Source: Tetraselmis striata (taxonomy: Eukaryota > Chlorophyta > Chlorodendrophyceae > Chlorodendrales > Chlorodendraceae). From it: 64,000 nt of DNA. The stretch is taken from contig VCJN01002214.1 of assembly GCA_006384855.1 (NCBI GenBank), positions 1 through 64,000 on the forward strand, in the 5' to 3' direction. The translations under genes and the position numbers were made by a program. Shown here one piece after another: positions 1 through 64,000 of the stretch. Every line of letters begins with the position of its first letter. The stretch's first letter is position 1. The notes under the pieces are model-generated. The model was not told the DNA's origin. It ran no database searches and was given only the letters and a program-made list of their open reading frames with translations.

Positions 1-484
1 TATACCAACCCAACCCCACCCCCCCCCACCCCCCCCATCTATACCTCATCCTCGCAAAGCCCCCAAAACCCGCACAGTCTACAATTACACTCGTACCAGC
101 TTCCTCAGACTCCACAGGTAGTTGCTGTGCCAAAGCGCTAGTGTTGGCGCACTCGCGCGCTCGGGAGGGCAGCGGGGGTGTGATGGGTGGGCGCAGCGGG
201 CAGCTGGGGCGCACTGTTGGCGGCGCGGCTGCTATGCGCAGCTGACGAGAGAGCGCTGCTCGCGGATGGAGGCTGCACGTCTCCAGGAGCAGCAGCAGCG
301 GTAGCGGCAGCGGCGGCGCGCGACGAGGCGGCCGCCGGGCCAGCCCCGGAGACGGCGGCGGTGGCGGCGCGCGCGAGGCCGCGACACGCGCGTTGCATGC
401 CACCCGCTCGGCCACTCAGCGATCACCCTACCCCGCGAGTGCAAGCGGGGCCTGTATCGCGCCGTGTGCCTCGCTACCCAGGAT

Positions 485-544
485 CCTGCCTGGAAACGCG
501 GGGAGGTGCTGCTTCCTGCCTGGAAACGCGGGGAGGTGCTGCTT
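485..544. repeat. 30-bp perfect tandem duplication
   Basis: Two adjacent identical 30-bp units (485-514 and 515-544), each starting CCTGCCTGGAAACGCG and ending GTGCTGCTT. I see no gene in bases 1-912; the long frames there are GC-rich open reading by chance. Confidence 0.9.
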
Positions 545-639
545 TACTGGCACCAGTTGTGAAAGATGTGGCGATTGTCTGTTGGCCGCCCTTCAGATGA
601 TGTCGGCGCGACGACTGCGCTGCTCCTGCTGCTGCCCGA

Positions 640-912
640 CAGACCAGGGGCGCGCAGGCCGGGCCTCCCCAGTCCCATACAGGAATTTCAACGGAGGGCG
701 CGAGGGAGCGCAGGCAAATTGCTGAATAAAATGTGCTTTATTATATTTATTTTAATAAAAGATGGCTTTTAAAATCACAACGTTTCGGAGGCGCGAGGAC
801 ATGTACAGGAATTAAGGAGTACCCCCGTAGAAAGACCACAACCGATAAGAGGCAGCAGACCCGCTGCGGAAATGACGCCTGTTGGTCCAGGCCTCCAGGG
901 TAGCGATATAAT
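640..912 (+). repeat. Dispersed repeat family R1, copy 1
   Basis: This segment aligns with 9430-9645. Shared blocks are a GAATTTCAA..GGAG motif followed by a GCGCAGGCA block, and further on AGGCAGCAGACCCGC followed by GAAATGAC and an ATAATGTTTT end. The copies are diverged but collinear. Shorter copies of the first block occur near 14916 and 15407. The nature of the family is unknown; an end of a transposable element is the likeliest explanation. Confidence 0.6.
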
Positions 913-980
913 GTTTTCGCAGCTAGACAGCGTAGATTTTGCATCAAAATGCACGGGGTCGGCTGGGACCGAAAGATCCA
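913..980 (-). repeat. Split repeat B2 of the DIRS-like element
   Basis: 68 bp nearly identical to 2490-2557 (two visible mismatches near the middle), beginning GTTTTCGCAGCTAGACAGCG in both. Beyond the copy at 980 the two sequences diverge, with only short scattered matches. Confidence 0.8.
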
Positions 981-1347
981 CGACTGGTACGGGGCCGCCA
1001 TACCGGATGGTGTCCGGAAAGGCGCCGCGCGTCCCGAGCCCCCGCCAGTGTTGTAAATTACATGCCACCAGCAATCACGTGGCTCATCAGGACAGTACAT
1101 TCCGCTATGCTGCGCCCGGCCTCTCATCACGGCCAAGAAGCTGGAAAAGCCTGACTAGTCGCTAATTGCTGCAGCACCTGGGCTTATCGGACACGCTACA
1201 CCCCTGTGGGATGGCGTATATCAATACCGATATTCACTCCCCACCTCAGGCGCTTTCACAACTAACCAGACTATCCCTAATCTAAATCGAGTAGCATCCG
1301 GAAACGTACCACACAAGCGAATGATTGCCTCCGGGTGGGCGGGAGGG

Positions 1348-2489
1348 AGACAATATAGTCGCACTGTGAGATTCAGATGTGACATACAGGTGACGAAGCA
1401 CTACTACTAGCGACTATTATTTATCCGTGAAGGCTGCTACTGGTGGCGGCACGTCCATCCAGTTACGTGCGAGTACATCCGGCGTTATTGCCGGCGGGCG
1501 ATAAATCCTTTTTGTCATCATTCTGGAAGTCGTACCAGCCCGGTGAAGCGTACATGGCACTGACGTACAAGGTACAAGGTTGTCCGTGTAGTACCGGGTA
1601 GTACGCGATATATTTATTACGCCGGTACCGGGTATCGAGTACGAACCCTAGTCGTCCTGTGGATAACTACGACTATTAGTACATGGGAGCGCAAATCGCA
1701 GCCGTACGTATTTGGTAACACTGGGGAATTTGTGTACATTATAGCTAGTACTGCTGAACGGGCCTGCCAGCCGTCCGATCAAAGGTCATCAGATGGGCGG
1801 TTTGGCTGCCATGTTTTGCCAAAGAGTGCTCACGTTACATAAATATTCGCGAGGGGGAGGGCGGGGGCAGGCAGCGGTTTGCCGAAGAATGTTTGAATTA
1901 CAATATTCGCGACAGCTGCCATCGGGGGATGTGGCCCGGGGGGGGGGGGGGGGGGGGGGGGGGGCCCACACCTCCGCCCGTCGTGCCGCACATCGCGGCA
2001 CACCGCGGGGTCAGCGGTCAGCGATGTGCGGTCAGCGATGTGCGGCGATGTGCAATGAGTGCGTACATCCGCATGTACTTAGCCCGGGTGCTCCGCGTCG
2101 GCGGGCGACACGCGAGCCCGCGTGCGCATATCAATTTGATGAAATTATGGAAACGAGAAATTCATATAGTACTTTACAGGTCGCGCGCGATAGTCGTCGC
2201 TACTGGGTATGAAATCCACGTCCCTCGTCCGTCCCGTATCGTCCCCGTATGTCGTCGTTCGTCACCAGTAGGGCACATTTACGTCACATCTGAATCTCAC
2301 AGTGTCGGATGCCTTCCAACAACTGAAGGCGCTCCCGGTCCGCGGCCGCCCTTTATACTCGGATACAGGGCGCCGCCGGACCGGCGCCGGCCGGTCCAGG
2401 CGTACCGGGCCGGCAGGGTCGTCACATAACCATGACGGCGCTGCGAAAATCAGGGTTACCTAGGTCGTTCCTCCCAAGGAAACCCTACA
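1348..2489 (-). repeat. Repeat A2 of the DIRS-like element, split by a MITE
   Basis: A2 consists of 1348-1361 and 2305-2489, separated by the CACTA-type insertion. The right part matches 7556-7740 over 185 bp with 11 mismatches. The left part, ending AGACAATATAGTCG, matches the sequence ending at 7558. Confidence 0.9.
1362..2304. mobile_element. CACTA-type non-autonomous element (MITE), 943 bp
   Basis: Perfect 22-bp terminal inverted repeats: 1362-1383 begins CACTGTGAGATTCAG and 2283-2304 is its exact reverse complement. The flanks are TCG on each side (1359-1361 and 2305-2307), a 3-bp target duplication. The undisturbed A1 repeat shows the empty site ATAGTCGGGTGCC at 7551-7563. CACT(A/G) termini with 3-bp duplications are the hallmark of the CACTA/EnSpm superfamily. 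There is no transposase frame. The interior holds a 27-base G run (1938-1964) and, at 1489-1510, a stretch resembling the tail of the tRNA-like SINE at 36834-36856. Confidence 0.88.
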
Positions 2490-2557
2490 GTTTTCGCAGC
2501 TAGACAGCGTAGATTTTGCATCAAAATGTATGGGGTCGGCTGGGACCGAAAGATCCA
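2490..2557 (-). repeat. Split repeat B1 of the DIRS-like element
   Basis: Directly abuts A2 and matches 913-980. Bases 2558-2771, between B1 and the end of the recombinase frame, hold no coding sequence I can support. Confidence 0.8.
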
Positions 2558-2771
2558 ACAGATGAAAGAACAGTGGCCGGTCTGGCGGGGCCCGTACACG
2601 GACATATGTGAGCCACATCATACAGGGAATTACATACATTCAGGTACAGACACGTGTATGGGACATCACAAGCACGGTATAAAATTGCCACTAGGTCGGG
2701 ACCTACGTTGCGTCCTGGGAGGAATCTGAGCTGGTGTCGGGTGATGAACCGTCGCCGTCACTATCGTCCAG

Positions 2772-4061
2772 CTAGTCTTCTTCGGCAAGTGTCAGGATCG
2801 CACGCGACACGGACAGAATGTGCTCCTCATCCAGCCCCATGTAGCGGAGCCGAGCCGAGGTTGACTTCCAGCCACTATGCTGGCCCCATGTTGCAAACGG
2901 GATGTCCGCGTTAGCGGCGGCGGAAGCGCCGCCACTCCGGCTGGATTGGGCGCCGAACCGGGTCAGGAAAGCGGCCTCGGTCAACGCAGGGGTGAGCAGC
3001 GGGCTCAACCACCGCGCGAGGTAGCGTCTGAACGTGGGGTATTAAATAGGGGAGGAGGAGGAGGGGACTATCCCTAGCTCCCCCTTGTGCCGAAGGACTG
3101 TGCCGCTGAACCCCGGGAACACTGGCAGGGTGGGTGTAGCCCAGCGGATAATGACGGCATGATACCGGCGCAGGAGTCCATAGACGCACACCACGGCGCC
3201 GGGCATCTTAGCGACACGCACCTTGCCACATAGGCGGTGCTGGTTGTGCTTGCGCTTCACGAAGCGGAATTCGAGGTAAGTCGGGAGGAAGGAGACGTCC
3301 TCCCACCGAAGGACCCGGAGGTCGCTATAGCGGCAGAAGCCGGCAAAACTAACGGCCGCGGCGACTGCTACTATTTAGGAACAAATGCCTGAGTCGTCCC
3401 GGCAGCGCAGCCGGACGAGCTTCGCGATGTCAGACCATGCTAAGCGTTCCTTGGCGTTCTTCACAGCGAGCCCCAGGGTGCGCTTGGCTGCCGCCCGGAC
3501 CAAGGCGCAACACGGTGATAAGGTAGGACTGGGATGCATATTCAGCCGGTGCATCTGCGATACCGCCGCATATGCGGACTTGATCACGGAATAACTGTTG
3601 GTAGACGGGGCGTCCAACCGAGCTTGTAAAAACATAGCCACCACAATCGGAGCCGCTGGCATATGGCACATGGGGGGTGTTCGAGCTTCGCAAAACATCA
3701 CGAACCGATTCCATATGTAGGCATAGCCACGATTAGAGCCAGCTGTCCACTGCCGTGGAGCTGGCGTGATCAAGGCATTAAACAATGATGTGCCGGTCAC
3801 ATCGGAGGATGCCACCGGGTTACTCGGCCAGGCGGAGGTACATCCACGGGTGATGGCCGAATCATGAGCTGTGACGGTCACACCACCTCGGGTGGAGGCA
3901 GCGGTGGCGTGCTGGGGTGCGCCGCGCGCGCGCCAGGCCGGCAGTCGACACGCAAGCGAGGACGCGCCAGTTCCTGGAGCAGCTCGGGCGGCTGTTACCA
4001 CTGCCCTCGCCAGAACTGAATAGCTCCTCGCCGATGTCGAGCATGGCCCAATCGACCACAC
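2772..4061 (-). pseudogene. Tyrosine recombinase (YR) of the DIRS-like element
   Basis: The N-terminal SAM-like part (4061-3375) has the pattern Y.W..F..FC and a run typical of DIRS/Ngaro recombinases. It ends at an in-frame TAA (3377-3375). Reading continues in the same frame with a GFCRYSDLRVLRWEDV box that contains the first catalytic Arg. A frameshift near 3050 leads to the C-terminal catalytic part (3008-2772), SSRSGGASAAANA ... QHSGWKS ... LRYMGLDEEH. The usual HxxR is QSSR here, so its His is replaced. A later His and the terminal Tyr are kept. With a stop, a frameshift and a lost catalytic residue this copy is inactive. Confidence 0.8.
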
Positions 4062-4105
4062 AGTCAGCTAGGTGCATGCATGCCGTCAGGAGCTACTAAT
4101 GTCCA

Positions 4106-5941
4106 TCAAGACTGACTAGGCCATAAAGGCACTATAAATGTAGCGACCGCGCGATCAGCCTTCAGCTTGCGCATAACCCGGCCAATGCAGCTAAACGGAG
4201 CATTAATCCAGTTGTTCACATTACCGCCCCAGAAGTGGCTGAAAGCGTCGACGCCTTCGCATCCAGCAGGGCACCAGAACCGTGAGTAGAATCTCGGTAC
4301 TTGATGGTTCAGATCAGATGCGAACCGGTCGATATGGTGAATGCCCCACTTCAAGCTGAGGCGCCGGAAAAACTTGGGCAGTAGCTGCCAGTCGTCTTTG
4401 TCGAGCACCTTAGAAATCTCGTCTGAGTTGGGATTCTCTTCTCGGGAGGCCCATACAATAGAGAGTGACGCTCCCAAGGAGAGACACAGGAGGTAGACGT
4501 GTTGAGCCACAAAGTTCAGTGACAGGCTTGAGCGTGAGCCGTGCCGGCAAACTGGTAGCATACTTTTATTATCTACCTGGACCTGCACTCGTCTGCCTGC
4601 GATCATGTGTGACAGGGACTTCAGGACAAAGAGTAGACCTCGAATCTCACGGTGTGTCGAGGACTCTACACGTTCCCACGGAAGGAAGAAGCCGTGAGCT
4701 TTCGCGACGGGGTCGGAGCTGCCATCTGTCGGTATGGCCAGGCCGCCCCGGCCGATGCCCGAGGCACCACATTCCAGGAAAACGGACAGCTTGCTATCCA
4801 GGTCAGGTATGATGCGTCCAATGAACTGCTGCCTAGACACTTGGGACCAAAACTGTAGCTCCTCACGGGATTCCTCAGAGAGATCGAGCAACATAATGAC
4901 CCCATCGTTCAGCTTGAGCAATGTTGGCATACAGACCTCTGGAAAATAGCCGAGCAACTGGGCCCAACGCTAGCCCCATGGAAATCAATTTCCCAGTACA
5001 GCTAACTAGGGCCTTGACTTTGTGGCGTCTGCGATGGCCATTCAGCAGGGACTGGATATCGAGCTGAAGGGCATCCCATCGCTTCTGAGGCACAGAGAAG
5101 GTGCCAGCCACGGTGTCCAGATCAAACCCCAAGTGGGTGATGGTGGGGCTGGGGCTCAGACTGGATTCTTTGAAGTTGATGTTGACATGAGCGTGTCCAA
5201 CATCGGCCAGCACTTGTTGAGTAGTCAAATGTGCCTTTCTGACAGAGCTAGAGATGAACAGCCAGTCATCTAGATAGCAGAGCATCCCGATGCCCTTACT
5301 GCGCCAGTGTCGCACCAGAACTCCCTTTACCTTAGAAAAACAGCGGGGGGCATCAGATAGCCCAAAACACAGAACCCGCCAAGTATAGAATTTTCCTCTC
5401 CACTCAAACCCACTGTAAGGGGCAGCTGAGTCATGGAGGCGGACATGATAATAGCCTTGACTCAGGTCCATACTGGTCAGCATTTCACCGGGATTCACCA
5501 GGTCTGACAACCTAGATAACGACTCCATTTTGAAAGGAGTGTAAACCAAATGCTTGTTGACATGACGTTGGTCACAGATCAGCCTGAGACCAGGGGTTTA
5601 GGAACCACACCCAAGGGATTCAGGACCACAAGACGCATAGATTCTTCTCTGATATGGCCCAGCGGCAACAGCAGAGCGATCTGCCATCAATAAAATCAGG
5701 TTGCTGAAGTGCAGAAGGATGATTTCATTGGTAGATGGCTGGATGGAGCGGGTCCATCAGCCCAGTTCATACGGTAGCCATACCTGACCCAATCTCTGAC
5801 CTGACTGTCTATGAATGAGTCAGTGATGCTGTCCCAAAATTTCCAGCCTTTACGGATAACACCGGCAGAATCCACAGGAAAATTGACGTCCAATGCCGGC
5901 TCATGAGGAAGCTCAAAATAAGCTGACGTTAAAACTGTCAC
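4106..5941 (-). pseudogene. Reverse transcriptase and RNase H of the DIRS-like element
   Basis: Three minus-strand frames form one broken polyprotein. 5941-5696 is the region before the RT (motif NWADGPAPS). 5549-4875 is the RT palm, with MDLSQGYYHVRL, FGLSDAPRCF and the catalytic box CYLDDWLFIS. 4957-4106 is the RNase H region, with SSTHREIRGL, VQVDNKS and REENPNSDEISK, then the DRFASDLN..VPRFYSRF block that follows RNase H in DIRS-type elements. The usual first RNase H Asp (in a TDAS-like box) reads LECGAS here, so that catalytic residue appears lost. No methyltransferase domain is visible. Confidence 0.85.
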
Positions 5942-6405
5942 AAAATGCCAACGCCACAGACAGCGTCATAGTGGTCAGCAAGCAGTTTGGATGATTGCTG
6001 CATGAATCAAACAGGGAGTTTGAAATCGAAATTGTCTGTAGCTGAAAATAATATGATTTTCAAATAAATATCGCTTCGTCACATCGGGAGATATGAACCG
6101 ACACACAGGGTGTGCTGCTTTTCAGACATATGAAATCACCAGCCAACTCATGAAAAGTTGCAGAGGCAACTGCTAGGGGCAGCACATGATAGCAGGGGCC
6201 ATCATATGTATTACACACGAGGTATATCTCAGAGGTATACCACCAAACAGGTGATCCCCCCTGAGGGGAATCAGAGCTGCCACGACAATAAGAGCCTGAG
6301 CTCAGCTCCCGGAGGAGGGCTAACAGTTGCCCGGAGGCCGAACTGCAGCTACACGAAACACCATCACTGGCCAGCCCATCCAGGAGGATTGCAGACTCCA
6401 CAGCT

Positions 6406-7455
6406 TCAGCGACGTGCACTCGGGCAGTCCCTACTGATCTGACCCTTCCTCTGGCAGCGGTAACATGTGATGTCCGCAGTAGAAGACCGACCAGGTGGAG
6501 TCCTCTCCTCACGACGGCCGCCCTCCCTCCGGTTGTCGCTCCCACGGCGAGACGACTCAGGCTTGCGAGAAGAGGAAGTTGGCTTCGCGCGCGAAGAAGA
6601 AGAGGAAGGTTTCTTGGCCTTGACCTTCTCAATTGCCTTCTTTAGCTCCTTGTTGTCCGCCGAGCCCTTCTCGCCGAGCGGGTCCACTGCATCAAACTCC
6701 CTGGCAACTTCCGCGCCGTACTCGTGCTCCACATGAAGCTTCTTGCCACGCTTGTTGATCCGAAGAGCCACAGTGGTACACAACGCCAGAGCCGCGGTAA
6801 TCGCCTTGAACAGCTCCGCAGATTAAGCCGGAGAGGAAGCAGGAAGATCGGTGCCGTCCTCTACCAGGTCACGCAGAGGCTCCTCCGCCGGTGCCAAAAA
6901 GTCATGGATCTTGAAAATATCGTCTAGGTGGCGTTGAAGAATACGCGCATCAGCGGTATGGCGGCGGTGAACCTTACCATCTTTGTCGAGTCAGCCATCC
7001 TCGGGTGCGTTGATGGTGCGAGACGGCACTTCCGCAGCCGGGGGTTGAGCTGGCCTCTTGCCCGTGCGATCGTAGTCGGCGTCCCCTTCCGCAACGCGTT
7101 TCGAAGCGAAAGCTGAAGTGGACGGACCGCTCGACGACGCGACCGCCCGCCTAAGCTCTGAAATCGCACGTTCGATACGGAGTAGAGCTGCAGAGGTACC
7201 ACCTATTGCCTGTCTAGCGCCGACGAGAGGGGGCGACTCATGTACCTCGTTAGCAGGTGGAGTATCACCACCAAGGACAATGAGATGATTTTCGCGCGTA
7301 ACGAGTTGCTCGCGAAGAGCTTTGCGAGACTCAAGTAACTCGTTCCAAACGAGTTCAAACCTGTCCACCGCTAAAACAGGGACGAGAAAGCACGGTGACA
7401 GCACCACAAGCGAGACAAGGAGCCACGCCCAAGACGGACTTGCGAAGCGAACCAT
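6406..7455 (-). pseudogene. Gag-like region of the DIRS-like element
   Basis: A first ATG at 7455 opens a frame to 6991; a second frame (6783-6406) is Lys/Ser/Arg-rich and ends with a zinc knuckle CYRCQRKGQISRDC. The knuckle keeps the three Cys of C-x2-C-x4-H-x4-C, but the His is Gln. Position, composition and knuckle are typical of the nucleic-acid-binding Gag of retroelements. The hydrophobic start MVRFASPSWAWLLVSL is odd for Gag, so the true start may differ. The two frames are disconnected, so this is a decayed copy. Confidence 0.6.
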
Positions 7456-7542
7456 GGTGAGTGCCGGGATCACACACACGACAGAACGCAGAAGAAATTT
7501 GAAACTCGGAGTTGAAGATGAAACGAAAATGTACCAGTCGTA

Positions 7543-7740
7543 GAAGACAATATAGTCGGGTGCCTTCCAACAACTGAAGGCGCTCCCGGTCCGCGGCCGC
7601 TCTTTATACTCGGATAAAGGGCGCCGCCGGACCAGCGCCGGCCGGTCCAGGCGGACCGGGCCAGCAGGGTCGTCACATAACCCTGACGGCGCTGCGTAAA
7701 TCAGGGTTTCCTAGGTCATTCCTCCCAAGGAAAGCCTACA
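7543..7740 (-). repeat. Repeat A1 of the DIRS-like element (5' end)
   Basis: Intact copy of the A repeat. It contains the uninterrupted target of the CACTA-type MITE at 7551-7563 and marks the 5' boundary of the element on the minus strand. Confidence 0.85.
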
Positions 7741-7742
7741 GC

Positions 7743-9344
7743 GGAACGGCGGTGTAATACGGCCGCTGTCATCACCAGCGGCGGTCGTTTCGCCGCCTTG
7801 CACGAGGGCCATCACCTCAAACGCATAGCCAATCGGGGTGCGGACACATGCATGGGGCCCAGTGTAGCCGTGCCCTGCCGGTTCTAATGTGACTGTGTCG
7901 GGGTCGGATGGCGGCGACGTCGCAAAAGACCCGCCGACTCGGTACTAAGCTATCGGCGCGGGTCTCGCATCGCATAGTGTGGCGAGACGGCCGCCGCTGC
8001 TGGACCATCGAGGGTTGTTGACCACCCCGCACGCCGCAGACCTACGATGACGCCACGAATCGAATGGGCCGCGTTAAGTGGCGGAGCTGTCCCCCGGCGG
8101 GCAGCTCGTGTCGTCAAATGTGGTATGTCGTGACGTCGGGAACGGGTTGGCCGGCGTACGGGCTTTGACAGCCTAGGCCGGCTCGTAATGGTGCCAGTGT
8201 TGTCGGGACGAGGATAATGACGAGACGGCTGCTAGCGACGCCCGCCGAAGGTCCAAAGCCGGAGTCGGACTGGGGTAGTTACGGTTACCACAAGACGTCG
8301 AGCACGCCAGGTGGTAGAGCTGCCCCCCGGCGGGCAGCTGCAGGTTGTCGTGGTCCTTGTGACGACGATGTGGCAGTAGGAGGTGTCGGAGACGCGCCGG
8401 GCCGAGCCGCGCAGACGCCTCCCACTGCGACCACAGCAAACGTTGCCGCGGCACGGTAGGTTAGGGCGAGGCAACGAGCCCTCTCAAAACACAGGCGTAT
8501 GAGAGGCACCACCCCCGTAACGGACCAATTATTACACGGGTAGTTTCGAAAAACCACAACGTGTAACGATCGCGTCGATGCCACGACGCCTTGCTGCGAG
8601 GATACGCGGACCGGGTTGAGGTGTCTTGCGGGACGGCCGACCCGACGACACGGACGTCCTCCTCTGTCCGCGCCGATTTGTTGCGGTAGGCGTAGTTGTC
8701 GTCGTTGGCAACCGTGACAAACACCGGCCATGGTAATGAGCGCACCTCACCCAGCCTCAAGAGTTGACTACTGCGAGAGGGTGATCCACTGCGGGAGCCC
8801 GCGAAGGCATGCACTGCGACTCGGCTTCGGGTGTTGAGGTTTAACCCTCCAAACAAGGACCCCCCTAAGCTTCAATTCCTTATCGTGCGCATCGCCACCC
8901 GAAGAAAGTCCCAGCTGCAAAGCCAGGACAAAAAACGGAAAACGACTTCGGGCGCACGAGTAGGAAAAACCTCATTATTACCAAGGGGGTGTCTATTGCT
9001 GCCGATGATGTAACGCATATGCATGGCACGATGACTCACTAGCTACCGGGAAATGGAACCTCGGTGCGGACTTGATAAGCCTGTGTGACCCTCGCGCGCA
9101 CAAGTACGACGCGAAGCCGCTACCGAAGGTAGCGAGCTAGAAGAGGGCAGGCGAGCTGTTGGTAGTTGTCCTATGTAGTAGCACCCCAGCCGGGAGCGCA
9201 AGGCTCGTAGGCGACGGGGAAGCCCGTACTGAAACCTGATGATACCGGTAACTTAACCGGGTAAAACCACCAACAGACCGCATGGGTCGCACTAGGACAG
9301 TTAAATTGTCGGAAGACTCCATAAACATGTTTAGATCATAATGA
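7743..9344. other. Gene-less stretch with a duplicated 23-mer
   Basis: No coding region is supported. GAGCTG[T/C]CCCCCGGCGGG followed by CAGCT occurs at 8084-8106 and again at 8317-8339, in similar GTCGTG-rich surroundings, suggesting a diverged 230-bp duplication. Confidence 0.5.
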
Positions 9345-9785
9345 TGAGGGCGTTGTTGAATCGCAACGGCTTTGAATTGTACCTTTGGTACGTCGCTATT
9401 GTCTCGCTCGCCTACTGCTAGGGCTCAGCGTTGCAACCTAGCATGCCGGCGCGGAGCCGGGGGCTCCCCCAGTCTCAACATACATGAATTTCAATGGAGT
9501 GAGGGGGCGCAGGCACATTGCCGAAGAGATGCTTTGGCTTTATTAGAGGCGTTACGGAGGTACCAGTAGAAAGTAAAAAGCCGAAGAGGCAGCAGACCCG
9601 CGAAAATGACATTTATTGATCCGGGATTTATAATGTTTTTATAGACACGGGAACGACATATTGACGAGGGTGTTGTTATACCCCGCGGAATCGCGCGCAA
9701 AGGCTTCGAACTGTACCTCGGAACGCCACTGTTATCCGGCTTACTTATTGTTAGGGTCTAGCGTTGTGACCTAACCCGGTCCGGC
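9345..9785 (+). repeat. Diverged direct repeat pair enclosing an R1 copy
   Basis: 9345-9450 and 9662-9785 are diverged direct repeats: GAGGG[C/T]GTTGTT, then TTGTACC or CTGTACC, then TAGGG[C/T]TCAGCGTTG or TAGGGTCTAGCGTTG, in the same order. Between them lies the R1 copy (9483-9645). The layout resembles terminal repeats of a small element or a tandem duplication; no coding frame fits. Confidence 0.5.
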
Positions 9786-10093
9786 CTGGTTGTGCGCCGT
9801 ACGAGTTGTGAAGGGAACACGACCGCCGGGGAGGATGCCGAATGGTAACCAAATGTGCGCAATGAGTGCGGGACGCCCTCCCCGGTCACAACGACGACCC
9901 CCGACCGGACCGCCAACGTATAGCGATGAACGGGAACGGACGCCACGATGAACGCATATCATGGTCGACGCGGATGGAGCGAGGGGCGGGCCGCCCGTAT
10001 TGAGGGTGACTACATGGTGGGCGACGACATGGCGCGGTTGCTGGGGATCGCGGGCGGGCATAGCGACGGGTCTAAATCATGTCGGGACGCCAC

Positions 10094-11470
10094 TATATGG
10101 GGAGGGAACCCTATGGTGAGGGGACCCTCTGGAGAGGAAACTCTCTGGATGGGGAAGGGATGATGTAGCGTGGCATTTTGTAAAGTATGTCATAAATGTA
10201 AATCAAGTGATTAAAAAAGATGTCACCCCCTGGCGCGCGCGCCACCCTTGCCCTTCAAAATCACCGGTGCGCTTAATCCCTTGTCGACGGGCGGCCATGG
10301 AAAAGCGATGGCACGCCGGCGTACGTTTCGCCGGAAGGAAAGCGTCTCGTGCGCAGAAGATGGCATGGGCGGCCGCGAAGTTGCGTCGGGAGGCGCGGGC
10401 AGCCGGAGCAGGAACGTGCCGGCCGGCGTTCGTACTGGAGCTCGCCCCCCATACGGTCCCGGAGGAGGACGTACCTATGTCGATGCACGAGGGTTGCAAG
10501 GACACGGGCGGTCCCGTCGCAGTCTACGTCCCCGGAAATGGCCCGTCGTTGCCTCTATGGGAACGCATGAGGCAGGAGGAGCGCGCGCTATTGCACGTGT
10601 CCCCCGAGGGCCGCGAGGCCCATTTCGCGGTTATTGCGGCTTGCATGACAAGCACATACCACAACTTCTACATGGACTTTGTGGTCGTAGGGTTTCGATT
10701 GTTCGAGTGCAGCGACGGCGAGGCTTCGGTAGGGTGGTGTAGCTCGGAACGGGGCTGCAACTAATCGGAGTTTCGCCGCGGGTTGTGCCCCGAACGCGAC
10801 ATGGTCACTTGAAGGGGTTTATGAAGGCGGACGTGCTTCACCTCACCTGCCGGCCGGCAATAATATGCCGGTGCGCTGACATGATGTTGGCAGTAGCGTT
10901 GGGCAACAAGTATTATGTCGACGGCCCCGGGACACTGAGTGATGCTACGTGCGGAGGCGGCCAGATCGAAGGCACGGGGTTATGGCTTCGCTCTATACCG
11001 TAAATTGGCGGGGAGGGGGGTGGGCTGAGGAATACATCGCCGTGGACCTTACCCAAAGCCACCAACCAATGTTTCACCAGTGAGGAATTTGCAAGGACGT
11101 TGGGATGGATTCATGTGCCACATGTGCGAATCTTCTCCGAGGCATTGCGCACACAACAACTTTATGTTGAACATGGACGAAGACAATGGAGTTCCAAGGG
11201 CCAGGGCTAAAAAAATCGTTCGATGTTGAGGCCACAATCAAAAGGTCATTGGACATGGACACGACGTCGCTCAAGCTTCCGTGTTTATATCCAAGGAAAC
11301 GCTGCCCTTCAAATTGACGAGGATTCAATGGCGAAGCAACGCTTTGATGATAAAAGCAGGCCTCTCGACACACCGTGACCACGATGCAACGGGTAACCTT
11401 TAGAGAGTGGATCCTTTGGGAAGGGGACCCTCCGGGGAGGGGATCCTCCGGAGAGGAGGATGCGGTGTAG
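10094..11470 (+). repeat. Purine-rich motif repeated at both ends of the segment
   Basis: 10094-10162 and 11404-11470 share a ladder of GGGGACCCTC[T/C]GG and GGAGAGGA blocks followed by GTGTAGCG or GATGTAGCG. They are direct, about 1.3 kb apart, and flank the unrecognised frame at 10297. They may be ends of one element. Confidence 0.45.
10297..10764 (+). CDS. Unrecognised 155-aa open frame
   Basis: ATG at 10297 opens a frame of 155 codons that begins MEKRWHAGVRFAGRKASRAQ and ends SSERGCN. The N-terminal half is Arg/Ala/Lys-rich and could form a basic helix; the second half has a hydrophobic stretch, FYMDFVVVGFRLF. I do not recognise a family. It sits among transposon relics, has no visible splice sites or polyadenylation signal, and may be a fragment of an element gene or a chance frame in GC-rich DNA. 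Confidence 0.25.
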   Translation: MEKRWHAGVRFAGRKASRAQKMAWAAAKLRREARAAGAGTCRPAFVLELAPHTVPEEDVPMSMHEGCKDTGGPVAVYVPGNGPSLPLWERMRQEERALLHVSPEGREAHFAVIAACMTSTYHNFYMDFVVVGFRLFECSDGEASVGWCSSERGCN

Positions 11471-11989
11471 CGCGTATGTGTATTCACCCTGACTGTTTGG
11501 TGCATGTGTTTGCGGTGCAAAGCATGCGACAACTTGCGGCCATGGATGCTTCCGAGGGTCCCGGGACTATGTTCGACCAATTCTTGGCCTTGTATCCGAA
11601 AGCACCCCACGAAATCAGTTACGATAACGGGTGAGCACCCAATGAATTGTCACCACTTTGTTGTTGTCGCGTGCCGCTTTCACTCATATTATAAGCGCAC
11701 ATGTGCCGGCCAGTCCCGAGGCTACAACCTCCACAACTAAGATTTGTCAGGAGAGACGGAGTACTTCAAATGAACCGACTTCTACATCGACGAGTTCGAC
11801 GAGTTTATTTCACGCGAAGAACCATATTGATTGCAGTTGCAACTACAACAGCGCGAAATTATTCAAGAGTCGGGCGCGCATCTTCTCATTGGCGAGGCAT
11901 AAGCACCGGTCCCTATCGCAGATCGCCAACTCGATCGCGCGTATGGATCATCAGGTGTCTTTTCTGCTTTTGCTGAGCTTCAAGCTGGC

Positions 11990-12936
11990 GTGCATGAACT
12001 ATTATCAGCGGGCGGGAGCAGACTTGCAACACCGATCTGAGAAAAGCAACAAAGAATAATACCTTTCTCTGTTGAATAATGACGCCCTTGTCGCAGTCGC
12101 ACGCGGTTTTATTGAACTCGGCGGTGCCGAGCGGCTTGGGCTTGCGGTGGACATAGCTGATATTCGGCAGGCCGCCGAGCTTTTCCTTGCGCGGCTGGAA
12201 CGCCGACATGGTCGCTTTCAGTGAAGCGTAGACACCATGGGCCAGCACGGCGGCTCGCTTGAGATGGAATTCGACAACTCCGCGAAATAACGAAGCCCAC
12301 GGGTCCGCCACAGTCATGTTCATGTCTGCCTTAGCATATTTCACAAGCGAGCGGGTGTATTTAATGCGGTGCAAGGGCATGTACCGCTGGAAGTTTGGTC
12401 GGTCATGGACGCGCCGTCGTACAACACATTCGTCGATCATAACTCTCGGCCTTGTTGCGAGTACACTGCATCGGACGTGAAGCCCCAGAATCGGGCGTAC
12501 TCCCGCTGGCTGATGTTCTTGTGGCCCGCCTTCTTGCCTAGGCGACGTCGGCAGAAAGTTCGCCAGGATAGAGCGTCATCCACATGCGCTCCAAGTCGAT
12601 CTTGCCGTCGACGATGAGGACCCTCCTTGAGGCCGGCCGGCAAGGTGACCGCCGCATTATCCCGCCGCGCAGTGGTGTCGGCCACGTGGTCGTTGGGCTG
12701 AGTCATGTCGGCCACGGCCCAGCCGGTTGTCTTGTTGGCTTGACGAAGCGTGACGCTGGTGCCGGAAGCAGGGGAAGCCATGCGGGATCTCCAGCGCTGC
12801 CATCCTCTTCGGCGCCGTCGTCGGCATCCATATCGCCATGCAACGGCACTTCGTCGTCAGAGTCGCTGCCTGGGGCCTCCGGCTCGGCATCCAGGTCTTG
12901 CAGCGAGTCGCCGCTGAGGTCTGTTGGCGGCGACAC
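11990..12936 (-). pseudogene. piggyBac-like transposase relic (DDE_Tnp_1_7 family)
   Basis: Minus-strand frames in order: an acidic N-terminal part (12936-12703, DSDDEVPLHGDMDADD), a frame containing NISQREYARFWGF (about 12550-12440), then, after a frameshift near 12440, one with MSAFQPRKEKLGGLPNISYV followed by HRKPKPLGT (about 12220-12110). The last block is the conserved piggyBac core, MSAFxPR..GGLPNISYxxRKPxPLGTEFK. The Asp-Glu that normally precedes MSAF is replaced by KAT, so a catalytic Asp is missing. Two frameshifts and this loss make it inactive. I could not identify the TTAA-flanked ends. Confidence 0.72.
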
Positions 12937-13690
12937 CTGGCTTGGGGGTGTAGCCTTGTCCTTGGAGGGCGAGCGGCTCGGTCAGCGGGATAGAGCGCGC
13001 ACTGTAGGGGTGCCGGTGTTGGAGACCGCCGACCATGTAACACCGAAAGTCGCACTACCGACGCCAGCCGGGGCTTGCATGTGCGGCGGCATGAAGTGGC
13101 TAACATGGATAGAAGGCCCAACCACCGTCCCAAACGTGGCTGAGGCAGCGTTGGGTACAGTTGAGCCGGCGCCGTTATCCTGGACGCAAAGCGCTCTGGC
13201 AGATACCTTAACGGGTAGCGGGATCGCGTCCCACTTCACCTACCACATACCCCTCGCCTCCACCGATTCGCCGACAGTTTTGTACACTCGGGCACGTTGC
13301 TAGCGCTATTGCTATGCTTCGAGAGGGGGGGGGGGGGGGGGGATGGCCTCGACGGGCCGATACTCGGACACCGGTGGTCACAGTCCTGCGCAAATTGGCG
13401 GATGGTTGGTGGGTGGGTCGGCGACAAGTTTGAATTTGAAAAAACAATGCGCCCTCTTCTTACCCAACACTCAAGATGGTCAGCTGTCGGTCCCGTGAGG
13501 CTAGGCGTTGAAGCATTTGCTCTGGGCCAATGTTCCTTGCTGGTCGTTGATCCAAAAAATGTCGGCATGTTCCTCTCAGGCACATCCGACGGCAGTATCA
13601 TATGTCATACAAATGTTGTGTATATCATAAACACGTCCCCGAGGCACTAGTAGAAAACAAAATGAGCATCGGAGGTAATGGCTTTGGTTT

Positions 13691-14466
13691 GGGTCGAAGG
13701 ATAGAAGACGCTTGCGTAACGCGTAACGCTAAATACTCGCACCAGAACGTGCCACGTCGATCGAGGCGTCACCGGAGCGTCACTTCCCGGCGTGACGAGT
13801 ATTCCGGAATACTCGTGACAAACCGTAACGGATACATTTTTGGGCAAAATTCGAAATGAAAAAAGTCCCCAAAAAACGTTACGCGTAACGCTTGTATGGC
13901 CCCGCGGCGCGGCGTTGCGTCGCACAATGCGAAAGATCCACAGCCACCGCCGCCATGATCGGGCAGTATGACCCCACCCGTAGTACCCTCGCCGCGCTCC
14001 CCGGTTTTGCCGGGTCGTATGCTGCGTCTTGGCGGTGGTGATCTGAGAGGACAGGGCGGGGGCGAGGATCAGCGTCTAGGGAACCGGAGGCGCGGGCACC
14101 CTTCTCGGCCGACCGCCGTTGGTGCCGCTAAGCGCGTGCGGAACTACCGTCCCCTGTGCCACGAGAGGACATAGCGACTACCCTGTATCAGCGGATTACG
14201 GGTAGCGGCGGCGGGGGTGAGTCAGGTGGCAGTGGGCAGTGGCCAATCGGGGCGGGTGGATTCGGCTCGTAATGCCGTTGTTGACCGGGGCGCAATAGCA
14301 CGGAAACCCCGGCCTGCATGACGCGTGACAAGGAGTCGCACGGGCGTCTTCTATCCTCTCAGTATATTCGGTGATCGATTTGGCTGAGAGCGTAAACTTC
14401 ACAGCCAATCATATCGTAGTATTCGCTGCGTCACGCGTTACGCTAGTGTCTTCTATCCTTCGACCC
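13691..14466. mobile_element. 776-bp terminal-inverted-repeat element (MITE-like)
   Basis: 13691-13729 and 14428-14466 are 39-bp inverted repeats with three mismatches, starting GGGTCGAAGGATAGAAGAC. A further copy of the GTCTTCTATCC core lies internally near 14346. The left part contains a perfect 22-bp palindrome at 13795-13816. No transposase frame is present and no clear target duplication is visible. The superfamily is not assigned. Confidence 0.75.
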
Positions 14467-14915
14467 TTACCTCGAGGCCGCAAGCCGAGCAGCATGACCG
14501 ACGATGCTCATTATTGCCAGGACGTTCAATAACTAATCCGAGTAATTCGAATCGAGTTTTCAACCTTCAAAATTCCGGGATTTTTTTGATCTTTAATGCC
14601 AATACCGTATAGTACGAGATTATTAATAGGGTAATCGTAAAAGACCGCCACCAATATGAACAATTTCCATCGTCGTCCGTTGTTATTTAGCGACAACTCG
14701 CTAGACGAAGCGGAGCTGTAGTCTGAGTTGTGCCTAGCTGTAGCAATACCTAATTATAGTACCTCGTACCGCCTCGTATCGAATAGCAGTACTACCGTAG
14801 TACATGCACCATATACCGTACAATACTACCGTGTACTGGTACCCGGAATACCTAGTCGTCCGTCGTCGACGACATGCTGCGACATGTGACTACGGTACCG
14901 GTACCAGGAATAGCG

Positions 14916-15452
14916 GCAGTTTCAAGGGAGGGAGGGGCGCATGCACATTCCCGACAAGATGCTTTGGCATCACTACAAGCTTTTGGGAGGGGCCGGAAAG
15001 CCTATCTAAGAGTAAGACCCGCGGATTTGAACGAAGTGAGGGGAGGGTGGGTGTGGCTGAGTGTCGCGGCGCGACCCCATGTATGGCGGTCGCGCCGCAA
15101 CAAACGAACATGGGGACAAACATGCCCCTGGTGCTTTTAAGCACACGGCGAAGCAGCATGCGAGAGCAACGCTACCCGGGATGGCTGCGTCAGGAACCGC
15201 GCGCGGGTTAGTGCCATACGGGCGTACGGACGATACGGTACTTCCGCCGGACGATGAAATTGCCGATCGAGGTGATGTTGGGTCGATGTAGCTCCTCGGG
15301 CGGTATACTGGCACGCCACTTGGACATATATACTAGCACCGGATTGGTGCCATACCGCGCATGCAAAGTAGACAAGGGAAAAGGAACCCCCAACTACTAG
15401 TGGTAAACATTTCAAGGGATGGAGTGGGCGCACGCCCATTGCAAGACAATCT
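14916..15452 (+). repeat. R1 family motif, two short copies
   Basis: The block TTTCAAGGGAG..GGGGCGCATGCACATT at 14919-14955 and a similar one at 15409-15440 match the R1 motif near 690 and 9486. The copy at 14919 continues with GACAAGATGCTTTGGC, as at 9527 (GAGATGCTTTGGC). All four copies have the same orientation. Confidence 0.55.
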
Positions 15453-18085
15453 TGGGCTACCGTCGCAGGGGGGGGGGTGTTAAGGGCGGACGGGGGAGGG
15501 GGGGGAGCGGACGATGTAGTCTGTAGCTAGCTCCGCGCAGGGTGCGGCTGCAAGAACATCATGATTTTGTACAACTGCCATATTTTAGTGTCCAAGTTTG
15601 CTGGCCGACTATGGGATACTACATTACTGGGGGACCAAGCCCTCGGGCACACCCATCGCATCATACACCTCTCCACAAAAGTCCCAAGCCCTTTCTCGCC
15701 GAATCAGATTTTACGAGTAGTAAGGCAGCTGAATATAGGGTTTGTGACCTGAAATCCTGGAATGTAGCATGTATATTTATGCTCAGCCTTTACCACCATA
15801 GCGTGTAATAAGCAAGCCCTTTTGACCCTAACAAGTGTCATACACGAGTGGCGGCACTTGCGCCACATTGCGTGAGCCTTTCTAGTACCCCCACGACAAC
15901 GGGGGTTGGTGCCCCGCAAGTCCCGCCGCGCAATATGCATAGACCATTGCATGGTGGGATGATGGCCATAGATGGGTGAGAAAACATGTCAGCAAAGAGG
16001 CTAAGGTATTTTTGCGTGCGGTAGGGCCACAGTGGCGTGCGCTCGCGCACGATGTGGCGTGATACCATCACCACTGCAGTGCTACCTTGTGGTGCAGCTC
16101 TCAAACTTGCGGTATCGGTAAGCGCATTGCGAGGAAACGTCAGAAATCTTTTAACATGGATATCACAAAAAATTACGCGAGCATGGCTACAATTTCCTTC
16201 ATGGCAGCACAGTTGTCCGAGATCATTTCGGTACTGTTCATTTTTTTTAGAAATGATATACGTCGAAGTCGGACGTATGTGTCAGCGTGTGGTCACGACA
16301 ATGGCGTGGGAATTTACGCTAAGTGGATCTCAAAACTTGATACACGGTGGCGGGACAGTTTGTTGCGTGTACTCATCGTGCACGGACCACTCGTACTTGG
16401 CACATGCCCCCCTTGAGCGATGCCCACGGCCGCCATGCCGGATCCCCCCTTTCACATCACTATTTTCACCAGCATCGACGCATTACGGTGCGCGCCATCT
16501 CATTGGGCTCACTGGGCTCACGATGCGCCATCCCCATGGGCTCGCGATTGCCGTTCCATATTGCTTGGGCTCACGACAATGGCGCGCTATGAGCATCATG
16601 CATGCGGCCAAGCGCTATACTATAAGAAAGCTTAGTTTGGCCTACGGCAAGGACGCCGGGAGAACCCTCTCTCGCCTGCGCGTACATCGATAACATACGC
16701 ATTTCTTCATGATTTTGCCCATAACCATCGTCATCGGCATGTATGTACGGCTCGGTCCATGTCGTGAATGACATAACTTCAATGCCCTACGCGGATGGCA
16801 GATAGTTACCATACCAAGAGCGATGTGGTATGTGTACATGGACAGTGGTGTCCCATTCAATAGTTTAAAACACGAGTGGCGCAACTTGTGGGTTTGAAGC
16901 GCCAGCGCCAGACGCCATGCGTTTCCCTAGATGAACGTGATGACGGCAACGGCGATCGCGTGGCAATATCGGGTATGTATGTCGCTATCGCGGCATTCCC
17001 CTCCCCCCCCCCCCCCCCCACCCCCAGCCGTACGACCTGCTTGGTAACATGCATGCACGCGCGCACGGCCTCAGTGTAGCCGCGCATGGGAATGTGGATC
17101 GAATTCGCAAACCCCAGAGACATCTGCGGAGGGGTGTATGTCATCGCCAAAAAAAATGTCGGTCGTCATAGGGCAATTATTCAGATACTTGCCGAGGTAT
17201 CGAGTGCGAGTGCGAGTACGAGTGCGAGTGCGAATCAGTCGTCCACGACGTATTGCTGCTCGTAAATAATCCTTACCTTCAAAAAAAAAAAAAAAAACCT
17301 TACCTTCCTGTACCCGTACGTGGTATTTGTGGTATTAAAGACGACTGCCGGTTCGTTGTGCAGCAGTACCATCGCATAATAATTTGTCCCGTGACATGAT
17401 GTCGCATTCATTTTGTGCTAGTATTATTACCACACAACAGGTACCTGGGTACCGCCTTGCGGAAAATCCCTGCGACAGACGATAGCATGTATGCTGCGCG
17501 TTATTTGCGGTGATGACGCGTGGCGATGATCAGCCGGCAAGTCGTTTGATCATCGTCCTAATATCGTGCCTTCGTGTGCTGCGTGCGCGCGAGACCCGAG
17601 CCGCGTTCGCCAAGCAGCAGCCACCCGGAACTTGATGCTCGGGGCGCGAGCAACCTACCACGTACTTTAGGCCGTGTCGGAAACCCACCCTCGCGCGCCG
17701 TGTAGATAGCAGTATGACACACCATCGCCTGTCCGCGGGCGACTCGTAGCCGGGCGGACATAATCCTTACCCTGTACAGGTGGCTGCAGCGCGCATTGAC
17801 AAAGCTGAAAGATTGGTCGCAAAATGACCGCAGCAAGAGATCTGACGTAAGATTGCAACATCGCCCAGCATTTTTTCGCCCGGCAAATACATTTGTAGCG
17901 ACAAATGAGCGGCGGCGCGCACAGCATTTACACTAGGCACGGGTTGACGGGTACCTGTACTGGTGTGAATTACAAGGGCAGTAACAAAGCAACACTAGGC
18001 ACGGGTACTGGTAGTGTGGCTGTCCGCGGCCGCGAACAGACACAGCCGGAACAGACACAGATCTACAGGATGTAGCCGGGCCAGC
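15453..18085. other. Gene-less stretch with simple repeats
   Basis: No coding region is supported. It holds a C run (17003-17019), an imperfect GAGTGC array (17199-17232), an A run (about 17281-17297), and two 15-bp direct copies of ACACTAGGCACGGGT (17930-17944 and 17992-18006) just upstream of the promoter of the next gene. Confidence 0.6.
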
Positions 18086-18094
18086 ATAAATATA
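18086..18094 (+). promoter_or_regulatory. TATA-like element of the four-domain LTP-like gene
   Basis: ATAAATATA lies 214 bp before the chosen ATG in otherwise GC-rich DNA. A start site about 25-35 bp downstream would give a 5' UTR near 190 nt. Confidence 0.5.
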
Positions 18095-18307
18095 TCGGAT
18101 CCTGCCTGAGAGAGCTGAAAAGCAGACTCAAATCGTCATCGAAGCTGTTGGTTCGTCAATCGATGATCGGATATTTCTAGCGAGCTTGTCATCTCAGCTT
18201 ACTTGTCTGCTACGGTGCTACCGACGACAGCTGTGGACGATCAGGGCTTACCAGCAGCAGTGCAAGGTTCTGCGCGGCTTCGTGTGGGCTCCCCGCGTGA
18301 CGCCGAC

Positions 18308-20407
18308 ATGGGAGCTATGAAATCGCTCGACTCTCCTGGCCGCCCGAATATGCTACTGCTCGCGGCCGCCGCGCTGTTGCTTCTCTTTGCTGCGGTGCCG
18401 GCCAGCGGGAAGACGGTGTACCAGCCGGACTTGGACGAGTGCGCCCGCAAGGCTGCCGACATTGGCGAGGCCAAACTGGGCAGCCACATTGGCAGCCTCT
18501 GCAGCACACTGACCATGTGGTGGCCTGGAAACGAGCGGCGCTGCTGCCAGACTGTGCTCGACTACGTCGGGGCGGACGGCAGCCTGGCGTACTGCCTGTG
18601 TGACCCCGCCGCTGCCGACCTGATCCGCAACAAGTTGTCGTTGCTTGCCATCGATGCCGACTCCCTGCCGAGCAAGTGCCTGGAGTATGACGTGCGCATC
18701 CCTCTCGAGAACAATGACCAGTGCCCGCCGGCACGGCCGGCGCCTACACCCGCGCCGCGGCCCGCAACAACACCGTCGCCGCCCAGTCAGCCGGATGTGC
18801 CGGACGGGAAGCCACAGGAAGGGCAGGCGAACTCGCCCGAAGCTCCTGTGGCCACTACCCCCACGCAGGCGCAGTGCGTAGCCGCCGCGGAGGAGATCGG
18901 TCAGTCGGCGCTGGTGTCCAGCCTTGCCAGCTGCTTCCTCGGCTCGACAGACTCCTGCTGTGGCAAAGCCACCGAGCTGCTGGGTGTCGGCGGGCCTCTC
19001 GAATACTGTGTGTGCGACCCGGAGTCCATCGGCTTCATCACGGAGGAGGCCGAGAAGTTTGGAATAGACGTCGTGGGCACGCTGGGAGGCTGCCTCTCCA
19101 AAGGTTACGAGCTCCCGGCAGAGTTCAACCAGTACTGTCCCCAGGCGGCTGATGGCTCGCCGCAGACCCAGCCCACGGCAGGGCCCAGCCCCGCCCTGGC
19201 CGCGCCAGATGTGCCGCCAACCGGTACGCCGACTGCCAATGACAGTGTCGTCCGTGGCGACGAGGTACCACAAGCAGCCGCCGGCTCACCCACTGCTGTC
19301 AGCCTCGAGCAGTGCATCTCGAAGGCAGATGAAATCGGACAAGAGGCGATCATCGTCAGCGTGGCGTCGTGCTTGGCGGGGCCGATCCCCGAGTGCTGCG
19401 CCGCCGCGCTGTCCCTGGTGGGGGCTGGCGCGCCGCTCGAGTTTTGCTTGTGCGACGACGAGGCCGCCCGCTTCATCACCGACCAGACGGACGACCTCGA
19501 TTTCGATTTGCGCGGCATTCTAGACGGCTGCTTGGCTGAGGGAGTGGCTCTGCCCTTCTTCGGCAACCAGCACTGCGCCGCCAGCGATGCCCCTACCGCC
19601 GTGCAAGTGGTCGATCTGCCGGAGGACATGGTCGGCCTGCCGTCGCAGTCGGAGTGCACCTCGAAGGCGGAGGGCATGGGGGAGGAAGCGCTGCTGTCCG
19701 GACTCGCTCCGTGCCTGGACGGCCCGTCCGACGCGTGCTGTCGGGCAGCGGAGGCTCTCGCCGGGGCCCAAGGGGACCTGGCCTTCTGCCTTTGCAGACA
19801 GGGCGTTCTGGACGACATCACCTCGCTGGCCGACCAAATGCAGCTGGGCGTGGACCTGCAGGGACTCGCTGCCGGCTGCCAGCGTCTGCCGATGCTGTCA
19901 AGCGGCAACTGCCCCATCGGTGCCGGCAACCCGCTCAGGAGTGTCAGTGCGGGCGCTTCCCAGCGCCTTCCGCCCGCTACAGAGTTTTCCATCGATGACC
20001 AGGAGCTTGGTACCCCAGTATTGGCACCACCTCCCGCAGCCCTCACCAGCGGCGCAGGCGCGCCCCCAACTGAAGACTCAAGCCGTGGTGCACCCACTTC
20101 AGAGCAAGGCAACGCCCCTGCTCACGCAACAGCTTCTTCTGCCAGCGCCTCTAAAAACAGCATGCCTGGCTGGGTGATTGTGGCTATCGTGCTGGCGGCG
20201 CTCCTGCTGGCCATGTTCTCCACTCTCGCCATCGTCCTCATCGTCCGTCGATGCATCCGGCGTCCAGCAGACAAGAGGTCCGGCATCACGACAGAGGTGC
20301 AGCCTGCTATTGGAAGCCATGCGGCAGGAGCATCTGGGCAGCAGAAGCAGGCCTCAGGCAAGAACGCCGCTCCAGAGATCCACAGCGTGGACGTGACTGC
20401 AGTCTGA
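18308..20407 (+). CDS. Membrane protein with four eight-cysteine lipid-transfer-like domains
   Basis: Single exon, 699 aa from the ATG at 18308; that start gives a classic signal peptide (hydrophobic residues 15-31, cleavage likely after ASG at 34). Four repeats follow, about residues 45-139, 190-277, 336-423 and 450-535. Each has C..C..CC..CxC..C..C, the eight-cysteine motif of plant non-specific lipid-transfer proteins and the prolamin superfamily; examples are RRCCQTVLDYVG and LEYCVCDPE. Pro/Ala/Thr-rich linkers separate them. A transmembrane helix (622-647, GWVIVAIVLAALLLAMF) precedes a basic stop-transfer VRRCIRRPADKR and a short cytosolic tail. Predicted type I cell-surface protein with four extracellular sterol/lipid-binding folds. 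Function is inferred from fold only; land-plant relatives usually have one domain and a GPI anchor. Confidence 0.85.
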   Translation: MGAMKSLDSPGRPNMLLLAAAALLLLFAAVPASGKTVYQPDLDECARKAADIGEAKLGSHIGSLCSTLTMWWPGNERRCCQTVLDYVGADGSLAYCLCDPAAADLIRNKLSLLAIDADSLPSKCLEYDVRIPLENNDQCPPARPAPTPAPRPATTPSPPSQPDVPDGKPQEGQANSPEAPVATTPTQAQCVAAAEEIGQSALVSSLASCFLGSTDSCCGKATELLGVGGPLEYCVCDPESIGFITEEAEKFGIDVVGTLGGCLSKGYELPAEFNQYCPQAADGSPQTQPTAGPSPALAAPDVPPTGTPTANDSVVRGDEVPQAAAGSPTAVSLEQCISKADEIGQEAIIVSVASCLAGPIPECCAAALSLVGAGAPLEFCLCDDEAARFITDQTDDLDFDLRGILDGCLAEGVALPFFGNQHCAASDAPTAVQVVDLPEDMVGLPSQSECTSKAEGMGEEALLSGLAPCLDGPSDACCRAAEALAGAQGDLAFCLCRQGVLDDITSLADQMQLGVDLQGLAAGCQRLPMLSSGNCPIGAGNPLRSVSAGASQRLPPATEFSIDDQELGTPVLAPPPAALTSGAGAPPTEDSSRGAPTSEQGNAPAHATASSASASKNSMPGWVIVAIVLAALLLAMFSTLAIVLIVRRCIRRPADKRSGITTEVQPAIGSHAAGASGQQKQASGKNAAPEIHSVDVTAV

Positions 20408-20778
20408 TGACCCCTTCGGCCACAACTTTACAAAGCGGGATTCGGCCCGTCAGCATGGCACTGCTGCGCGCCATGCTGGCGGCACTTTTGCACCTGTGAC
20501 ACTGTTTTCGTTCCAGATTACGAAAGCAGCGACAGAACGCCAGATCAAGATGAACCAACAGCTCCGCATTTTCAATGCTACATAGAGTGGCAAAGTTCAC
20601 AAATAATAAAAATCTGCCATGATCACAAGGCACATGGCGATTGTTAGCTCAGTAGCCATTTGCTGATAATTATTCCTGCACCCACCGCTGTGAGTGCGTC
20701 CTACAAATGTGTACATAACTTTGTTCCGCGCCGGGACCTTAGAAGCCTGCCCAGTGCTGTGATTTGCGCATGCACCAA

Positions 20779-20783
20779 TGTAA
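20779..20783 (+). terminator. TGTAA polyadenylation signal
   Basis: TGTAA, the usual chlorophyte poly(A) signal, 372 nt after the stop codon of the LTP-like gene. Confidence 0.6.
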
Positions 20784-20799
20784 ATCTGTTAATTCTGCT

Positions 20800-22850
20800 T
20801 AAGAATGATGAGATCCTGCCTTCAATGCAAGTACACACAGCATGCTGGTCCCCATGTCAGCTTCCACCCTATGGTGTGGGTGCTTCATGCAGCCTCATAC
20901 AACTAGGAAAAGACGTCACGACAGTGCTGGTATCCACTCAGTTATAAATCAGGCCAAGCAGAAGCGGCGAGCTGTTCTCATGCGCGCTCTGGCGGAGAGT
21001 TACCGAGGGGTGATGTTCAAGCACCATGTGGTGTGACCGGCACTTCATTGCTTTAAAGTTTGGTAAAAGAGCTGGTTGTTTATGTAGCATTGCAGCAGCT
21101 ACAGCTCACCCACGCTTTTATTTGCTTTCCATGTGAAGCTGCACTGGCATCCCACCCCATGATAAAGCACTGGACAGGGATGTCGTTCATGCCGTGCGAT
21201 GTAAACGGAACAGGCAGCGTTCTCACCACCAGTCATTAAACAACTATCTCCACATATGTACCATACCACATACCGCAATCTTTTGAAAGCGTGAACACAC
21301 TGGCTGGAACGCAAAGCGATGTCATGATTCATATATCCTCTAAATTCAGCATTTCAAAAAACTGTGCTAGGCAAGCTGGAAGCAATATGTTCACAGCAGG
21401 CCGACATCGGCACAATGGGACGAAGGTTTTCCCTCAGTTCTCAATGTATCTCACAACTGAAGCTGGTCAGACGTTACTGCTGCTCTCGCGCTGCACGTCG
21501 ATGGTGGCGCTGGAAACACGCAGGTGTCTGAATGGGGTGGTCGCGAAACATCGCAGTTCAATATGCGCTGCAAGGCAAGCACTTCGAGAAGACTTTCTGA
21601 GTGTTTACAGCTGCGCGTGGGTCATAAACAGCAGCATGCGCCGCTTGCCAGGTGCGTACAGGGCTTCTTCACGAGTCAGGATGACATGAGTTGCTTTTCA
21701 GGCAGCGTGCGCCGAAACATAGCTCAAGAAGTTTTAGGGTTTGCCAAGCTTGCGCTTCAGCGCATCCTCGGAGACGCGAAGTTTCCAGACGTTTGTTGAG
21801 GGCGTACAAATACGCCGGAGGCTTATGGGCGGCAGCAGGCATACAGTTGTGGGGCAAGATCATTTCGCGATAGCAAAGGCGGCAAGGGCGGTGGGTGGCG
21901 GCCCTCACCTCAGATCTCGTTCGTCGGCTTTTGGACTTCAGTTTCGGCGGACCACAGAGGGGTGAGGCTGCCGACGAGGCGTATATGGCGCGAGTTTGGC
22001 ACGCGGCATCGGAAACGACAACACGGGGTTAGAGATATGGCTGGGCCGGCGGACGGGACTTGGCACCCGTAGTACCGCGAGGGGGATGGGGGGTTGGAGG
22101 GGGCAGCAGAGAGGGGTGGCGGCGCGGCCGGGTGGCGGCGCGGAGGGGATTCGGGGTGTAGATAAAGAGTCAGATCGGATAGGCACCCTTAGTAACAAGG
22201 AAAGAGGGCGAGTGCCTGTCACCCACCGAGTCGTGCGCGCAAGGTGTGTGATTATTTTGTTGCGCGCACTGCGGGTGACGAATCCTCTCATCATATCTTT
22301 AACCTGAGCCGAAGCTCATGGAAGGATCTGAACGCAGCGGTGGCCGCCGCCGCCCTTTATCCATCTCGCGTCGCGGGGTTGCCGCCGAGCGCTGGTCGAG
22401 CAGCACACAGCACCGCCGCCGTCGTCAACTGCAGTGCGCATCATCATTTCGTCCGTCCTCCCGTGGTCGCTCGTACATAATTCGCAAGTATTTCCTGTAG
22501 TAATCCGTCATACTTTCGTATTCTCAGCCGACAACTCCAGCACTACATCATTCGGCGCATGTCTTTCATCCTCGCGATCATCAGTACTAGTACCAGTACG
22601 TTATTTTTTCGTCCCCGGGACAGCCGGACTGGCATCAGTGAAACCCTTACAGCGCCTCGGCGGCCGTTTCGGTACCGTTTTAGGCGATCCAGTACGGGTA
22701 TAGCGACTATATATGAGGCCCGTTTTGAGGATGCTGGCGTGGGATTCACTCCTTCAGCTTGGGCGGTCGCGCACGCTGATCACGTGGCACGTACGTTGCT
22801 CTGAGGGCGCGCGACTCCAATCACGCCGCACACGACGAGTGCATGGGCGG
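20800..22850. other. Gene-less stretch
   Basis: Several frames of 70-170 codons exist but none shows a recognisable motif, splice pattern or codon signature. I see no gene here. Confidence 0.5.
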
Positions 22851-22854
22851 CACA

Positions 22855-23400
22855 TGCATGGCCTTTCCGACGTTTGCCACGACGTGAAGTCCGCCCTGGG
22901 CGTGGGTGTCAAGACCCTCACGGACCCGTCGGTGCTTGTTTCTCTTCCGAAGGGCAGCGACGGCCGGCCGGCCGATGTTGGCTGGGCTTTTTGGGTATGG
23001 TGGTATTTGCGGGTACACGGTTGCTGTCGATACCACCATTGCCCCTATCCTCGCCGAGGATCCACGCGGATGGCGTGTCAAGCTCGGATCCAACGACTGC
23101 ATTGCGGGCTGCAGAGCGCAACAAAATCCAAAAGTAAGATGAGGGTGTGCGAAACGCCGCCGGCATGCTTCGCTTTGTTCCTTTCGCCGTCTCCGAGTTC
23201 GGCTCGCTAGCCCGCCCACACGCCGAGGCCTTCTTGGTGGAGCTCGCGAAAGCTAGCCACACACACACTGGTCAGAAAATTGGCCAGCTCGTGTCTGCGT
23301 GGCGCCGCCGTTTTCTCCTTGCTCATCAACATAGTACATCATGCAGACAACGTTCTTGGCGGGGTTGCGGCGGCGCGCGGGGCACATGATGGTGATCCCG
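22855..23400 (+). pseudogene. LINE C-terminal ORF2 relic
   Basis: Pieces in shifting frames match the region after the reverse transcriptase of plant/algal LINE ORF2: CHDVKSALG, then GRPADVGWAFW, then VAVDTTIAPIL (usual VDVTV.SP), an ALRAAE-like piece, and FVPFAVSEFGSLARPHAEAF near 23172, followed by VSAWRRR. At least two frameshifts separate them. The reverse transcriptase itself is absent, so this is a 5'-truncated decayed copy; 23448-23775 is its 3' end. Confidence 0.65.
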
Positions 23401-23447
23401 CGCCTGCGTCACGTCGCTCGTCGGCCTGTGTTGCTATGACCTATCTA

Positions 23448-23775
23448 GGTCATTGGTTGCAGCCAAGCGTACTCGCCGCGGCTGATGTAGCCTACCCCGC
23501 CGGGGCGGTGGTCCCCATTGGTTTCACATTTCCCTTTCGGTCTTTTTGGTCGTCATTGGCTTCAGTGCTTCCCTTGACCCTTTGGTTCCTGGCAGCTTGG
23601 CGACTTCGTGGTACCGTTGGCTCTTTCTTGGCTTCCTTGGCTGTTATATTCCTTGGTTCTTGACTCCCTGGCCTCCGGCTCGACCTTATGTCTCTCTTTT
23701 GCTGTCAATAACTTTTCATGGTTGCTTTTAGTTCTGTTTGTAGTGCCCATATGTTAAAGCACTGATGTAAAAACA
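23448..23775 (+). repeat. LINE 3' end, copy 1
   Basis: About 330 bp that match 25098-25420 (for example GTACTCGCCGCGGCTGATG and CTTGACCCTTTGGTTCCTGG in both). Both copies end just after a TGTAA followed by A-rich bases, as expected for a retroposed transcript 3' end. It directly follows the ORF2 relic. Confidence 0.75.
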
Positions 23776-24545
23776 AAAAGATTCATATGAGATACGTTGA
23801 CATCGTACCCGTACCGTCGTCCGCCCACGCCCAGCTAGCAGCCCCAGCATAGCGACTACCACTCACCAGAAACACAATATTAATTATTGGGCGATGGTAG
23901 TTGATACTCGCTCGTATATGTAAGCATATAATTAATTACGTATGCCAAAATCCTTAGATCGTACGTATGCTAAAATCCTTAGCGCATATGACGGTTGAAT
24001 TATTTATAGCTGTCATACATAGTTCAAGATTGTTTTAGCCACTCATCTTGATTTAACTCTACACTTGAATAATACAGCACGCCGGCATAAGGATTACATA
24101 TAATTCGCTAGTACATCCGCAAACACTTTCACTCGTCAACTATACGGCAATAACATGAGCTGAGGGTATACAACATAGGTAGTTTCTAAAAACTCGAATG
24201 TGATGCATTATTCCTGTTGAACTGCCGACTGAGGGATCAATAGCTATCAATATCAATAGCTATAGGGGTAACAAAAACCCATATATTGATATTGCTTGGG
24301 TTATATAATTAATATCTATTATACCAATTATTAGGGATTAATATTATTTCTAACTATTAGTAAGGGATCAATATTGCTATTATACTAACTGTTATTTCAC
24401 TAACCATAAAGTTATTGTATTAACCCTACAGCTACTATATACTAACTAGTTGCTATACATGGATATAATATATATTAACTATGTGAGGGATCATCAGCTA
24501 TTATAGCTTTATAGTTTATACTGCTAACTATTAAGCTTGCATTTT
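23776..24545. repeat. AT-rich island with degenerate repeats
   Basis: A sharp switch to AT-rich sequence. Motifs such as GGGATCAATA, CTATTATACTAACT and GATCAATAGCTATCAATATC recur, giving a degenerate tandem array between about 24230 and 24540. No coding frame. Confidence 0.6.
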
Positions 24546-24548
24546 AAT

Positions 24549-24672
24549 GTACATCCCTTATCCGCTCGCTTGAGCGGTCGTCTCGTACGCGAGAGGTCCC
24601 GGCATCGATTCCTGGCAGATGTATTTTCGGCAATACATGGTATCGTCCCGGCGTGTCCTGGGTTTATTTTAG
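24549..24672 (+). mobile_element. tRNA-like SINE copy (degenerate)
   Basis: The head resembles a tRNA: outer TACATC/GATGTA stem (24549-24554 with 24617-24622), D-arm stem CCGC/GCGG, and an anticodon-arm/variable region close to tRNA-Val or Thr (CTCGTACGCGAGAGGTCCC). The T-arm is damaged (GGCATCGATTCC in place of GGTTCGANNCC). The tail with TTTTCGGCAATAC and CGTCCCGG resembles that after the second copy at 36763. It is not a functional tRNA, because the T loop and anticodon stem are broken. Confidence 0.5.
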
Positions 24673-25097
24673 TTACTACATGAGCTATAGTTGCAAAAGA
24701 CGATCAGACCACCCGAATAGGCAATAGAAAACGTCCACTACAGCAATTGCGCGGTGGAAGCAACACCAGAAGAGGGTGCATAATGAGCACGGGCAAACGC
24801 ATGAGACCCCGCCGTCTGCGCTCCGGCAGAGAGATTGGTGCCTAAGGTACCATGCACGCAAGCTAAGACTCGCTGCAACAACCCCCGCCGCGTGCGCGAC
24901 ATGTGATGGCGGAACTCAGCAGGCTGGCTTGCAGCAAAGTTTCGAAGAGCCTGGACGGACTGACCACAAAGGAAGCATGAAGTCGGGGCGGAAGGACCGC
25001 CAGGGAAGTTGCGCACATACAGCAAGTAACACCGCGAAGATGTAGACCACCGTTAAAGCGGAATGTCTTGGGTTTATACCCAATTGATGCAGCATTA
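24673..25097. other. Gene-less stretch
   Basis: Only unrecognised frames on either strand, lying between the SINE-like copy and the second LINE 3' end. I see no gene here. Confidence 0.4.
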
Positions 25098-25420
25098 TAC
25101 CCGGGTCATTGGCTGCAAGCGTACTCGCCGCGGCTGATGGCCTACCCCCGGGCGGTGGTCCCCATTGGTTTCATGTTCCCCTTTCGGTCATTCTGGTCGT
25201 TCCTTGGCTTCAATGCTTCCCTTGACCCTTTGGTTCCTGGCAGATTGGCGACGACTTTGTGGTTCCATTGGCTCTTCCTTGATTCGTGACTCCGTGGCCT
25301 CCTCCTCGACCTTGATTTCAGGCTCATGTCTCTCTTTTTCTTGGCAACTTACCTTTCATAGTTGATGTGAGTTATGTTTGTACTGCGCCCGCCATGTTTA
25401 AAGCCCTGGTGTAAATAAAC
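25098..25420 (+). repeat. LINE 3' end, copy 2 (5'-truncated)
   Basis: Matches 23448-23775 and ends at GGTGTAAATAAAC. No ORF2 remains upstream, the usual fate of 5'-truncated LINE insertions. Bases 25421-25928 before ALG13 hold no further feature I recognise. Confidence 0.75.
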
Positions 25421-25928
25421 ATATCTGCATTGGCCCTTCGAGGTTCGAATGAGGCAATGGTCTACGGGCATGCCAGACCTACCGGTACGACCGCAGCTGG
25501 CGCAAGAGGTCAAGTGCTGGGGCGGCTTCGGCCGATGTCACGGGGCGAACCTTACTACTTTTAACTTTATATTACATTTTTAACCTTACTTGAACAAATT
25601 ATATTGCAACCAGTGCTGGAGCGTCACCGAGCGGCCCGCCATCGGGTGGCTTCATGAAATATTAAACGGATGTGGCGGATGACCTGACGTGATGGGTAGT
25701 CGCTACGTCCCTGCTGGATAGTGACAATAATCGTCGCTACCCTTTACCTGGTGGGACGGCAACCTGATACAGCGCCCCTACCCTATCAGCAGGGTTCCTC
25801 CCTATCACCAGTGGCGCATCACCTTCAATCGACTGTCGCGAGGTCGCACTCCCCGCACAGCGAGTAGTGGCCACTACGGACTGAGGTTGTAGAGTGGGAG
25901 AAGGCAGGACTCGTCGGCGGTGAAAGCG

Positions 25929-26483
25929 ATGGGCGGCACCGTTTTCGTGACGGTGGGCTCCACCCTGTTTGATGCGCTGGTGGAGGCGATAGACAACCCC
26001 GCCCTGGCAGAGGTGCTGCTGGCACGGGGCTACTCGGCGCTAGTGATACAGCTCGGGAACGGCAAGCACCTGCCGACGCGGCTGCTGTCGGCGGGCGCGA
26101 CCTCCGGGGTGGCGGCCTGCGGCCTTCGAGTGGAGTGGTTCCGTTTCGCGCCCTCACTCACGGAGCACTTCAAGCAGGCAGAGCTTATCATAAGCCACGC
26201 GGGGAGCGGCAGCACCTTCGAGTCGCTGCGCGCAGGGCGGAAGTTGGTGGCTGTGCCCAATCCCATCCTGATGGATAACCACCAGCAGGAGCTCGCGGAG
26301 GAGCTGGCGCGGCAGGGCTTCTGCGTGTGCAGCCCGGTGTGTGATCTGTTAGCCACGCTGAAGGGCATGGACCTGGACGCCCTGGTGCCCTACCAGCCCG
26401 GCGATCCGCAGGCCATCGCGTCTGAAATCGACTTGTTCATGAACCGGCCACCCAAAGGTCAGGAGGCCGCTGGAATGCGGTGA
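25929..26483 (+). CDS. ALG13: ALG13, catalytic subunit of UDP-GlcNAc transferase
   Basis: Single exon, 184 aa, starting MGGTVFVTVGSTLFDALV at the ATG at 25929. ALG13 with membrane-bound ALG14 adds the second GlcNAc to dolichol-PP-GlcNAc on the cytosolic face of the ER, an early step of N-glycan assembly. Diagnostic features are the N-terminal TVGST loop of the GT-B half-fold, SHAGSGSTFESLRAGRKLV (donor-binding loop of glycosyltransferase family 28), VPNP and DNHQQELAEELA. Its length suits the short fungal/plant form without the extra domains of the animal protein. It has no signal or membrane segment, as expected for a subunit recruited by ALG14. No introns. No TATA or TGTAA signal was found nearby. 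Confidence 0.93.
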   Translation: MGGTVFVTVGSTLFDALVEAIDNPALAEVLLARGYSALVIQLGNGKHLPTRLLSAGATSGVAACGLRVEWFRFAPSLTEHFKQAELIISHAGSGSTFESLRAGRKLVAVPNPILMDNHQQELAEELARQGFCVCSPVCDLLATLKGMDLDALVPYQPGDPQAIASEIDLFMNRPPKGQEAAGMR

Positions 26484-27467
26484 CATCACGCTGCAGCAGA
26501 CAGGTGACCACTCCAGCAATGCCAGCCCCACGCGCATGAGAGGTGCAGCCATTTCCATGACCCTAAGAAATGAAGAGCGGGCGCAGTCGCCCGTTCCCCA
26601 CCCCCTCCTACTAGTCAACCCATATAATTTATTATGATGCGTAATTATGGCGACGGGGCGCCATGTCATGCGGTGCATATTGCCCTCCAGAAATCCCTTG
26701 CGGGCACACTCAGCGGCACACGCATTGCCTGGGCAGGAGCCACAGAGAACTGGAAAGCCTGGGAAGGCTCAAACAGTTGTTTTAATATATGCACCGAGGA
26801 ACCGGTCCTGTGGCACCCTATCCCCACATCAGCCACTACATTTGCAGGCGTGCATGATAACCAGAGCCGATGCAGGGGTGTCAGAGTGCCCTGCCCTTTC
26901 TAGCTATGTACCATGACACACGTCGGGTGCCAGCCTGGTAAAAAGAGCATTCCGCATGAGAACCGGCGCAGCCTGCCAGAGGTCAAAGGGAGACTAAACT
27001 AAAGCGGAACTATAACAAATCCCACTAACAATGCGAGCCGAATTCAGGCCTTGTAGGTTCATGTAGGTGCGCCGACACCCGCACACAATGTCAGCATCAA
27101 CAGCATCAGCTGATCCCCATAGCAAATGCATGCAATGACCCCAAACATCCATGTTTCCCCTCCAATATAATGCTCCCCCGCCCCTCACACTGCTAAATTT
27201 CCCCTACGGTGGACACATTTTGCTGCACAATGCCAGCATCAGGGAAGAGAGGTCGCAGGAATGTGCTTCACTTCAAACTCATGTCATCCTCTGATGTCTC
27301 TGAAGGGCCAAAAAATTATTGCATGCGCACGCAGACATTATCAAAAGCCGCAAGATGCTGTGGGGCAAGGCGGGGCTGCCCCTGGGCAAGCCAGATGTAG
27401 CACAAGCAGAGCTAACCATAGGGGGCCCATGGGGAGGGAGGCATGGGGGGTCGGCCTTCGCAGTTCT
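26484..27467. other. Convergent intergenic/3' UTR space between ALG13 and eIF5
   Basis: The 3' regions of two genes running towards each other share this stretch. No further coding sequence is supported, and I found no TGTAA on either strand at a convincing distance. Confidence 0.5.
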
Positions 27468-29134
27468 CTAGTCGCTGTCCTCATCAGCCTCCTCCAGCCA
27501 CTTGATGATGGGGGTGGCCACCAAGCGGGCGGCCTCCGCCTGCTTCTCAGTCACACCCGCCGGCTCCGCAATCGCGGTGCGCTTATTCCACGCAAGGATC
27601 ACCTCCTCCTCGCACAGGTCGTCATCGTACAGCACCTTGAGCACCTTGGGCAGCTCCTTGATCTGCTCGGGCGCAGCGACGGTGACGTAGTGCTCCAGGC
27701 CGCCCAGCATGATGAGCTGCGAGTTGGCGTCGCTGAGGTGCGCCTTGATGTACTCGGCCTTGTCAGCAATCTTGCCTGACAGCGGCTCCTCATCGCCGCC
27801 AAAGATGACGTCCCACATCAGTCGGGCCGTGCCGACCGGGCCTCCGGGCACCTCCATCTTGGCCAGCGCCGTCGCGGCATCCTCCGCGGAACGGCTGAGA
27901 ATGTACTCGCGCAGCGCCGGGACATCGATGTCATCATCGTCGTCATCATCGTCGCCATCCCCGTTGCCCTCGCTGCCACTGCCGCTGCTGCCGTTGACGG
28001 ACAGGTCATTCATCTTCTTGGCCGCCTCCTTGGCCGCCTTCCTGGCGGCCTTCTCCGCCTTGCGCGCCTCCTTGTCCGCCTTCTTCTTCGCTGCGATCTC
28101 CTCCTCCAGGTTGCCAACAGTCACCATCGACGCCGTCGCGCCGGTCAGCTGCGCCTGCACGCGCGCCGCCACAGCCGCAGCGCTCGTGTCTGTCATCCAC
28201 TCTGTCTCCTCCTCCTCGTCCTCCTCGTCCTCCACGTCGGGCGCGCCTGCCAGCTCAGAGCGCATGGACGGGTCCAGGTCATCCTCCTCCTCCGAGCCGC
28301 TGCCCGTCTTCTTCTTGTCCTTGCGGTCCTTCTTGTCCTTCTTCTCTTTTTTCTCCTTCTTCTCCTTTTTGGCTTTCTTCTCCTTCTTCCGCTCGCTGGC
28401 GTCGTCATCGATGTCCACGCCGGTGGCTTCGGCCATCTTGTTCCTGATCTTCTTCTCAGCCTTGGAGACCTTGGCCTCGGGCGGGTTTTTCAGGATGAAG
28501 GTGTTGAGCTTGTGGCGCATGTCCACGTCCGACACAGCGCCGCAGGCCTTGCACTTCAGGAAAATGAAGTCCTTCTTGTCAATGTTGACGACGGTCTCCG
28601 GGTTGCCGCACGAGTAGCACTGCACGTACTTCTTGATGAAGCCCTCCAGGAGGTCGGCGATCGTCGCTGTCTGGTGCGCGCCGTTCACAATCGACGTGCC
28701 CGTCTTGTCATCGTACTTGGTCTGCGCGCCCAGCTCGCAGCCATAGTACTTGATCAGGTACGCTGGAGGCCGCTCCAGAGCCTTGGCCACTTCCACGTTG
28801 TTCATCACGTTGGTCTTGATGCCGTTGCCTGAAAGGGGAAGGGGGGCAGCATCAGGGACTGGCTCGCAGGCGTGTGGCTGGCAGCGGGCCACAGCTGCCA
28901 TACACTACTGATAGAAAGGGTGATCACTGACATTGGGGTGAAAGTGGAAATGCGCTTGTGACGCGTTGTTCCTGGCAAGGAGGGGAAAGCGCGGTTCTGT
29001 GTGTTGCTAGGCAAGAGGGGGGGGGGGGGGGGGGGGGGGGGGGGCTCACCGCGGCCTTCGATCTTCGTTTGAAGACGCGGCATTTTGTACCGGTAGAAGG
29101 CATCGCCCTGGTTGGACGCACCGATGTTCTGCAT
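27468..29134 (-). CDS. EIF5: Translation initiation factor eIF5
   Basis: Two exons: 29134-29050 and 28828-27468 (481 aa). eIF5 is the GTPase-activating protein for eIF2 in the 43S/48S initiation complex. Exon 1 encodes MQNIGASNQGDAFYRYKMP; Arg15 in FYRYKMP corresponds to the GAP Arg finger. Exon 2 has NGIKTNVMNN, RPPAYLIKYYGCELGAQTK and a zinc finger C-x2-C..C-x2-C (VQCYSCGN ... LKCKACGA). A long Lys/Glu linker follows, then an acidic stretch and the C-terminal W2/HEAT domain ending IKWLEEADEDSD, the acidic-aromatic box that contacts eIF2-beta and eIF3. Intron 29049-28829 starts GTGAG and almost at once runs into 28 C on the coding strand. The antisense frame 27709-28617 is a shadow. Confidence 0.95.
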
Positions 29135-32100
29135 GTTGGCGAGCTGTGCCGCTGATCGCGGCGCGAGAGCGCGGCGGCTGCGGTCAGACGGCCGGCGAGC
29201 TGGACGCTGCGGCGGAGGGCGCAGGCGGGCTGAGCCGAGCAGGCAGCTGCCTTACAAGCGTACGGGTACGACCGGAATGACGGCGGCGGCGGTGCTGCGG
29301 CGGAGTAGGCGCTGCATTCAGCGACAGAGCCCGCGGCTTCCGAATTTTGGCGCACGTGGCGGTTCCTGGGCACGCGGCTGGCCTGCAACTGTCCCCCGGC
29401 TTCGTGGGTGCGAAACAGCATGAAGAGTCGGCGAGACGCGGGGTGTAGGGGACAAGGCGGTTGCGCGCGTGGGTGCTCCTGCGCTGTATTTGACTACGCT
29501 GCGGGACGACGAGCGAGTGGCGCTCGGGCCTGGTGGTGGCTTGGCTGCGGTGAAAGGAAATTCCTGAAACACTGAGCTTCGAGAGCGAGCTGTGACGGTG
29601 CTGGCCACACTTGAGGCGGTCGCTGGGCCGGGGAAGGGTGAGGGTGTCGCTCGAGCTGCGAGAGGTGCTGGAAGTGCTTTGCCGGCGGCGCGCGTTGTAG
29701 TCTTCTGGGAAGCAACTCGCGCGGATACATATTTGCGTTGCTGCTGCGTCGATCTGCTCGTCCGCGACCCGCCGTCGCGCCCGATTCTCGCGCGCTGGGC
29801 ATATCACGGGACCATTACAGCCCGATTAGCGACTTCAGGTACCCGCGTACAGGTATCCCTACCCTCACCTGTATCCAGCATCTAAATCGCACCATAATAT
29901 CGCTGATCGCGCGACCGGGGGATATGAGGTGATGTACGAATATACTCATGTGCTACGTTTGCGACTTGCTGCGCTGGCAAAACTCCGAATGCTGCCAGTA
30001 CTGCGCAAGCCTCTTTCTACGAGATGTGTATACTACTACGAGTACGCGTACTGCTCGCGAACTACGAGTGTACATAACTAGCTGATATACGTGAAGCTGG
30101 GATTCGCAAATAAATTTCAAAGTTGAGTCCGGTTTTGCCAAAACGACCGCGCACAAGATCCGAAGATGGCAGAGAGGTTCAGTGAAAGCGTGGAGGGAAA
30201 ACGAAGTCAGCAGGGGGGCGCTGCGTGGAACACAGCGAAACCGGACTTTTTTGGGAGGGGCTCGGCCACACTCAATTGAGATGTAAACACAGTCGTACAT
30301 AATATTTTTTGCTCGAAGTGGCCCCTGCCGCATAGTAGTCTACTCAGCCACTTTGAGGTGCCGGCTATAGCTTCATCGATATTCGAGATTATCGAAGAGC
30401 TGCCAATACCCTAGACCTGACTCCTGCTCCTTTGGCTTAGTTGCGCAGGGACAGGAAGGCGGGAGCGAATACAAAGCCGGAACTAACTGACCCGGATATT
30501 GCAGACCCCATAACTATTTGTAGTGGGACAGCCGAGGTTTCTACGTTACGACCCCCGCCCGCGCCGCCCCACTACACCCTGACCTAGTGTCGCTTGATCT
30601 TGATTTCTCTTCCATCGCTCCCGCGGTTGTTGCCCCTTGCCCCTTGCGAGGGCAACGCTTCCTCAACTGGCAAAGCTGTCGCAGCAGCTGTCGGCGAAGA
30701 ATTAATTCAAATATTCAAAACGCCGTCTGCTAAAGTGCTAAGCGGAGAACGCGTGACGCGCGCGCGGCTGTGCCGCCCCTTCCGAAAACATAATTTCGCC
30801 GCCCGCCATGTCACCACAGCTCCGAAGTCGGCGAAATATACCTTTATTGAAGGGGCAGGGCCAAAGTCAATTGAGATGTAAACACATTACTGACATTACA
30901 ATGTTTGCTCGAAGTTATCGTTGCCGCATATTCGTCTTATTTACCCAGTCTAAGGTGATGGCTATAGATTCATCGATATTCGAGTTGATCGAAGAGGATG
31001 AGCCAATGCCTTAGACCTGATGACTCTCAATAGACTCCACTCACATACTTCTAGGTCACGCCGTAGGTAACGGCGCCCGTTTTAACACCCGCTGGATCAG
31101 CGAAGTGTACGCCGACGTATTCGCACCTCCGTAATTCGCAGCGTCATCAAGTGCGAGGTCGCCGCCGGGAAACTAGTTAGTGTGCGCCAGCGATGTACTG
31201 CAGCCACCCGTCTTAGAAGTTGTCGTTGGCATTTTGATTAACGAGATGTTTGAAGTCCTTGATTTTGAGTAGAGTGGTGTCAAAGGCCGCAGTACCGCTA
31301 GTCGAGGTCCCAGGGCAAGGAGTTCCCTCAGGCATGGTAAGGAGACGAGGGTAAGTCGCAGCTGCAAAGCGTAGGAGGTCCTTAGGAGTCGCAGGAAAAG
31401 ACATGGATGATGAGTGTTAATGTTGGTGTGGTGAAACAGGGAGGGAGCACTTGTGAATCTCAAGATGGACAGGGGCATGGTTTGAGCCACGAGGTTGGAG
31501 AAGAGACGACGCAGGTCGACGAGGAGGTGCATGTCATGAATTGCACAGAAAGCATCACTAGGGGCAGCATGGGCACAAGTGGCAAGAGAGATATAGCCCA
31601 CAAGGGGAGCACAGTGCATAACACCATTGAGGCGGAACATATATCTTGAGTATAAAAGCTTGGTACTAATGGCCCAGAGCTTGATAAAGTATCATACATG
31701 AGAGATGCGCTATGGGATGCACAGGTGACATGAGACTGCGAAGCTCTGGTAGAAACAAGGAGGTGGTTACAAGAAGCTGATCACGCATGTGATTATACTC
31801 ATCAGCAAGTAGAATTCTAGCATGCCCCTTAAGTGGGCACTTTTTTATTAAATACTTTATTGTAACTATTTGTGAGCCAACTGCTAATTCTGTTGCACAA
31901 CCACTACCGAGCCTCTGGTCGGCAAGCTGACTGGAAGATCTGCGGGGCATTCTGTGCAGATGTGGCATATATTCAGTGCTGACTGGTGAGTTTCTGTTGA
32001 CTGGTCAGTTTTTGAATAGACTGGGATGTGTAGGGCCGATATTTAATCTGCGTAAAGTACTATATGATTAAGTGCACTCAGCATACTACAGACCATTATT

Positions 32101-32265
32101 CGTTTCTCTCAACAAGTATTGCCTGCCTGGCTAGACTTTGCCTTCGCCCAACAGCACTCGAAGTCGACTCGCACGGGAACCTGTTGCTGCAAATCCCCCC
32201 TGCCTTTCAAAGGAACCCTGTCCCACTGGCTACGGGCAGGTCTAGCGAGAAGCCGGCCCCCCGCC
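29135..32265. other. Divergent promoter region and repeats, no gene seen
   Basis: Three kilobases between eIF5 and OS9, which point away from each other. Two diverged copies of a 170-bp segment lie at 30255-30425 and 30859-31025; shared blocks include AATTGAGATGTAAACACA, TTCATCGATATTCGAG and CTTAGACCTGA or CTAGACCTGA. Minus frames at 31173-31968 are open but show no family signature. Confidence 0.5.
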
Positions 32266-35200
32266 ATGGGACATGCGCACCTCCGACCCGCGGGCAGCCT
32301 CGCTGCGGTGGCGGCCCTGCTCGTGCTTCTGGCGCCGCTTTGCAGCCGGGCGCTGGAGGTCCGGATCGCAGGTGCGCGGCGGCGCGGGTGCCAGTAGGCC
32401 AGTAGGGACTACCAGCCCGCTGTCCCAGGGGCGAGGAAGAAAGAAATAGCACGCATGATTGCATTCGGCTAGGCGTGGCGGGCCGCCCTTCGAGCAGCAC
32501 GTCCAGCCTATGATAACCCAAATGCGGGGGGTGCTGTGCGTAACGGGGGAGCGAGCTGTCGCGCTCTGGCGGGTTGGGGCCGGCAGAGGTGGTGGGGGGG
32601 GGGGGGGGGGGGTTGGGTACCTGTTGCTACCTTTTTGGGGTACGCAACAGGTAGCGCACACTCCCCGCGCAGGCCTCTGACCTCCTGTTGCGTGCTGGCT
32701 GCGGCGACAGACGTGACGCGCACCAGCTTCATCGACGAGCTGCAGGACACCAAGTACGTGATCGCCATGCGGACGCACAGGGGTAAGGGCCGCCTTCCCC
32801 GGGCAGGGGGGGGGGGGGGGGGGGGATGAGGGGGGGGATTGGGATGGTAAGGGGAGGGGGGGGGGGGGGTCATAGCCAGCTTCCGCCTGTCTGCTACTGA
32901 AGCGGGGGCCAGAGCGCTGAGTGTGAGCTGGGCTGCGCCTGGATGCGACCGCAGAGGTGGCGAAGCTGGCGCCGGACGCGGACGCGGGCTCGACCCCGTT
33001 GGTCATGTCGGACAAGGCGGGGCAGCAGTACCGCTGCTTCCTGCCGCCCATCAGTGGCGAGGGGGACGGCGAGAACTCGGGCTCGAGCGAGCAGGTGCGG
33101 TGGCGGCGCCGCGCTGAGGGCGGCAGCAGGGGGCGATGGCGGGGAAGGAGGGTAGGTGGGCTTGGCGGGGCGGGGCTGGGGCTGATGGCGGGTGGCGGGG
33201 CGGACGCAGGGCGGCGGCAGCGGCACCTCCAAGCCGCCCAGCGCGTACCTGGCCGGCCTGGCCTCCACCTGCTTCTACCGCGTGGAGGGCTGGTGGACGT
33301 ACGAGCTGTGCTACAAGAAGCGCATCCGGCAGTACCACCAGGTCCCCCCCCCCCCCCCCCTTCCGCTCTACATACCGCAACATTTGATAACCGTAATCTG
33401 TAGTGGGGGGGGGGGGGGGGGGGGGTCAATACCGTGTGTTGCACCATCTACTGGCACCGGCGCGGTGATACGAACGATGCAAACCAGAGCCCACCCTGCC
33501 TGCCAGCGGTCCAACGCCGACTGAACGACAGCGGTAACCTCAGCGAATGTCCTCATGGGTTGCACGCGAGCCGCATTTGAGGCTTATGAAAAGGCCCCTT
33601 GTAGGCGCATCGGCACCCGTGGTCAGGGCTTCCGTGCTGTATTCGTGGTGTACTCTGACATGTTTCCAGGGAAGTGTGGTTTTCCTTGTTTGCGAGGGGG
33701 GTCAAACAAACCGATATACAGCAGACCCCAGAGCGTGGTTGTGTTTCTGCCGTGCCCCCCCCCCCCCCCTTGCCGACGCGCGCCCTGGTTGTGGTCCGCC
33801 GTGCCCCCCCCCCCCCCCCCCCCCCCAACCGACGCGTGCCCAGGTTCCTCGCCCTCTCTCCGGCACACGGTACCCCGCTGAGTGCCGCGCGCTCTGCTGC
33901 ATGCCAGGACCACGAGACCATCACCTCGGAGTTCGTCCTCGGCAACTTTGACGAAGTCTCCTCCGAGAAGCTGGAGCTCGCGGTGGCGGAGGTGGACCCC
34001 CTCCCCCCCCCCCCCCCCCCACTTTCCTTACCCCCTCCCTTCCCCACCCCTTGCCGCCACCTGTCCACCGCCCCGATGCCTCCGCCAGACCCCCTGCTAC
34101 TCCTCCTGCTCCTGCTGCTGCTGCTGGCTTAGCGCGGGGCTCGCGTTCCCAGGGCGCCCCGGAGAGCAGCGCCTACTTCGCTCAGCGCTACGGCAGCGGC
34201 ACGCCGTGCGACCTCACCGGCACCCCTCGCGAGACAGAGGTGCGCGGGGCAGACGCTGGTCCGCGGGCGGGCAGGGAGGTGTTGGGAGGAGGGAGGGGGG
34301 GGGGGTGCTCCACTTGTCCCGGCTGCCTCGTCGGTGCTCTCTCGTGGGGGCTGAGCGCCCTCGCCGCCGCGCCGCCGGCCAGGTGCGCTACGTCTGCTCC
34401 GCGGACTCCGCCAACGTGGTGAGCTCCATCAAGGAGCCCTCCACCTGCTCCTACGTCCTCACCTTCCAGACGCCGCTGCTGTGCAAGCACCCCGCCTTCC
34501 GCAAGAAGGCGCGCGCACGGCTTTACCCCCCCCCCCCCTTCCCCCACCCCACCCAATTCCTCTAATATACATTCGCTATGCGGCGACTCCTCTAGCAGCT
34601 CGGGGAAGGGGTGGGGGGGGGGCGGGGGGGCTGCCGCGGGCTCCGCCCCCCCCTCGCGCGCACTTTTTGGCCGCCCGCAGCAGCGCCACACGGTTCTTCT
34701 GGCTGCGCGCCCCGCTTGCCGCCGCCCCAACCACTGCCAGCTTTCCCAGCGCCGCCCAGCGCGCCCAGCTGCCCCTGCGCCCCCTCCTAGAGCTCCCCCC
34801 GTGCTGCCAAACACGCCGCCCCTGCCGAGCCAGGCCACCACGAAGGATCGCCATGGTGCCTCACGGCCGTGCTGCCGTTACCGCGTCGCCATGCCGCCAG
34901 GTGCTGTAGCGCGTACACCTATATATATATATATATATATATATGATGTGTGTGTGTGTGTGCATAATTTACAAACATAAATATATATGTAAATATGTAA
35001 ATATATATCTATATGTATACATATATCTACATATATTTATATATTTATAAATATAAACATATGCAACATAATATAGATAAAGAAGTATGAATATGTATGT
35101 ATATGTATATTTTATGCTTATATACTCACAGATTTACACATATGTACACATATGTATAAAGCGAGGGAGTTTCCGGCTAGGGGAAATTTAAGTCCTCGTA

Positions 35201-36215
35201 AAGCGGAGCGGACTGCTCAGAGCTCTGTTCTGCTCAGGGCTTGCGCGCGTGTGGTCACACAAAAATCTAGTTCTAGCAGTGAAGGCCTGGCGAAATGATC
35301 TACACGGGATTCATTGCCGGTAGTGGACGGACCATTGTCTGGTCCGGAAGAAAATGATCATCCGATTATTTCTGGCCTGGAACTCCTCGAAGCTGTTGGA
35401 CCTACCTGGAGCCCAGTGTGACGAATGGCGTTGCTGACGATGTTGAGCCCCCAACCCCGGGGCGTGCAGGTGGTGGCCGCCACGCCCATCTACTGCAACC
35501 CGCTCTTCCCGCCACCAGAGGGCGATGACGATGATGAGGCTGAGGTGGAGAAGGGGGAGGAGGGGGAGGGGGAGGAGTACGAGGGGGAGGGGGAGAGTGG
35601 CGCAGGTGAGCTGGGCCCTTGAGGAGCCCGCCCCTTCCAAAGCACTGTGTCACGCCGGCCTGGAACCCGATCGTGACCCTCTGGCAATTAAATACGGTCC
35701 ACAGGGCCCCCAACAACAATTGTTTTGCGCTTTCGCGTCGGAATATTCGTCATGCATTTGTGATATACTCTGCTGGCTAAACACTGCTGGCGGCCGCGAG
35801 ACTGCCGCGGCGGCCTGCGGGGGCGAGAAGGGGGGTCTCGCTGCCATGTCTCGCCCCCTCACCGCACGAGGGCGCATCCCGGCCGTGACCTGCAGGGGCG
35901 GCGGGCGGCGAGGACACCTTCGAGAGCAGCGGCGGCACGTACAAGATCTCGTACGCCGACGGGCAGCCGCGCGTGCAGATGGTGGCGCATGCGGAGGCGG
36001 CGGGCGCCAAGGCGCAGGGGGAGGCGCAGGGGGAGGTCGGCGGCGGGGCCGAGGCGGGGGCGGGGTCGGACCTGAACCGGCTGCCGCCAAGGCCGGGTCC
36101 CACGCCGCAGCGCGGGGCGGCCGAGGCGGAGGGAGAGGTGGAGGGGGAGGGGGAGGGGGAGGCGGAGGAGGATGGGGAAGCGACAGCGCGAACCGGCGGC
36201 CGCGACGAGCTGTGA
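32266..36215 (+). CDS. OS9: OS9-like ER lectin of ER-associated degradation
   Basis: Nine exons with consistent phases: 32266-32371, 32711-32782, 32955-33094, 33210-33341, 33908-33991, 34153-34239, 34383-34508, 35470-35605, 35896-36215 (400 aa). OS9/Yos9 lectins read trimmed mannose on misfolded glycoproteins and pass them to the HRD1 ligase in the ER. Signal peptide MGHAHLRPAGSLAAVAALLV; then AGQQYRCFLPP. The MRH domain has GWWTYELCYKKRIRQYHQ (WW and Gln), CDLTGTPRETEVRYVC (Arg) and IKEPSTCSYVLTF (Glu and Tyr), so all sugar-binding positions are kept. LLCKHPAFR, then an acidic tail, and finally RDEL-stop, an ER-retrieval signal comparable to HDEL of yeast Yos9. Intron 7 appears to use a GC donor. 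Most introns carry G or C homopolymers. Confidence 0.9.
34919..35165. repeat. AT-rich (TATG)n-type array inside OS9 intron 7
   Basis: A (TA)n tract, a (TG)n tract, then ATATGTAAATATATA-like repeats, in strong contrast to the GC-rich flanks. It lies in the intron between exons 7 and 8. It contains TGTAA twice (near 34988 and 34997), which could cause premature polyadenylation. Confidence 0.75.
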
Positions 36216-36497
36216 CGGCACCGGCGGCCTGGCGCGCCGAGGCACGGCGGACATGGGCCCCGGCGGAGTCCGAGTCCTCCATGGATTTGCCCCCGCCCGG
36301 GTCGACTGCTCGCAGCATGTCTGGCTCGCGGTGTTGGGGTTGTTTGGAACGGGGTAGGAAAGAGTCCGGGATGTGGACCGGGATCCGGAGGAGATTGCCG
36401 TCGGTCTCGCCTTCAGTGTCGCCGACTCTGCGCGTAAGGGGCACAAGCGGGGGCGGTCCTGCCTGGAGCCGAAGTTAAGGGGGGGCGCTCGCCGCCG

Positions 36498-36502
36498 TGT
36501 AA
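36498..36502 (+). terminator. TGTAA polyadenylation signal of OS9
   Basis: TGTAA 283 nt after the OS9 stop codon; the last exon has no other candidate closer. Confidence 0.65.
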
Positions 36503-36762
36503 ATAAGGTCACGCTGCCGCACCGGAGCCGCCCGTTTCCGAGCTCCACGTGCCATCGCCTGCCGTGTTACAAGTGGCTACACGGGAGGGGAGGGGCCGGG
36601 TACGAATGACACGCTCGATGCGTACGCCTCCGGCGCTGCGCAAGATGCACCGCGAAGCGCCGTCGCACATCGGGCATCGCCGCACCTGTGCTATCGCGAT
36701 CGCTATCGCTATCGCAAAAATTGACTGGAGGGCTGTGCACCACAGAGTACTAGTCGCTAGGT

Positions 36763-36865
36763 GCAGTCCTTGTCCGCTCAGTCGACAGCGGTGGTCTCTT
36801 GTACGGTGGTCCCGGGTTCGATGCCTGGTTGATGTAATCCGGCGATATTGTCCGGGCCCATGTAG
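36763..36865 (+). mobile_element. tRNA-like SINE copy with intact B box
   Basis: Contains a perfect RNA polymerase III B box, GGTTCGATGCC (36815-36825), within a T-arm CCCGGGTTCGATGCCTGG. Upstream are a D-arm-like hairpin CCGCT..AGCGG and an anticodon-arm-like segment. The sequence after it, GATGTAATCCGGCGATATTG, is related to that after the copy at 24549 and to 1489-1510. Two copies of TAGCGACTAACGGGTTTA follow at 36863 and 36906. Confidence 0.55.
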
Positions 36866-37369
36866 CGACTAACGGGTTTACTATACTACGGGTTTACTAT
36901 ACCATATAGCGACTAACGGGTTTATGTACTCGTATCATCAAACCAGGGTTCCCTGAGCCATATTTATTACATATTCATATATATCACCTGATCTGGCCAC
37001 AGCTCAGTCCATCGGGTAGCGACGAGGGTGGCCAAGCCCAATGCGGCAGGCACCCTGAGCGAGGGCAATCAAACCCTAAATCGAGGCAACGGCTGCGGCT
37101 AACCAGTGAGCATGAGGCCCAAGAGGGTTCGGAGTTCGGAGGGTTTGGAGGGGAAAGGGGGAAGCTGCTAACAGCATAGCGCCGGGCTCGGCCTCGTGGC
37201 GTTATCGGCGCACACCGGAAGGCGGCAGCGTTGTGGTGTGGCCCTGGCCACAGCTACCGGGCAACAACGAGCACCAAGCCAGGGGCAGCCCAAACGAGGG
37301 ATGGAAGGGGACAGGACGGGACACAGTGGGTGGGCGCATGCCCCGGCGGAGAATTGAATTGAAATTGAA

Positions 37370-37374
37370 TTACA
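37370..37374 (-). terminator. TGTAA signal on the minus strand, DZIP1-like gene
   Basis: TTACA on the plus strand, that is TGTAA on the minus strand, 617 nt after the stop codon at 37991. Confidence 0.4.
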
Positions 37375-37569
37375 ACGTGCTGACTTGCTGCTCTCCGCCG
37401 CCCAAGCCCCGGGATGCTCTCAAGACCCGCCATGGGTTGCACTTGGCGGCTCACTGTCCGCTGCCACGGGGCCGGCCGGCCGGCTGATGCCTCGTCGACT
37501 TTCAACCCCTTCGCCTCCAGTGAGCGGATGAAGTACGTTTGTCAACTTGGGCTTCAGAGGGCCGCACGC

Positions 37570-37680
37570 TGCGCGCTTGTAATGAGTGGACCCAATACCG
37601 GTTCGTGCAGCCGGGCCGTGAGACAGCTGGCCTGGGTCGCCCGGGAATAGAGTTGTAAGAAATCTCAAATTTCAAATGTC
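37570..37680 (+). repeat. Dispersed repeat R3, copy 1
   Basis: GTTCGTGCAGCCGGGCCGTGAGACAGCTGGC followed by an AT-rich end with CAAATTTCAAATG. Related copies lie at 40145-40265 and 51960-52090, all in plus orientation, the latter two in introns. Each ends in a short AAATTTCAAA-like tail, as in small retroposons. Confidence 0.65.
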
Positions 37681-37990
37681 GTATGTCGTCACAGGAGACG
37701 CCACGCGGAACAAAGCGCTCCTCGTCATCGGGGTGGGTCGCGGGGAGGCAGCGCGAGTGTCATCCAAAGGGTATCGCCGGGCATGTTGACGTGATATCGA
37801 TGGTTGGCGACGACATACCAATCAACAGGTCCATCACGCTCGGAAGCCAGTGCGGATGTGGATACCGATGTGGATACCGGTGTGAATGCTAGTCCAGTCA
37901 CAAGTGTGACCCCGGCCAAGACACTCAGGACGGTGCCGCTCAACACAGAGGAGCGCCGGAGAGACTGCCCGAGGTGGACCCAGCCGGGGA

Positions 37991-40900
37991 TCATTCGGGG
38001 CTAAGCGGCCGCCGCCGGTCCGGCGAGTTGCCGTGCGACGACATCGGGCCGGTTGTGTGGACGGTGAAGAGCCGCCGGTTGGTCTGATCGAACGCCGCGT
38101 GCTCCGCCACGGCGCGCTGCCGCACGTTGTCCACCGTCGCCCGCAGCTGCGTCATCGCCATGTACTGCTCCTGCAGGACAGAGGGGGTTGGAGGGAGGCG
38201 GAAGGAAGAGGGCTCAGTGGGACTCGGCAGCGGGGTATAGCTCCGAAACCAGTGTAGCAGTCGAGGCAGCGTTCGCCCCAAAAGCACAACGCTTGCCACA
38301 CGGCCGCGTGATACCAAACGTATACAGGTACTCGCTGTTACCTCAGGTACACCTAGTACACGTACGAGTACTCGTACTGTGTATAGACATCTGACTGCCA
38401 CACTACATGTCTGTCTCCCCCCCCACCCCGGCGAGATATTGATTCTCGACTTTATTAGGGATCGAAATGGGGACGTCTAGGTCCCTGGATTGAGAACTCA
38501 TGCTCCGAAACCAGTATAGCAATCGAGGCGGCATTCGCCTCAAAAGCACAACCCTTGCCACACGGCGGCGTGATACCGTACATACACAGGTACTCGTCGT
38601 CACCTCAGGTACACCTTGTACACGTACGAGTACTCGTACTGTGTATAAACATCGAAACTGCCACACTACATGTCTGTCTCCCCCCCAGCCCCCCCACCCC
38701 GGCGAGATATCGATTCTCGACTTTATTAGGGATCGAAACGGCGACCTCTAGGTCCCTGGATCGAGAACTCATGCTCCGAAACCAGGGTAGCAATCGAGGC
38801 GACATTCGCCCCAATAAAAGCACAACGCTTGCCACACGGCTGTGTGATACCAAACATACAGGGGTACTCGTCGTCGCCTCAGGTACACCTTGTACACGTA
38901 CGGGTACTCGTACTGCATATAGACATCGTAACTGCCACACTTCATCTCCCCCCTTTCCGTGAGATACCGTGTGTGCCTGTGTTTTTCAATTCTGCCCCCG
39001 GGACGGGGCTGACACCGGTGAAGGCCGCGCAGCGCCTCTGCAACGGTTTTTCAATGAGGAATCGTGTTAGGCAGCAAATCCAGGTGCGGAAAGCCCTCTG
39101 GGCAGGCAGCGCTCCGTTGTAGTCATCAAGCAAATTGCCGGAGCATTTTGAGTGACTAATTGGAGGCCAGTGAGGGGATTTCCAACACTGTTGGATCGCT
39201 GCCTAAAACACTGCCATCGGAACACCCGGCCCCCACCACGAAAGGTCCGCCCTTCCCGTAGTCCGGGCGTCGGCCCATTCGAGTGATGCGAGTCGGACCA
39301 CGCCCCATCTTGCGGATGTGTCGCGTTGTGTGTGTGTGTGAGATACGGGTAGGGGGAGGGGGGGGGGGGGGGTCACCTCGTCCCGGATGCGCTGCTCGTC
39401 CAACAAGCGCTGCAAGCTCCGCAGCTTCATGCGGTCCATCGCGCGCTGCAGCCCCTCCAGCTTCTCCCTGAGGTGCGCCTGGTGCGCGGCCTCCTCCCTG
39501 CCGCGCAGCGCCCCGTCAGCCACCGCGAGCGCACGGCACACCGCTCACCAACCCTCGACCGTGGCGGCGCGCCGAGCGACGGGCCGAAACACCTTCCACA
39601 CCGCCACCCCCCCTCCCACCGACCGCGGCGCAAGGCTTCTTCCCGCGCCAGGCACTGACTTGCCCTATTAGGGTTTTGCAAAACCCTAATCTTGCACCTT
39701 GACAAGCATTGATTTGGCGGTTTTAGGTTTTTAGGTTTTTAGGTTTTAGGGTTTTAGGGTTTAGAGCGGTTTTATGGTTTAAAGCCCTAAACCGCTCATG
39801 AAAATATACTTGGTGGCGGCGCTCGACTCGGCCGCGGCGTCGTGCCCGGGAAGGCCAAGACGACAGCGACTAGGTTCTCCGGCGAATGACTACGGCGGTT
39901 TAGGGTTGATAAGAAACCTTCCTGGAGTGAGCTGGAAGAAAAACACAACCGAGGTGACGGCAGGGTCATGTCCATAAGCCCTAACCCGAAAGAGTTGTAC
40001 GCATAAACCCTAAAACCGCATGCTTCATATTATACTAGGGTACGGGTAGGGACGGGTTGGGGGGTTCCAATGTCACTGACAAAACCCTAGTAATAAACAG
40101 GAGACGGGTACTACATATGCCCGGGACTGCATGCTAGGGCAATGCTGACCCTAACGGGGGCAGCCGGCCCTATGCGGGTTCATGTCAGCCGGGCTGCAAG
40201 ACAGCTGGCCGGTGTAGTCGGAAGACTGGCAGAAGTATAAGAGTCGTAACGAAATTCAAATTTTCAGAGATCTGAGACGTGTGTGAGACTCGGGAACCAG
40301 GCGCCGGCGGGCAGGGTGTGAAACCCTAAACGCACCTCATCTTCAGGCGCATGGCTTGCAGGCTGTGCCTCACCTCGTCGCTGGCCGGGGAGGCCTGTGG
40401 CGTCGTGGGCGGCGGGGGCGGGGGCGGGGGCGGGGCGCCTGTGGGGAAGGGGGTTAGGCACAGAGTTTAGGGCTTGGGGACAGGGCTTCAGCTTTGCGGG
40501 CGGCGGGTGTCACGCTGAACAGAGCCGGCAACAGTACCTGTACCGGTACCACTATCGCGGTATGGTGAGGACGATGCGGACAGGGCTCCAAACCCTACCA
40601 ACCCTTCGAAATGTGATTTAGGTCTTGAGCTCTACAGGCAAACTACTGTCGAAACGAGATACGCTGCTGTTAGGTACCGCCACGCGCAAAGAGTCTAGAA
40701 ACCCTAAAAACTCTAATGTTTGTGGACGATAACCCTATAAGCCCTAACGTGACACAAATCGCAGGTCTTGTGCTGTTGCAAAGGACACAAGAGCGGAGAG
40801 CATGCGCGTGTGTCTGTGTATTTGTGTCTGTGTGTCTGTGTCTGTTTGTGTTGGGGGGGGGGGGGGGGGGCTCCAAAACCTGCAAGACCATATCCCTTCA

Positions 40901-43650
40901 AGAAATATGTTAGGCATTGAATCCCACCAAACCTAGCAATGAGAGACACTGCTCTGGTTTCTACGTTCCTACCGTGACAAACGACAAGGGAAGCCCTGAG
41001 ACCGCGATACCCAGGCTCATGGATGACTGGTGTCAGACAGAGAACGGAACGGGGTGTCACATTTTAGGGTTGTTAGGGTTTCCCTATTGGGGAGCAAAAA
41101 TGATAGGACGGGGCAGCGGCGTGTTTGGCCCCCGCGAGCACCGCTCGCTGTGGCATACATCAGGTATGGGTAATCCTAAACCCTAAAACGCGCAGAGTGG
41201 TGGCCGGGGGGGGGGGGGGGGGGGGGCTCTACCTCCGGCGGACGCCGGGGACGACTGCTGCGGCTGCTGCCAGCGCGCATCCGGACGGTACTGGTGCGGC
41301 TCCCAGGCGCCGCCGCCCGACGCGTCGCCGCCCCCGCCCCCGCCCCCGCCCGGCGTGCTGGCCCCCGGGCTGCCCCCCTGCTGCGCGCCGCCGCCCGGGC
41401 TGCCGGGGCGCCCCCTCGCTGCCGCGCGCAGCTCGCGCTCGCGCAGCTTGCACAGGTCGAACTTGGCCGCCATCTCCGGCGCCAGCACCCCGCAGTGCGC
41501 CTCCCACGACTCCTGCCGCACACGGAACACCGATCAGCAGGAACGGGGGACCACAGGTCGCGCGATACGCTCATCGACATGCCTCCGCAACAACGGGCCC
41601 GGGTAGGGCGGAGCTGCATGTATACTCGCGACATTACGCTGTGCAGGACCCCCCAGGAGGACGACCACCATCCAGAAACAACAGTTCAATTCAAAGGTGT
41701 GAAGAAACTGAACGGCGGCGGCCGTGGATGGCAACGGCCACGGGTGCCGGCGCGCCTATGAGAACCTCTGGGATAATCGTCAAGCCTCGGCAGGATGGGC
41801 CTGCGCGCACTGCCCGCAGGAACATTCGATATAGCTCCGCCTGCATTTGGCCTCTGGCAGCCCGGGCGGGTGGGTATTGTCACCGCATCGGCACCCGCGC
41901 GGCGCAACCGCAGCGAGTGGTCTTTATGGGTTGAACGCAGGCCCGATACGGGGCTTACAAGAGTGCTTGTCGCCGCGCCGGCACCCGTAGTGTTCCTCAA
42001 AGCAATCCCGTGGTAGGGTTTGATATGTCTTAGGGTCCCAGATCAGGGTGAGCGCCCCCCAGCCTGCCAACGCGAAAGCACCGCCCCGAGCGGAACGGAA
42101 GAGGGAACCAGGGGGGGAGGGGGGGCAGAGGGAAGGGTGGGGGGGGGGGGGGGGGGGCGCGCCGCACCTGCTCCTGCAGGAACTTGAGCCGCCAGAAGCA
42201 GAGCACCTCCACGATGCACTGCGCCAGGCGCGCCATCTGCTTGAAGTTGGCCTCCGACAGCTCCTGCGCCGCACCGCCCGGCTCAGCCGCCCCGTCCCCG
42301 CCTCGCCGGGAGAGGGGCTGGGCGGCGCCACCCACCTGCTGGTTCTCCCGCCCGAGGTCGCCGAACGTCACCATCTCCTCCACCGCCACCAGCTCCGCGA
42401 TGGCTCCGCTCCGCAGCTGCGCCGCCCGGAAGTGGGGGGGGAGCACTCAGGGGGGGGGGGGGGAGGCAGCAGGTGAAGTGAGGTGGGAGGCTGTGGCGCA
42501 CCACTTCGCCGATGTCCACGCTGTGCAGCGCCTGCCAGTTGATGGCCAGGTGGGCGGCGTTGAAGCTGAAGGCGCGGTGGCACGACGCCGCCTCCTCGCA
42601 CTGCTCGATCGCCGCGTTCAGGGCGCCCTTCTCCGAGTGCGCCGCCCGCGCGGCCGCCAGGCGCCGCTGCCGCGCCGCGCTGTGGTACGCCTCCAGCCGC
42701 TCCTCCTGCAGCAAGCCCGCGGTCTCCTCCTCCAGTGCGGAGCTCAGCCCCTCCAGTGCCTCGATGTACCTGGGTACAGGGGGGCAATCCAACTACCATC
42801 AGCGCCACTCGGTCACCTGATGGCCATCGATAGTGCCCCAGGGCGTGTGCCCACTCGTTTTCCATGCCATGACCCCCTCCCCTCCCCAGCCCCCTCCACA
42901 CACCTACTGATACCGTTGCATGCTTGTTCGCCTTGCGTGAAACACCTAAAAGCCCTAAAACCTGCCCAGCAAGCCCAAGCAGGCTGGAAGCGGCACTCCC
43001 CGCCCAGCCCACCTCCCTGGAACCCCAAACCTCCCGCCGTACCTTCGCATCCCGGCATACTTCTCCTGTAGCGACAGCACGATGTTCCGGCGCCAGGCGA
43101 CCTCGTGCTCTAGGTAGTCGATGCCCAGCTGGCACAGCCGGATGAGCTGCGCGTAGTTGTGCGGGCTCAGGTGGAGCGGGTCATCGAACGCGACGTCGCC
43201 CTGCAGCACCGCCGCCAGCCCGCGCTCCAGCGCCGCCACATCCCTGTTCGCCACCTGCGGAGGCCGTGGCGGGGGCGTCAGGTGAGAGGCGCTGGCGATC
43301 GGCTTGCAGTTTGCGCCTACTGGTACTGGTAGTTGAGAGGCACATGTCGGGTGCAGCTCCACTAGGGTATTATAGGGTTTCTGTGCAACTCCGGTACGGC
43401 GACACCTTATCATTCGCTTGCGCTGAAACCCGGGGACGGCCAGCACCGTCGCGCCGCCGGCAGGGTTTGGAGCCTAGAGAGCGCACGCAGGGGTGGGTGA
43501 TGTTAACGGCCAAGGGCGCACCACTCGCGCGAGGTCGATGCCGTGCAGCACGCGCCAGTTGAGGCCGCGAGTCCTGCGCGCAAAGCGGAAACCGCCGCGG
43601 CCGGGAGACTGGCGGCTACTCGCCGACTCCGCCCCCAAACCCCCGTCCAT
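37991..43650 (-). CDS. DZIP1-related protein with duplicated N-terminal domain
   Basis: Nine exons in phase: 43650-43522, 43254-43043, 42769-42502, 42416-42336, 42263-42168, 41512-41233, 40438-40336, 39497-39377, 38170-37991 (489 aa). Residues 20-110 read FRFARRTRGLNWRVLHGIDL ... LIRLCQLGIDYLEHE, the DZIP-like N-terminal domain of DZIP1/Iguana basal-body proteins. A second copy follows after a coiled coil: FSFNAAHLAINWQALHSVDI ... MARLAQCIVEVLCFWRLKFL. Both copies split at the same GTG|GTGCGC donor, so exon structure was duplicated too. Downstream are a Gly-rich stretch, a Pro run, and coiled coils (LREKLEGLQRAMDRMKLRSL). No clear C2H2 finger. Expected at basal body or centrosome by family; unproven here. 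The ATG at 43650 fits the family start. Confidence 0.7.
38241..38948. repeat. Minisatellite of about 265-bp units in the last DZIP1-like intron
   Basis: Three tandem copies begin CTCCGAAACCAG at 38241, 38503 and 38774 (periods 262 and 271); the last is partial. Each carries the 16-bp palindrome GTACGAGTACTCGTAC or a close variant, and copies share GAACTCATG and GGTCCCTGGAT blocks. Confidence 0.9.
39660..39800. repeat. Interstitial telomere-like repeats
   Basis: Runs of TTTTAGG, TTTTAGGG and TTTAGGG (39718-39762) next to an inverted TTAGGGTTTTGCAAAACCCTAA. More CCCTAAA or TTTAGGG units are scattered through introns of the same gene (for example 40004, 40322, 40695, 41066-41180, 42950, 43370). 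The array is too short and degenerate to be a chromosome end. Confidence 0.75.
40145..40265 (+). repeat. Dispersed repeat R3, copy 2 (in an intron)
   Basis: GCGGGTTCATGTCAGCCGGG..GCAAGACAGCTGGC with an end GAAATTCAAATTTTC, within the intron between exons 7 and 8 of the DZIP1-like gene. Confidence 0.6.
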
Positions 43651-45366
43651 GACTTGCTCCACCTCCCGGGGTCCGTCTAGCACACGACGGGGACGGAAGG
43701 AAAGAAGCTCACGGGGTTACGCGGTCTGAAAAGGGGACTGCGGCGGGTGGGTGGGTGGGGGGTGGGGGTCGGAGGGAGGGCACCGTTATGGCGTTCGAGC
43801 GGTGGTTCATCCAAGGCAGCGTCGTCACCGCCCAACGACTCCATTAGGCAGGGAGGTACCCGGGTAGTGGGGTTGGTAGGCAGGTGGATGGCATCGCCAC
43901 GCGCGCCGCTTCTGCTGATGGTGTAGTCGCTACGTACCGCCGCCTGTATATACGCCATTATCACTGCGCGATAGACTATATACTGAGCGCAATCACTATA
44001 CCTCTCCACAAAAGTCTTGCCCCCAAAATCACACAATACGCGGGAATTCGCCGTTGCGCGGGTATACGGCAATATTATTGGATGCCATTCAACGAAATGC
44101 AGGTGCACCCAACAGATACTGGGTGCATCGTCTTGCGTCGTTCAACGTTGGTTAGTTTGGTGCGCAGATGTGTGTGATAAAGTGGTAGTACAGCTGCAAC
44201 AATGCCCCATTTTTAGCAATGTAAGCGGGTTATTCAGAGCATATATTAAATAACGCGGTTTTGGCAAGTATAGGTGCGATTTTCTTCCAAATTCGCCGGC
44301 ATAGTGGTGTCAAGCGACCACCCCGTTTCTTTGCTGGGTCGTAAAAATGAGTGCGCGAGAGGGTACATGAATGTGAGCGCCGTCAGTGTTCGGAAGAAAT
44401 TACTGCATTTTGGGAGGTGTGCCACGAGGCATATCTTCGTGAATTAAACGGTGTCGGATTGAGGCGAACGGGGGTGACGTCGGAAAGCGTGTGGCAAAAG
44501 CGCCCAGAGTTGCGCGCTTGTAATGCCGTAGCTGTGGGAAGTGTAAACGTGGACATTCGAAAGTACATCTAAAGGACGCCCGAGCTTTGCGAGGTGTTTG
44601 ACAAGTTGAATCTGTCCGAAACTGATACGGAGAGTCTTAGAGAAATGTGCGACTCGGTGGTGGCCGCGAGTCGAAAGTACGAGACCGACACTCGCACCGT
44701 CTAGGCGGCGGAACGCAATGCCAATAAGTTCGTTCCAACACACAAACCACGTTCCCACCGCCACAGCAAGGCAGGGGGTAGCTCAGAACTATTACAATAT
44801 TGTTGATCCGTAGTTGCCACCCTGAGCCATGGCATGTAGTAGCCGTCAGGCCTGCGTCAGGAGGTGTGTATTGCTCCTTGTACACGTACGGGTGCCGGTG
44901 GTAATATTATCTATTCTTTCCCGCCTGCTGCCGACATATATGTATGTATGTTCTTGCCGTCGAGAGACAGAAAGAGGGAGGAATACATTATTGAATAGAG
45001 AGCGCTTGTAACATGCTGGGAACATACTGTGTCTAAAGGGCATGAATCAATGCCTCTGTGCATACTCAGATGAAGCCCTCGACCCATGCTGTTTTACTTG
45101 AACAACGTTTGTGGGAGGAGGCAGTGACCCGTACGTCACGTGAGCGGCCACAATAATGTGCTGGCGTTAGGCGCGAGATGGTGATTGACTACAATAAAAG
45201 GAATCCCCCGGACGTATCTACACTTGGACATGAGGGCGGGCAAGCATGAGCGCTCTATTAATACCCCATTGACTCTGACATCGCAGCGAAGGGGGCGGGG
45301 TCCCCAATGCCGGCCACGGCAGGTACGTGAACACCTGCAACCCAGCACCCGCCCAACAGGCCGCCC
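43651..45366. other. Intergenic stretch with a pseudogene fragment
   Basis: Between the start of the DZIP1-like gene and the end of the next minus-strand gene. Apart from the relic at 44351-44770 I see no coding sequence. Confidence 0.4.
44351..44770 (+). pseudogene. Degenerate protein-coding relic, possibly Gag-like
   Basis: One frame reads through two stop codons with protein-like composition: ITAFWEVCHEAYLRELNGVG, stop, then ELCEVFDKLNLSETDTESLR..SVVAASRKYETD, stop, then AAERNANKFVPTHKPRS. The helical, charged character suits a Gag or a DNA-binding protein relic, but no family motif is recognisable. Confidence 0.3.
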
Positions 45367-46069
45367 TCAGCGCGCCCGCTTCCCGCTGCGGCGGTGCTTT
45401 TCCCCCTCGTGGCGCCGGGCACGGCGCTTCCGCTTCTTGTCCCTTTCATCCCGCCCTTTCTTGCCCTTCTTGTCCCGCCCCTGCTTGCGCCGTCTCTTCT
45501 TCGCCGCCTCCCGCTCCTCCTCCCCAGCCTTCCGCCGCCTCCGCTTCCGCTTCCGATGCTCCCCGCTGCTGCTGCTGCTGCTTCCACTATCCCGAGAGGA
45601 GCCGGCGCCCCCATCGCTGCCGCTGCTGCTGTTCGAGGAGCTGTCGCAACGGCCCTCCTTCCCCGCACGCCTCCCCCGGAGTCGCACCGTGGCGGGCGGA
45701 AGCGCCGGCGGACCAGCGGGTGCAGCGGGCAGATGCAGCCGGTCATTCCTCGGGCCCTCAGGAGCCGCGGGCCCCAGCTGCCCGCCCCGAGATGGCGCCG
45801 GCGGCAGCTCGGCAGGGCCCGCAGCCGGCAGCACTGCCGCTGACCCCGAGCCGCCCGCCCAGCCGCCCTGCGCGTTGAACAAGTCCACGGAGCCGACCGG
45901 AGTACGTCAGCCGATGCCCGCCCCGGGGCAGCTCCCGCCTGGTTAGGGCTTCGCAACCCTGAGGATACGGACGGACGGACGATGCGGGGTCAAGGGGGGG
46001 GGGGGGGGGGGGGCGCCTCAAACGTGAGCTCCCCTTCGCACACCAGCAGCGGCTCGTCCTCGTCAGGTT
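45367..46069 (-). CDS. Basic Ser/Lys/Arg-rich nuclear-type protein, 5' end not found
   Basis: Last two exons: 46069-46017 and 45867-45367 (phase 0 junction, 166 aa in the last exon). The first encodes PDEDEPLLVCEGELTFE; the second is low-complexity: Gly/Pro-rich, then a Ser run (SSSNSSSGSDGGAGSSRDSG), then a long Lys/Arg tail with several nuclear-localisation-like clusters (EHRKRKRRRRKAG) ending RSGKRAR. The donor appears to be GC (GAG|GCGCCC), followed after 3 nt by a C run on the coding strand. Upstream exons are expected beyond 46069 because the exon starts mid-codon. I do not recognise the family; composition suggests a nucleolar or RNA-associated protein. Confidence 0.5.
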
Positions 46070-47896
46070 CTGCGGGGGGCAGGGGGCGCAGGGCGACGGC
46101 GGCGCGGTGTCAGGTGCTGCGTATGGAGGGCGCGTACACCACGCCGGAGGTCCCGCGCGGCGGTGTGCAGACCGCTGTGTTCCGATTTATAACTAACTCG
46201 TCGGTGCTGGTTCAGAATTTAAGGTTTCAGCAACAGGGTTCATGGCGTAAGTGTAAGCCCAAATGAATGTGGACTATTCTATGTATGTAATAGATGTCGA
46301 ACTAACAAGGATACGCCTGCCCACAAAGCTCTTGCCCCCCCTTGTCAAGCATCCATTGTAGGCTCGCCCAGTATCAGCCCTCGCCTTCGTTTCCGGCCGC
46401 ACCCTTTCATGTGTCACACGGGAACATGGCATCATCATGCGTGGCGGCAGCCCTAAGTGGAGCTTGTTGTGCTATTGTTGTAAGAGCCATACGTGTGTGC
46501 GTGTCATTGTTCAGGGTTGGTAATGAATTTGATATTAACCCAATGTCACGAGGGCACGACCTTTTTATATAGCACGTGCATGCGTTCTATACGTAATGGC
46601 TGCACGGCACGAGTTAGCTCTACCATCGTGGAACACATTCACAAAGGCGCGCTCTCCACACCGTCGGCATGATTGCAAGCAAGTGAGCAGTTCACACAAA
46701 AACGGCCAATACTGCAATTAATAAGGCTTGCTCCAAAACCATCCCACCTACAGCTGTTGTCCGCATTTAATGCGCGCTTAGTAGAGCCGGGCTTCAGCCC
46801 GCACTGCGCAGGGGTGCAGCCCCCGGCGAGTCAGCGGGTGGGTCCATACAGTCACCTGCTAGGCGCCCCCCCCCCCCCCCCCCGCCACCCCCTACCCCCC
46901 TCGGGTATATGTCGAGGGGGGCGGCAGGGATCGAACCTGCGCAGAGCGGAATCACGAGCACGACAGGCAGCGCCCCCCCCCCCCCCCCCCCCCCTTCCGC
47001 CACCTATCACATCTCAAGCCATTGGTGAATGTTCTAAGTAGATACTTACATCATAAAAATGCGCCACTTCATACGGGTCGCTCAGTAAGCCACTGTACCG
47101 GGGGTGGTAGGAGTACCTAAAATATTTGCATCGCCCCCCTTCCCCCTACTCCCCTCGGTTATAATTCCACCGAGGGCCCCGGCACAGAGCGGAATCACAA
47201 GCGTAACAGGCAGCCCCCCCCCCCCCCCCCCCCCGTCTGCCAGCTATCACATCTCAAAAACCCGTTGATGAATATTCTAAGTTGTTTATATCATAGAACG
47301 CGCCACTGTACCACTCGGCGGTCGGCGCCTCCGGTGCTGACGTGGCGATACGTGTAGGGCAAGGCTTCCGAGGGGGGGGGGGGAGGGGGTGTATTAGGAC
47401 GCAACTGCAGCAATGAGAATAGAATGAGAACAGAAGAGGAAAAGAAGAATAGAATAGGAAAATGTCTTGATGATTTGCCTTTTTTCGAAAGAAATCTCAC
47501 AGGTTAATTTGAGTCGTATTGCGAATGGATTCGGGATAGCTCAAAGTGCATCGTTTGACTTTGTATTGTCAAATGATAAAAACAAAAGTCAAGTATATTG
47601 TTTGCAATTAAATAACGATACATGAATGCGTGCCGGTGCAATCAGATAATAGATAAGATTGCGTTAATGATTACTGCGCGTTAGTGCATCATCAGGCACG
47701 CGGCCTGCTGGGATCAGGCCATATTGCGGGTAAAACCGATGCGGTGCCGGCAGGTACGAGTGCCACTTCGAGAAGCGAGTATCAAGTGGTGCCAGTAATC
47801 AGGTTCATTGCAAGCGCAGAAATTCATTGGTTTATACCCTTGAAGGGTGGCAAATATAAACACGGCCAGGCACCGCCGTTGCAAATCAATTGCCGA
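46070..47896. other. Mostly gene-less stretch
   Basis: May contain unidentified 5' exons of the minus-strand basic protein. Apart from the tandem tRNA-like/poly(C) unit at 46860-47285 I see no feature. Confidence 0.4.
46860..47285 (-). repeat. Tandem unit with poly(C) and tRNA-like T-arm
   Basis: Two diverged copies (about 46860-47045 and 47130-47285). Each has a Pro-codon-like C block, then AGAGCGGAATCAC, then CAGGCAGC leading into a 21-22-base C run (46973-46994; 47214-47234), then TATCACATCTCAA and GAAT[G/A]TTCTAAGT. In copy 1 the minus strand carries a perfect T-arm GCAGGTTCGATCCCTGC with B box GGTTCGATCCC; in copy 2 this is lost. The D-arm is missing, so neither is a tRNA gene. Confidence 0.6.
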
Positions 47897-49526
47897 CTAT
47901 GTGCTAGTATGATTAATCTTCGATCTTTTCATTGTGAGAGTGGGAGTGGGAGTGGGCTTGGAAGAGGGTCCTCCTGTAGAGTCTGCTACAGGTAGATGAG
48001 GTCAGGAAGACACTAGGGGGCAGTGGATGGGGGGGGGGGGGGGGGGGGGGGCTGCACCCGCGCGCCGGTTCTTGTTGAGGTAATCGACCGCCGCCCGGGC
48101 GTGCCCGGACGCCCCGCTGCCTCCAGCCTGTCCGCCCCACCACATGCGGGCAGTAGGGACGCCCTCAGCGTGCACCACAGGGCACCACCGCGGCGCGCAA
48201 CGAGGCCACGCGCCATCGGCCTGGAGAATGGGGATGTGTCCAACCACCCATCCCCGTCCCCGTCGCCGCTGCCCGCCGCCCTGCTGCTCCCCGTGATGGG
48301 GCGCACAGTGCTGTGTGGCGGTATGGGGCTGCGGGGCAGGTCCGCACCTGGATCCGCTTCATCATGTTCCCGCGGTTGTTAGCGTCCAATGGCTCGGCAG
48401 CCTGTTCAGCACGGTGCCAGCACAGCGCCGCCTTCAGCCTGCTTGTGGCTCTCCTGCTCTGCCTTGGAGGGCGATCAGGAGCATGCCCCCCCCCCCCCCC
48501 CGCCCCGCCCCACAAAAAAAAACATACATACAGATACACATGCACATGTAGATACAGGTACACCCCACCACCTTCGCCGCCAGCACCTTGCGTGTCTTCT
48601 GCTTGGGCTTCGGCAGCGCGGACGTCTCCACCCTCATGACCATGCCGCCTGGGCACAGCAGCCGACATGCCGCCTGAAGCTGAGCGACCATGCCCTGGAC
48701 CGAGGGTGGGAAAATGCTGGGCGGGGGCTGAGCGGAAGTGGGGGAGCTCACGCTGCGCCAGCAGCAGCCCCCCTTCGCCCAGCGGCGCCCCGCGCTGCCT
48801 GGCCCGCTCCTCCGCCGACGGCGGCGCGGGGCGCTCGTACGTGTCGCGTCCCAACGCCGCCGCCGCTGCCACTATCTCGCGCTCCGTGTGGCTGCACGCA
48901 GCAGTCGGCGCGTGTCATGCCGTGCACCTGGCCTTGCCAGCACAGCTACACCCAAACGAGCCCAACCCGGGCTTGAGTCGTACCCTCCTGCACGGTGTGT
49001 ACCTCCCCCGTTGTACACAACGGCGGACTGAAAGGCTCACATATGTTCACATCAACGCACTGGACTTGTCGACCCCCTCGCTGTCTCCCTCGCTCTCTCA
49101 CTCTCTCTGGCAACATCTCACTCTTTCTCCCAACAGCAGCGCCATGCCAAGCCACGGGCAGCAGCCTTGCCTGCGACCACGGTCCTGCGGGTTGTGCAGC
49201 GTGTCGTTGAGGTGCTTCTCCACGTTGAACATATTCTCCTTAACCATGGCGCCGGCTTCCAGACCGTCGAGCAGCCGGGGAGGGAGGTCGCTGCCAACAA
49301 GCCAGTCCACAGAGGTCCGACCAGCGGGCGACAGGGCGGCTGATAGGCTGAGTCGTGGACACCTAGGGCGCAGGATCGGTTGAGAGCGGCACGCGAGGGG
49401 GGAACGCCCGCCGGACTGCGGATGTGACGACAGACGACCGTTGCTATCGACCCGCCCGACAGAACAAGCACTATACCGATAATATAAGGAAATCGCCACA
49501 TCACGCCAAGGTCGCCGCACGATCAT
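47897..49526 (-). CDS. Unrecognised six-exon protein with a possible transit peptide
   Basis: Exons with matching phases: 49526-49171, 48891-48752, 48648-48572, 48458-48348, 48127-48058, 47973-47897 (276 aa); the last exon is least certain. The start MIVRRPWRDVAISLYY opens an Arg/Ser-rich, acid-poor stretch of about 75 residues that could be an organellar transit peptide. Then come VDWLVGSDLPPRLLDGLEAG, MVKENMFNVEKHLNDTLHNP, HTEREIVAAAAALGRD, SALPKPKQKTRKVLAAK and ALCWHRAEQAAEPLDANNRG; mostly helical, no domain recognised. Intron 1 appears to use GC-AG (CGCAG|GCAAGG). Intron 5 (donor 48057) starts GTGCAG and runs into 23 C. The gene is divergent from the neighbour starting at 49992. Confidence 0.45.
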
Positions 49527-49991
49527 GCGTTACCGTACTAGTCACTACTGTTTTAAATATCGTTAGTTTGTTAATTAGATAAGGGAAATCAAAATCCAAT
49601 CTTTACCGCCCTTACGTATAAGGATTTAGCAAGGATTATTAGCAGCGAGCGACTACACGTACGGCGGGTATATTAAGCATAGGGGAAAGCAGGCGGGGTG
49701 CGTACCGGTATCATTATTTCGCCTTCGTTTATATCCGCCAGAACATGGTTGCTATTTATAGTTATTTCACCGCCGGCGCCCGGGGCGGCGGGGGGGGGGG
49801 GGGGGGAGGGGGAATCACCCCGACGGCCCGGCGGCCTGCTGTGCTAGCTGACACTCCTAGTGCTACAGTGGCATTTTCACGAGCCTGCGAAAGGCACCCC
49901 AGTCGCAACGAACACGAGCCTGCACGCGCAAGGCCACTGCTTGTCCATTCAGCCTCACTCAGCTAGCACCGCTACTCTACTCGTCGGAACT
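49527..49991. promoter_or_regulatory. Shared divergent promoter region
   Basis: 465 bp between two outward-facing start codons (49526 minus, 49992 plus). It contains a 17-base G run (49790-49806) and AT-rich TATTTATAGTTATTTCAC at 49753-49770, a candidate TATA region for the plus gene. Confidence 0.35.
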
Positions 49992-52475
49992 ATGCCGGCA
50001 ACGGGGTCGTCCGTTGGTCCGCGAATCGGCGCCACGAGGCCGCTCCCCCGCGCGCCCACCAGTAGCTCCAGCGTCAGCGCCCCCCCACGCCCCCAAAAGC
50101 GTACCGTCGCCAGGACTCCCCAGCCCCAGGCAGCCGGTGCGGGCCGCCGAGGATGCACGGGGAGGCTGCGTGCGGGTGGCAAGCCGGCGGCTGAGGCGGG
50201 CGCCGCGCCGTGGAGCCTCCTGTTCGACCTGCGCGAGCGGGAGACGGAGTGGAGCGACGGGAACCAGGTGCGAACCGTGCGGTGCGGTGCGGTGCAGTGC
50301 GCCCGCCCTGGACCGGCCCTGAGGCCCCGAGTGACTGCCTCTTCTTGCCTGCCGGCTGGCGGGGTGGTGACGCGGGCGGTGCTGCGGGCGGCGCGGCAGG
50401 CGCGCCTGGTGGTGGCGTTCGCGGCGCAGGAGCTGGGCGTGGCGGAGGAGGAGGTGCGGCGTAAGCTGGGCGAGCTGGCGGTGCTGATGCCCGACCTCTG
50501 TACGCCCCCCTCCGCCGCCTCGCGCCCTCTTTTATGCACCCTCGACCCCCTCGCCGCATCTGCCGCACGTCGCAGACCCCACCCTCCTCGTCCAGCCAGT
50601 CCTAGTACGGTAGCGATGGGACTGTCGTGTCAGCAGCGGCACCACGTATCATCGTCATCATCGAGCCGCGTTACAGCAGTCCACAAAATACAAAAGCACG
50701 ACCTGCCAGCTTCTCCAGAGAGGACAATACTCCCCAGCTAATTAGTTCTCGCAGCGAATCTGTGTTCTTACCTGCACGCAAGGTGGGGAGGAGAAAGAAG
50801 GGCGAGGGAACCGCATTGCCACCCAGAGGGGGGGGGGGGGGGGGAGAGGGGGGGGCATTGGGTCGTCAGGCAGGAGCGGGCCTGATCGTGAAGGCGTGGC
50901 GTCGTGTGGAGATAGTGTGGCCACCTGCTCACAACTCCCCCTCCCCCTTTCCCTCGCCCGTGCGTGCTCGACCCCACTGCCCTTCCCGGAATTGCAGCCT
51001 CCAGGGTGGGCAAGCTCACGCCCGGCACCGTCACCTCCCTCATCCGCGACACCAAGGCAAGCCCCCCCCCCCCCCCCCCCCCGCCCCCCTTTTTCCCATT
51101 AGCGACATCCCGGCCACAGTGACCTGATTGCTTCAGCTTGCGGGGCAGACCAGCATTCCCCCTTACACCCTTTCCCTCCTCCTTCCCTTTCCTCCCCACC
51201 CCCTGACATTGGGGCACTCATCCGCAGGTCGTGGCACTCAACATGGTGCAGCTCAAGTCCATCTTCCCGGCAGCCAACGTGAGCGCCGCCGTGGCAGGTC
51301 AGCGCCCCTTCCCGCCCCATCCCGCCCCATCAGCCCTTCGCGCCCCGCGCTCTTCCCGGCTGATGGCGGCCGCCTGATGGTGGGCTGAGGGGGGGCGGCG
51401 GTGGGGGCAGCGCGGCCGGAGCTGGCGCTGATGCCGCCGGAGGAGGTGCGGCGCGAGGCGGCGGCGGTGGCGGAGCTGCTGGGCGTCGACGCGGTGGACG
51501 ACCTCGTGGAGGAGTACCCGCGGTGAGGCGGCCCTCCTCCCCTCTCGCCGCGCATGCCTGCACGAGCAGGCGTCTCTCCTGCGCGCCGAGCGCCACTGCC
51601 GGGCTGTCCCCCGCCGGTTGCGAATGCGGCGCCGACATCGCCCACACAACATCATGGGTGAGCTGGAGATAATATACCAAGTGATGAACTATTCACACAC
51701 ATGCTGCAGACCTGCTAGATGCTGCAACCTACTGGCAGCGGGATGCGTGGGCGGCGGGGGTGGGAACCCACCGTGCTATGCGGACTGGGGGGCGGTGCCC
51801 CCCACACTTTCCCTTTACAAAACGGTGGAGGGGTGCCTAGGTGGCTAGGGCATCGTGCTGTATGGGGGGCTTGGCTCACGCGGAATCACTTTGCCAGCTG
51901 CGGGGAGGAAGGGGGGGGGGGGGGGGGAAGGGGGGTTAAGGGACCAGGCCTTGACAGGGCTACACGCTACGCACGTTGGTTAGTGCGCCCTATGCGGGCT
52001 CGTGCGGCCGGGTCGTGAGACAGCTGGCTTGTTTAGCATCACAGACTAAGCGGTAGGCAACGTAGTGTGAAATTTTAAATTTCAAACGTAAGTGAACTCG
52101 GTCACCCATGTCATGTATTGAAATTTCTTACTACAACTTTATTCCTGCTGGTTTCTCCAAGCTGTGCAGGCCAGCCATCGTTCGGCCCGGCTGCACAAAG
52201 CCGCATCGGGTTGGCGGTAGCCGCATCAGTGCAGCCCTCTGAAAGCCAGCACTGTCACAATGTAGCCGCCGCCAGCGGCCTCCGCCATGCGGTGTGCCAA
52301 GTAGACCGACAACCTCCCAGAGCCCCTCGGCCGGATAAGTGGCACCCATGCTCTCACCGACTGGTCATAATGCATGTATTGATATCGTGATCTATCTAGA
52401 CCAATAAGGACATAGCGCGCTCCTAAAAATGCTGTTCTCGAGTCGGCACCCGTATTCATTGAATTGGGATCATCC

Positions 52476-52512
<37 letters not shown>

Positions 52513-53484
52513 TATGGGAGGGGTCTTAAATGTAGTCAGCCACGGGGCGCATAGTGAGCATGTGGTGGGCCATCACCCCCCCCCCCCCCCCTCTCCCCCT
52601 CTCTCTCTGGGATGATCCCAATACAATGATTACGGGTGTCAACCTGACTATGAAAACATTTTTACGGAACGCGCCATGGCCATATTGTTGCAAGTTTAGA
52701 CGGAAACATCACGACATCATTACGAGAATTAAGAACATGCGCTGGCACCCCACTTCTGAGAGCAAAACGATCCCCCCCCCCCCCCCCCCCCCGCCCCAAC
52801 AAATCGGGTATGTGGCCGCAGTCCCACTTGGGGGGGGGGTCCCACGGGGAGGTGCAAATGCTCGGTGGCTTCATGGTGCCATTAGTGCGCTTCGCCTCAG
52901 CTTGGCAGGGCCCGGGGTCCCAGGGCGGAGGGCGTCATGGCGGCGCCAATTACACGGGCTCGGGGCGCCACCAAGGCGCAAACTGCCGAGGCGCTTGCGG
53001 CCTCGTTGCGTTGGACGTGCCGCGGCGGCGTGGCAAAGGGCCCCCACGGAGGACTGGGTGCCTTGGAGGCTTGGTGTCGCGAACGACGGGGGCGGCGGTA
53101 GTGTGGGTGAACGTGGTGGACATGCTCTTTCTCTTTTCTTTGCCCTCTATTCCTCTTTTCTTCGCAACGCCGCTCATGGAATGCCGCCCCATGGCCATGC
53201 CTGTGGTGCTCTCGCTAGTACGAATGGGCCGAGCTCCCCATCCTCCCAGGCGAACCCCCAAGGTGCTGATCGGCCGCCTCCCCACTGCCCACCGTGCACC
53301 CGCCTCCCCTGGCAGCATCCTGGACGCGGAGGCGGTGTCCGAGGCGCTGGACATGCTGCGCACGCTGCTGCCGGGGCAGGACCCGCGCGCCACGCTGCGC
53401 GCGACCCCCTCCTTCATGTCGCGCGTGGAGCGCGGGAAGCGCCGGCTGGGTGACAATCCCGACCCCGGCGACACCTACACCTGA
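49992..53484 (+). CDS. Helical-repeat, mTERF-like protein, probably organellar
   Basis: Six exons: 49992-50267, 50400-50499, 50998-51056, 51228-51297, 51411-51522, 53316-53484 (261 aa, all phases fit). Exons 1 and 2 are in one open frame, so the 132-nt first intron may be retained in some transcripts. The N-terminus (MPATGSSVGPRIGATRPLPR, Ser/Arg/Pro-rich) resembles a chloroplast or mitochondrial transit peptide. The core has repeated helix pairs: AAQELGVAEEEVRRKLGELA, LTPGTVTSLIRDTK, VALNMVQLKSIFPAANVSAA, LALMPPEEVRREAAAVAELL, VDDLVEEYPRILDAEAVSEA and TPSFMSRVERGKRRLG. The spacing of Leu and Pro is like mTERF repeats. Intron 3 is GC-AG (AAG|GCAAGC) with 21 C starting at +6. The family assignment is tentative. 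Confidence 0.55.
51960..52090 (+). repeat. Dispersed repeat R3, copy 3 (in an intron)
   Basis: GCGGGCTCGTGCGGCCGGGTCGTGAGACAGCTGGC with the tail GAAATTTTAAATTTCAAACG, inside the long last intron of the mTERF-like gene. Downstream bases to 52440 hold no further feature. Confidence 0.65.
52463..52622. repeat. Inverted repeat ending in (GA)n/(CT)n
   Basis: ATTGGGATCATCC (52463-52475) is the exact reverse complement of 52610-52622, and the arms continue inward as (GA)n and CTCTCT tracts, so the whole 160 bp can fold as a hairpin. It may be a small MITE or a foldback inserted in the last intron of the mTERF-like gene. Confidence 0.7.
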
Positions 53485-53814
53485 GCCCCACCCCGGACAA
53501 TCCCCTCCTCCCCACCCTCCCTCCCCTTCGGCCATGCCTTGTCGGCGCCGTCGCTGTGGCTGCTGGCCCGAGCTCCCTCTTGCCCGCACCCCGCTGTGTG
53601 CCCCGGACGGCAGGCGCGGCCGACGAGCGCCGGGACTACCTGTAGCCACCCGCCGTGTGCGCCGAGCGCGAGGCGGGGCGCCCGACAAGAGGAGCGCGCC
53701 CGCGCGCCCGCCGTCCCCTCTCCCTGCTGCCCGCCCGGCGCAGAGGCGGCGCCGTACCCCCTGCGCCCTATAGCTATCTATTGAGGAAGAGAGCGGCATC
53801 CATGCCGCGGAGAC

Positions 53815-53819
53815 TGTAA
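53815..53819 (+). terminator. TGTAA polyadenylation signal of the mTERF-like gene
   Basis: TGTAA 331 nt after the stop codon at 53484. Confidence 0.6.
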
Positions 53820-54009
53820 TCAATCTCGGGCACGACTGCGCACTGCGCACTGTTGTTCTGCAATACAAGTTGTGATGTCGGGTGCTCAAATTAATGCGCG
53901 TAGTGAACATGCTACGTCAGCAGCAGGGCGTAGTATGACAGTATAGTATATATGTGTAATTTTTTTTTGGGGTGATTTCCGATATCGCCTTCTGCTGCTA
54001 TTTCATGTA

Positions 54010-54430
54010 GATATATGTGTATATGTATGTGTATATGTATGTTATATTATGTTATATATATTATATGTAACATATTGTACATTATATGCCATATACATTA
54101 TAACATATATACCATATCTATCTGTAATACATATATGTTATGTTATAATATGTAAAATGTATATGTTATATGTTTGTATAATGTATAATATGTACTATAT
54201 GTATACATTATATGTATATAATGTACAATATCATACATACATTATAACATGTTTTATTACATATGTATAATGTATAATATATGTGTTATATAATAATGTA
54301 TGAAATGTATACTATATATGTTATATATATGTATAATGTATGCTATGTTGTACATTTTACATACTATATATTATAACATATTATATAGTATATGTTATAT
54401 TTTATATCATCATCATACTATGTATATATA
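54010..54430. repeat. AT-rich (TATATG)-type array between convergent genes
   Basis: About 420 bp made almost only of TATATGTA, ATAATGTATA and related units, with many short palindromes. No coding content. The rest of 53485-54976 is 3' flanking sequence; 54570-54650 resembles 35690-35770 (GGTCCACA[A/G]GGCCC then GTCGGA[A/T]TATTCGT). Confidence 0.8.
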
Positions 54431-54976
54431 CTCTATTCCACTACCCTTCCACACAACTCCTAGGTTCCATTTTCGGCGAATCCGATTCACGAATAGCTGC
54501 GGAGTTGAATAATGTGCAGACGGACCTCTTGGTCTGTCGTTGCTGCACATCCGCTCGCATACTGCAATAGAAATAAATGCGGTCCACAAGGCCCAAAAAT
54601 CGAATTCTTGTGCAGCTTTGCGTCGGATTATTCGTGTTGTATTCTGTTTTACTTCTCCGTTTCCCCCCTTCGCTGTGTGTGTTTGTGAGGGGGGGGGGGG
54701 GGGGGGGTTCGAAAACGTTACTTATCCGCAGAGCCTTTGTGTTAGTAGGGTTGTGTTCCAGGCGGCGGGTAGCTAGTGCTAGGGCCTCATGCTGTGCTAG
54801 TCAGCGCACAGATACCAACAGCCAATATAACCATGCCACCTCTTGATGGCGTCGGATAACGTCTCTGTACCACCATTGCCTCAGTAGGTGAAGCTACGGG
54901 GGCAAAGGAAGCACCAACCATCACATACATTATTGCCGGTTTTGCCGGGCATCACGGCCGCTGCATGCGCCCAGAC

Positions 54977-57900
54977 TCACCCCGAAGCGCGGGGCCGTAT
55001 CACGGCCTCAGTCTCGAGCCTCGTCCCAGGTGCGCCGGGGTCGACTCGCCGGCTGCTGTCCGCCAAGCGCACCAGGACGGGGACGAGCTCCCTCGCCTCC
55101 CCATCCGCACCGCGCCGACCGAGGTGCCGGTGCGCCACCATAGCCTGCGCCATTGCGGTGGCCATGCGGAGCAGCAGGTGGGCAAGCGACAAACCGCGCT
55201 TTCGGTGGGTATCACGGGACGTATCAAGATGTACGCCCAAGCATCGACTGGGCCTTAAAGCATATCTATGATGGGAAGCATATCCATATTGTTGTGTCAT
55301 ATCCATCATTCATATCCATCTTGAAGCATTGAACATGATGGGAAGCATATCCATCATGTGATATCATCGGCACAGCCAGTTCTAAACTCATCGAGTGAGG
55401 CGATTCCCGTGAAGTTAAAGTGGTGTCACTCGCGGAAACAGTGTATGAAAAACAGGATATAAGGGGTCACTTGTTTATCCCAAATGATCATGCACATCAT
55501 GGCCATATGTGGGGAGCGCAAGAGGTCGTGTGAGGGCGCCGGGGGATGGGGGGGGGGGGGGGGGGGGAGGATATACCTGCGCCAGTGGAGCCACAACCTG
55601 CTGCCGCACGAGGCGCGCTACGGGCTGGGCGCCCCGCTGGCTGTCGATGGCAGCGCCAACAAGCGCCGTCTCTACCGCCGGCGACACCTGCAGCTGGAGG
55701 CCTGCCTGCTGAGCCAGCCGCTGCGCTTCCGCGACCTGCAGGAGCCGCCGCAAGGTACACGCGCCACGACAGTCGGTACGGCACCGTCATCTGGCATTAC
55801 GGGCGGGCGTATTGAATGCGTGTGCGTCTGGGCGACTGCGATGTCAGCCACGCTCGTCCAAAAGTCTGCTGAAACTACTACCGCGCGCTCCGAAACCAGC
55901 ATGCGCCACGGGAACAAGACGGCGATCTTCGCGCGATTTTCGAACGGTTGCAGCTCCAAAACCATGAGCTACACAGGGATCGAAAACGACTACGGTGATC
56001 GAGGGTTTGTTGGATGCTAGATCGTTGCTCTTTCGACCTTCGGAGCACCTTATAATCACAGCAACGCGCTCGATGAGTGCAAGAAAGCAAACGTCGTCAT
56101 ATGTTATTTATTGTCGGATATAATATGCTGCTTGATCCGAGTGAGAGCAATATATTTATCCACAAAATAGTTCGTCCGCACGAAGGGTTGGCGGCCGTAT
56201 CCGCGCAATCATGAAGCACGCAAACGAAACAGACTTAGGACTAATAACATCCGACAAGCATCTCGACCCAGCAAAGTGTAGTTTGCAGCAGAAGCATAGA
56301 GTGATGCCGGTTACAAGAAAGGAGAAGTGTCTACACAATATCGGACGGGGTTACGCACTTTTAAATTAACAATCGGCCACGTCCACACTCGCACGGCAGT
56401 ACTTTCGCATCCATATCACCATGCCAGCTCTGTCGGTATTTAGTCGGCTTATCACTTTCGATAGAATGGGCGCGGGCATAGGCCGAGAAGCGCGGATATG
56501 GCCGCACCTGCATGCGTACGACCTCCCCCAGGTGTGCCTCTCCCAGGGGCTTCAGGTACACCACGTCGTCCACCCGATCCAGTAACGCCGGCAGGACAGC
56601 CCGCCGCCGTCCGGGATGCCCGCCATCCGATACCGCTGCGCTCGACAGGGCCGACCCAGTGGCGCTGAGCCCGGGCGCATCATCGGCCGCATTTGATCCC
56701 GTTGCAGCTTCCGGAGGCAAGCTGCCCTCCGAGTCGGGTGTCGCCTGCCGGCCAGCATACACACTCGGCGGTTAGTAGGTCGACCGTCCCGCCATCGAAA
56801 CTAACCAGTGCAAGAGGATGGAATGAAACTTGGAGTAGACCACCCCCTCATCCTCCCAAAAATCAACAACTCGACGTCCATACAAAATAACTCAAGAGTT
56901 GCAGCTCGTAGATCAGTTGACAATGCCGATCTGAATCTTGACTTGTTACAGGACGACTGTCATTGAATGTCGAGACTTCCGCATCAAGTGTTGTGTTGGC
57001 GATTTTTGCTCAGTGCGTCAAGCTTCTGAATGCTGTCGACGTACGACATGCCCGCTATCGCCCTCGTATTCAAAACTCTCCGGAATTACGAGTGGGCCGC
57101 CGAGACTCGAGCCCACGAGACAGTAGCCTGCACCCGCCGCCTATCGTCTTCACCCTGAGAACGGCGAGACACGGTCCCTCCGTATCTCAGCGCGCATGCA
57201 ATCCCATACCTCCAGTGAGCGCGGACACGACCAAGCTGGCAGCGTGCAAGCCCATCGAGCCGCACGCATGCACCATACCCTCCCGAGGGAAAGCGATGCC
57301 TGGGTGTACGCGTGTGTCCCAAACAGACGGGCACTAGTCTCTCCGCTTCAAGAGTATTTAGGTAGCAATGAACCGTAGCTATTTTTGGTAGCAATGTTAG
57401 ATAGCTATTTTTGCGCTGTACACCGAAAAGAGTGACGTTACAACCATCTAGAAATAGTTTTAGCTACGCATGAAGATAAGCAGCAAATCCATCTCCCCCC
57501 CAAAACTTTTTCAGATCCAGGTTGTACGCATTCAGAAATGTGATACACATAAATCCACACATAAACATAAATTTCAGACATTGACAGTGTGCTATTGCCT
57601 TGCTGAGACATGCGGTAGTTGAGCCGATGTGCTGCCGGCGCCCGCACTGGTACATGTGGTTATAAAGCGCACATGTTCCATCAGGCTGTGCGTCTGTGCC
57701 TCATACCATCGGCAAATCAGGAAAACGCTTATTTGTACGGGTACATGTTCCCGTTTGGCGGGCCTAACAATGAACCGGACTCCAGAGCCCCCGCCCAATT
57801 TTCGTACTCCTTCCCTTCGCCTCACAGAACGAGTAGTACGTACTGGTATCGCGCATTGCTTAATATATTACAATAACTAATAATTATAGGTATTATAACC

Positions 57901-58771
57901 TGGCAGTAGAATTCACACGCGCGTTGCGGTACGGGTAACCGGTAACATATATTTTAATCAAAAATCGGCGTAGCTGCTCCTCACCTGCTCTGGGCGGCTC
58001 CCACCCTGGGGGGTGCGCGTGGTGAGGATGACAATGGCGCTGGTGAAGTCTGCCACCCGCCCCATGCTGTCTGTCAGCCGGCCGCTCTCCAGCACCTGTT
58101 GGGGCAGCAGCCTGGTCTCAGCAGGGGATGGATGGCGGTATCAAACGAGATCCAGCCGTTGGTGATGAAAACAAAATACATAGGAGGTTTCGAATTGAAC
58201 CCCATAACATCTACCGTTGGGATGATTTCCACAAACAAGGAATATGATCAAGAGGGTTATAATCTCGACATAGCTCAGTGTTTATAATTAAATCTTCAAT
58301 AGCACAAGTGGGGTCTGAATTGTATATCGCTAGATATAAGCTACAGATACCAGTCAATACTGTATATACAGTGACTGTGAATAAATGTATCGGTTTGATG
58401 TTTTTCCGGCCTAAACACACTGCTGTACCCGCGCATATACCGCGTAGTCACGTTATCATATAGCATTTGTACCGATGTGCCTTTAGTAAATTGGTACGAG
58501 CAGCATTACAGCAGCAAGCGATATTGATATATCCTGCATCAATGTTATTACTGATGCAGTATTCGCTCGTACCCGTACGGTATCATGCAAGGATTGCGAC
58601 AGATCAAATTGGGGATATTGCATGATTACACGGATGTGGCCACACATCTCCGCGCAAGCTGACGACGTCAATAGTACGAGCAAAGGACGTATCCATATCG
58701 CGAGACGGGTGACAGCTCCATTTAGAGCTGATGACGACGATGATGAATGAAGCTGAAATACAAAGCTCGCG

Positions 58772-58834
<63 letters not shown>

Positions 58835-61800
58835 CATACTACATATATGTATATATTTTAGGTGTCGGTATTTGATAAAATACAACATACATCTCATTGT
58901 GATAATACTATTAATACATCGTTCAGGTAATGACAATGTCAGAGATGCTGTTCGCCACAATGGCCGTCCCACCTGCGCCAGCAGCTCCTGCACCTCCGGG
59001 TGCGCCGCGTCCACGTTGTCCACGATGACCAGCGAGTGAAGGCGCCGCCGCACCGGCTCCGTCAGCTCCCCGCCCTGCCCGAACCCAACGTAGCCTGGCA
59101 GCAGGCAGCAGCGCCAGGCGGCATGGTGAGCTAGTACCCATGAGAGGTATATACCTGGGTCCGGGTAAAGTCCGAATGAATCTCCTCCAAAGCGTGGATT
59201 CAACATATTATGGCCCTTGCCCCGGAGCTGAGAAATAGGGATGGAGTAGGGTCACTTGTGTTCCGGTACAGGAAAAACCGAAATGTGAACAGTGTGGATG
59301 GTGCGTGGATGCAGCTGCATGAGACAACTCTGGATTTAATCTGCGGCTATGGAGTTTAATCGAGGTCCGCTGCAGAGGGATCGAAACGGCCTGAAGTTCA
59401 GCGCATTCCAGGGGCTTCCTTCATTTCTGTATAGGTGTTACGTCATTAAAAGGCCATCGGGGCATTCCGATTAGGCGGAGAGGGAATACATAGCAAACAT
59501 GCGAAAGTTACAAGGGGCCATACAGGCTGCAGACTGATAGAGGGGAGGAGGAGGGAGGGCACTGAGTGCACAGGTGAGGGTCTGCTTTAGTGGGTAGTAT
59601 TGAGCTGCATACTTTCGCAGTGAGTAGCGTGGATGAGTGCACAGGATGATATGATATCAATGAGGGTAGAAGTGGCAGGCAGCTTGAGGTGCAGGCGCAC
59701 CTGGCGGCGGGCCCAGCAGCCGGCTGATGGAGGCGCGCTCCGCAAAGTCCGCCCCGCTGAGGCGCACCACCGCGCCCGAGTCGCCAAACACGCGCGCCGC
59801 GAGCTGCTCCGCGAGCATTGTCTTGCCCACGCCGGGAGGCCCTGCGGGTGCGCAGCCATCCAGCGGCAGCGGAGAGTCGGATAGTGGTGGCGAGAGGGGG
59901 GTGCACAGCACGTGAGTTTAGAGCTTGACAGAGAATATTAGTCAGAAAGTGCATGACACTAGTTTGATATTAGAAGGCATAATGTGATTACATCTTGACC
60001 ATCCATACCGCAACAAGGAGCTCGAGACGGGAGGAGGAGGGGGGGGGGGGGGGGGGCAGCACAGTGGTGTCAAAACCCTTTCTATGCGATTTCAGAACTT
60101 CATAGGGATACATACATAAAAAAGGTCCGCCCACCCATCCGCGATTAAAAAAGAATCACCTGAAAGACCGTTACGGCATATTAATCTGCGATAGGAAGAC
60201 CGGAAATACCCCAGGAAACGCCCCAGGAAGGGGTTAGGAAAAGACTGGGGTAGGGAGTGTGGGGGGCGGTTCAAAAAGGGGGGGGGTTGGGGGGGGAGGG
60301 GGGCGCACCTGCGAATAGGAAGCTGCCCTGGGGCCGCCCGCCGGCCTGAAGTCCCAGCCGGCTCATCTGGACCTGCACAACGGAGTGAGAACGGAGGGCA
60401 GAAGCATCAGGCTTGAGTGTCAGCACACCCGCATCTAGCGTGGGGCCCCCTCCCTCGCATAGAAGCGCACATGCTGCCGGCAGGGTGAGCCCTGAAGGCA
60501 GCGGGGCTGGGGCAGAGGAGAGAGAGCTTCCCATGAGCGCCCATGAGGCGGCACGTCCCTCGTTATTCATGACCCCAATATCGTCCCCGCACTCACCGTG
60601 GCTGCCACTTGCTGCACAGCGTCGTCCTGCCCCACTATCTGCGTGCGCCCCCAGTACAGGGGGGGGGGGGGGGGGGGGGTAATGTCAGCGGCATAGCCAT
60701 CCCAGCCTCCCTCTGCCAATGTCCTGCCCCCCCCCCCCCCCCCCCCCACCCCGGCCCACTTGTCAGCCGCCCAGGGTGCGCTCTGCAAACTGATGAATGT
60801 CCCCGCCGACCTGTACGGATGTTGTCAACCCTGTGGCGCCGGTCTCGCACAAGTCGACGCAATTGGGGGGAGGGGGGAATAATAGGGCGGCGCTTGCACA
60901 ACGGCAGCCACGCAATGCTTTGAAAGGGACAAGCGCCCCACTATGGCAGTCATCTACCGCGTACTCGCGACCAGAGCAAAGGCATGTAGCATTCCCGTCA
61001 ACATGTTTAAATATCGCTGATAAAGCTCGGTAGGCCCCCCCAACAACAAGAAGAAGAGGACTGTCACATTTAACGTACCAGGAAACCTATTCGAAATACG
61101 ACCACTGCTATCTTTGTGTGAATAAAGCACATATACTGGCTTGTTGCAATGGTGTAGTTGAATAGTGTTAACTAGCGTGGGGCGAGGCTGGAGGGCTATT
61201 TCTAGACAAGGTGAAGTTGAATAGTTTACGGTGTCCTGAACAAATATACACATTCATGTGTCGCTACAGTGACAACTCTATATCGTGACTGAGCGCTACT
61301 GTCTCCTTCACTGCTTCCGTGGTCTACTAAGAGTTGTATTTGGTACTGCTCCTTGCGTGCACCGTGTTGTGATTGTGAGTCTCTATGTCGCTATTGCTAT
61401 TCCATACACAGAAGCAAACGAAGCGATACAGCCCGACCACTATCTTGAGACGCCGATTTCAAAAGTCAAATCTGGCGTCTGGGGGCGAAGCCCCAGACCC
61501 CCATAGGGGACCAGAGCCTCCAAACCCCGTTGACCACAAACTGAGCTGGGAATCCTATTTCCATCAGAATCGCGCATCTATAAAATATCGACTCATAACA
61601 CAAACCTCGATGTCATGATGGGGCAAAGTAGGTTATTTGGGGCTTGGCCCAAGGTTTTAGGGTTTGATGGTTATTGTACATGTGGCACGTATTGTGCCTG
61701 CAGCTCAGGGGAAAGGCTCCTCTATCCTGTTCCGTATCCCCACGCTGAGTTCCTTGTCTCCCTGGCAAACCATCATTTTCGGAGCCATTTGCTCCGAAAC

Positions 61801-63999
61801 CACTGGCTCCGAAACCATTGTCTCCGAAACCATTGGCTCCGACACCCGTTGGCTCCAAAACCATTTCCTTATCTCGTGAGCGGAGGACACCGCTTCTTTG
61901 GGGGCTATGGGCTCCGAAACCACTTCTTAGTGTTGCCAACCTCATCCCACACTCATTCGCCTCACACTCTCACTCTCACTCTCTCTATATCTCCCTCTCC
62001 CTCTCACTTCATGGCCTTCACTACACCTGAATACCCAACTTGAAAACACACACACGCACGCACACACATCACCGTGACCACCGTCACCCTTATTGAGGTG
62101 CTCAGGGCACAGCAGGCGGCGCCGCGCCGCACCTGCCCCCGCAGGCTGGCAGCCAGGCCGGCCAGCCGCTCGTGCTCGCGCTCTGAGAGCTCGCCCAGCG
62201 GCAGCCCCGTCATGAGGCTCACCACCTGCAGCACGTCCTCCTCCGTCACGCGCATGTGGTCCCGGCCGGCCGCCTCCGCTCTCGCCGCTGCTGCCGCCTC
62301 TGCGTCCCCGTCCCCTCCGTGCTGCCGCGGATGTTTCGCTCCGCCATCGCCGTCGCGCTTCATTGGCGTCGGCTCTGGCTTGAGGGGCTCCGGGTGGGCT
62401 CCGGGCGCGGGGTGCTTTTCCTCCTCTTGGGCGTGCTCAGGCTCAGGCTTTAGCTCCAGCTCGTGCCCGGGAGGCGGCGGCGGGTCCGCTAGGGCCACGC
62501 GGGTGGCGGACCCACCACCGGGCGGGCTCACCACGCTGCTGCCCAGCATCAGCTGCTCCGGGGCCACGTTGAGGAAGCGGAAGTTGCAGGCGGGGCACTG
62601 GCAACCAAGGGAGGGAGGGGAGGCATTGTTGGGAGGAGGGAGGGGTAAACGGCGGGGAGGGGAGTCAATCAGTGCCTTCGTTTGCGCTGCCCAGCACATG
62701 GGGCTACGAGTAATAGTGCACAGTGGTAGAGAGCTGTCCATGCTGATCCATAAACGACTTACCAGCAGCCAGCAGATCGGGCTCTAACCCCCCCCCCCCC
62801 CCCTGCGGTGGACTCTTCGCATATCTGCTGTTTCATGGATATGGGACTGTATAATCGCGATGTAGTGCCTGATCGTATCCATGATGCCTTGTGTAATCTC
62901 ACATCCCAACTGCAACCAGTCGCGCGGGTGCCGCGACTCTCGCCTCGTGTCGTCGCCCGTTGTCATGGCACAACCTAACATCACCGCACCTTGAGCTGCA
63001 CCACCACGGGCGGCTGCCACTTGACGGGCATCGCGCAGTGCGGGCACGGCCGCGGCGGGCGCGCCGAGCTGTAGTGCACCTCGCCGCCCCACACCGAGCC
63101 GTGCACCGGCGGCGGGAAGGGCGCTGCGGCGGCGCTGTCGCCGCCGACGCCCTCCCAGGGCCGCTCCCCCTCGAGGGCCTCCGGCTGCGGCTGCGGACGC
63201 TGCGCCGCCTTGGTGCTCCACACCATGTAGCCGGGCACTGATGGCGCGGGCGGCGCCTCGGGCAGCACCGGCTCCCACTCCGACGTGCCGGACGCCTGCC
63301 CGCGCAGCCTGCCGCGGAAGGAACAGCGGGAGAAAGAGGAGGCGCTTCCGTTGTCATGTCATGGCATGTCATGATCGCCTGTAAATGTGCGACCCAGCGC
63401 ATCTGCTGTAGGGGCGATTGCCAGTTATCACGAGTAGCCCCTCGTAGAGGACAGTCTCCAGATTCCAGCGGTTGCCTATCTGTAGGGTTCCAGTGCAAGC
63501 ACCCGTATGGGCATAGCTGCGGTTTACGGCCCCCTGCGCGGCTGGTCGCTGAAGGGGAGGGGGGCGTTCACGGTGACGCTGGGGTGGCGCTTCGCTGCCG
63601 TCAAGCGTACGAATGCCAATGAATGGGGCAGATGGAAACAGCGACATGAGGCGACCAACAACTCTCAGCCCTCCCCCCCCCCCCCCCCCGGTCCGGCATC
63701 TGCTTGGTGCCAGGTGCGGCTACTGCCGGGATGCAACCAATCCTTCCACCTGTATCGATGATGTGGTAAAGGCTGCCAGTCAATGGGTCCATTCGCAGGC
63801 CGCTGGTTGGGTTTTGCCGGGTGGCGCTGCCTTAAGCATGGGTGTGCCTGAGGCGGACGGCGCGGTTTGCGGCACAGTTCACAGCACACTGAGGCGATGG
63901 GGTGCTGCCGGAGGAGAGCAGGCTCTGCATGACCAGGTCATGCCAGGGCCCGTTCTGGTGTGCCATCCAGTGCAATGTGGTGATGACTGCCAGGGACAT
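54977..63999 (-). CDS. Single-ring Clp/Hsp100-like protein with zinc ribbon, possible pseudo-ATPase
   Basis: Exons in phase: putative 63999-63890, then 63308-62990, 62597-62133, 60638-60597, 60372-60309, 59841-59701, 59094-58973, 58095-57985, 56744-56508, 55735-55577, 55144-54977 (609 aa without the first). A zinc ribbon CPHC..CPAC comes first, then an acidic linker, then a Clp second-ring (D2) module: VTEEDVLQVVSLMTGLPLG, IVGQDDAVQQVA, Walker A GPPGVGKT, pore loop YVGFGQGGELTE, Walker B region LVIVDNVDAAHP, VLESGRLTDSMGR, LLDRVDD (Arg finger kept) and a C-terminal small domain GAQPVARL. The Walker B Glu is Asn, sensor-1 TSN is TTR, and sensor-2 GAR is GAQ. No N-domain or first ring. Hsp100 proteins unfold substrates; this one may bind but not hydrolyse ATP. 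The first exon is uncertain and the gene may extend past the window. Confidence 0.75.
58774..58824. repeat. (CA)n microsatellite in a Clp-like gene intron
   Basis: About 25 CA units followed by a short (TA)n tract, in the intron between the exons ending at 58973 and starting at 58095. Confidence 0.95.
61787..61925. repeat. 15-bp minisatellite in a Clp-like gene intron
   Basis: GGCTCCGAAACCATT-like units repeat about five times in a row (61787-61865) and once more near 61910. They lie in the 1.5-kb intron between exons ending at 62133 and starting at 60638. Confidence 0.9.
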
Positions 64000-64000
64000 G

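What the first reader, a model, noticed from the sequence alone, without database searches (positions are those of the whole stretch)
29017..55577. Long poly(C) runs sit just inside the 5' splice site of many introns, always C on the coding strand
Eleven introns in six genes start a C run within 3-16 nt of the donor: eIF5 intron 1 (run 29044-29017, from +6), OS9 introns 4, 5 and 7 (33344, 33997 with one T, 34524), DZIP1-like introns 5, 6 and 8 (42157, 41226, 39372), the basic protein (46013), the six-exon protein intron 5 (48051), the mTERF-like gene intron 3 (51062) and the Clp-like gene last intron (55567). Plus-strand genes show C and minus-strand genes show G on the printed strand, so the bias follows transcription. 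Runs deeper in introns are mixed C and G. The window has over 35 runs of 14 or more. Such tracts could form i-motifs or G-quadruplex/R-loop structures behind the polymerase, act as a splicing-enhancer code, or mark where introns were gained.
Basis: seen in the sequence. Interest (0 to 1): 0.82.

Follow-up and report, generated by a model that had tools for sequence, protein, structure and literature searches.

The report
Poly-C tracts at intron starts
In this green alga's genome, long runs of the base C sit unusually often right at the start of introns and almost always in the same orientation as the gene, which suggests that they matter to, or are tolerated by, the machinery that cuts introns out.

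Summary
Of 11 claimed donor-proximal C runs, 7 are at donors in an unconstrained ab initio model, 2 more only with the strand forced, 2 are not supported. In 264 kb, 356 predicted introns carry a run of 13 or more within 20 nt of the donor 26 times as C and once as G; deep runs are mixed (31 and 23 introns). Five of the 20 added stretches had been picked where run hits were listed; the 15 unpicked ones alone give 11 C and 0 G in 200 introns. Masking runs before prediction changes little. Genome-wide, AGGT followed within 8 nt by C14 occurs 3553 times on one strand, its complement control 559 times; AGGT before G14 (2016) barely exceeds its control (1608). An acceptor word shows a 1.6-fold excess. 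A second assembly copy has most of the same runs with different lengths: real, length-variable microsatellites. U1 snRNA is canonical; no introner signature was found. Best reading: RNA-level, 5'-splice-site-specific retention, probably as C-rich enhancers bound by an hnRNP K/PCBP-type protein helping U1; neutral seeding with tolerance is close behind. No expression data were available.

The parts
29017..29049 (-). eIF5 gene, intron 1 donor GTGAG (29049-29045) followed by C28 (29044-29017)
   Evidence: ab initio intron 28878-29049; downstream exon encodes eIF5 domains PF01873 and PF02020; other copy has C6, a 2-nt interruption, then C23
33342..33360 (+). OS9-like gene, donor GT with C17 from +3
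   Evidence: ab initio donor 33342; PRKCSH domain PF07915 spans the junction; C19 in the other copy
33992..34020 (+). OS9-like gene, donor GTGGA then C5-T-C18
   Evidence: ab initio donor; longest C run only 6 in the other copy
34526..34538 (+). C13 run claimed as OS9 intron 7 start; not at a donor in the model (donor 34481, 45 nt upstream)
39358..39376 (-). DZIP1-like gene, donor GTGA (39376-39373) then C15
   Evidence: ab initio; C15 in the other copy too
41206..41232 (-). DZIP1-like gene, donor GTAGAG (41232-41227) then C21
   Evidence: ab initio; C15 in the other copy
42139..42167 (-). DZIP1-like gene, donor GTGCGGCGCG then C19
   Evidence: ab initio; C24 in the other copy; gene has Dzip-like_N PF13815
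45994..46013 (-). C20 run near the 'basic protein'; donor not confirmed
   Evidence: forced minus model has its donor at 46043, about 30 nt upstream of the run; calls the plus strand here
48029..48057 (-). six-exon protein, donor GTGCAG then C23; only in the strand-forced model
   Evidence: no Pfam family
51057..51082 (+). mTERF-like gene (name from the finding; no Pfam hit), GC donor GCAAG then C21
   Evidence: ab initio, the model allowing GCAAG donors; no Pfam hit
55548..55576 (-). Clp-like gene, donor GTATATCCT then C20; strand-forced model, Pfam-supported strand
   Evidence: ClpB_D2-small PF10431 on the minus strand

Best explanation
The genome carries thousands of length-variable poly(dC):poly(dG) microsatellites. 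Those that lie just inside a 5' splice site with C on the sense strand are kept (or arise) several times more often than elsewhere in introns, because the C tract is read in the pre-mRNA: it acts as an intronic enhancer next to the donor, probably bound by a KH-type poly(C)-binding protein of the hnRNP K/PCBP kind (or a TIA-1/Nam8-like factor, recalled) that stabilises U1 snRNP. This would let donors work although the run has eaten into the +4/+5 consensus. Shown: the position- and orientation-specific enrichment, its near absence at acceptors, length variation between copies, canonical U1. Inferred: RNA-level selection, the protein, and help to U1.
For: Donor-only and sense-only enrichment: C 26, G 1 in 356 introns; 11 and 0 of 200 in the unpicked stretches; nearly unchanged when runs are masked before prediction (C 23-26, G 1 in five repeats; unpicked 10-12 and 0); decays to background by about 40 nt. 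Genome-wide AGGT-N0-8-C14 3553 against complement control 559, AGGT-N0-8-G14 2016 against 1608; CAGGTGAG-N0-20-C14 104, -G14 37, G14 on its exon side 25. Smaller excess at an acceptor word, 142 against 89, and 6 C and 5 G of 356 introns. Deep runs show no clear strand bias (44 sense, 36 antisense), so the asymmetry is not a general transcription effect. Run-bearing donors have a weaker +3..+5 (G at +5 in 13 of 26 against 200 of 278 without runs). The U1 5' end reads ATACTTACCTG in both loci found, so C runs cannot extend U1 pairing and a protein reader is likelier. Precedent: hnRNP K bound to a pC tract downstream of a 5' splice site promotes U1 snRNP binding (PMC6008300, passages); a chicken beta-tropomyosin C-rich element near the 5' splice site bound by hnRNP K (as cited in PMC2481429, passages).
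Against: No RNA-seq, so no donor is proven used. The stronger exonic half of run-bearing donors (p 0.04) may come from the model's summed donor score. Introns without runs are at most slightly C-rich after the donor (0.315-0.327 in +6..+15 against about 0.29 deeper), so a C tract is no general requirement. Run persistence between the two copies is not clearly higher at donors: 5 of 6 sites against 5 of 10 others are 13 or longer in both (p about 0.3 by hand; an earlier by-eye tally used is withdrawn). Thymine bias in the decayed flank of donor runs is marginal (p 0.05-0.09). The AGGT excess in the unpicked 150 kb is small (5 of 42 against 1 of 42). In animals C-rich motifs can also silence, and in one human intron they were weaker than G-rich ones (PMC2481429). 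No trans-factor was looked for.
Confidence: 0.43

Rival explanations
1. Neutral seeding and tolerance. Short C runs of 5-6 nt happen to be commoner just after donors, slippage expands some into long microsatellites, and G runs there are removed because G-rich RNA near the donor harms splicing. The tracts themselves do nothing.
For: C5 and C6 runs are denser at +4..+33 (24 and 12 in 356 introns against 82 and 33 in 96,578 mid-intron bases); run lengths differ between copies, with gains and losses, and donor runs persist no more clearly than others; C runs of all classes, also antisense and intergenic, have the same sharp 5' edge and decayed 3' flank, so the expansion process is not donor-specific.
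Against: Long runs are enriched more (18 against 2.0 expected in the first 10 nt) than short seeds, and the short runs may be relics of long ones; G depletion alone cannot raise C above background.
Confidence: 0.35
2. Signature of intron birth: C-headed fragments inserted at exonic AG|GT sites and survived because they could be spliced, so the run marks the intron's 5' end.
For: Abrupt 5' edge right after AGGT; strong exonic AG and weak +4/+5 in run-bearing donors.
Against: No similarity between run-bearing introns except in duplicated genes and one partial 69% hit; no whole-intron copies of the DZIP ones among the matches listed (40 of 1718 candidates scored, simple repeats skipped; partial matches near 38973-39316 and at 40801-40851); the shared stretch at both ends is the splice consensus; non-donor runs have the same sharp edge.
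Confidence: 0.1
3. DNA-level structure: G-quadruplex or R-loop on the template G strand behind the polymerase, or chromatin pausing at exon ends, favours C-sense tracts.
For: C. elegans intragenic G tracts prefer the non-coding strand 84 to 47 (PMC2211496, passages).
Against: In C. elegans position within introns is reported unbiased; here the bias is confined to the donor end, and deep runs are near balance.
Confidence: 0.08
4. Assembly or gene-model artefact.
For: Homopolymers are hard to sequence; the gene models are ab initio; part of the sample was picked.
Against: Most of the runs sit also in a second, 94-98% identical assembly copy with different flanking variants; masking runs and dropping picked stretches leaves the result; the genome-wide motif counts need no gene models.
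Confidence: 0.04

Closest known systems
Poly-G/poly-C tracts of Caenorhabditis (PMC2211496; outline with abstract, and passages seen)
   Same: Abundant long G/C homopolymers, mostly outside exons, intragenic ones with C more often on the coding strand
   Different: There position within introns is reported unbiased and the strand ratio is 84 to 47; here the bias is at the donor end, 26 to 1
Tandem repeats near intron-exon junctions in Chlamydomonas and Volvox (PMC3887541; passages seen)
   Same: Green algae with repeats enriched toward intron ends
   Different: There both intron ends (U shape), GT/AC dinucleotides abundant; here C homopolymers, donor end, strand-specific
hnRNP K/PCBP C-rich intronic splicing enhancers (PMC2481429, PMC6008300; passages seen)
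   Same: C-rich tract downstream of a 5' splice site; in one case it promotes U1 binding
   Different: Vertebrate or viral cases of short C-rich motifs in single introns; here pure C13-C33 tracts in about 5-7% of predicted introns of an alga, with no protein shown
Introners (PMC9860276; passages seen)
   Same: Would place a common sequence at intron ends
   Different: No shared intron body seen, no target-site duplication seen

Membership tests
hnRNP K/PCBP-type C-rich intronic enhancer | C-rich tract just downstream of a 5' splice site in the RNA sense | tested here: met
   26 C against 1 G within 20 nt of 356 predicted donors, 11 against 0 of 200 unpicked; 3553 against 559 genome-wide
hnRNP K/PCBP-type C-rich intronic enhancer | Removing the tract lowers splicing or U1 binding | not testable with these tools
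   no expression data or experiment
hnRNP K/PCBP-type C-rich intronic enhancer | A KH-domain poly(C) binder is present and binds | not tested
   no search for KH proteins was made
Introner family | Sequence similarity between introns reaching both splice sites | tested here: not met
   masked BLAST of 26 run-bearing introns against 356: only duplicated-gene pairs and one partial 69% hit; one search lists no whole-intron copies of the DZIP introns. A rare family could be missed with this sample
Introner family | Target-site duplication or terminal inverted repeats | tested here: inconclusive
   shared stretch 2.85 against 1.97 nt (p 0.001) is explained by AG|G of the splice consensus; inverted repeats not tested
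Caenorhabditis-type intragenic G/C tract | Long G/C homopolymers outside exons, C preferred on the coding strand | tested here: met
   0 runs in 34 nt of upstream exon (1-3 after masked prediction); 66 C against 32 G runs in predicted introns
Caenorhabditis-type intragenic G/C tract | No positional bias within introns | tested here: not met
   18 C runs in the first 10 nt against 2.0 expected

The most novel reading that the evidence does not exclude
In this alga a poly-C tract is a second, genome-wide form of the 5' splice site: AG|GT plus C(n) replaces the GTRAG consensus, read by a dedicated poly(C)-binding U1 helper, so that splicing tolerates microsatellite expansion into the donor itself and tract length tunes intron removal.
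Probability: 0.12. Interest if true: 0.82.

Novelty: new variant of a known kind. Interest (0 to 1): 0.58.

Why it matters
If the tracts help splicing, a fast-mutating microsatellite would be built into roughly one intron in fourteen to eighteen (26 of 356 predicted; 11 of 200 in unpicked stretches), giving length-dependent control of splicing and a natural test set for how much of the GTRAG consensus can be replaced. If they do not, the genome is a clear case of how splice-site constraint sculpts homopolymer positions. What besides GTRAG defines a 5' splice site becomes testable with ordinary RNA-seq.

Tried and rejected
U1 pairing extension: rejected, U1 5' ends are canonical. C-rich donors in general as the source: introns without runs show only slight C excess. 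Acceptor polypyrimidine role: small excess. Donor-directed drift by one-sided deletion, predicting G runs near acceptors: G runs 40-60 nt from acceptors 5 against 1.8 expected, too few to judge. A first gene finder with re-estimated splice matrices drifted to 816 introns and was dropped for one with fixed matrices. Sampling: five of the 20 added stretches (L009-L013) lie at places where one search had listed GT-N4-C14 hits, so they are biased towards the pattern; they are reported apart. Seven of the 26 donor runs lie in L012/L028; L012 is in repeated families and L028 shares one of them. My by-eye tally of run persistence (5 of 6 against 4 of 11) fed; a scripted recount gives 5 of 6 against 5 of 10, and I lowered the best explanation by 0.02 and raised the neutral rival by 0.02 for it. 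Paper searches for donor-side poly-C in algae: 25 of 81 papers listed; 15 of 3,228; 12 of 22; 12 of 53; C-rich enhancers: 62, 78; introners: 23. None of the listed titles and abstract starts reports it; the unlisted papers were not seen, and most subscription journals are not held.
Full report
Setting. The window is contig C1789 (1-64000) of an unnamed 224-Mb assembly in 2903 contigs. Two chlorophyll a/b-binding proteins read from it (loci) look like green-algal LHCII, and the one compared matches PDB LHCII chains closely (that such entries are green-algal is recalled). The species is not known. G+C is 58.5% in the 264 kb examined.

Sample. The 264 kb are the window plus 20 stretches of 10 kb. 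Fifteen (L014-L028) are starts of contigs taken at regular number steps. Five (L009-L013) lie in contigs, at places, where one search had listed GT-N4-C14 hits, so they favour the pattern. Counts are given by source where it matters.

Observation. The window has 15 C and 21 G runs of 14 or more, one A run of that length and no T run. In the 264 kb run lengths are bimodal: chance-like up to about 9, then a second hump around 15-28. An ab initio gene finder with fixed GT/GC-AG matrices that stop at +5, and a strand-symmetric noncoding model, predicts 356 introns. Of the 11 claimed donors 7 come out directly, 2 more with the strand forced, and 2 do not. Pfam supports eIF5, OS9 (PRKCSH), Dzip1 and, on the minus strand, ClpB D2-small; the pieces of the mTERF-like, six-exon and basic genes that were scanned have no hit.

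Is it more than chance? In the 356 introns a run of 13 or more starts within 20 nt of the donor 26 times as C and once as G; within 30 nt of the acceptor 6 C and 5 G; deep, 31 and 23 introns. For the 150 introns with coding signal on both sides the donor counts are 15 and 1. By source: window 7 and 0 of 83 introns, picked stretches 8 and 1 of 73, unpicked 11 and 0 of 200 with 13 and 7 deep; without L028, a duplicated family, 9 and 0 of 185. Because runs could attract the predicted donor, all runs of 10 or more were replaced by random letters before prediction: five repeats give 23-26 C and 1 G, with 1-3 C runs now on the exon side; in the unpicked stretches 10-12 and 0. Run starts peak at +6 (7 of 26) and fall to background by about 40 nt. 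Without gene models, AGGT precedes 24 of 110 C14+ runs against 4.0 expected, but in the unpicked stretches only 5 of 42, with 1 of 42 for G runs.

Genome-wide counts need no gene models and no sampling. Only counts anchored at the word are non-redundant ('forward' and 'control_reverse'), and they cover one strand. AGGT-N0-8-C14: 3553; its complement, TCCA-N0-8-G14: 559. AGGT-N0-8-G14: 2016; its complement: 1608. The stronger donor word CAGGTGAG with C14 within 20 nt: 104; with G14: 37; G14 on its exon side: 25; the C14 exon-side count was not obtained. The acceptor word TGCAGG with C14 within 12 nt upstream: 142 against 89 for its complement. So the excess is mainly at donors and mainly C in sense. 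The assembly holds some regions twice, so these are sites, not loci.

Nature of the runs. A second assembly copy (C715; a haplotype or a homeolog) aligns at 94% over 4.7 kb by the search, 97% and 98.5% in two scripted alignments. Of 16 sites with a run of 13 or more in either copy, 5 of 6 donor sites and 5 of 10 others have it in both; the difference is not significant. Longest-run lengths differ at 15 of the 16. The runs are real and dynamic. C runs have a sharp 5' edge and a C-rich, interrupted 3' flank (81 of 112 richer on the right, 23 on the left, p 1e-8), in sense, antisense and the 7 intergenic runs alike. This polarity is a property of the tract, not of splicing.

How it may work. Deep runs are nearly balanced (44 sense, 36 antisense), so transcription as such is not the cause. 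Donor-end and sense-strand specificity point to the RNA at the 5' splice site. U1 has the usual 5' end and cannot pair with C, so a protein is the likeliest reader. Precedents: hnRNP K on a pC tract downstream of a 5' splice site promotes U1 binding (PMC6008300), and C-rich motifs act as intronic enhancers, though they can also silence (PMC2481429). That the alga does this is inference. Run-bearing donors have a weaker intronic half and a stronger exonic half (both p 0.04); the second may be forced by the model's summed score. Neutral seeding remains nearly as good an account.

Against intron gain: no shared intron bodies, no whole-intron copies of the DZIP introns among the matches listed (a capped search), no target-site duplication beyond the consensus.

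Comparison. C. elegans G/C tracts show the same strand preference but no position bias (PMC2211496). Chlamydomonas and Volvox have tandem repeats toward both intron ends, with GT/AC motifs abundant (PMC3887541). A donor-end, sense-only poly-C class at this scale was not seen in the listings of the searches made, so I rate it a new variant of a known kind.

Noticed in passing
window 38990-39316: About 330-bp dispersed repeat with dozens of places at 77-80% identity elsewhere in the genome; part of it was called as a DZIP exon by the gene finder, so that acceptor is doubtful.
   Followed up: partly
L012 2514-7275: A 4.8-kb repeat with over 20 places, some partial, at 95-97% identity, itself containing donor-proximal C runs; identity not determined.
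   Followed up: partly
C runs in window and L009-L028: Directional decay: sharp 5' edge and C-rich interrupted 3' flank, in all classes counted; suggests a polar expansion mechanism.
   Followed up: partly
window 33740-33845: Short tandem array whose units carry a C run; largely missing in the second assembly copy.
   Followed up: no
window 41175-41200: Telomere-like letters (TTTTAGGGTTTAGG on the gene strand) just downstream of a donor C run; the likeness to telomere repeats is recalled, not tested.
   Followed up: no
assembly contigs C1789 and C715: The assembly holds two 94-98% identical copies of this region, so it is at least partly uncollapsed or duplicated.
   Followed up: partly
window 51057: A predicted GC-AG intron (GCAAG donor) directly followed by C21.
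   Followed up: no
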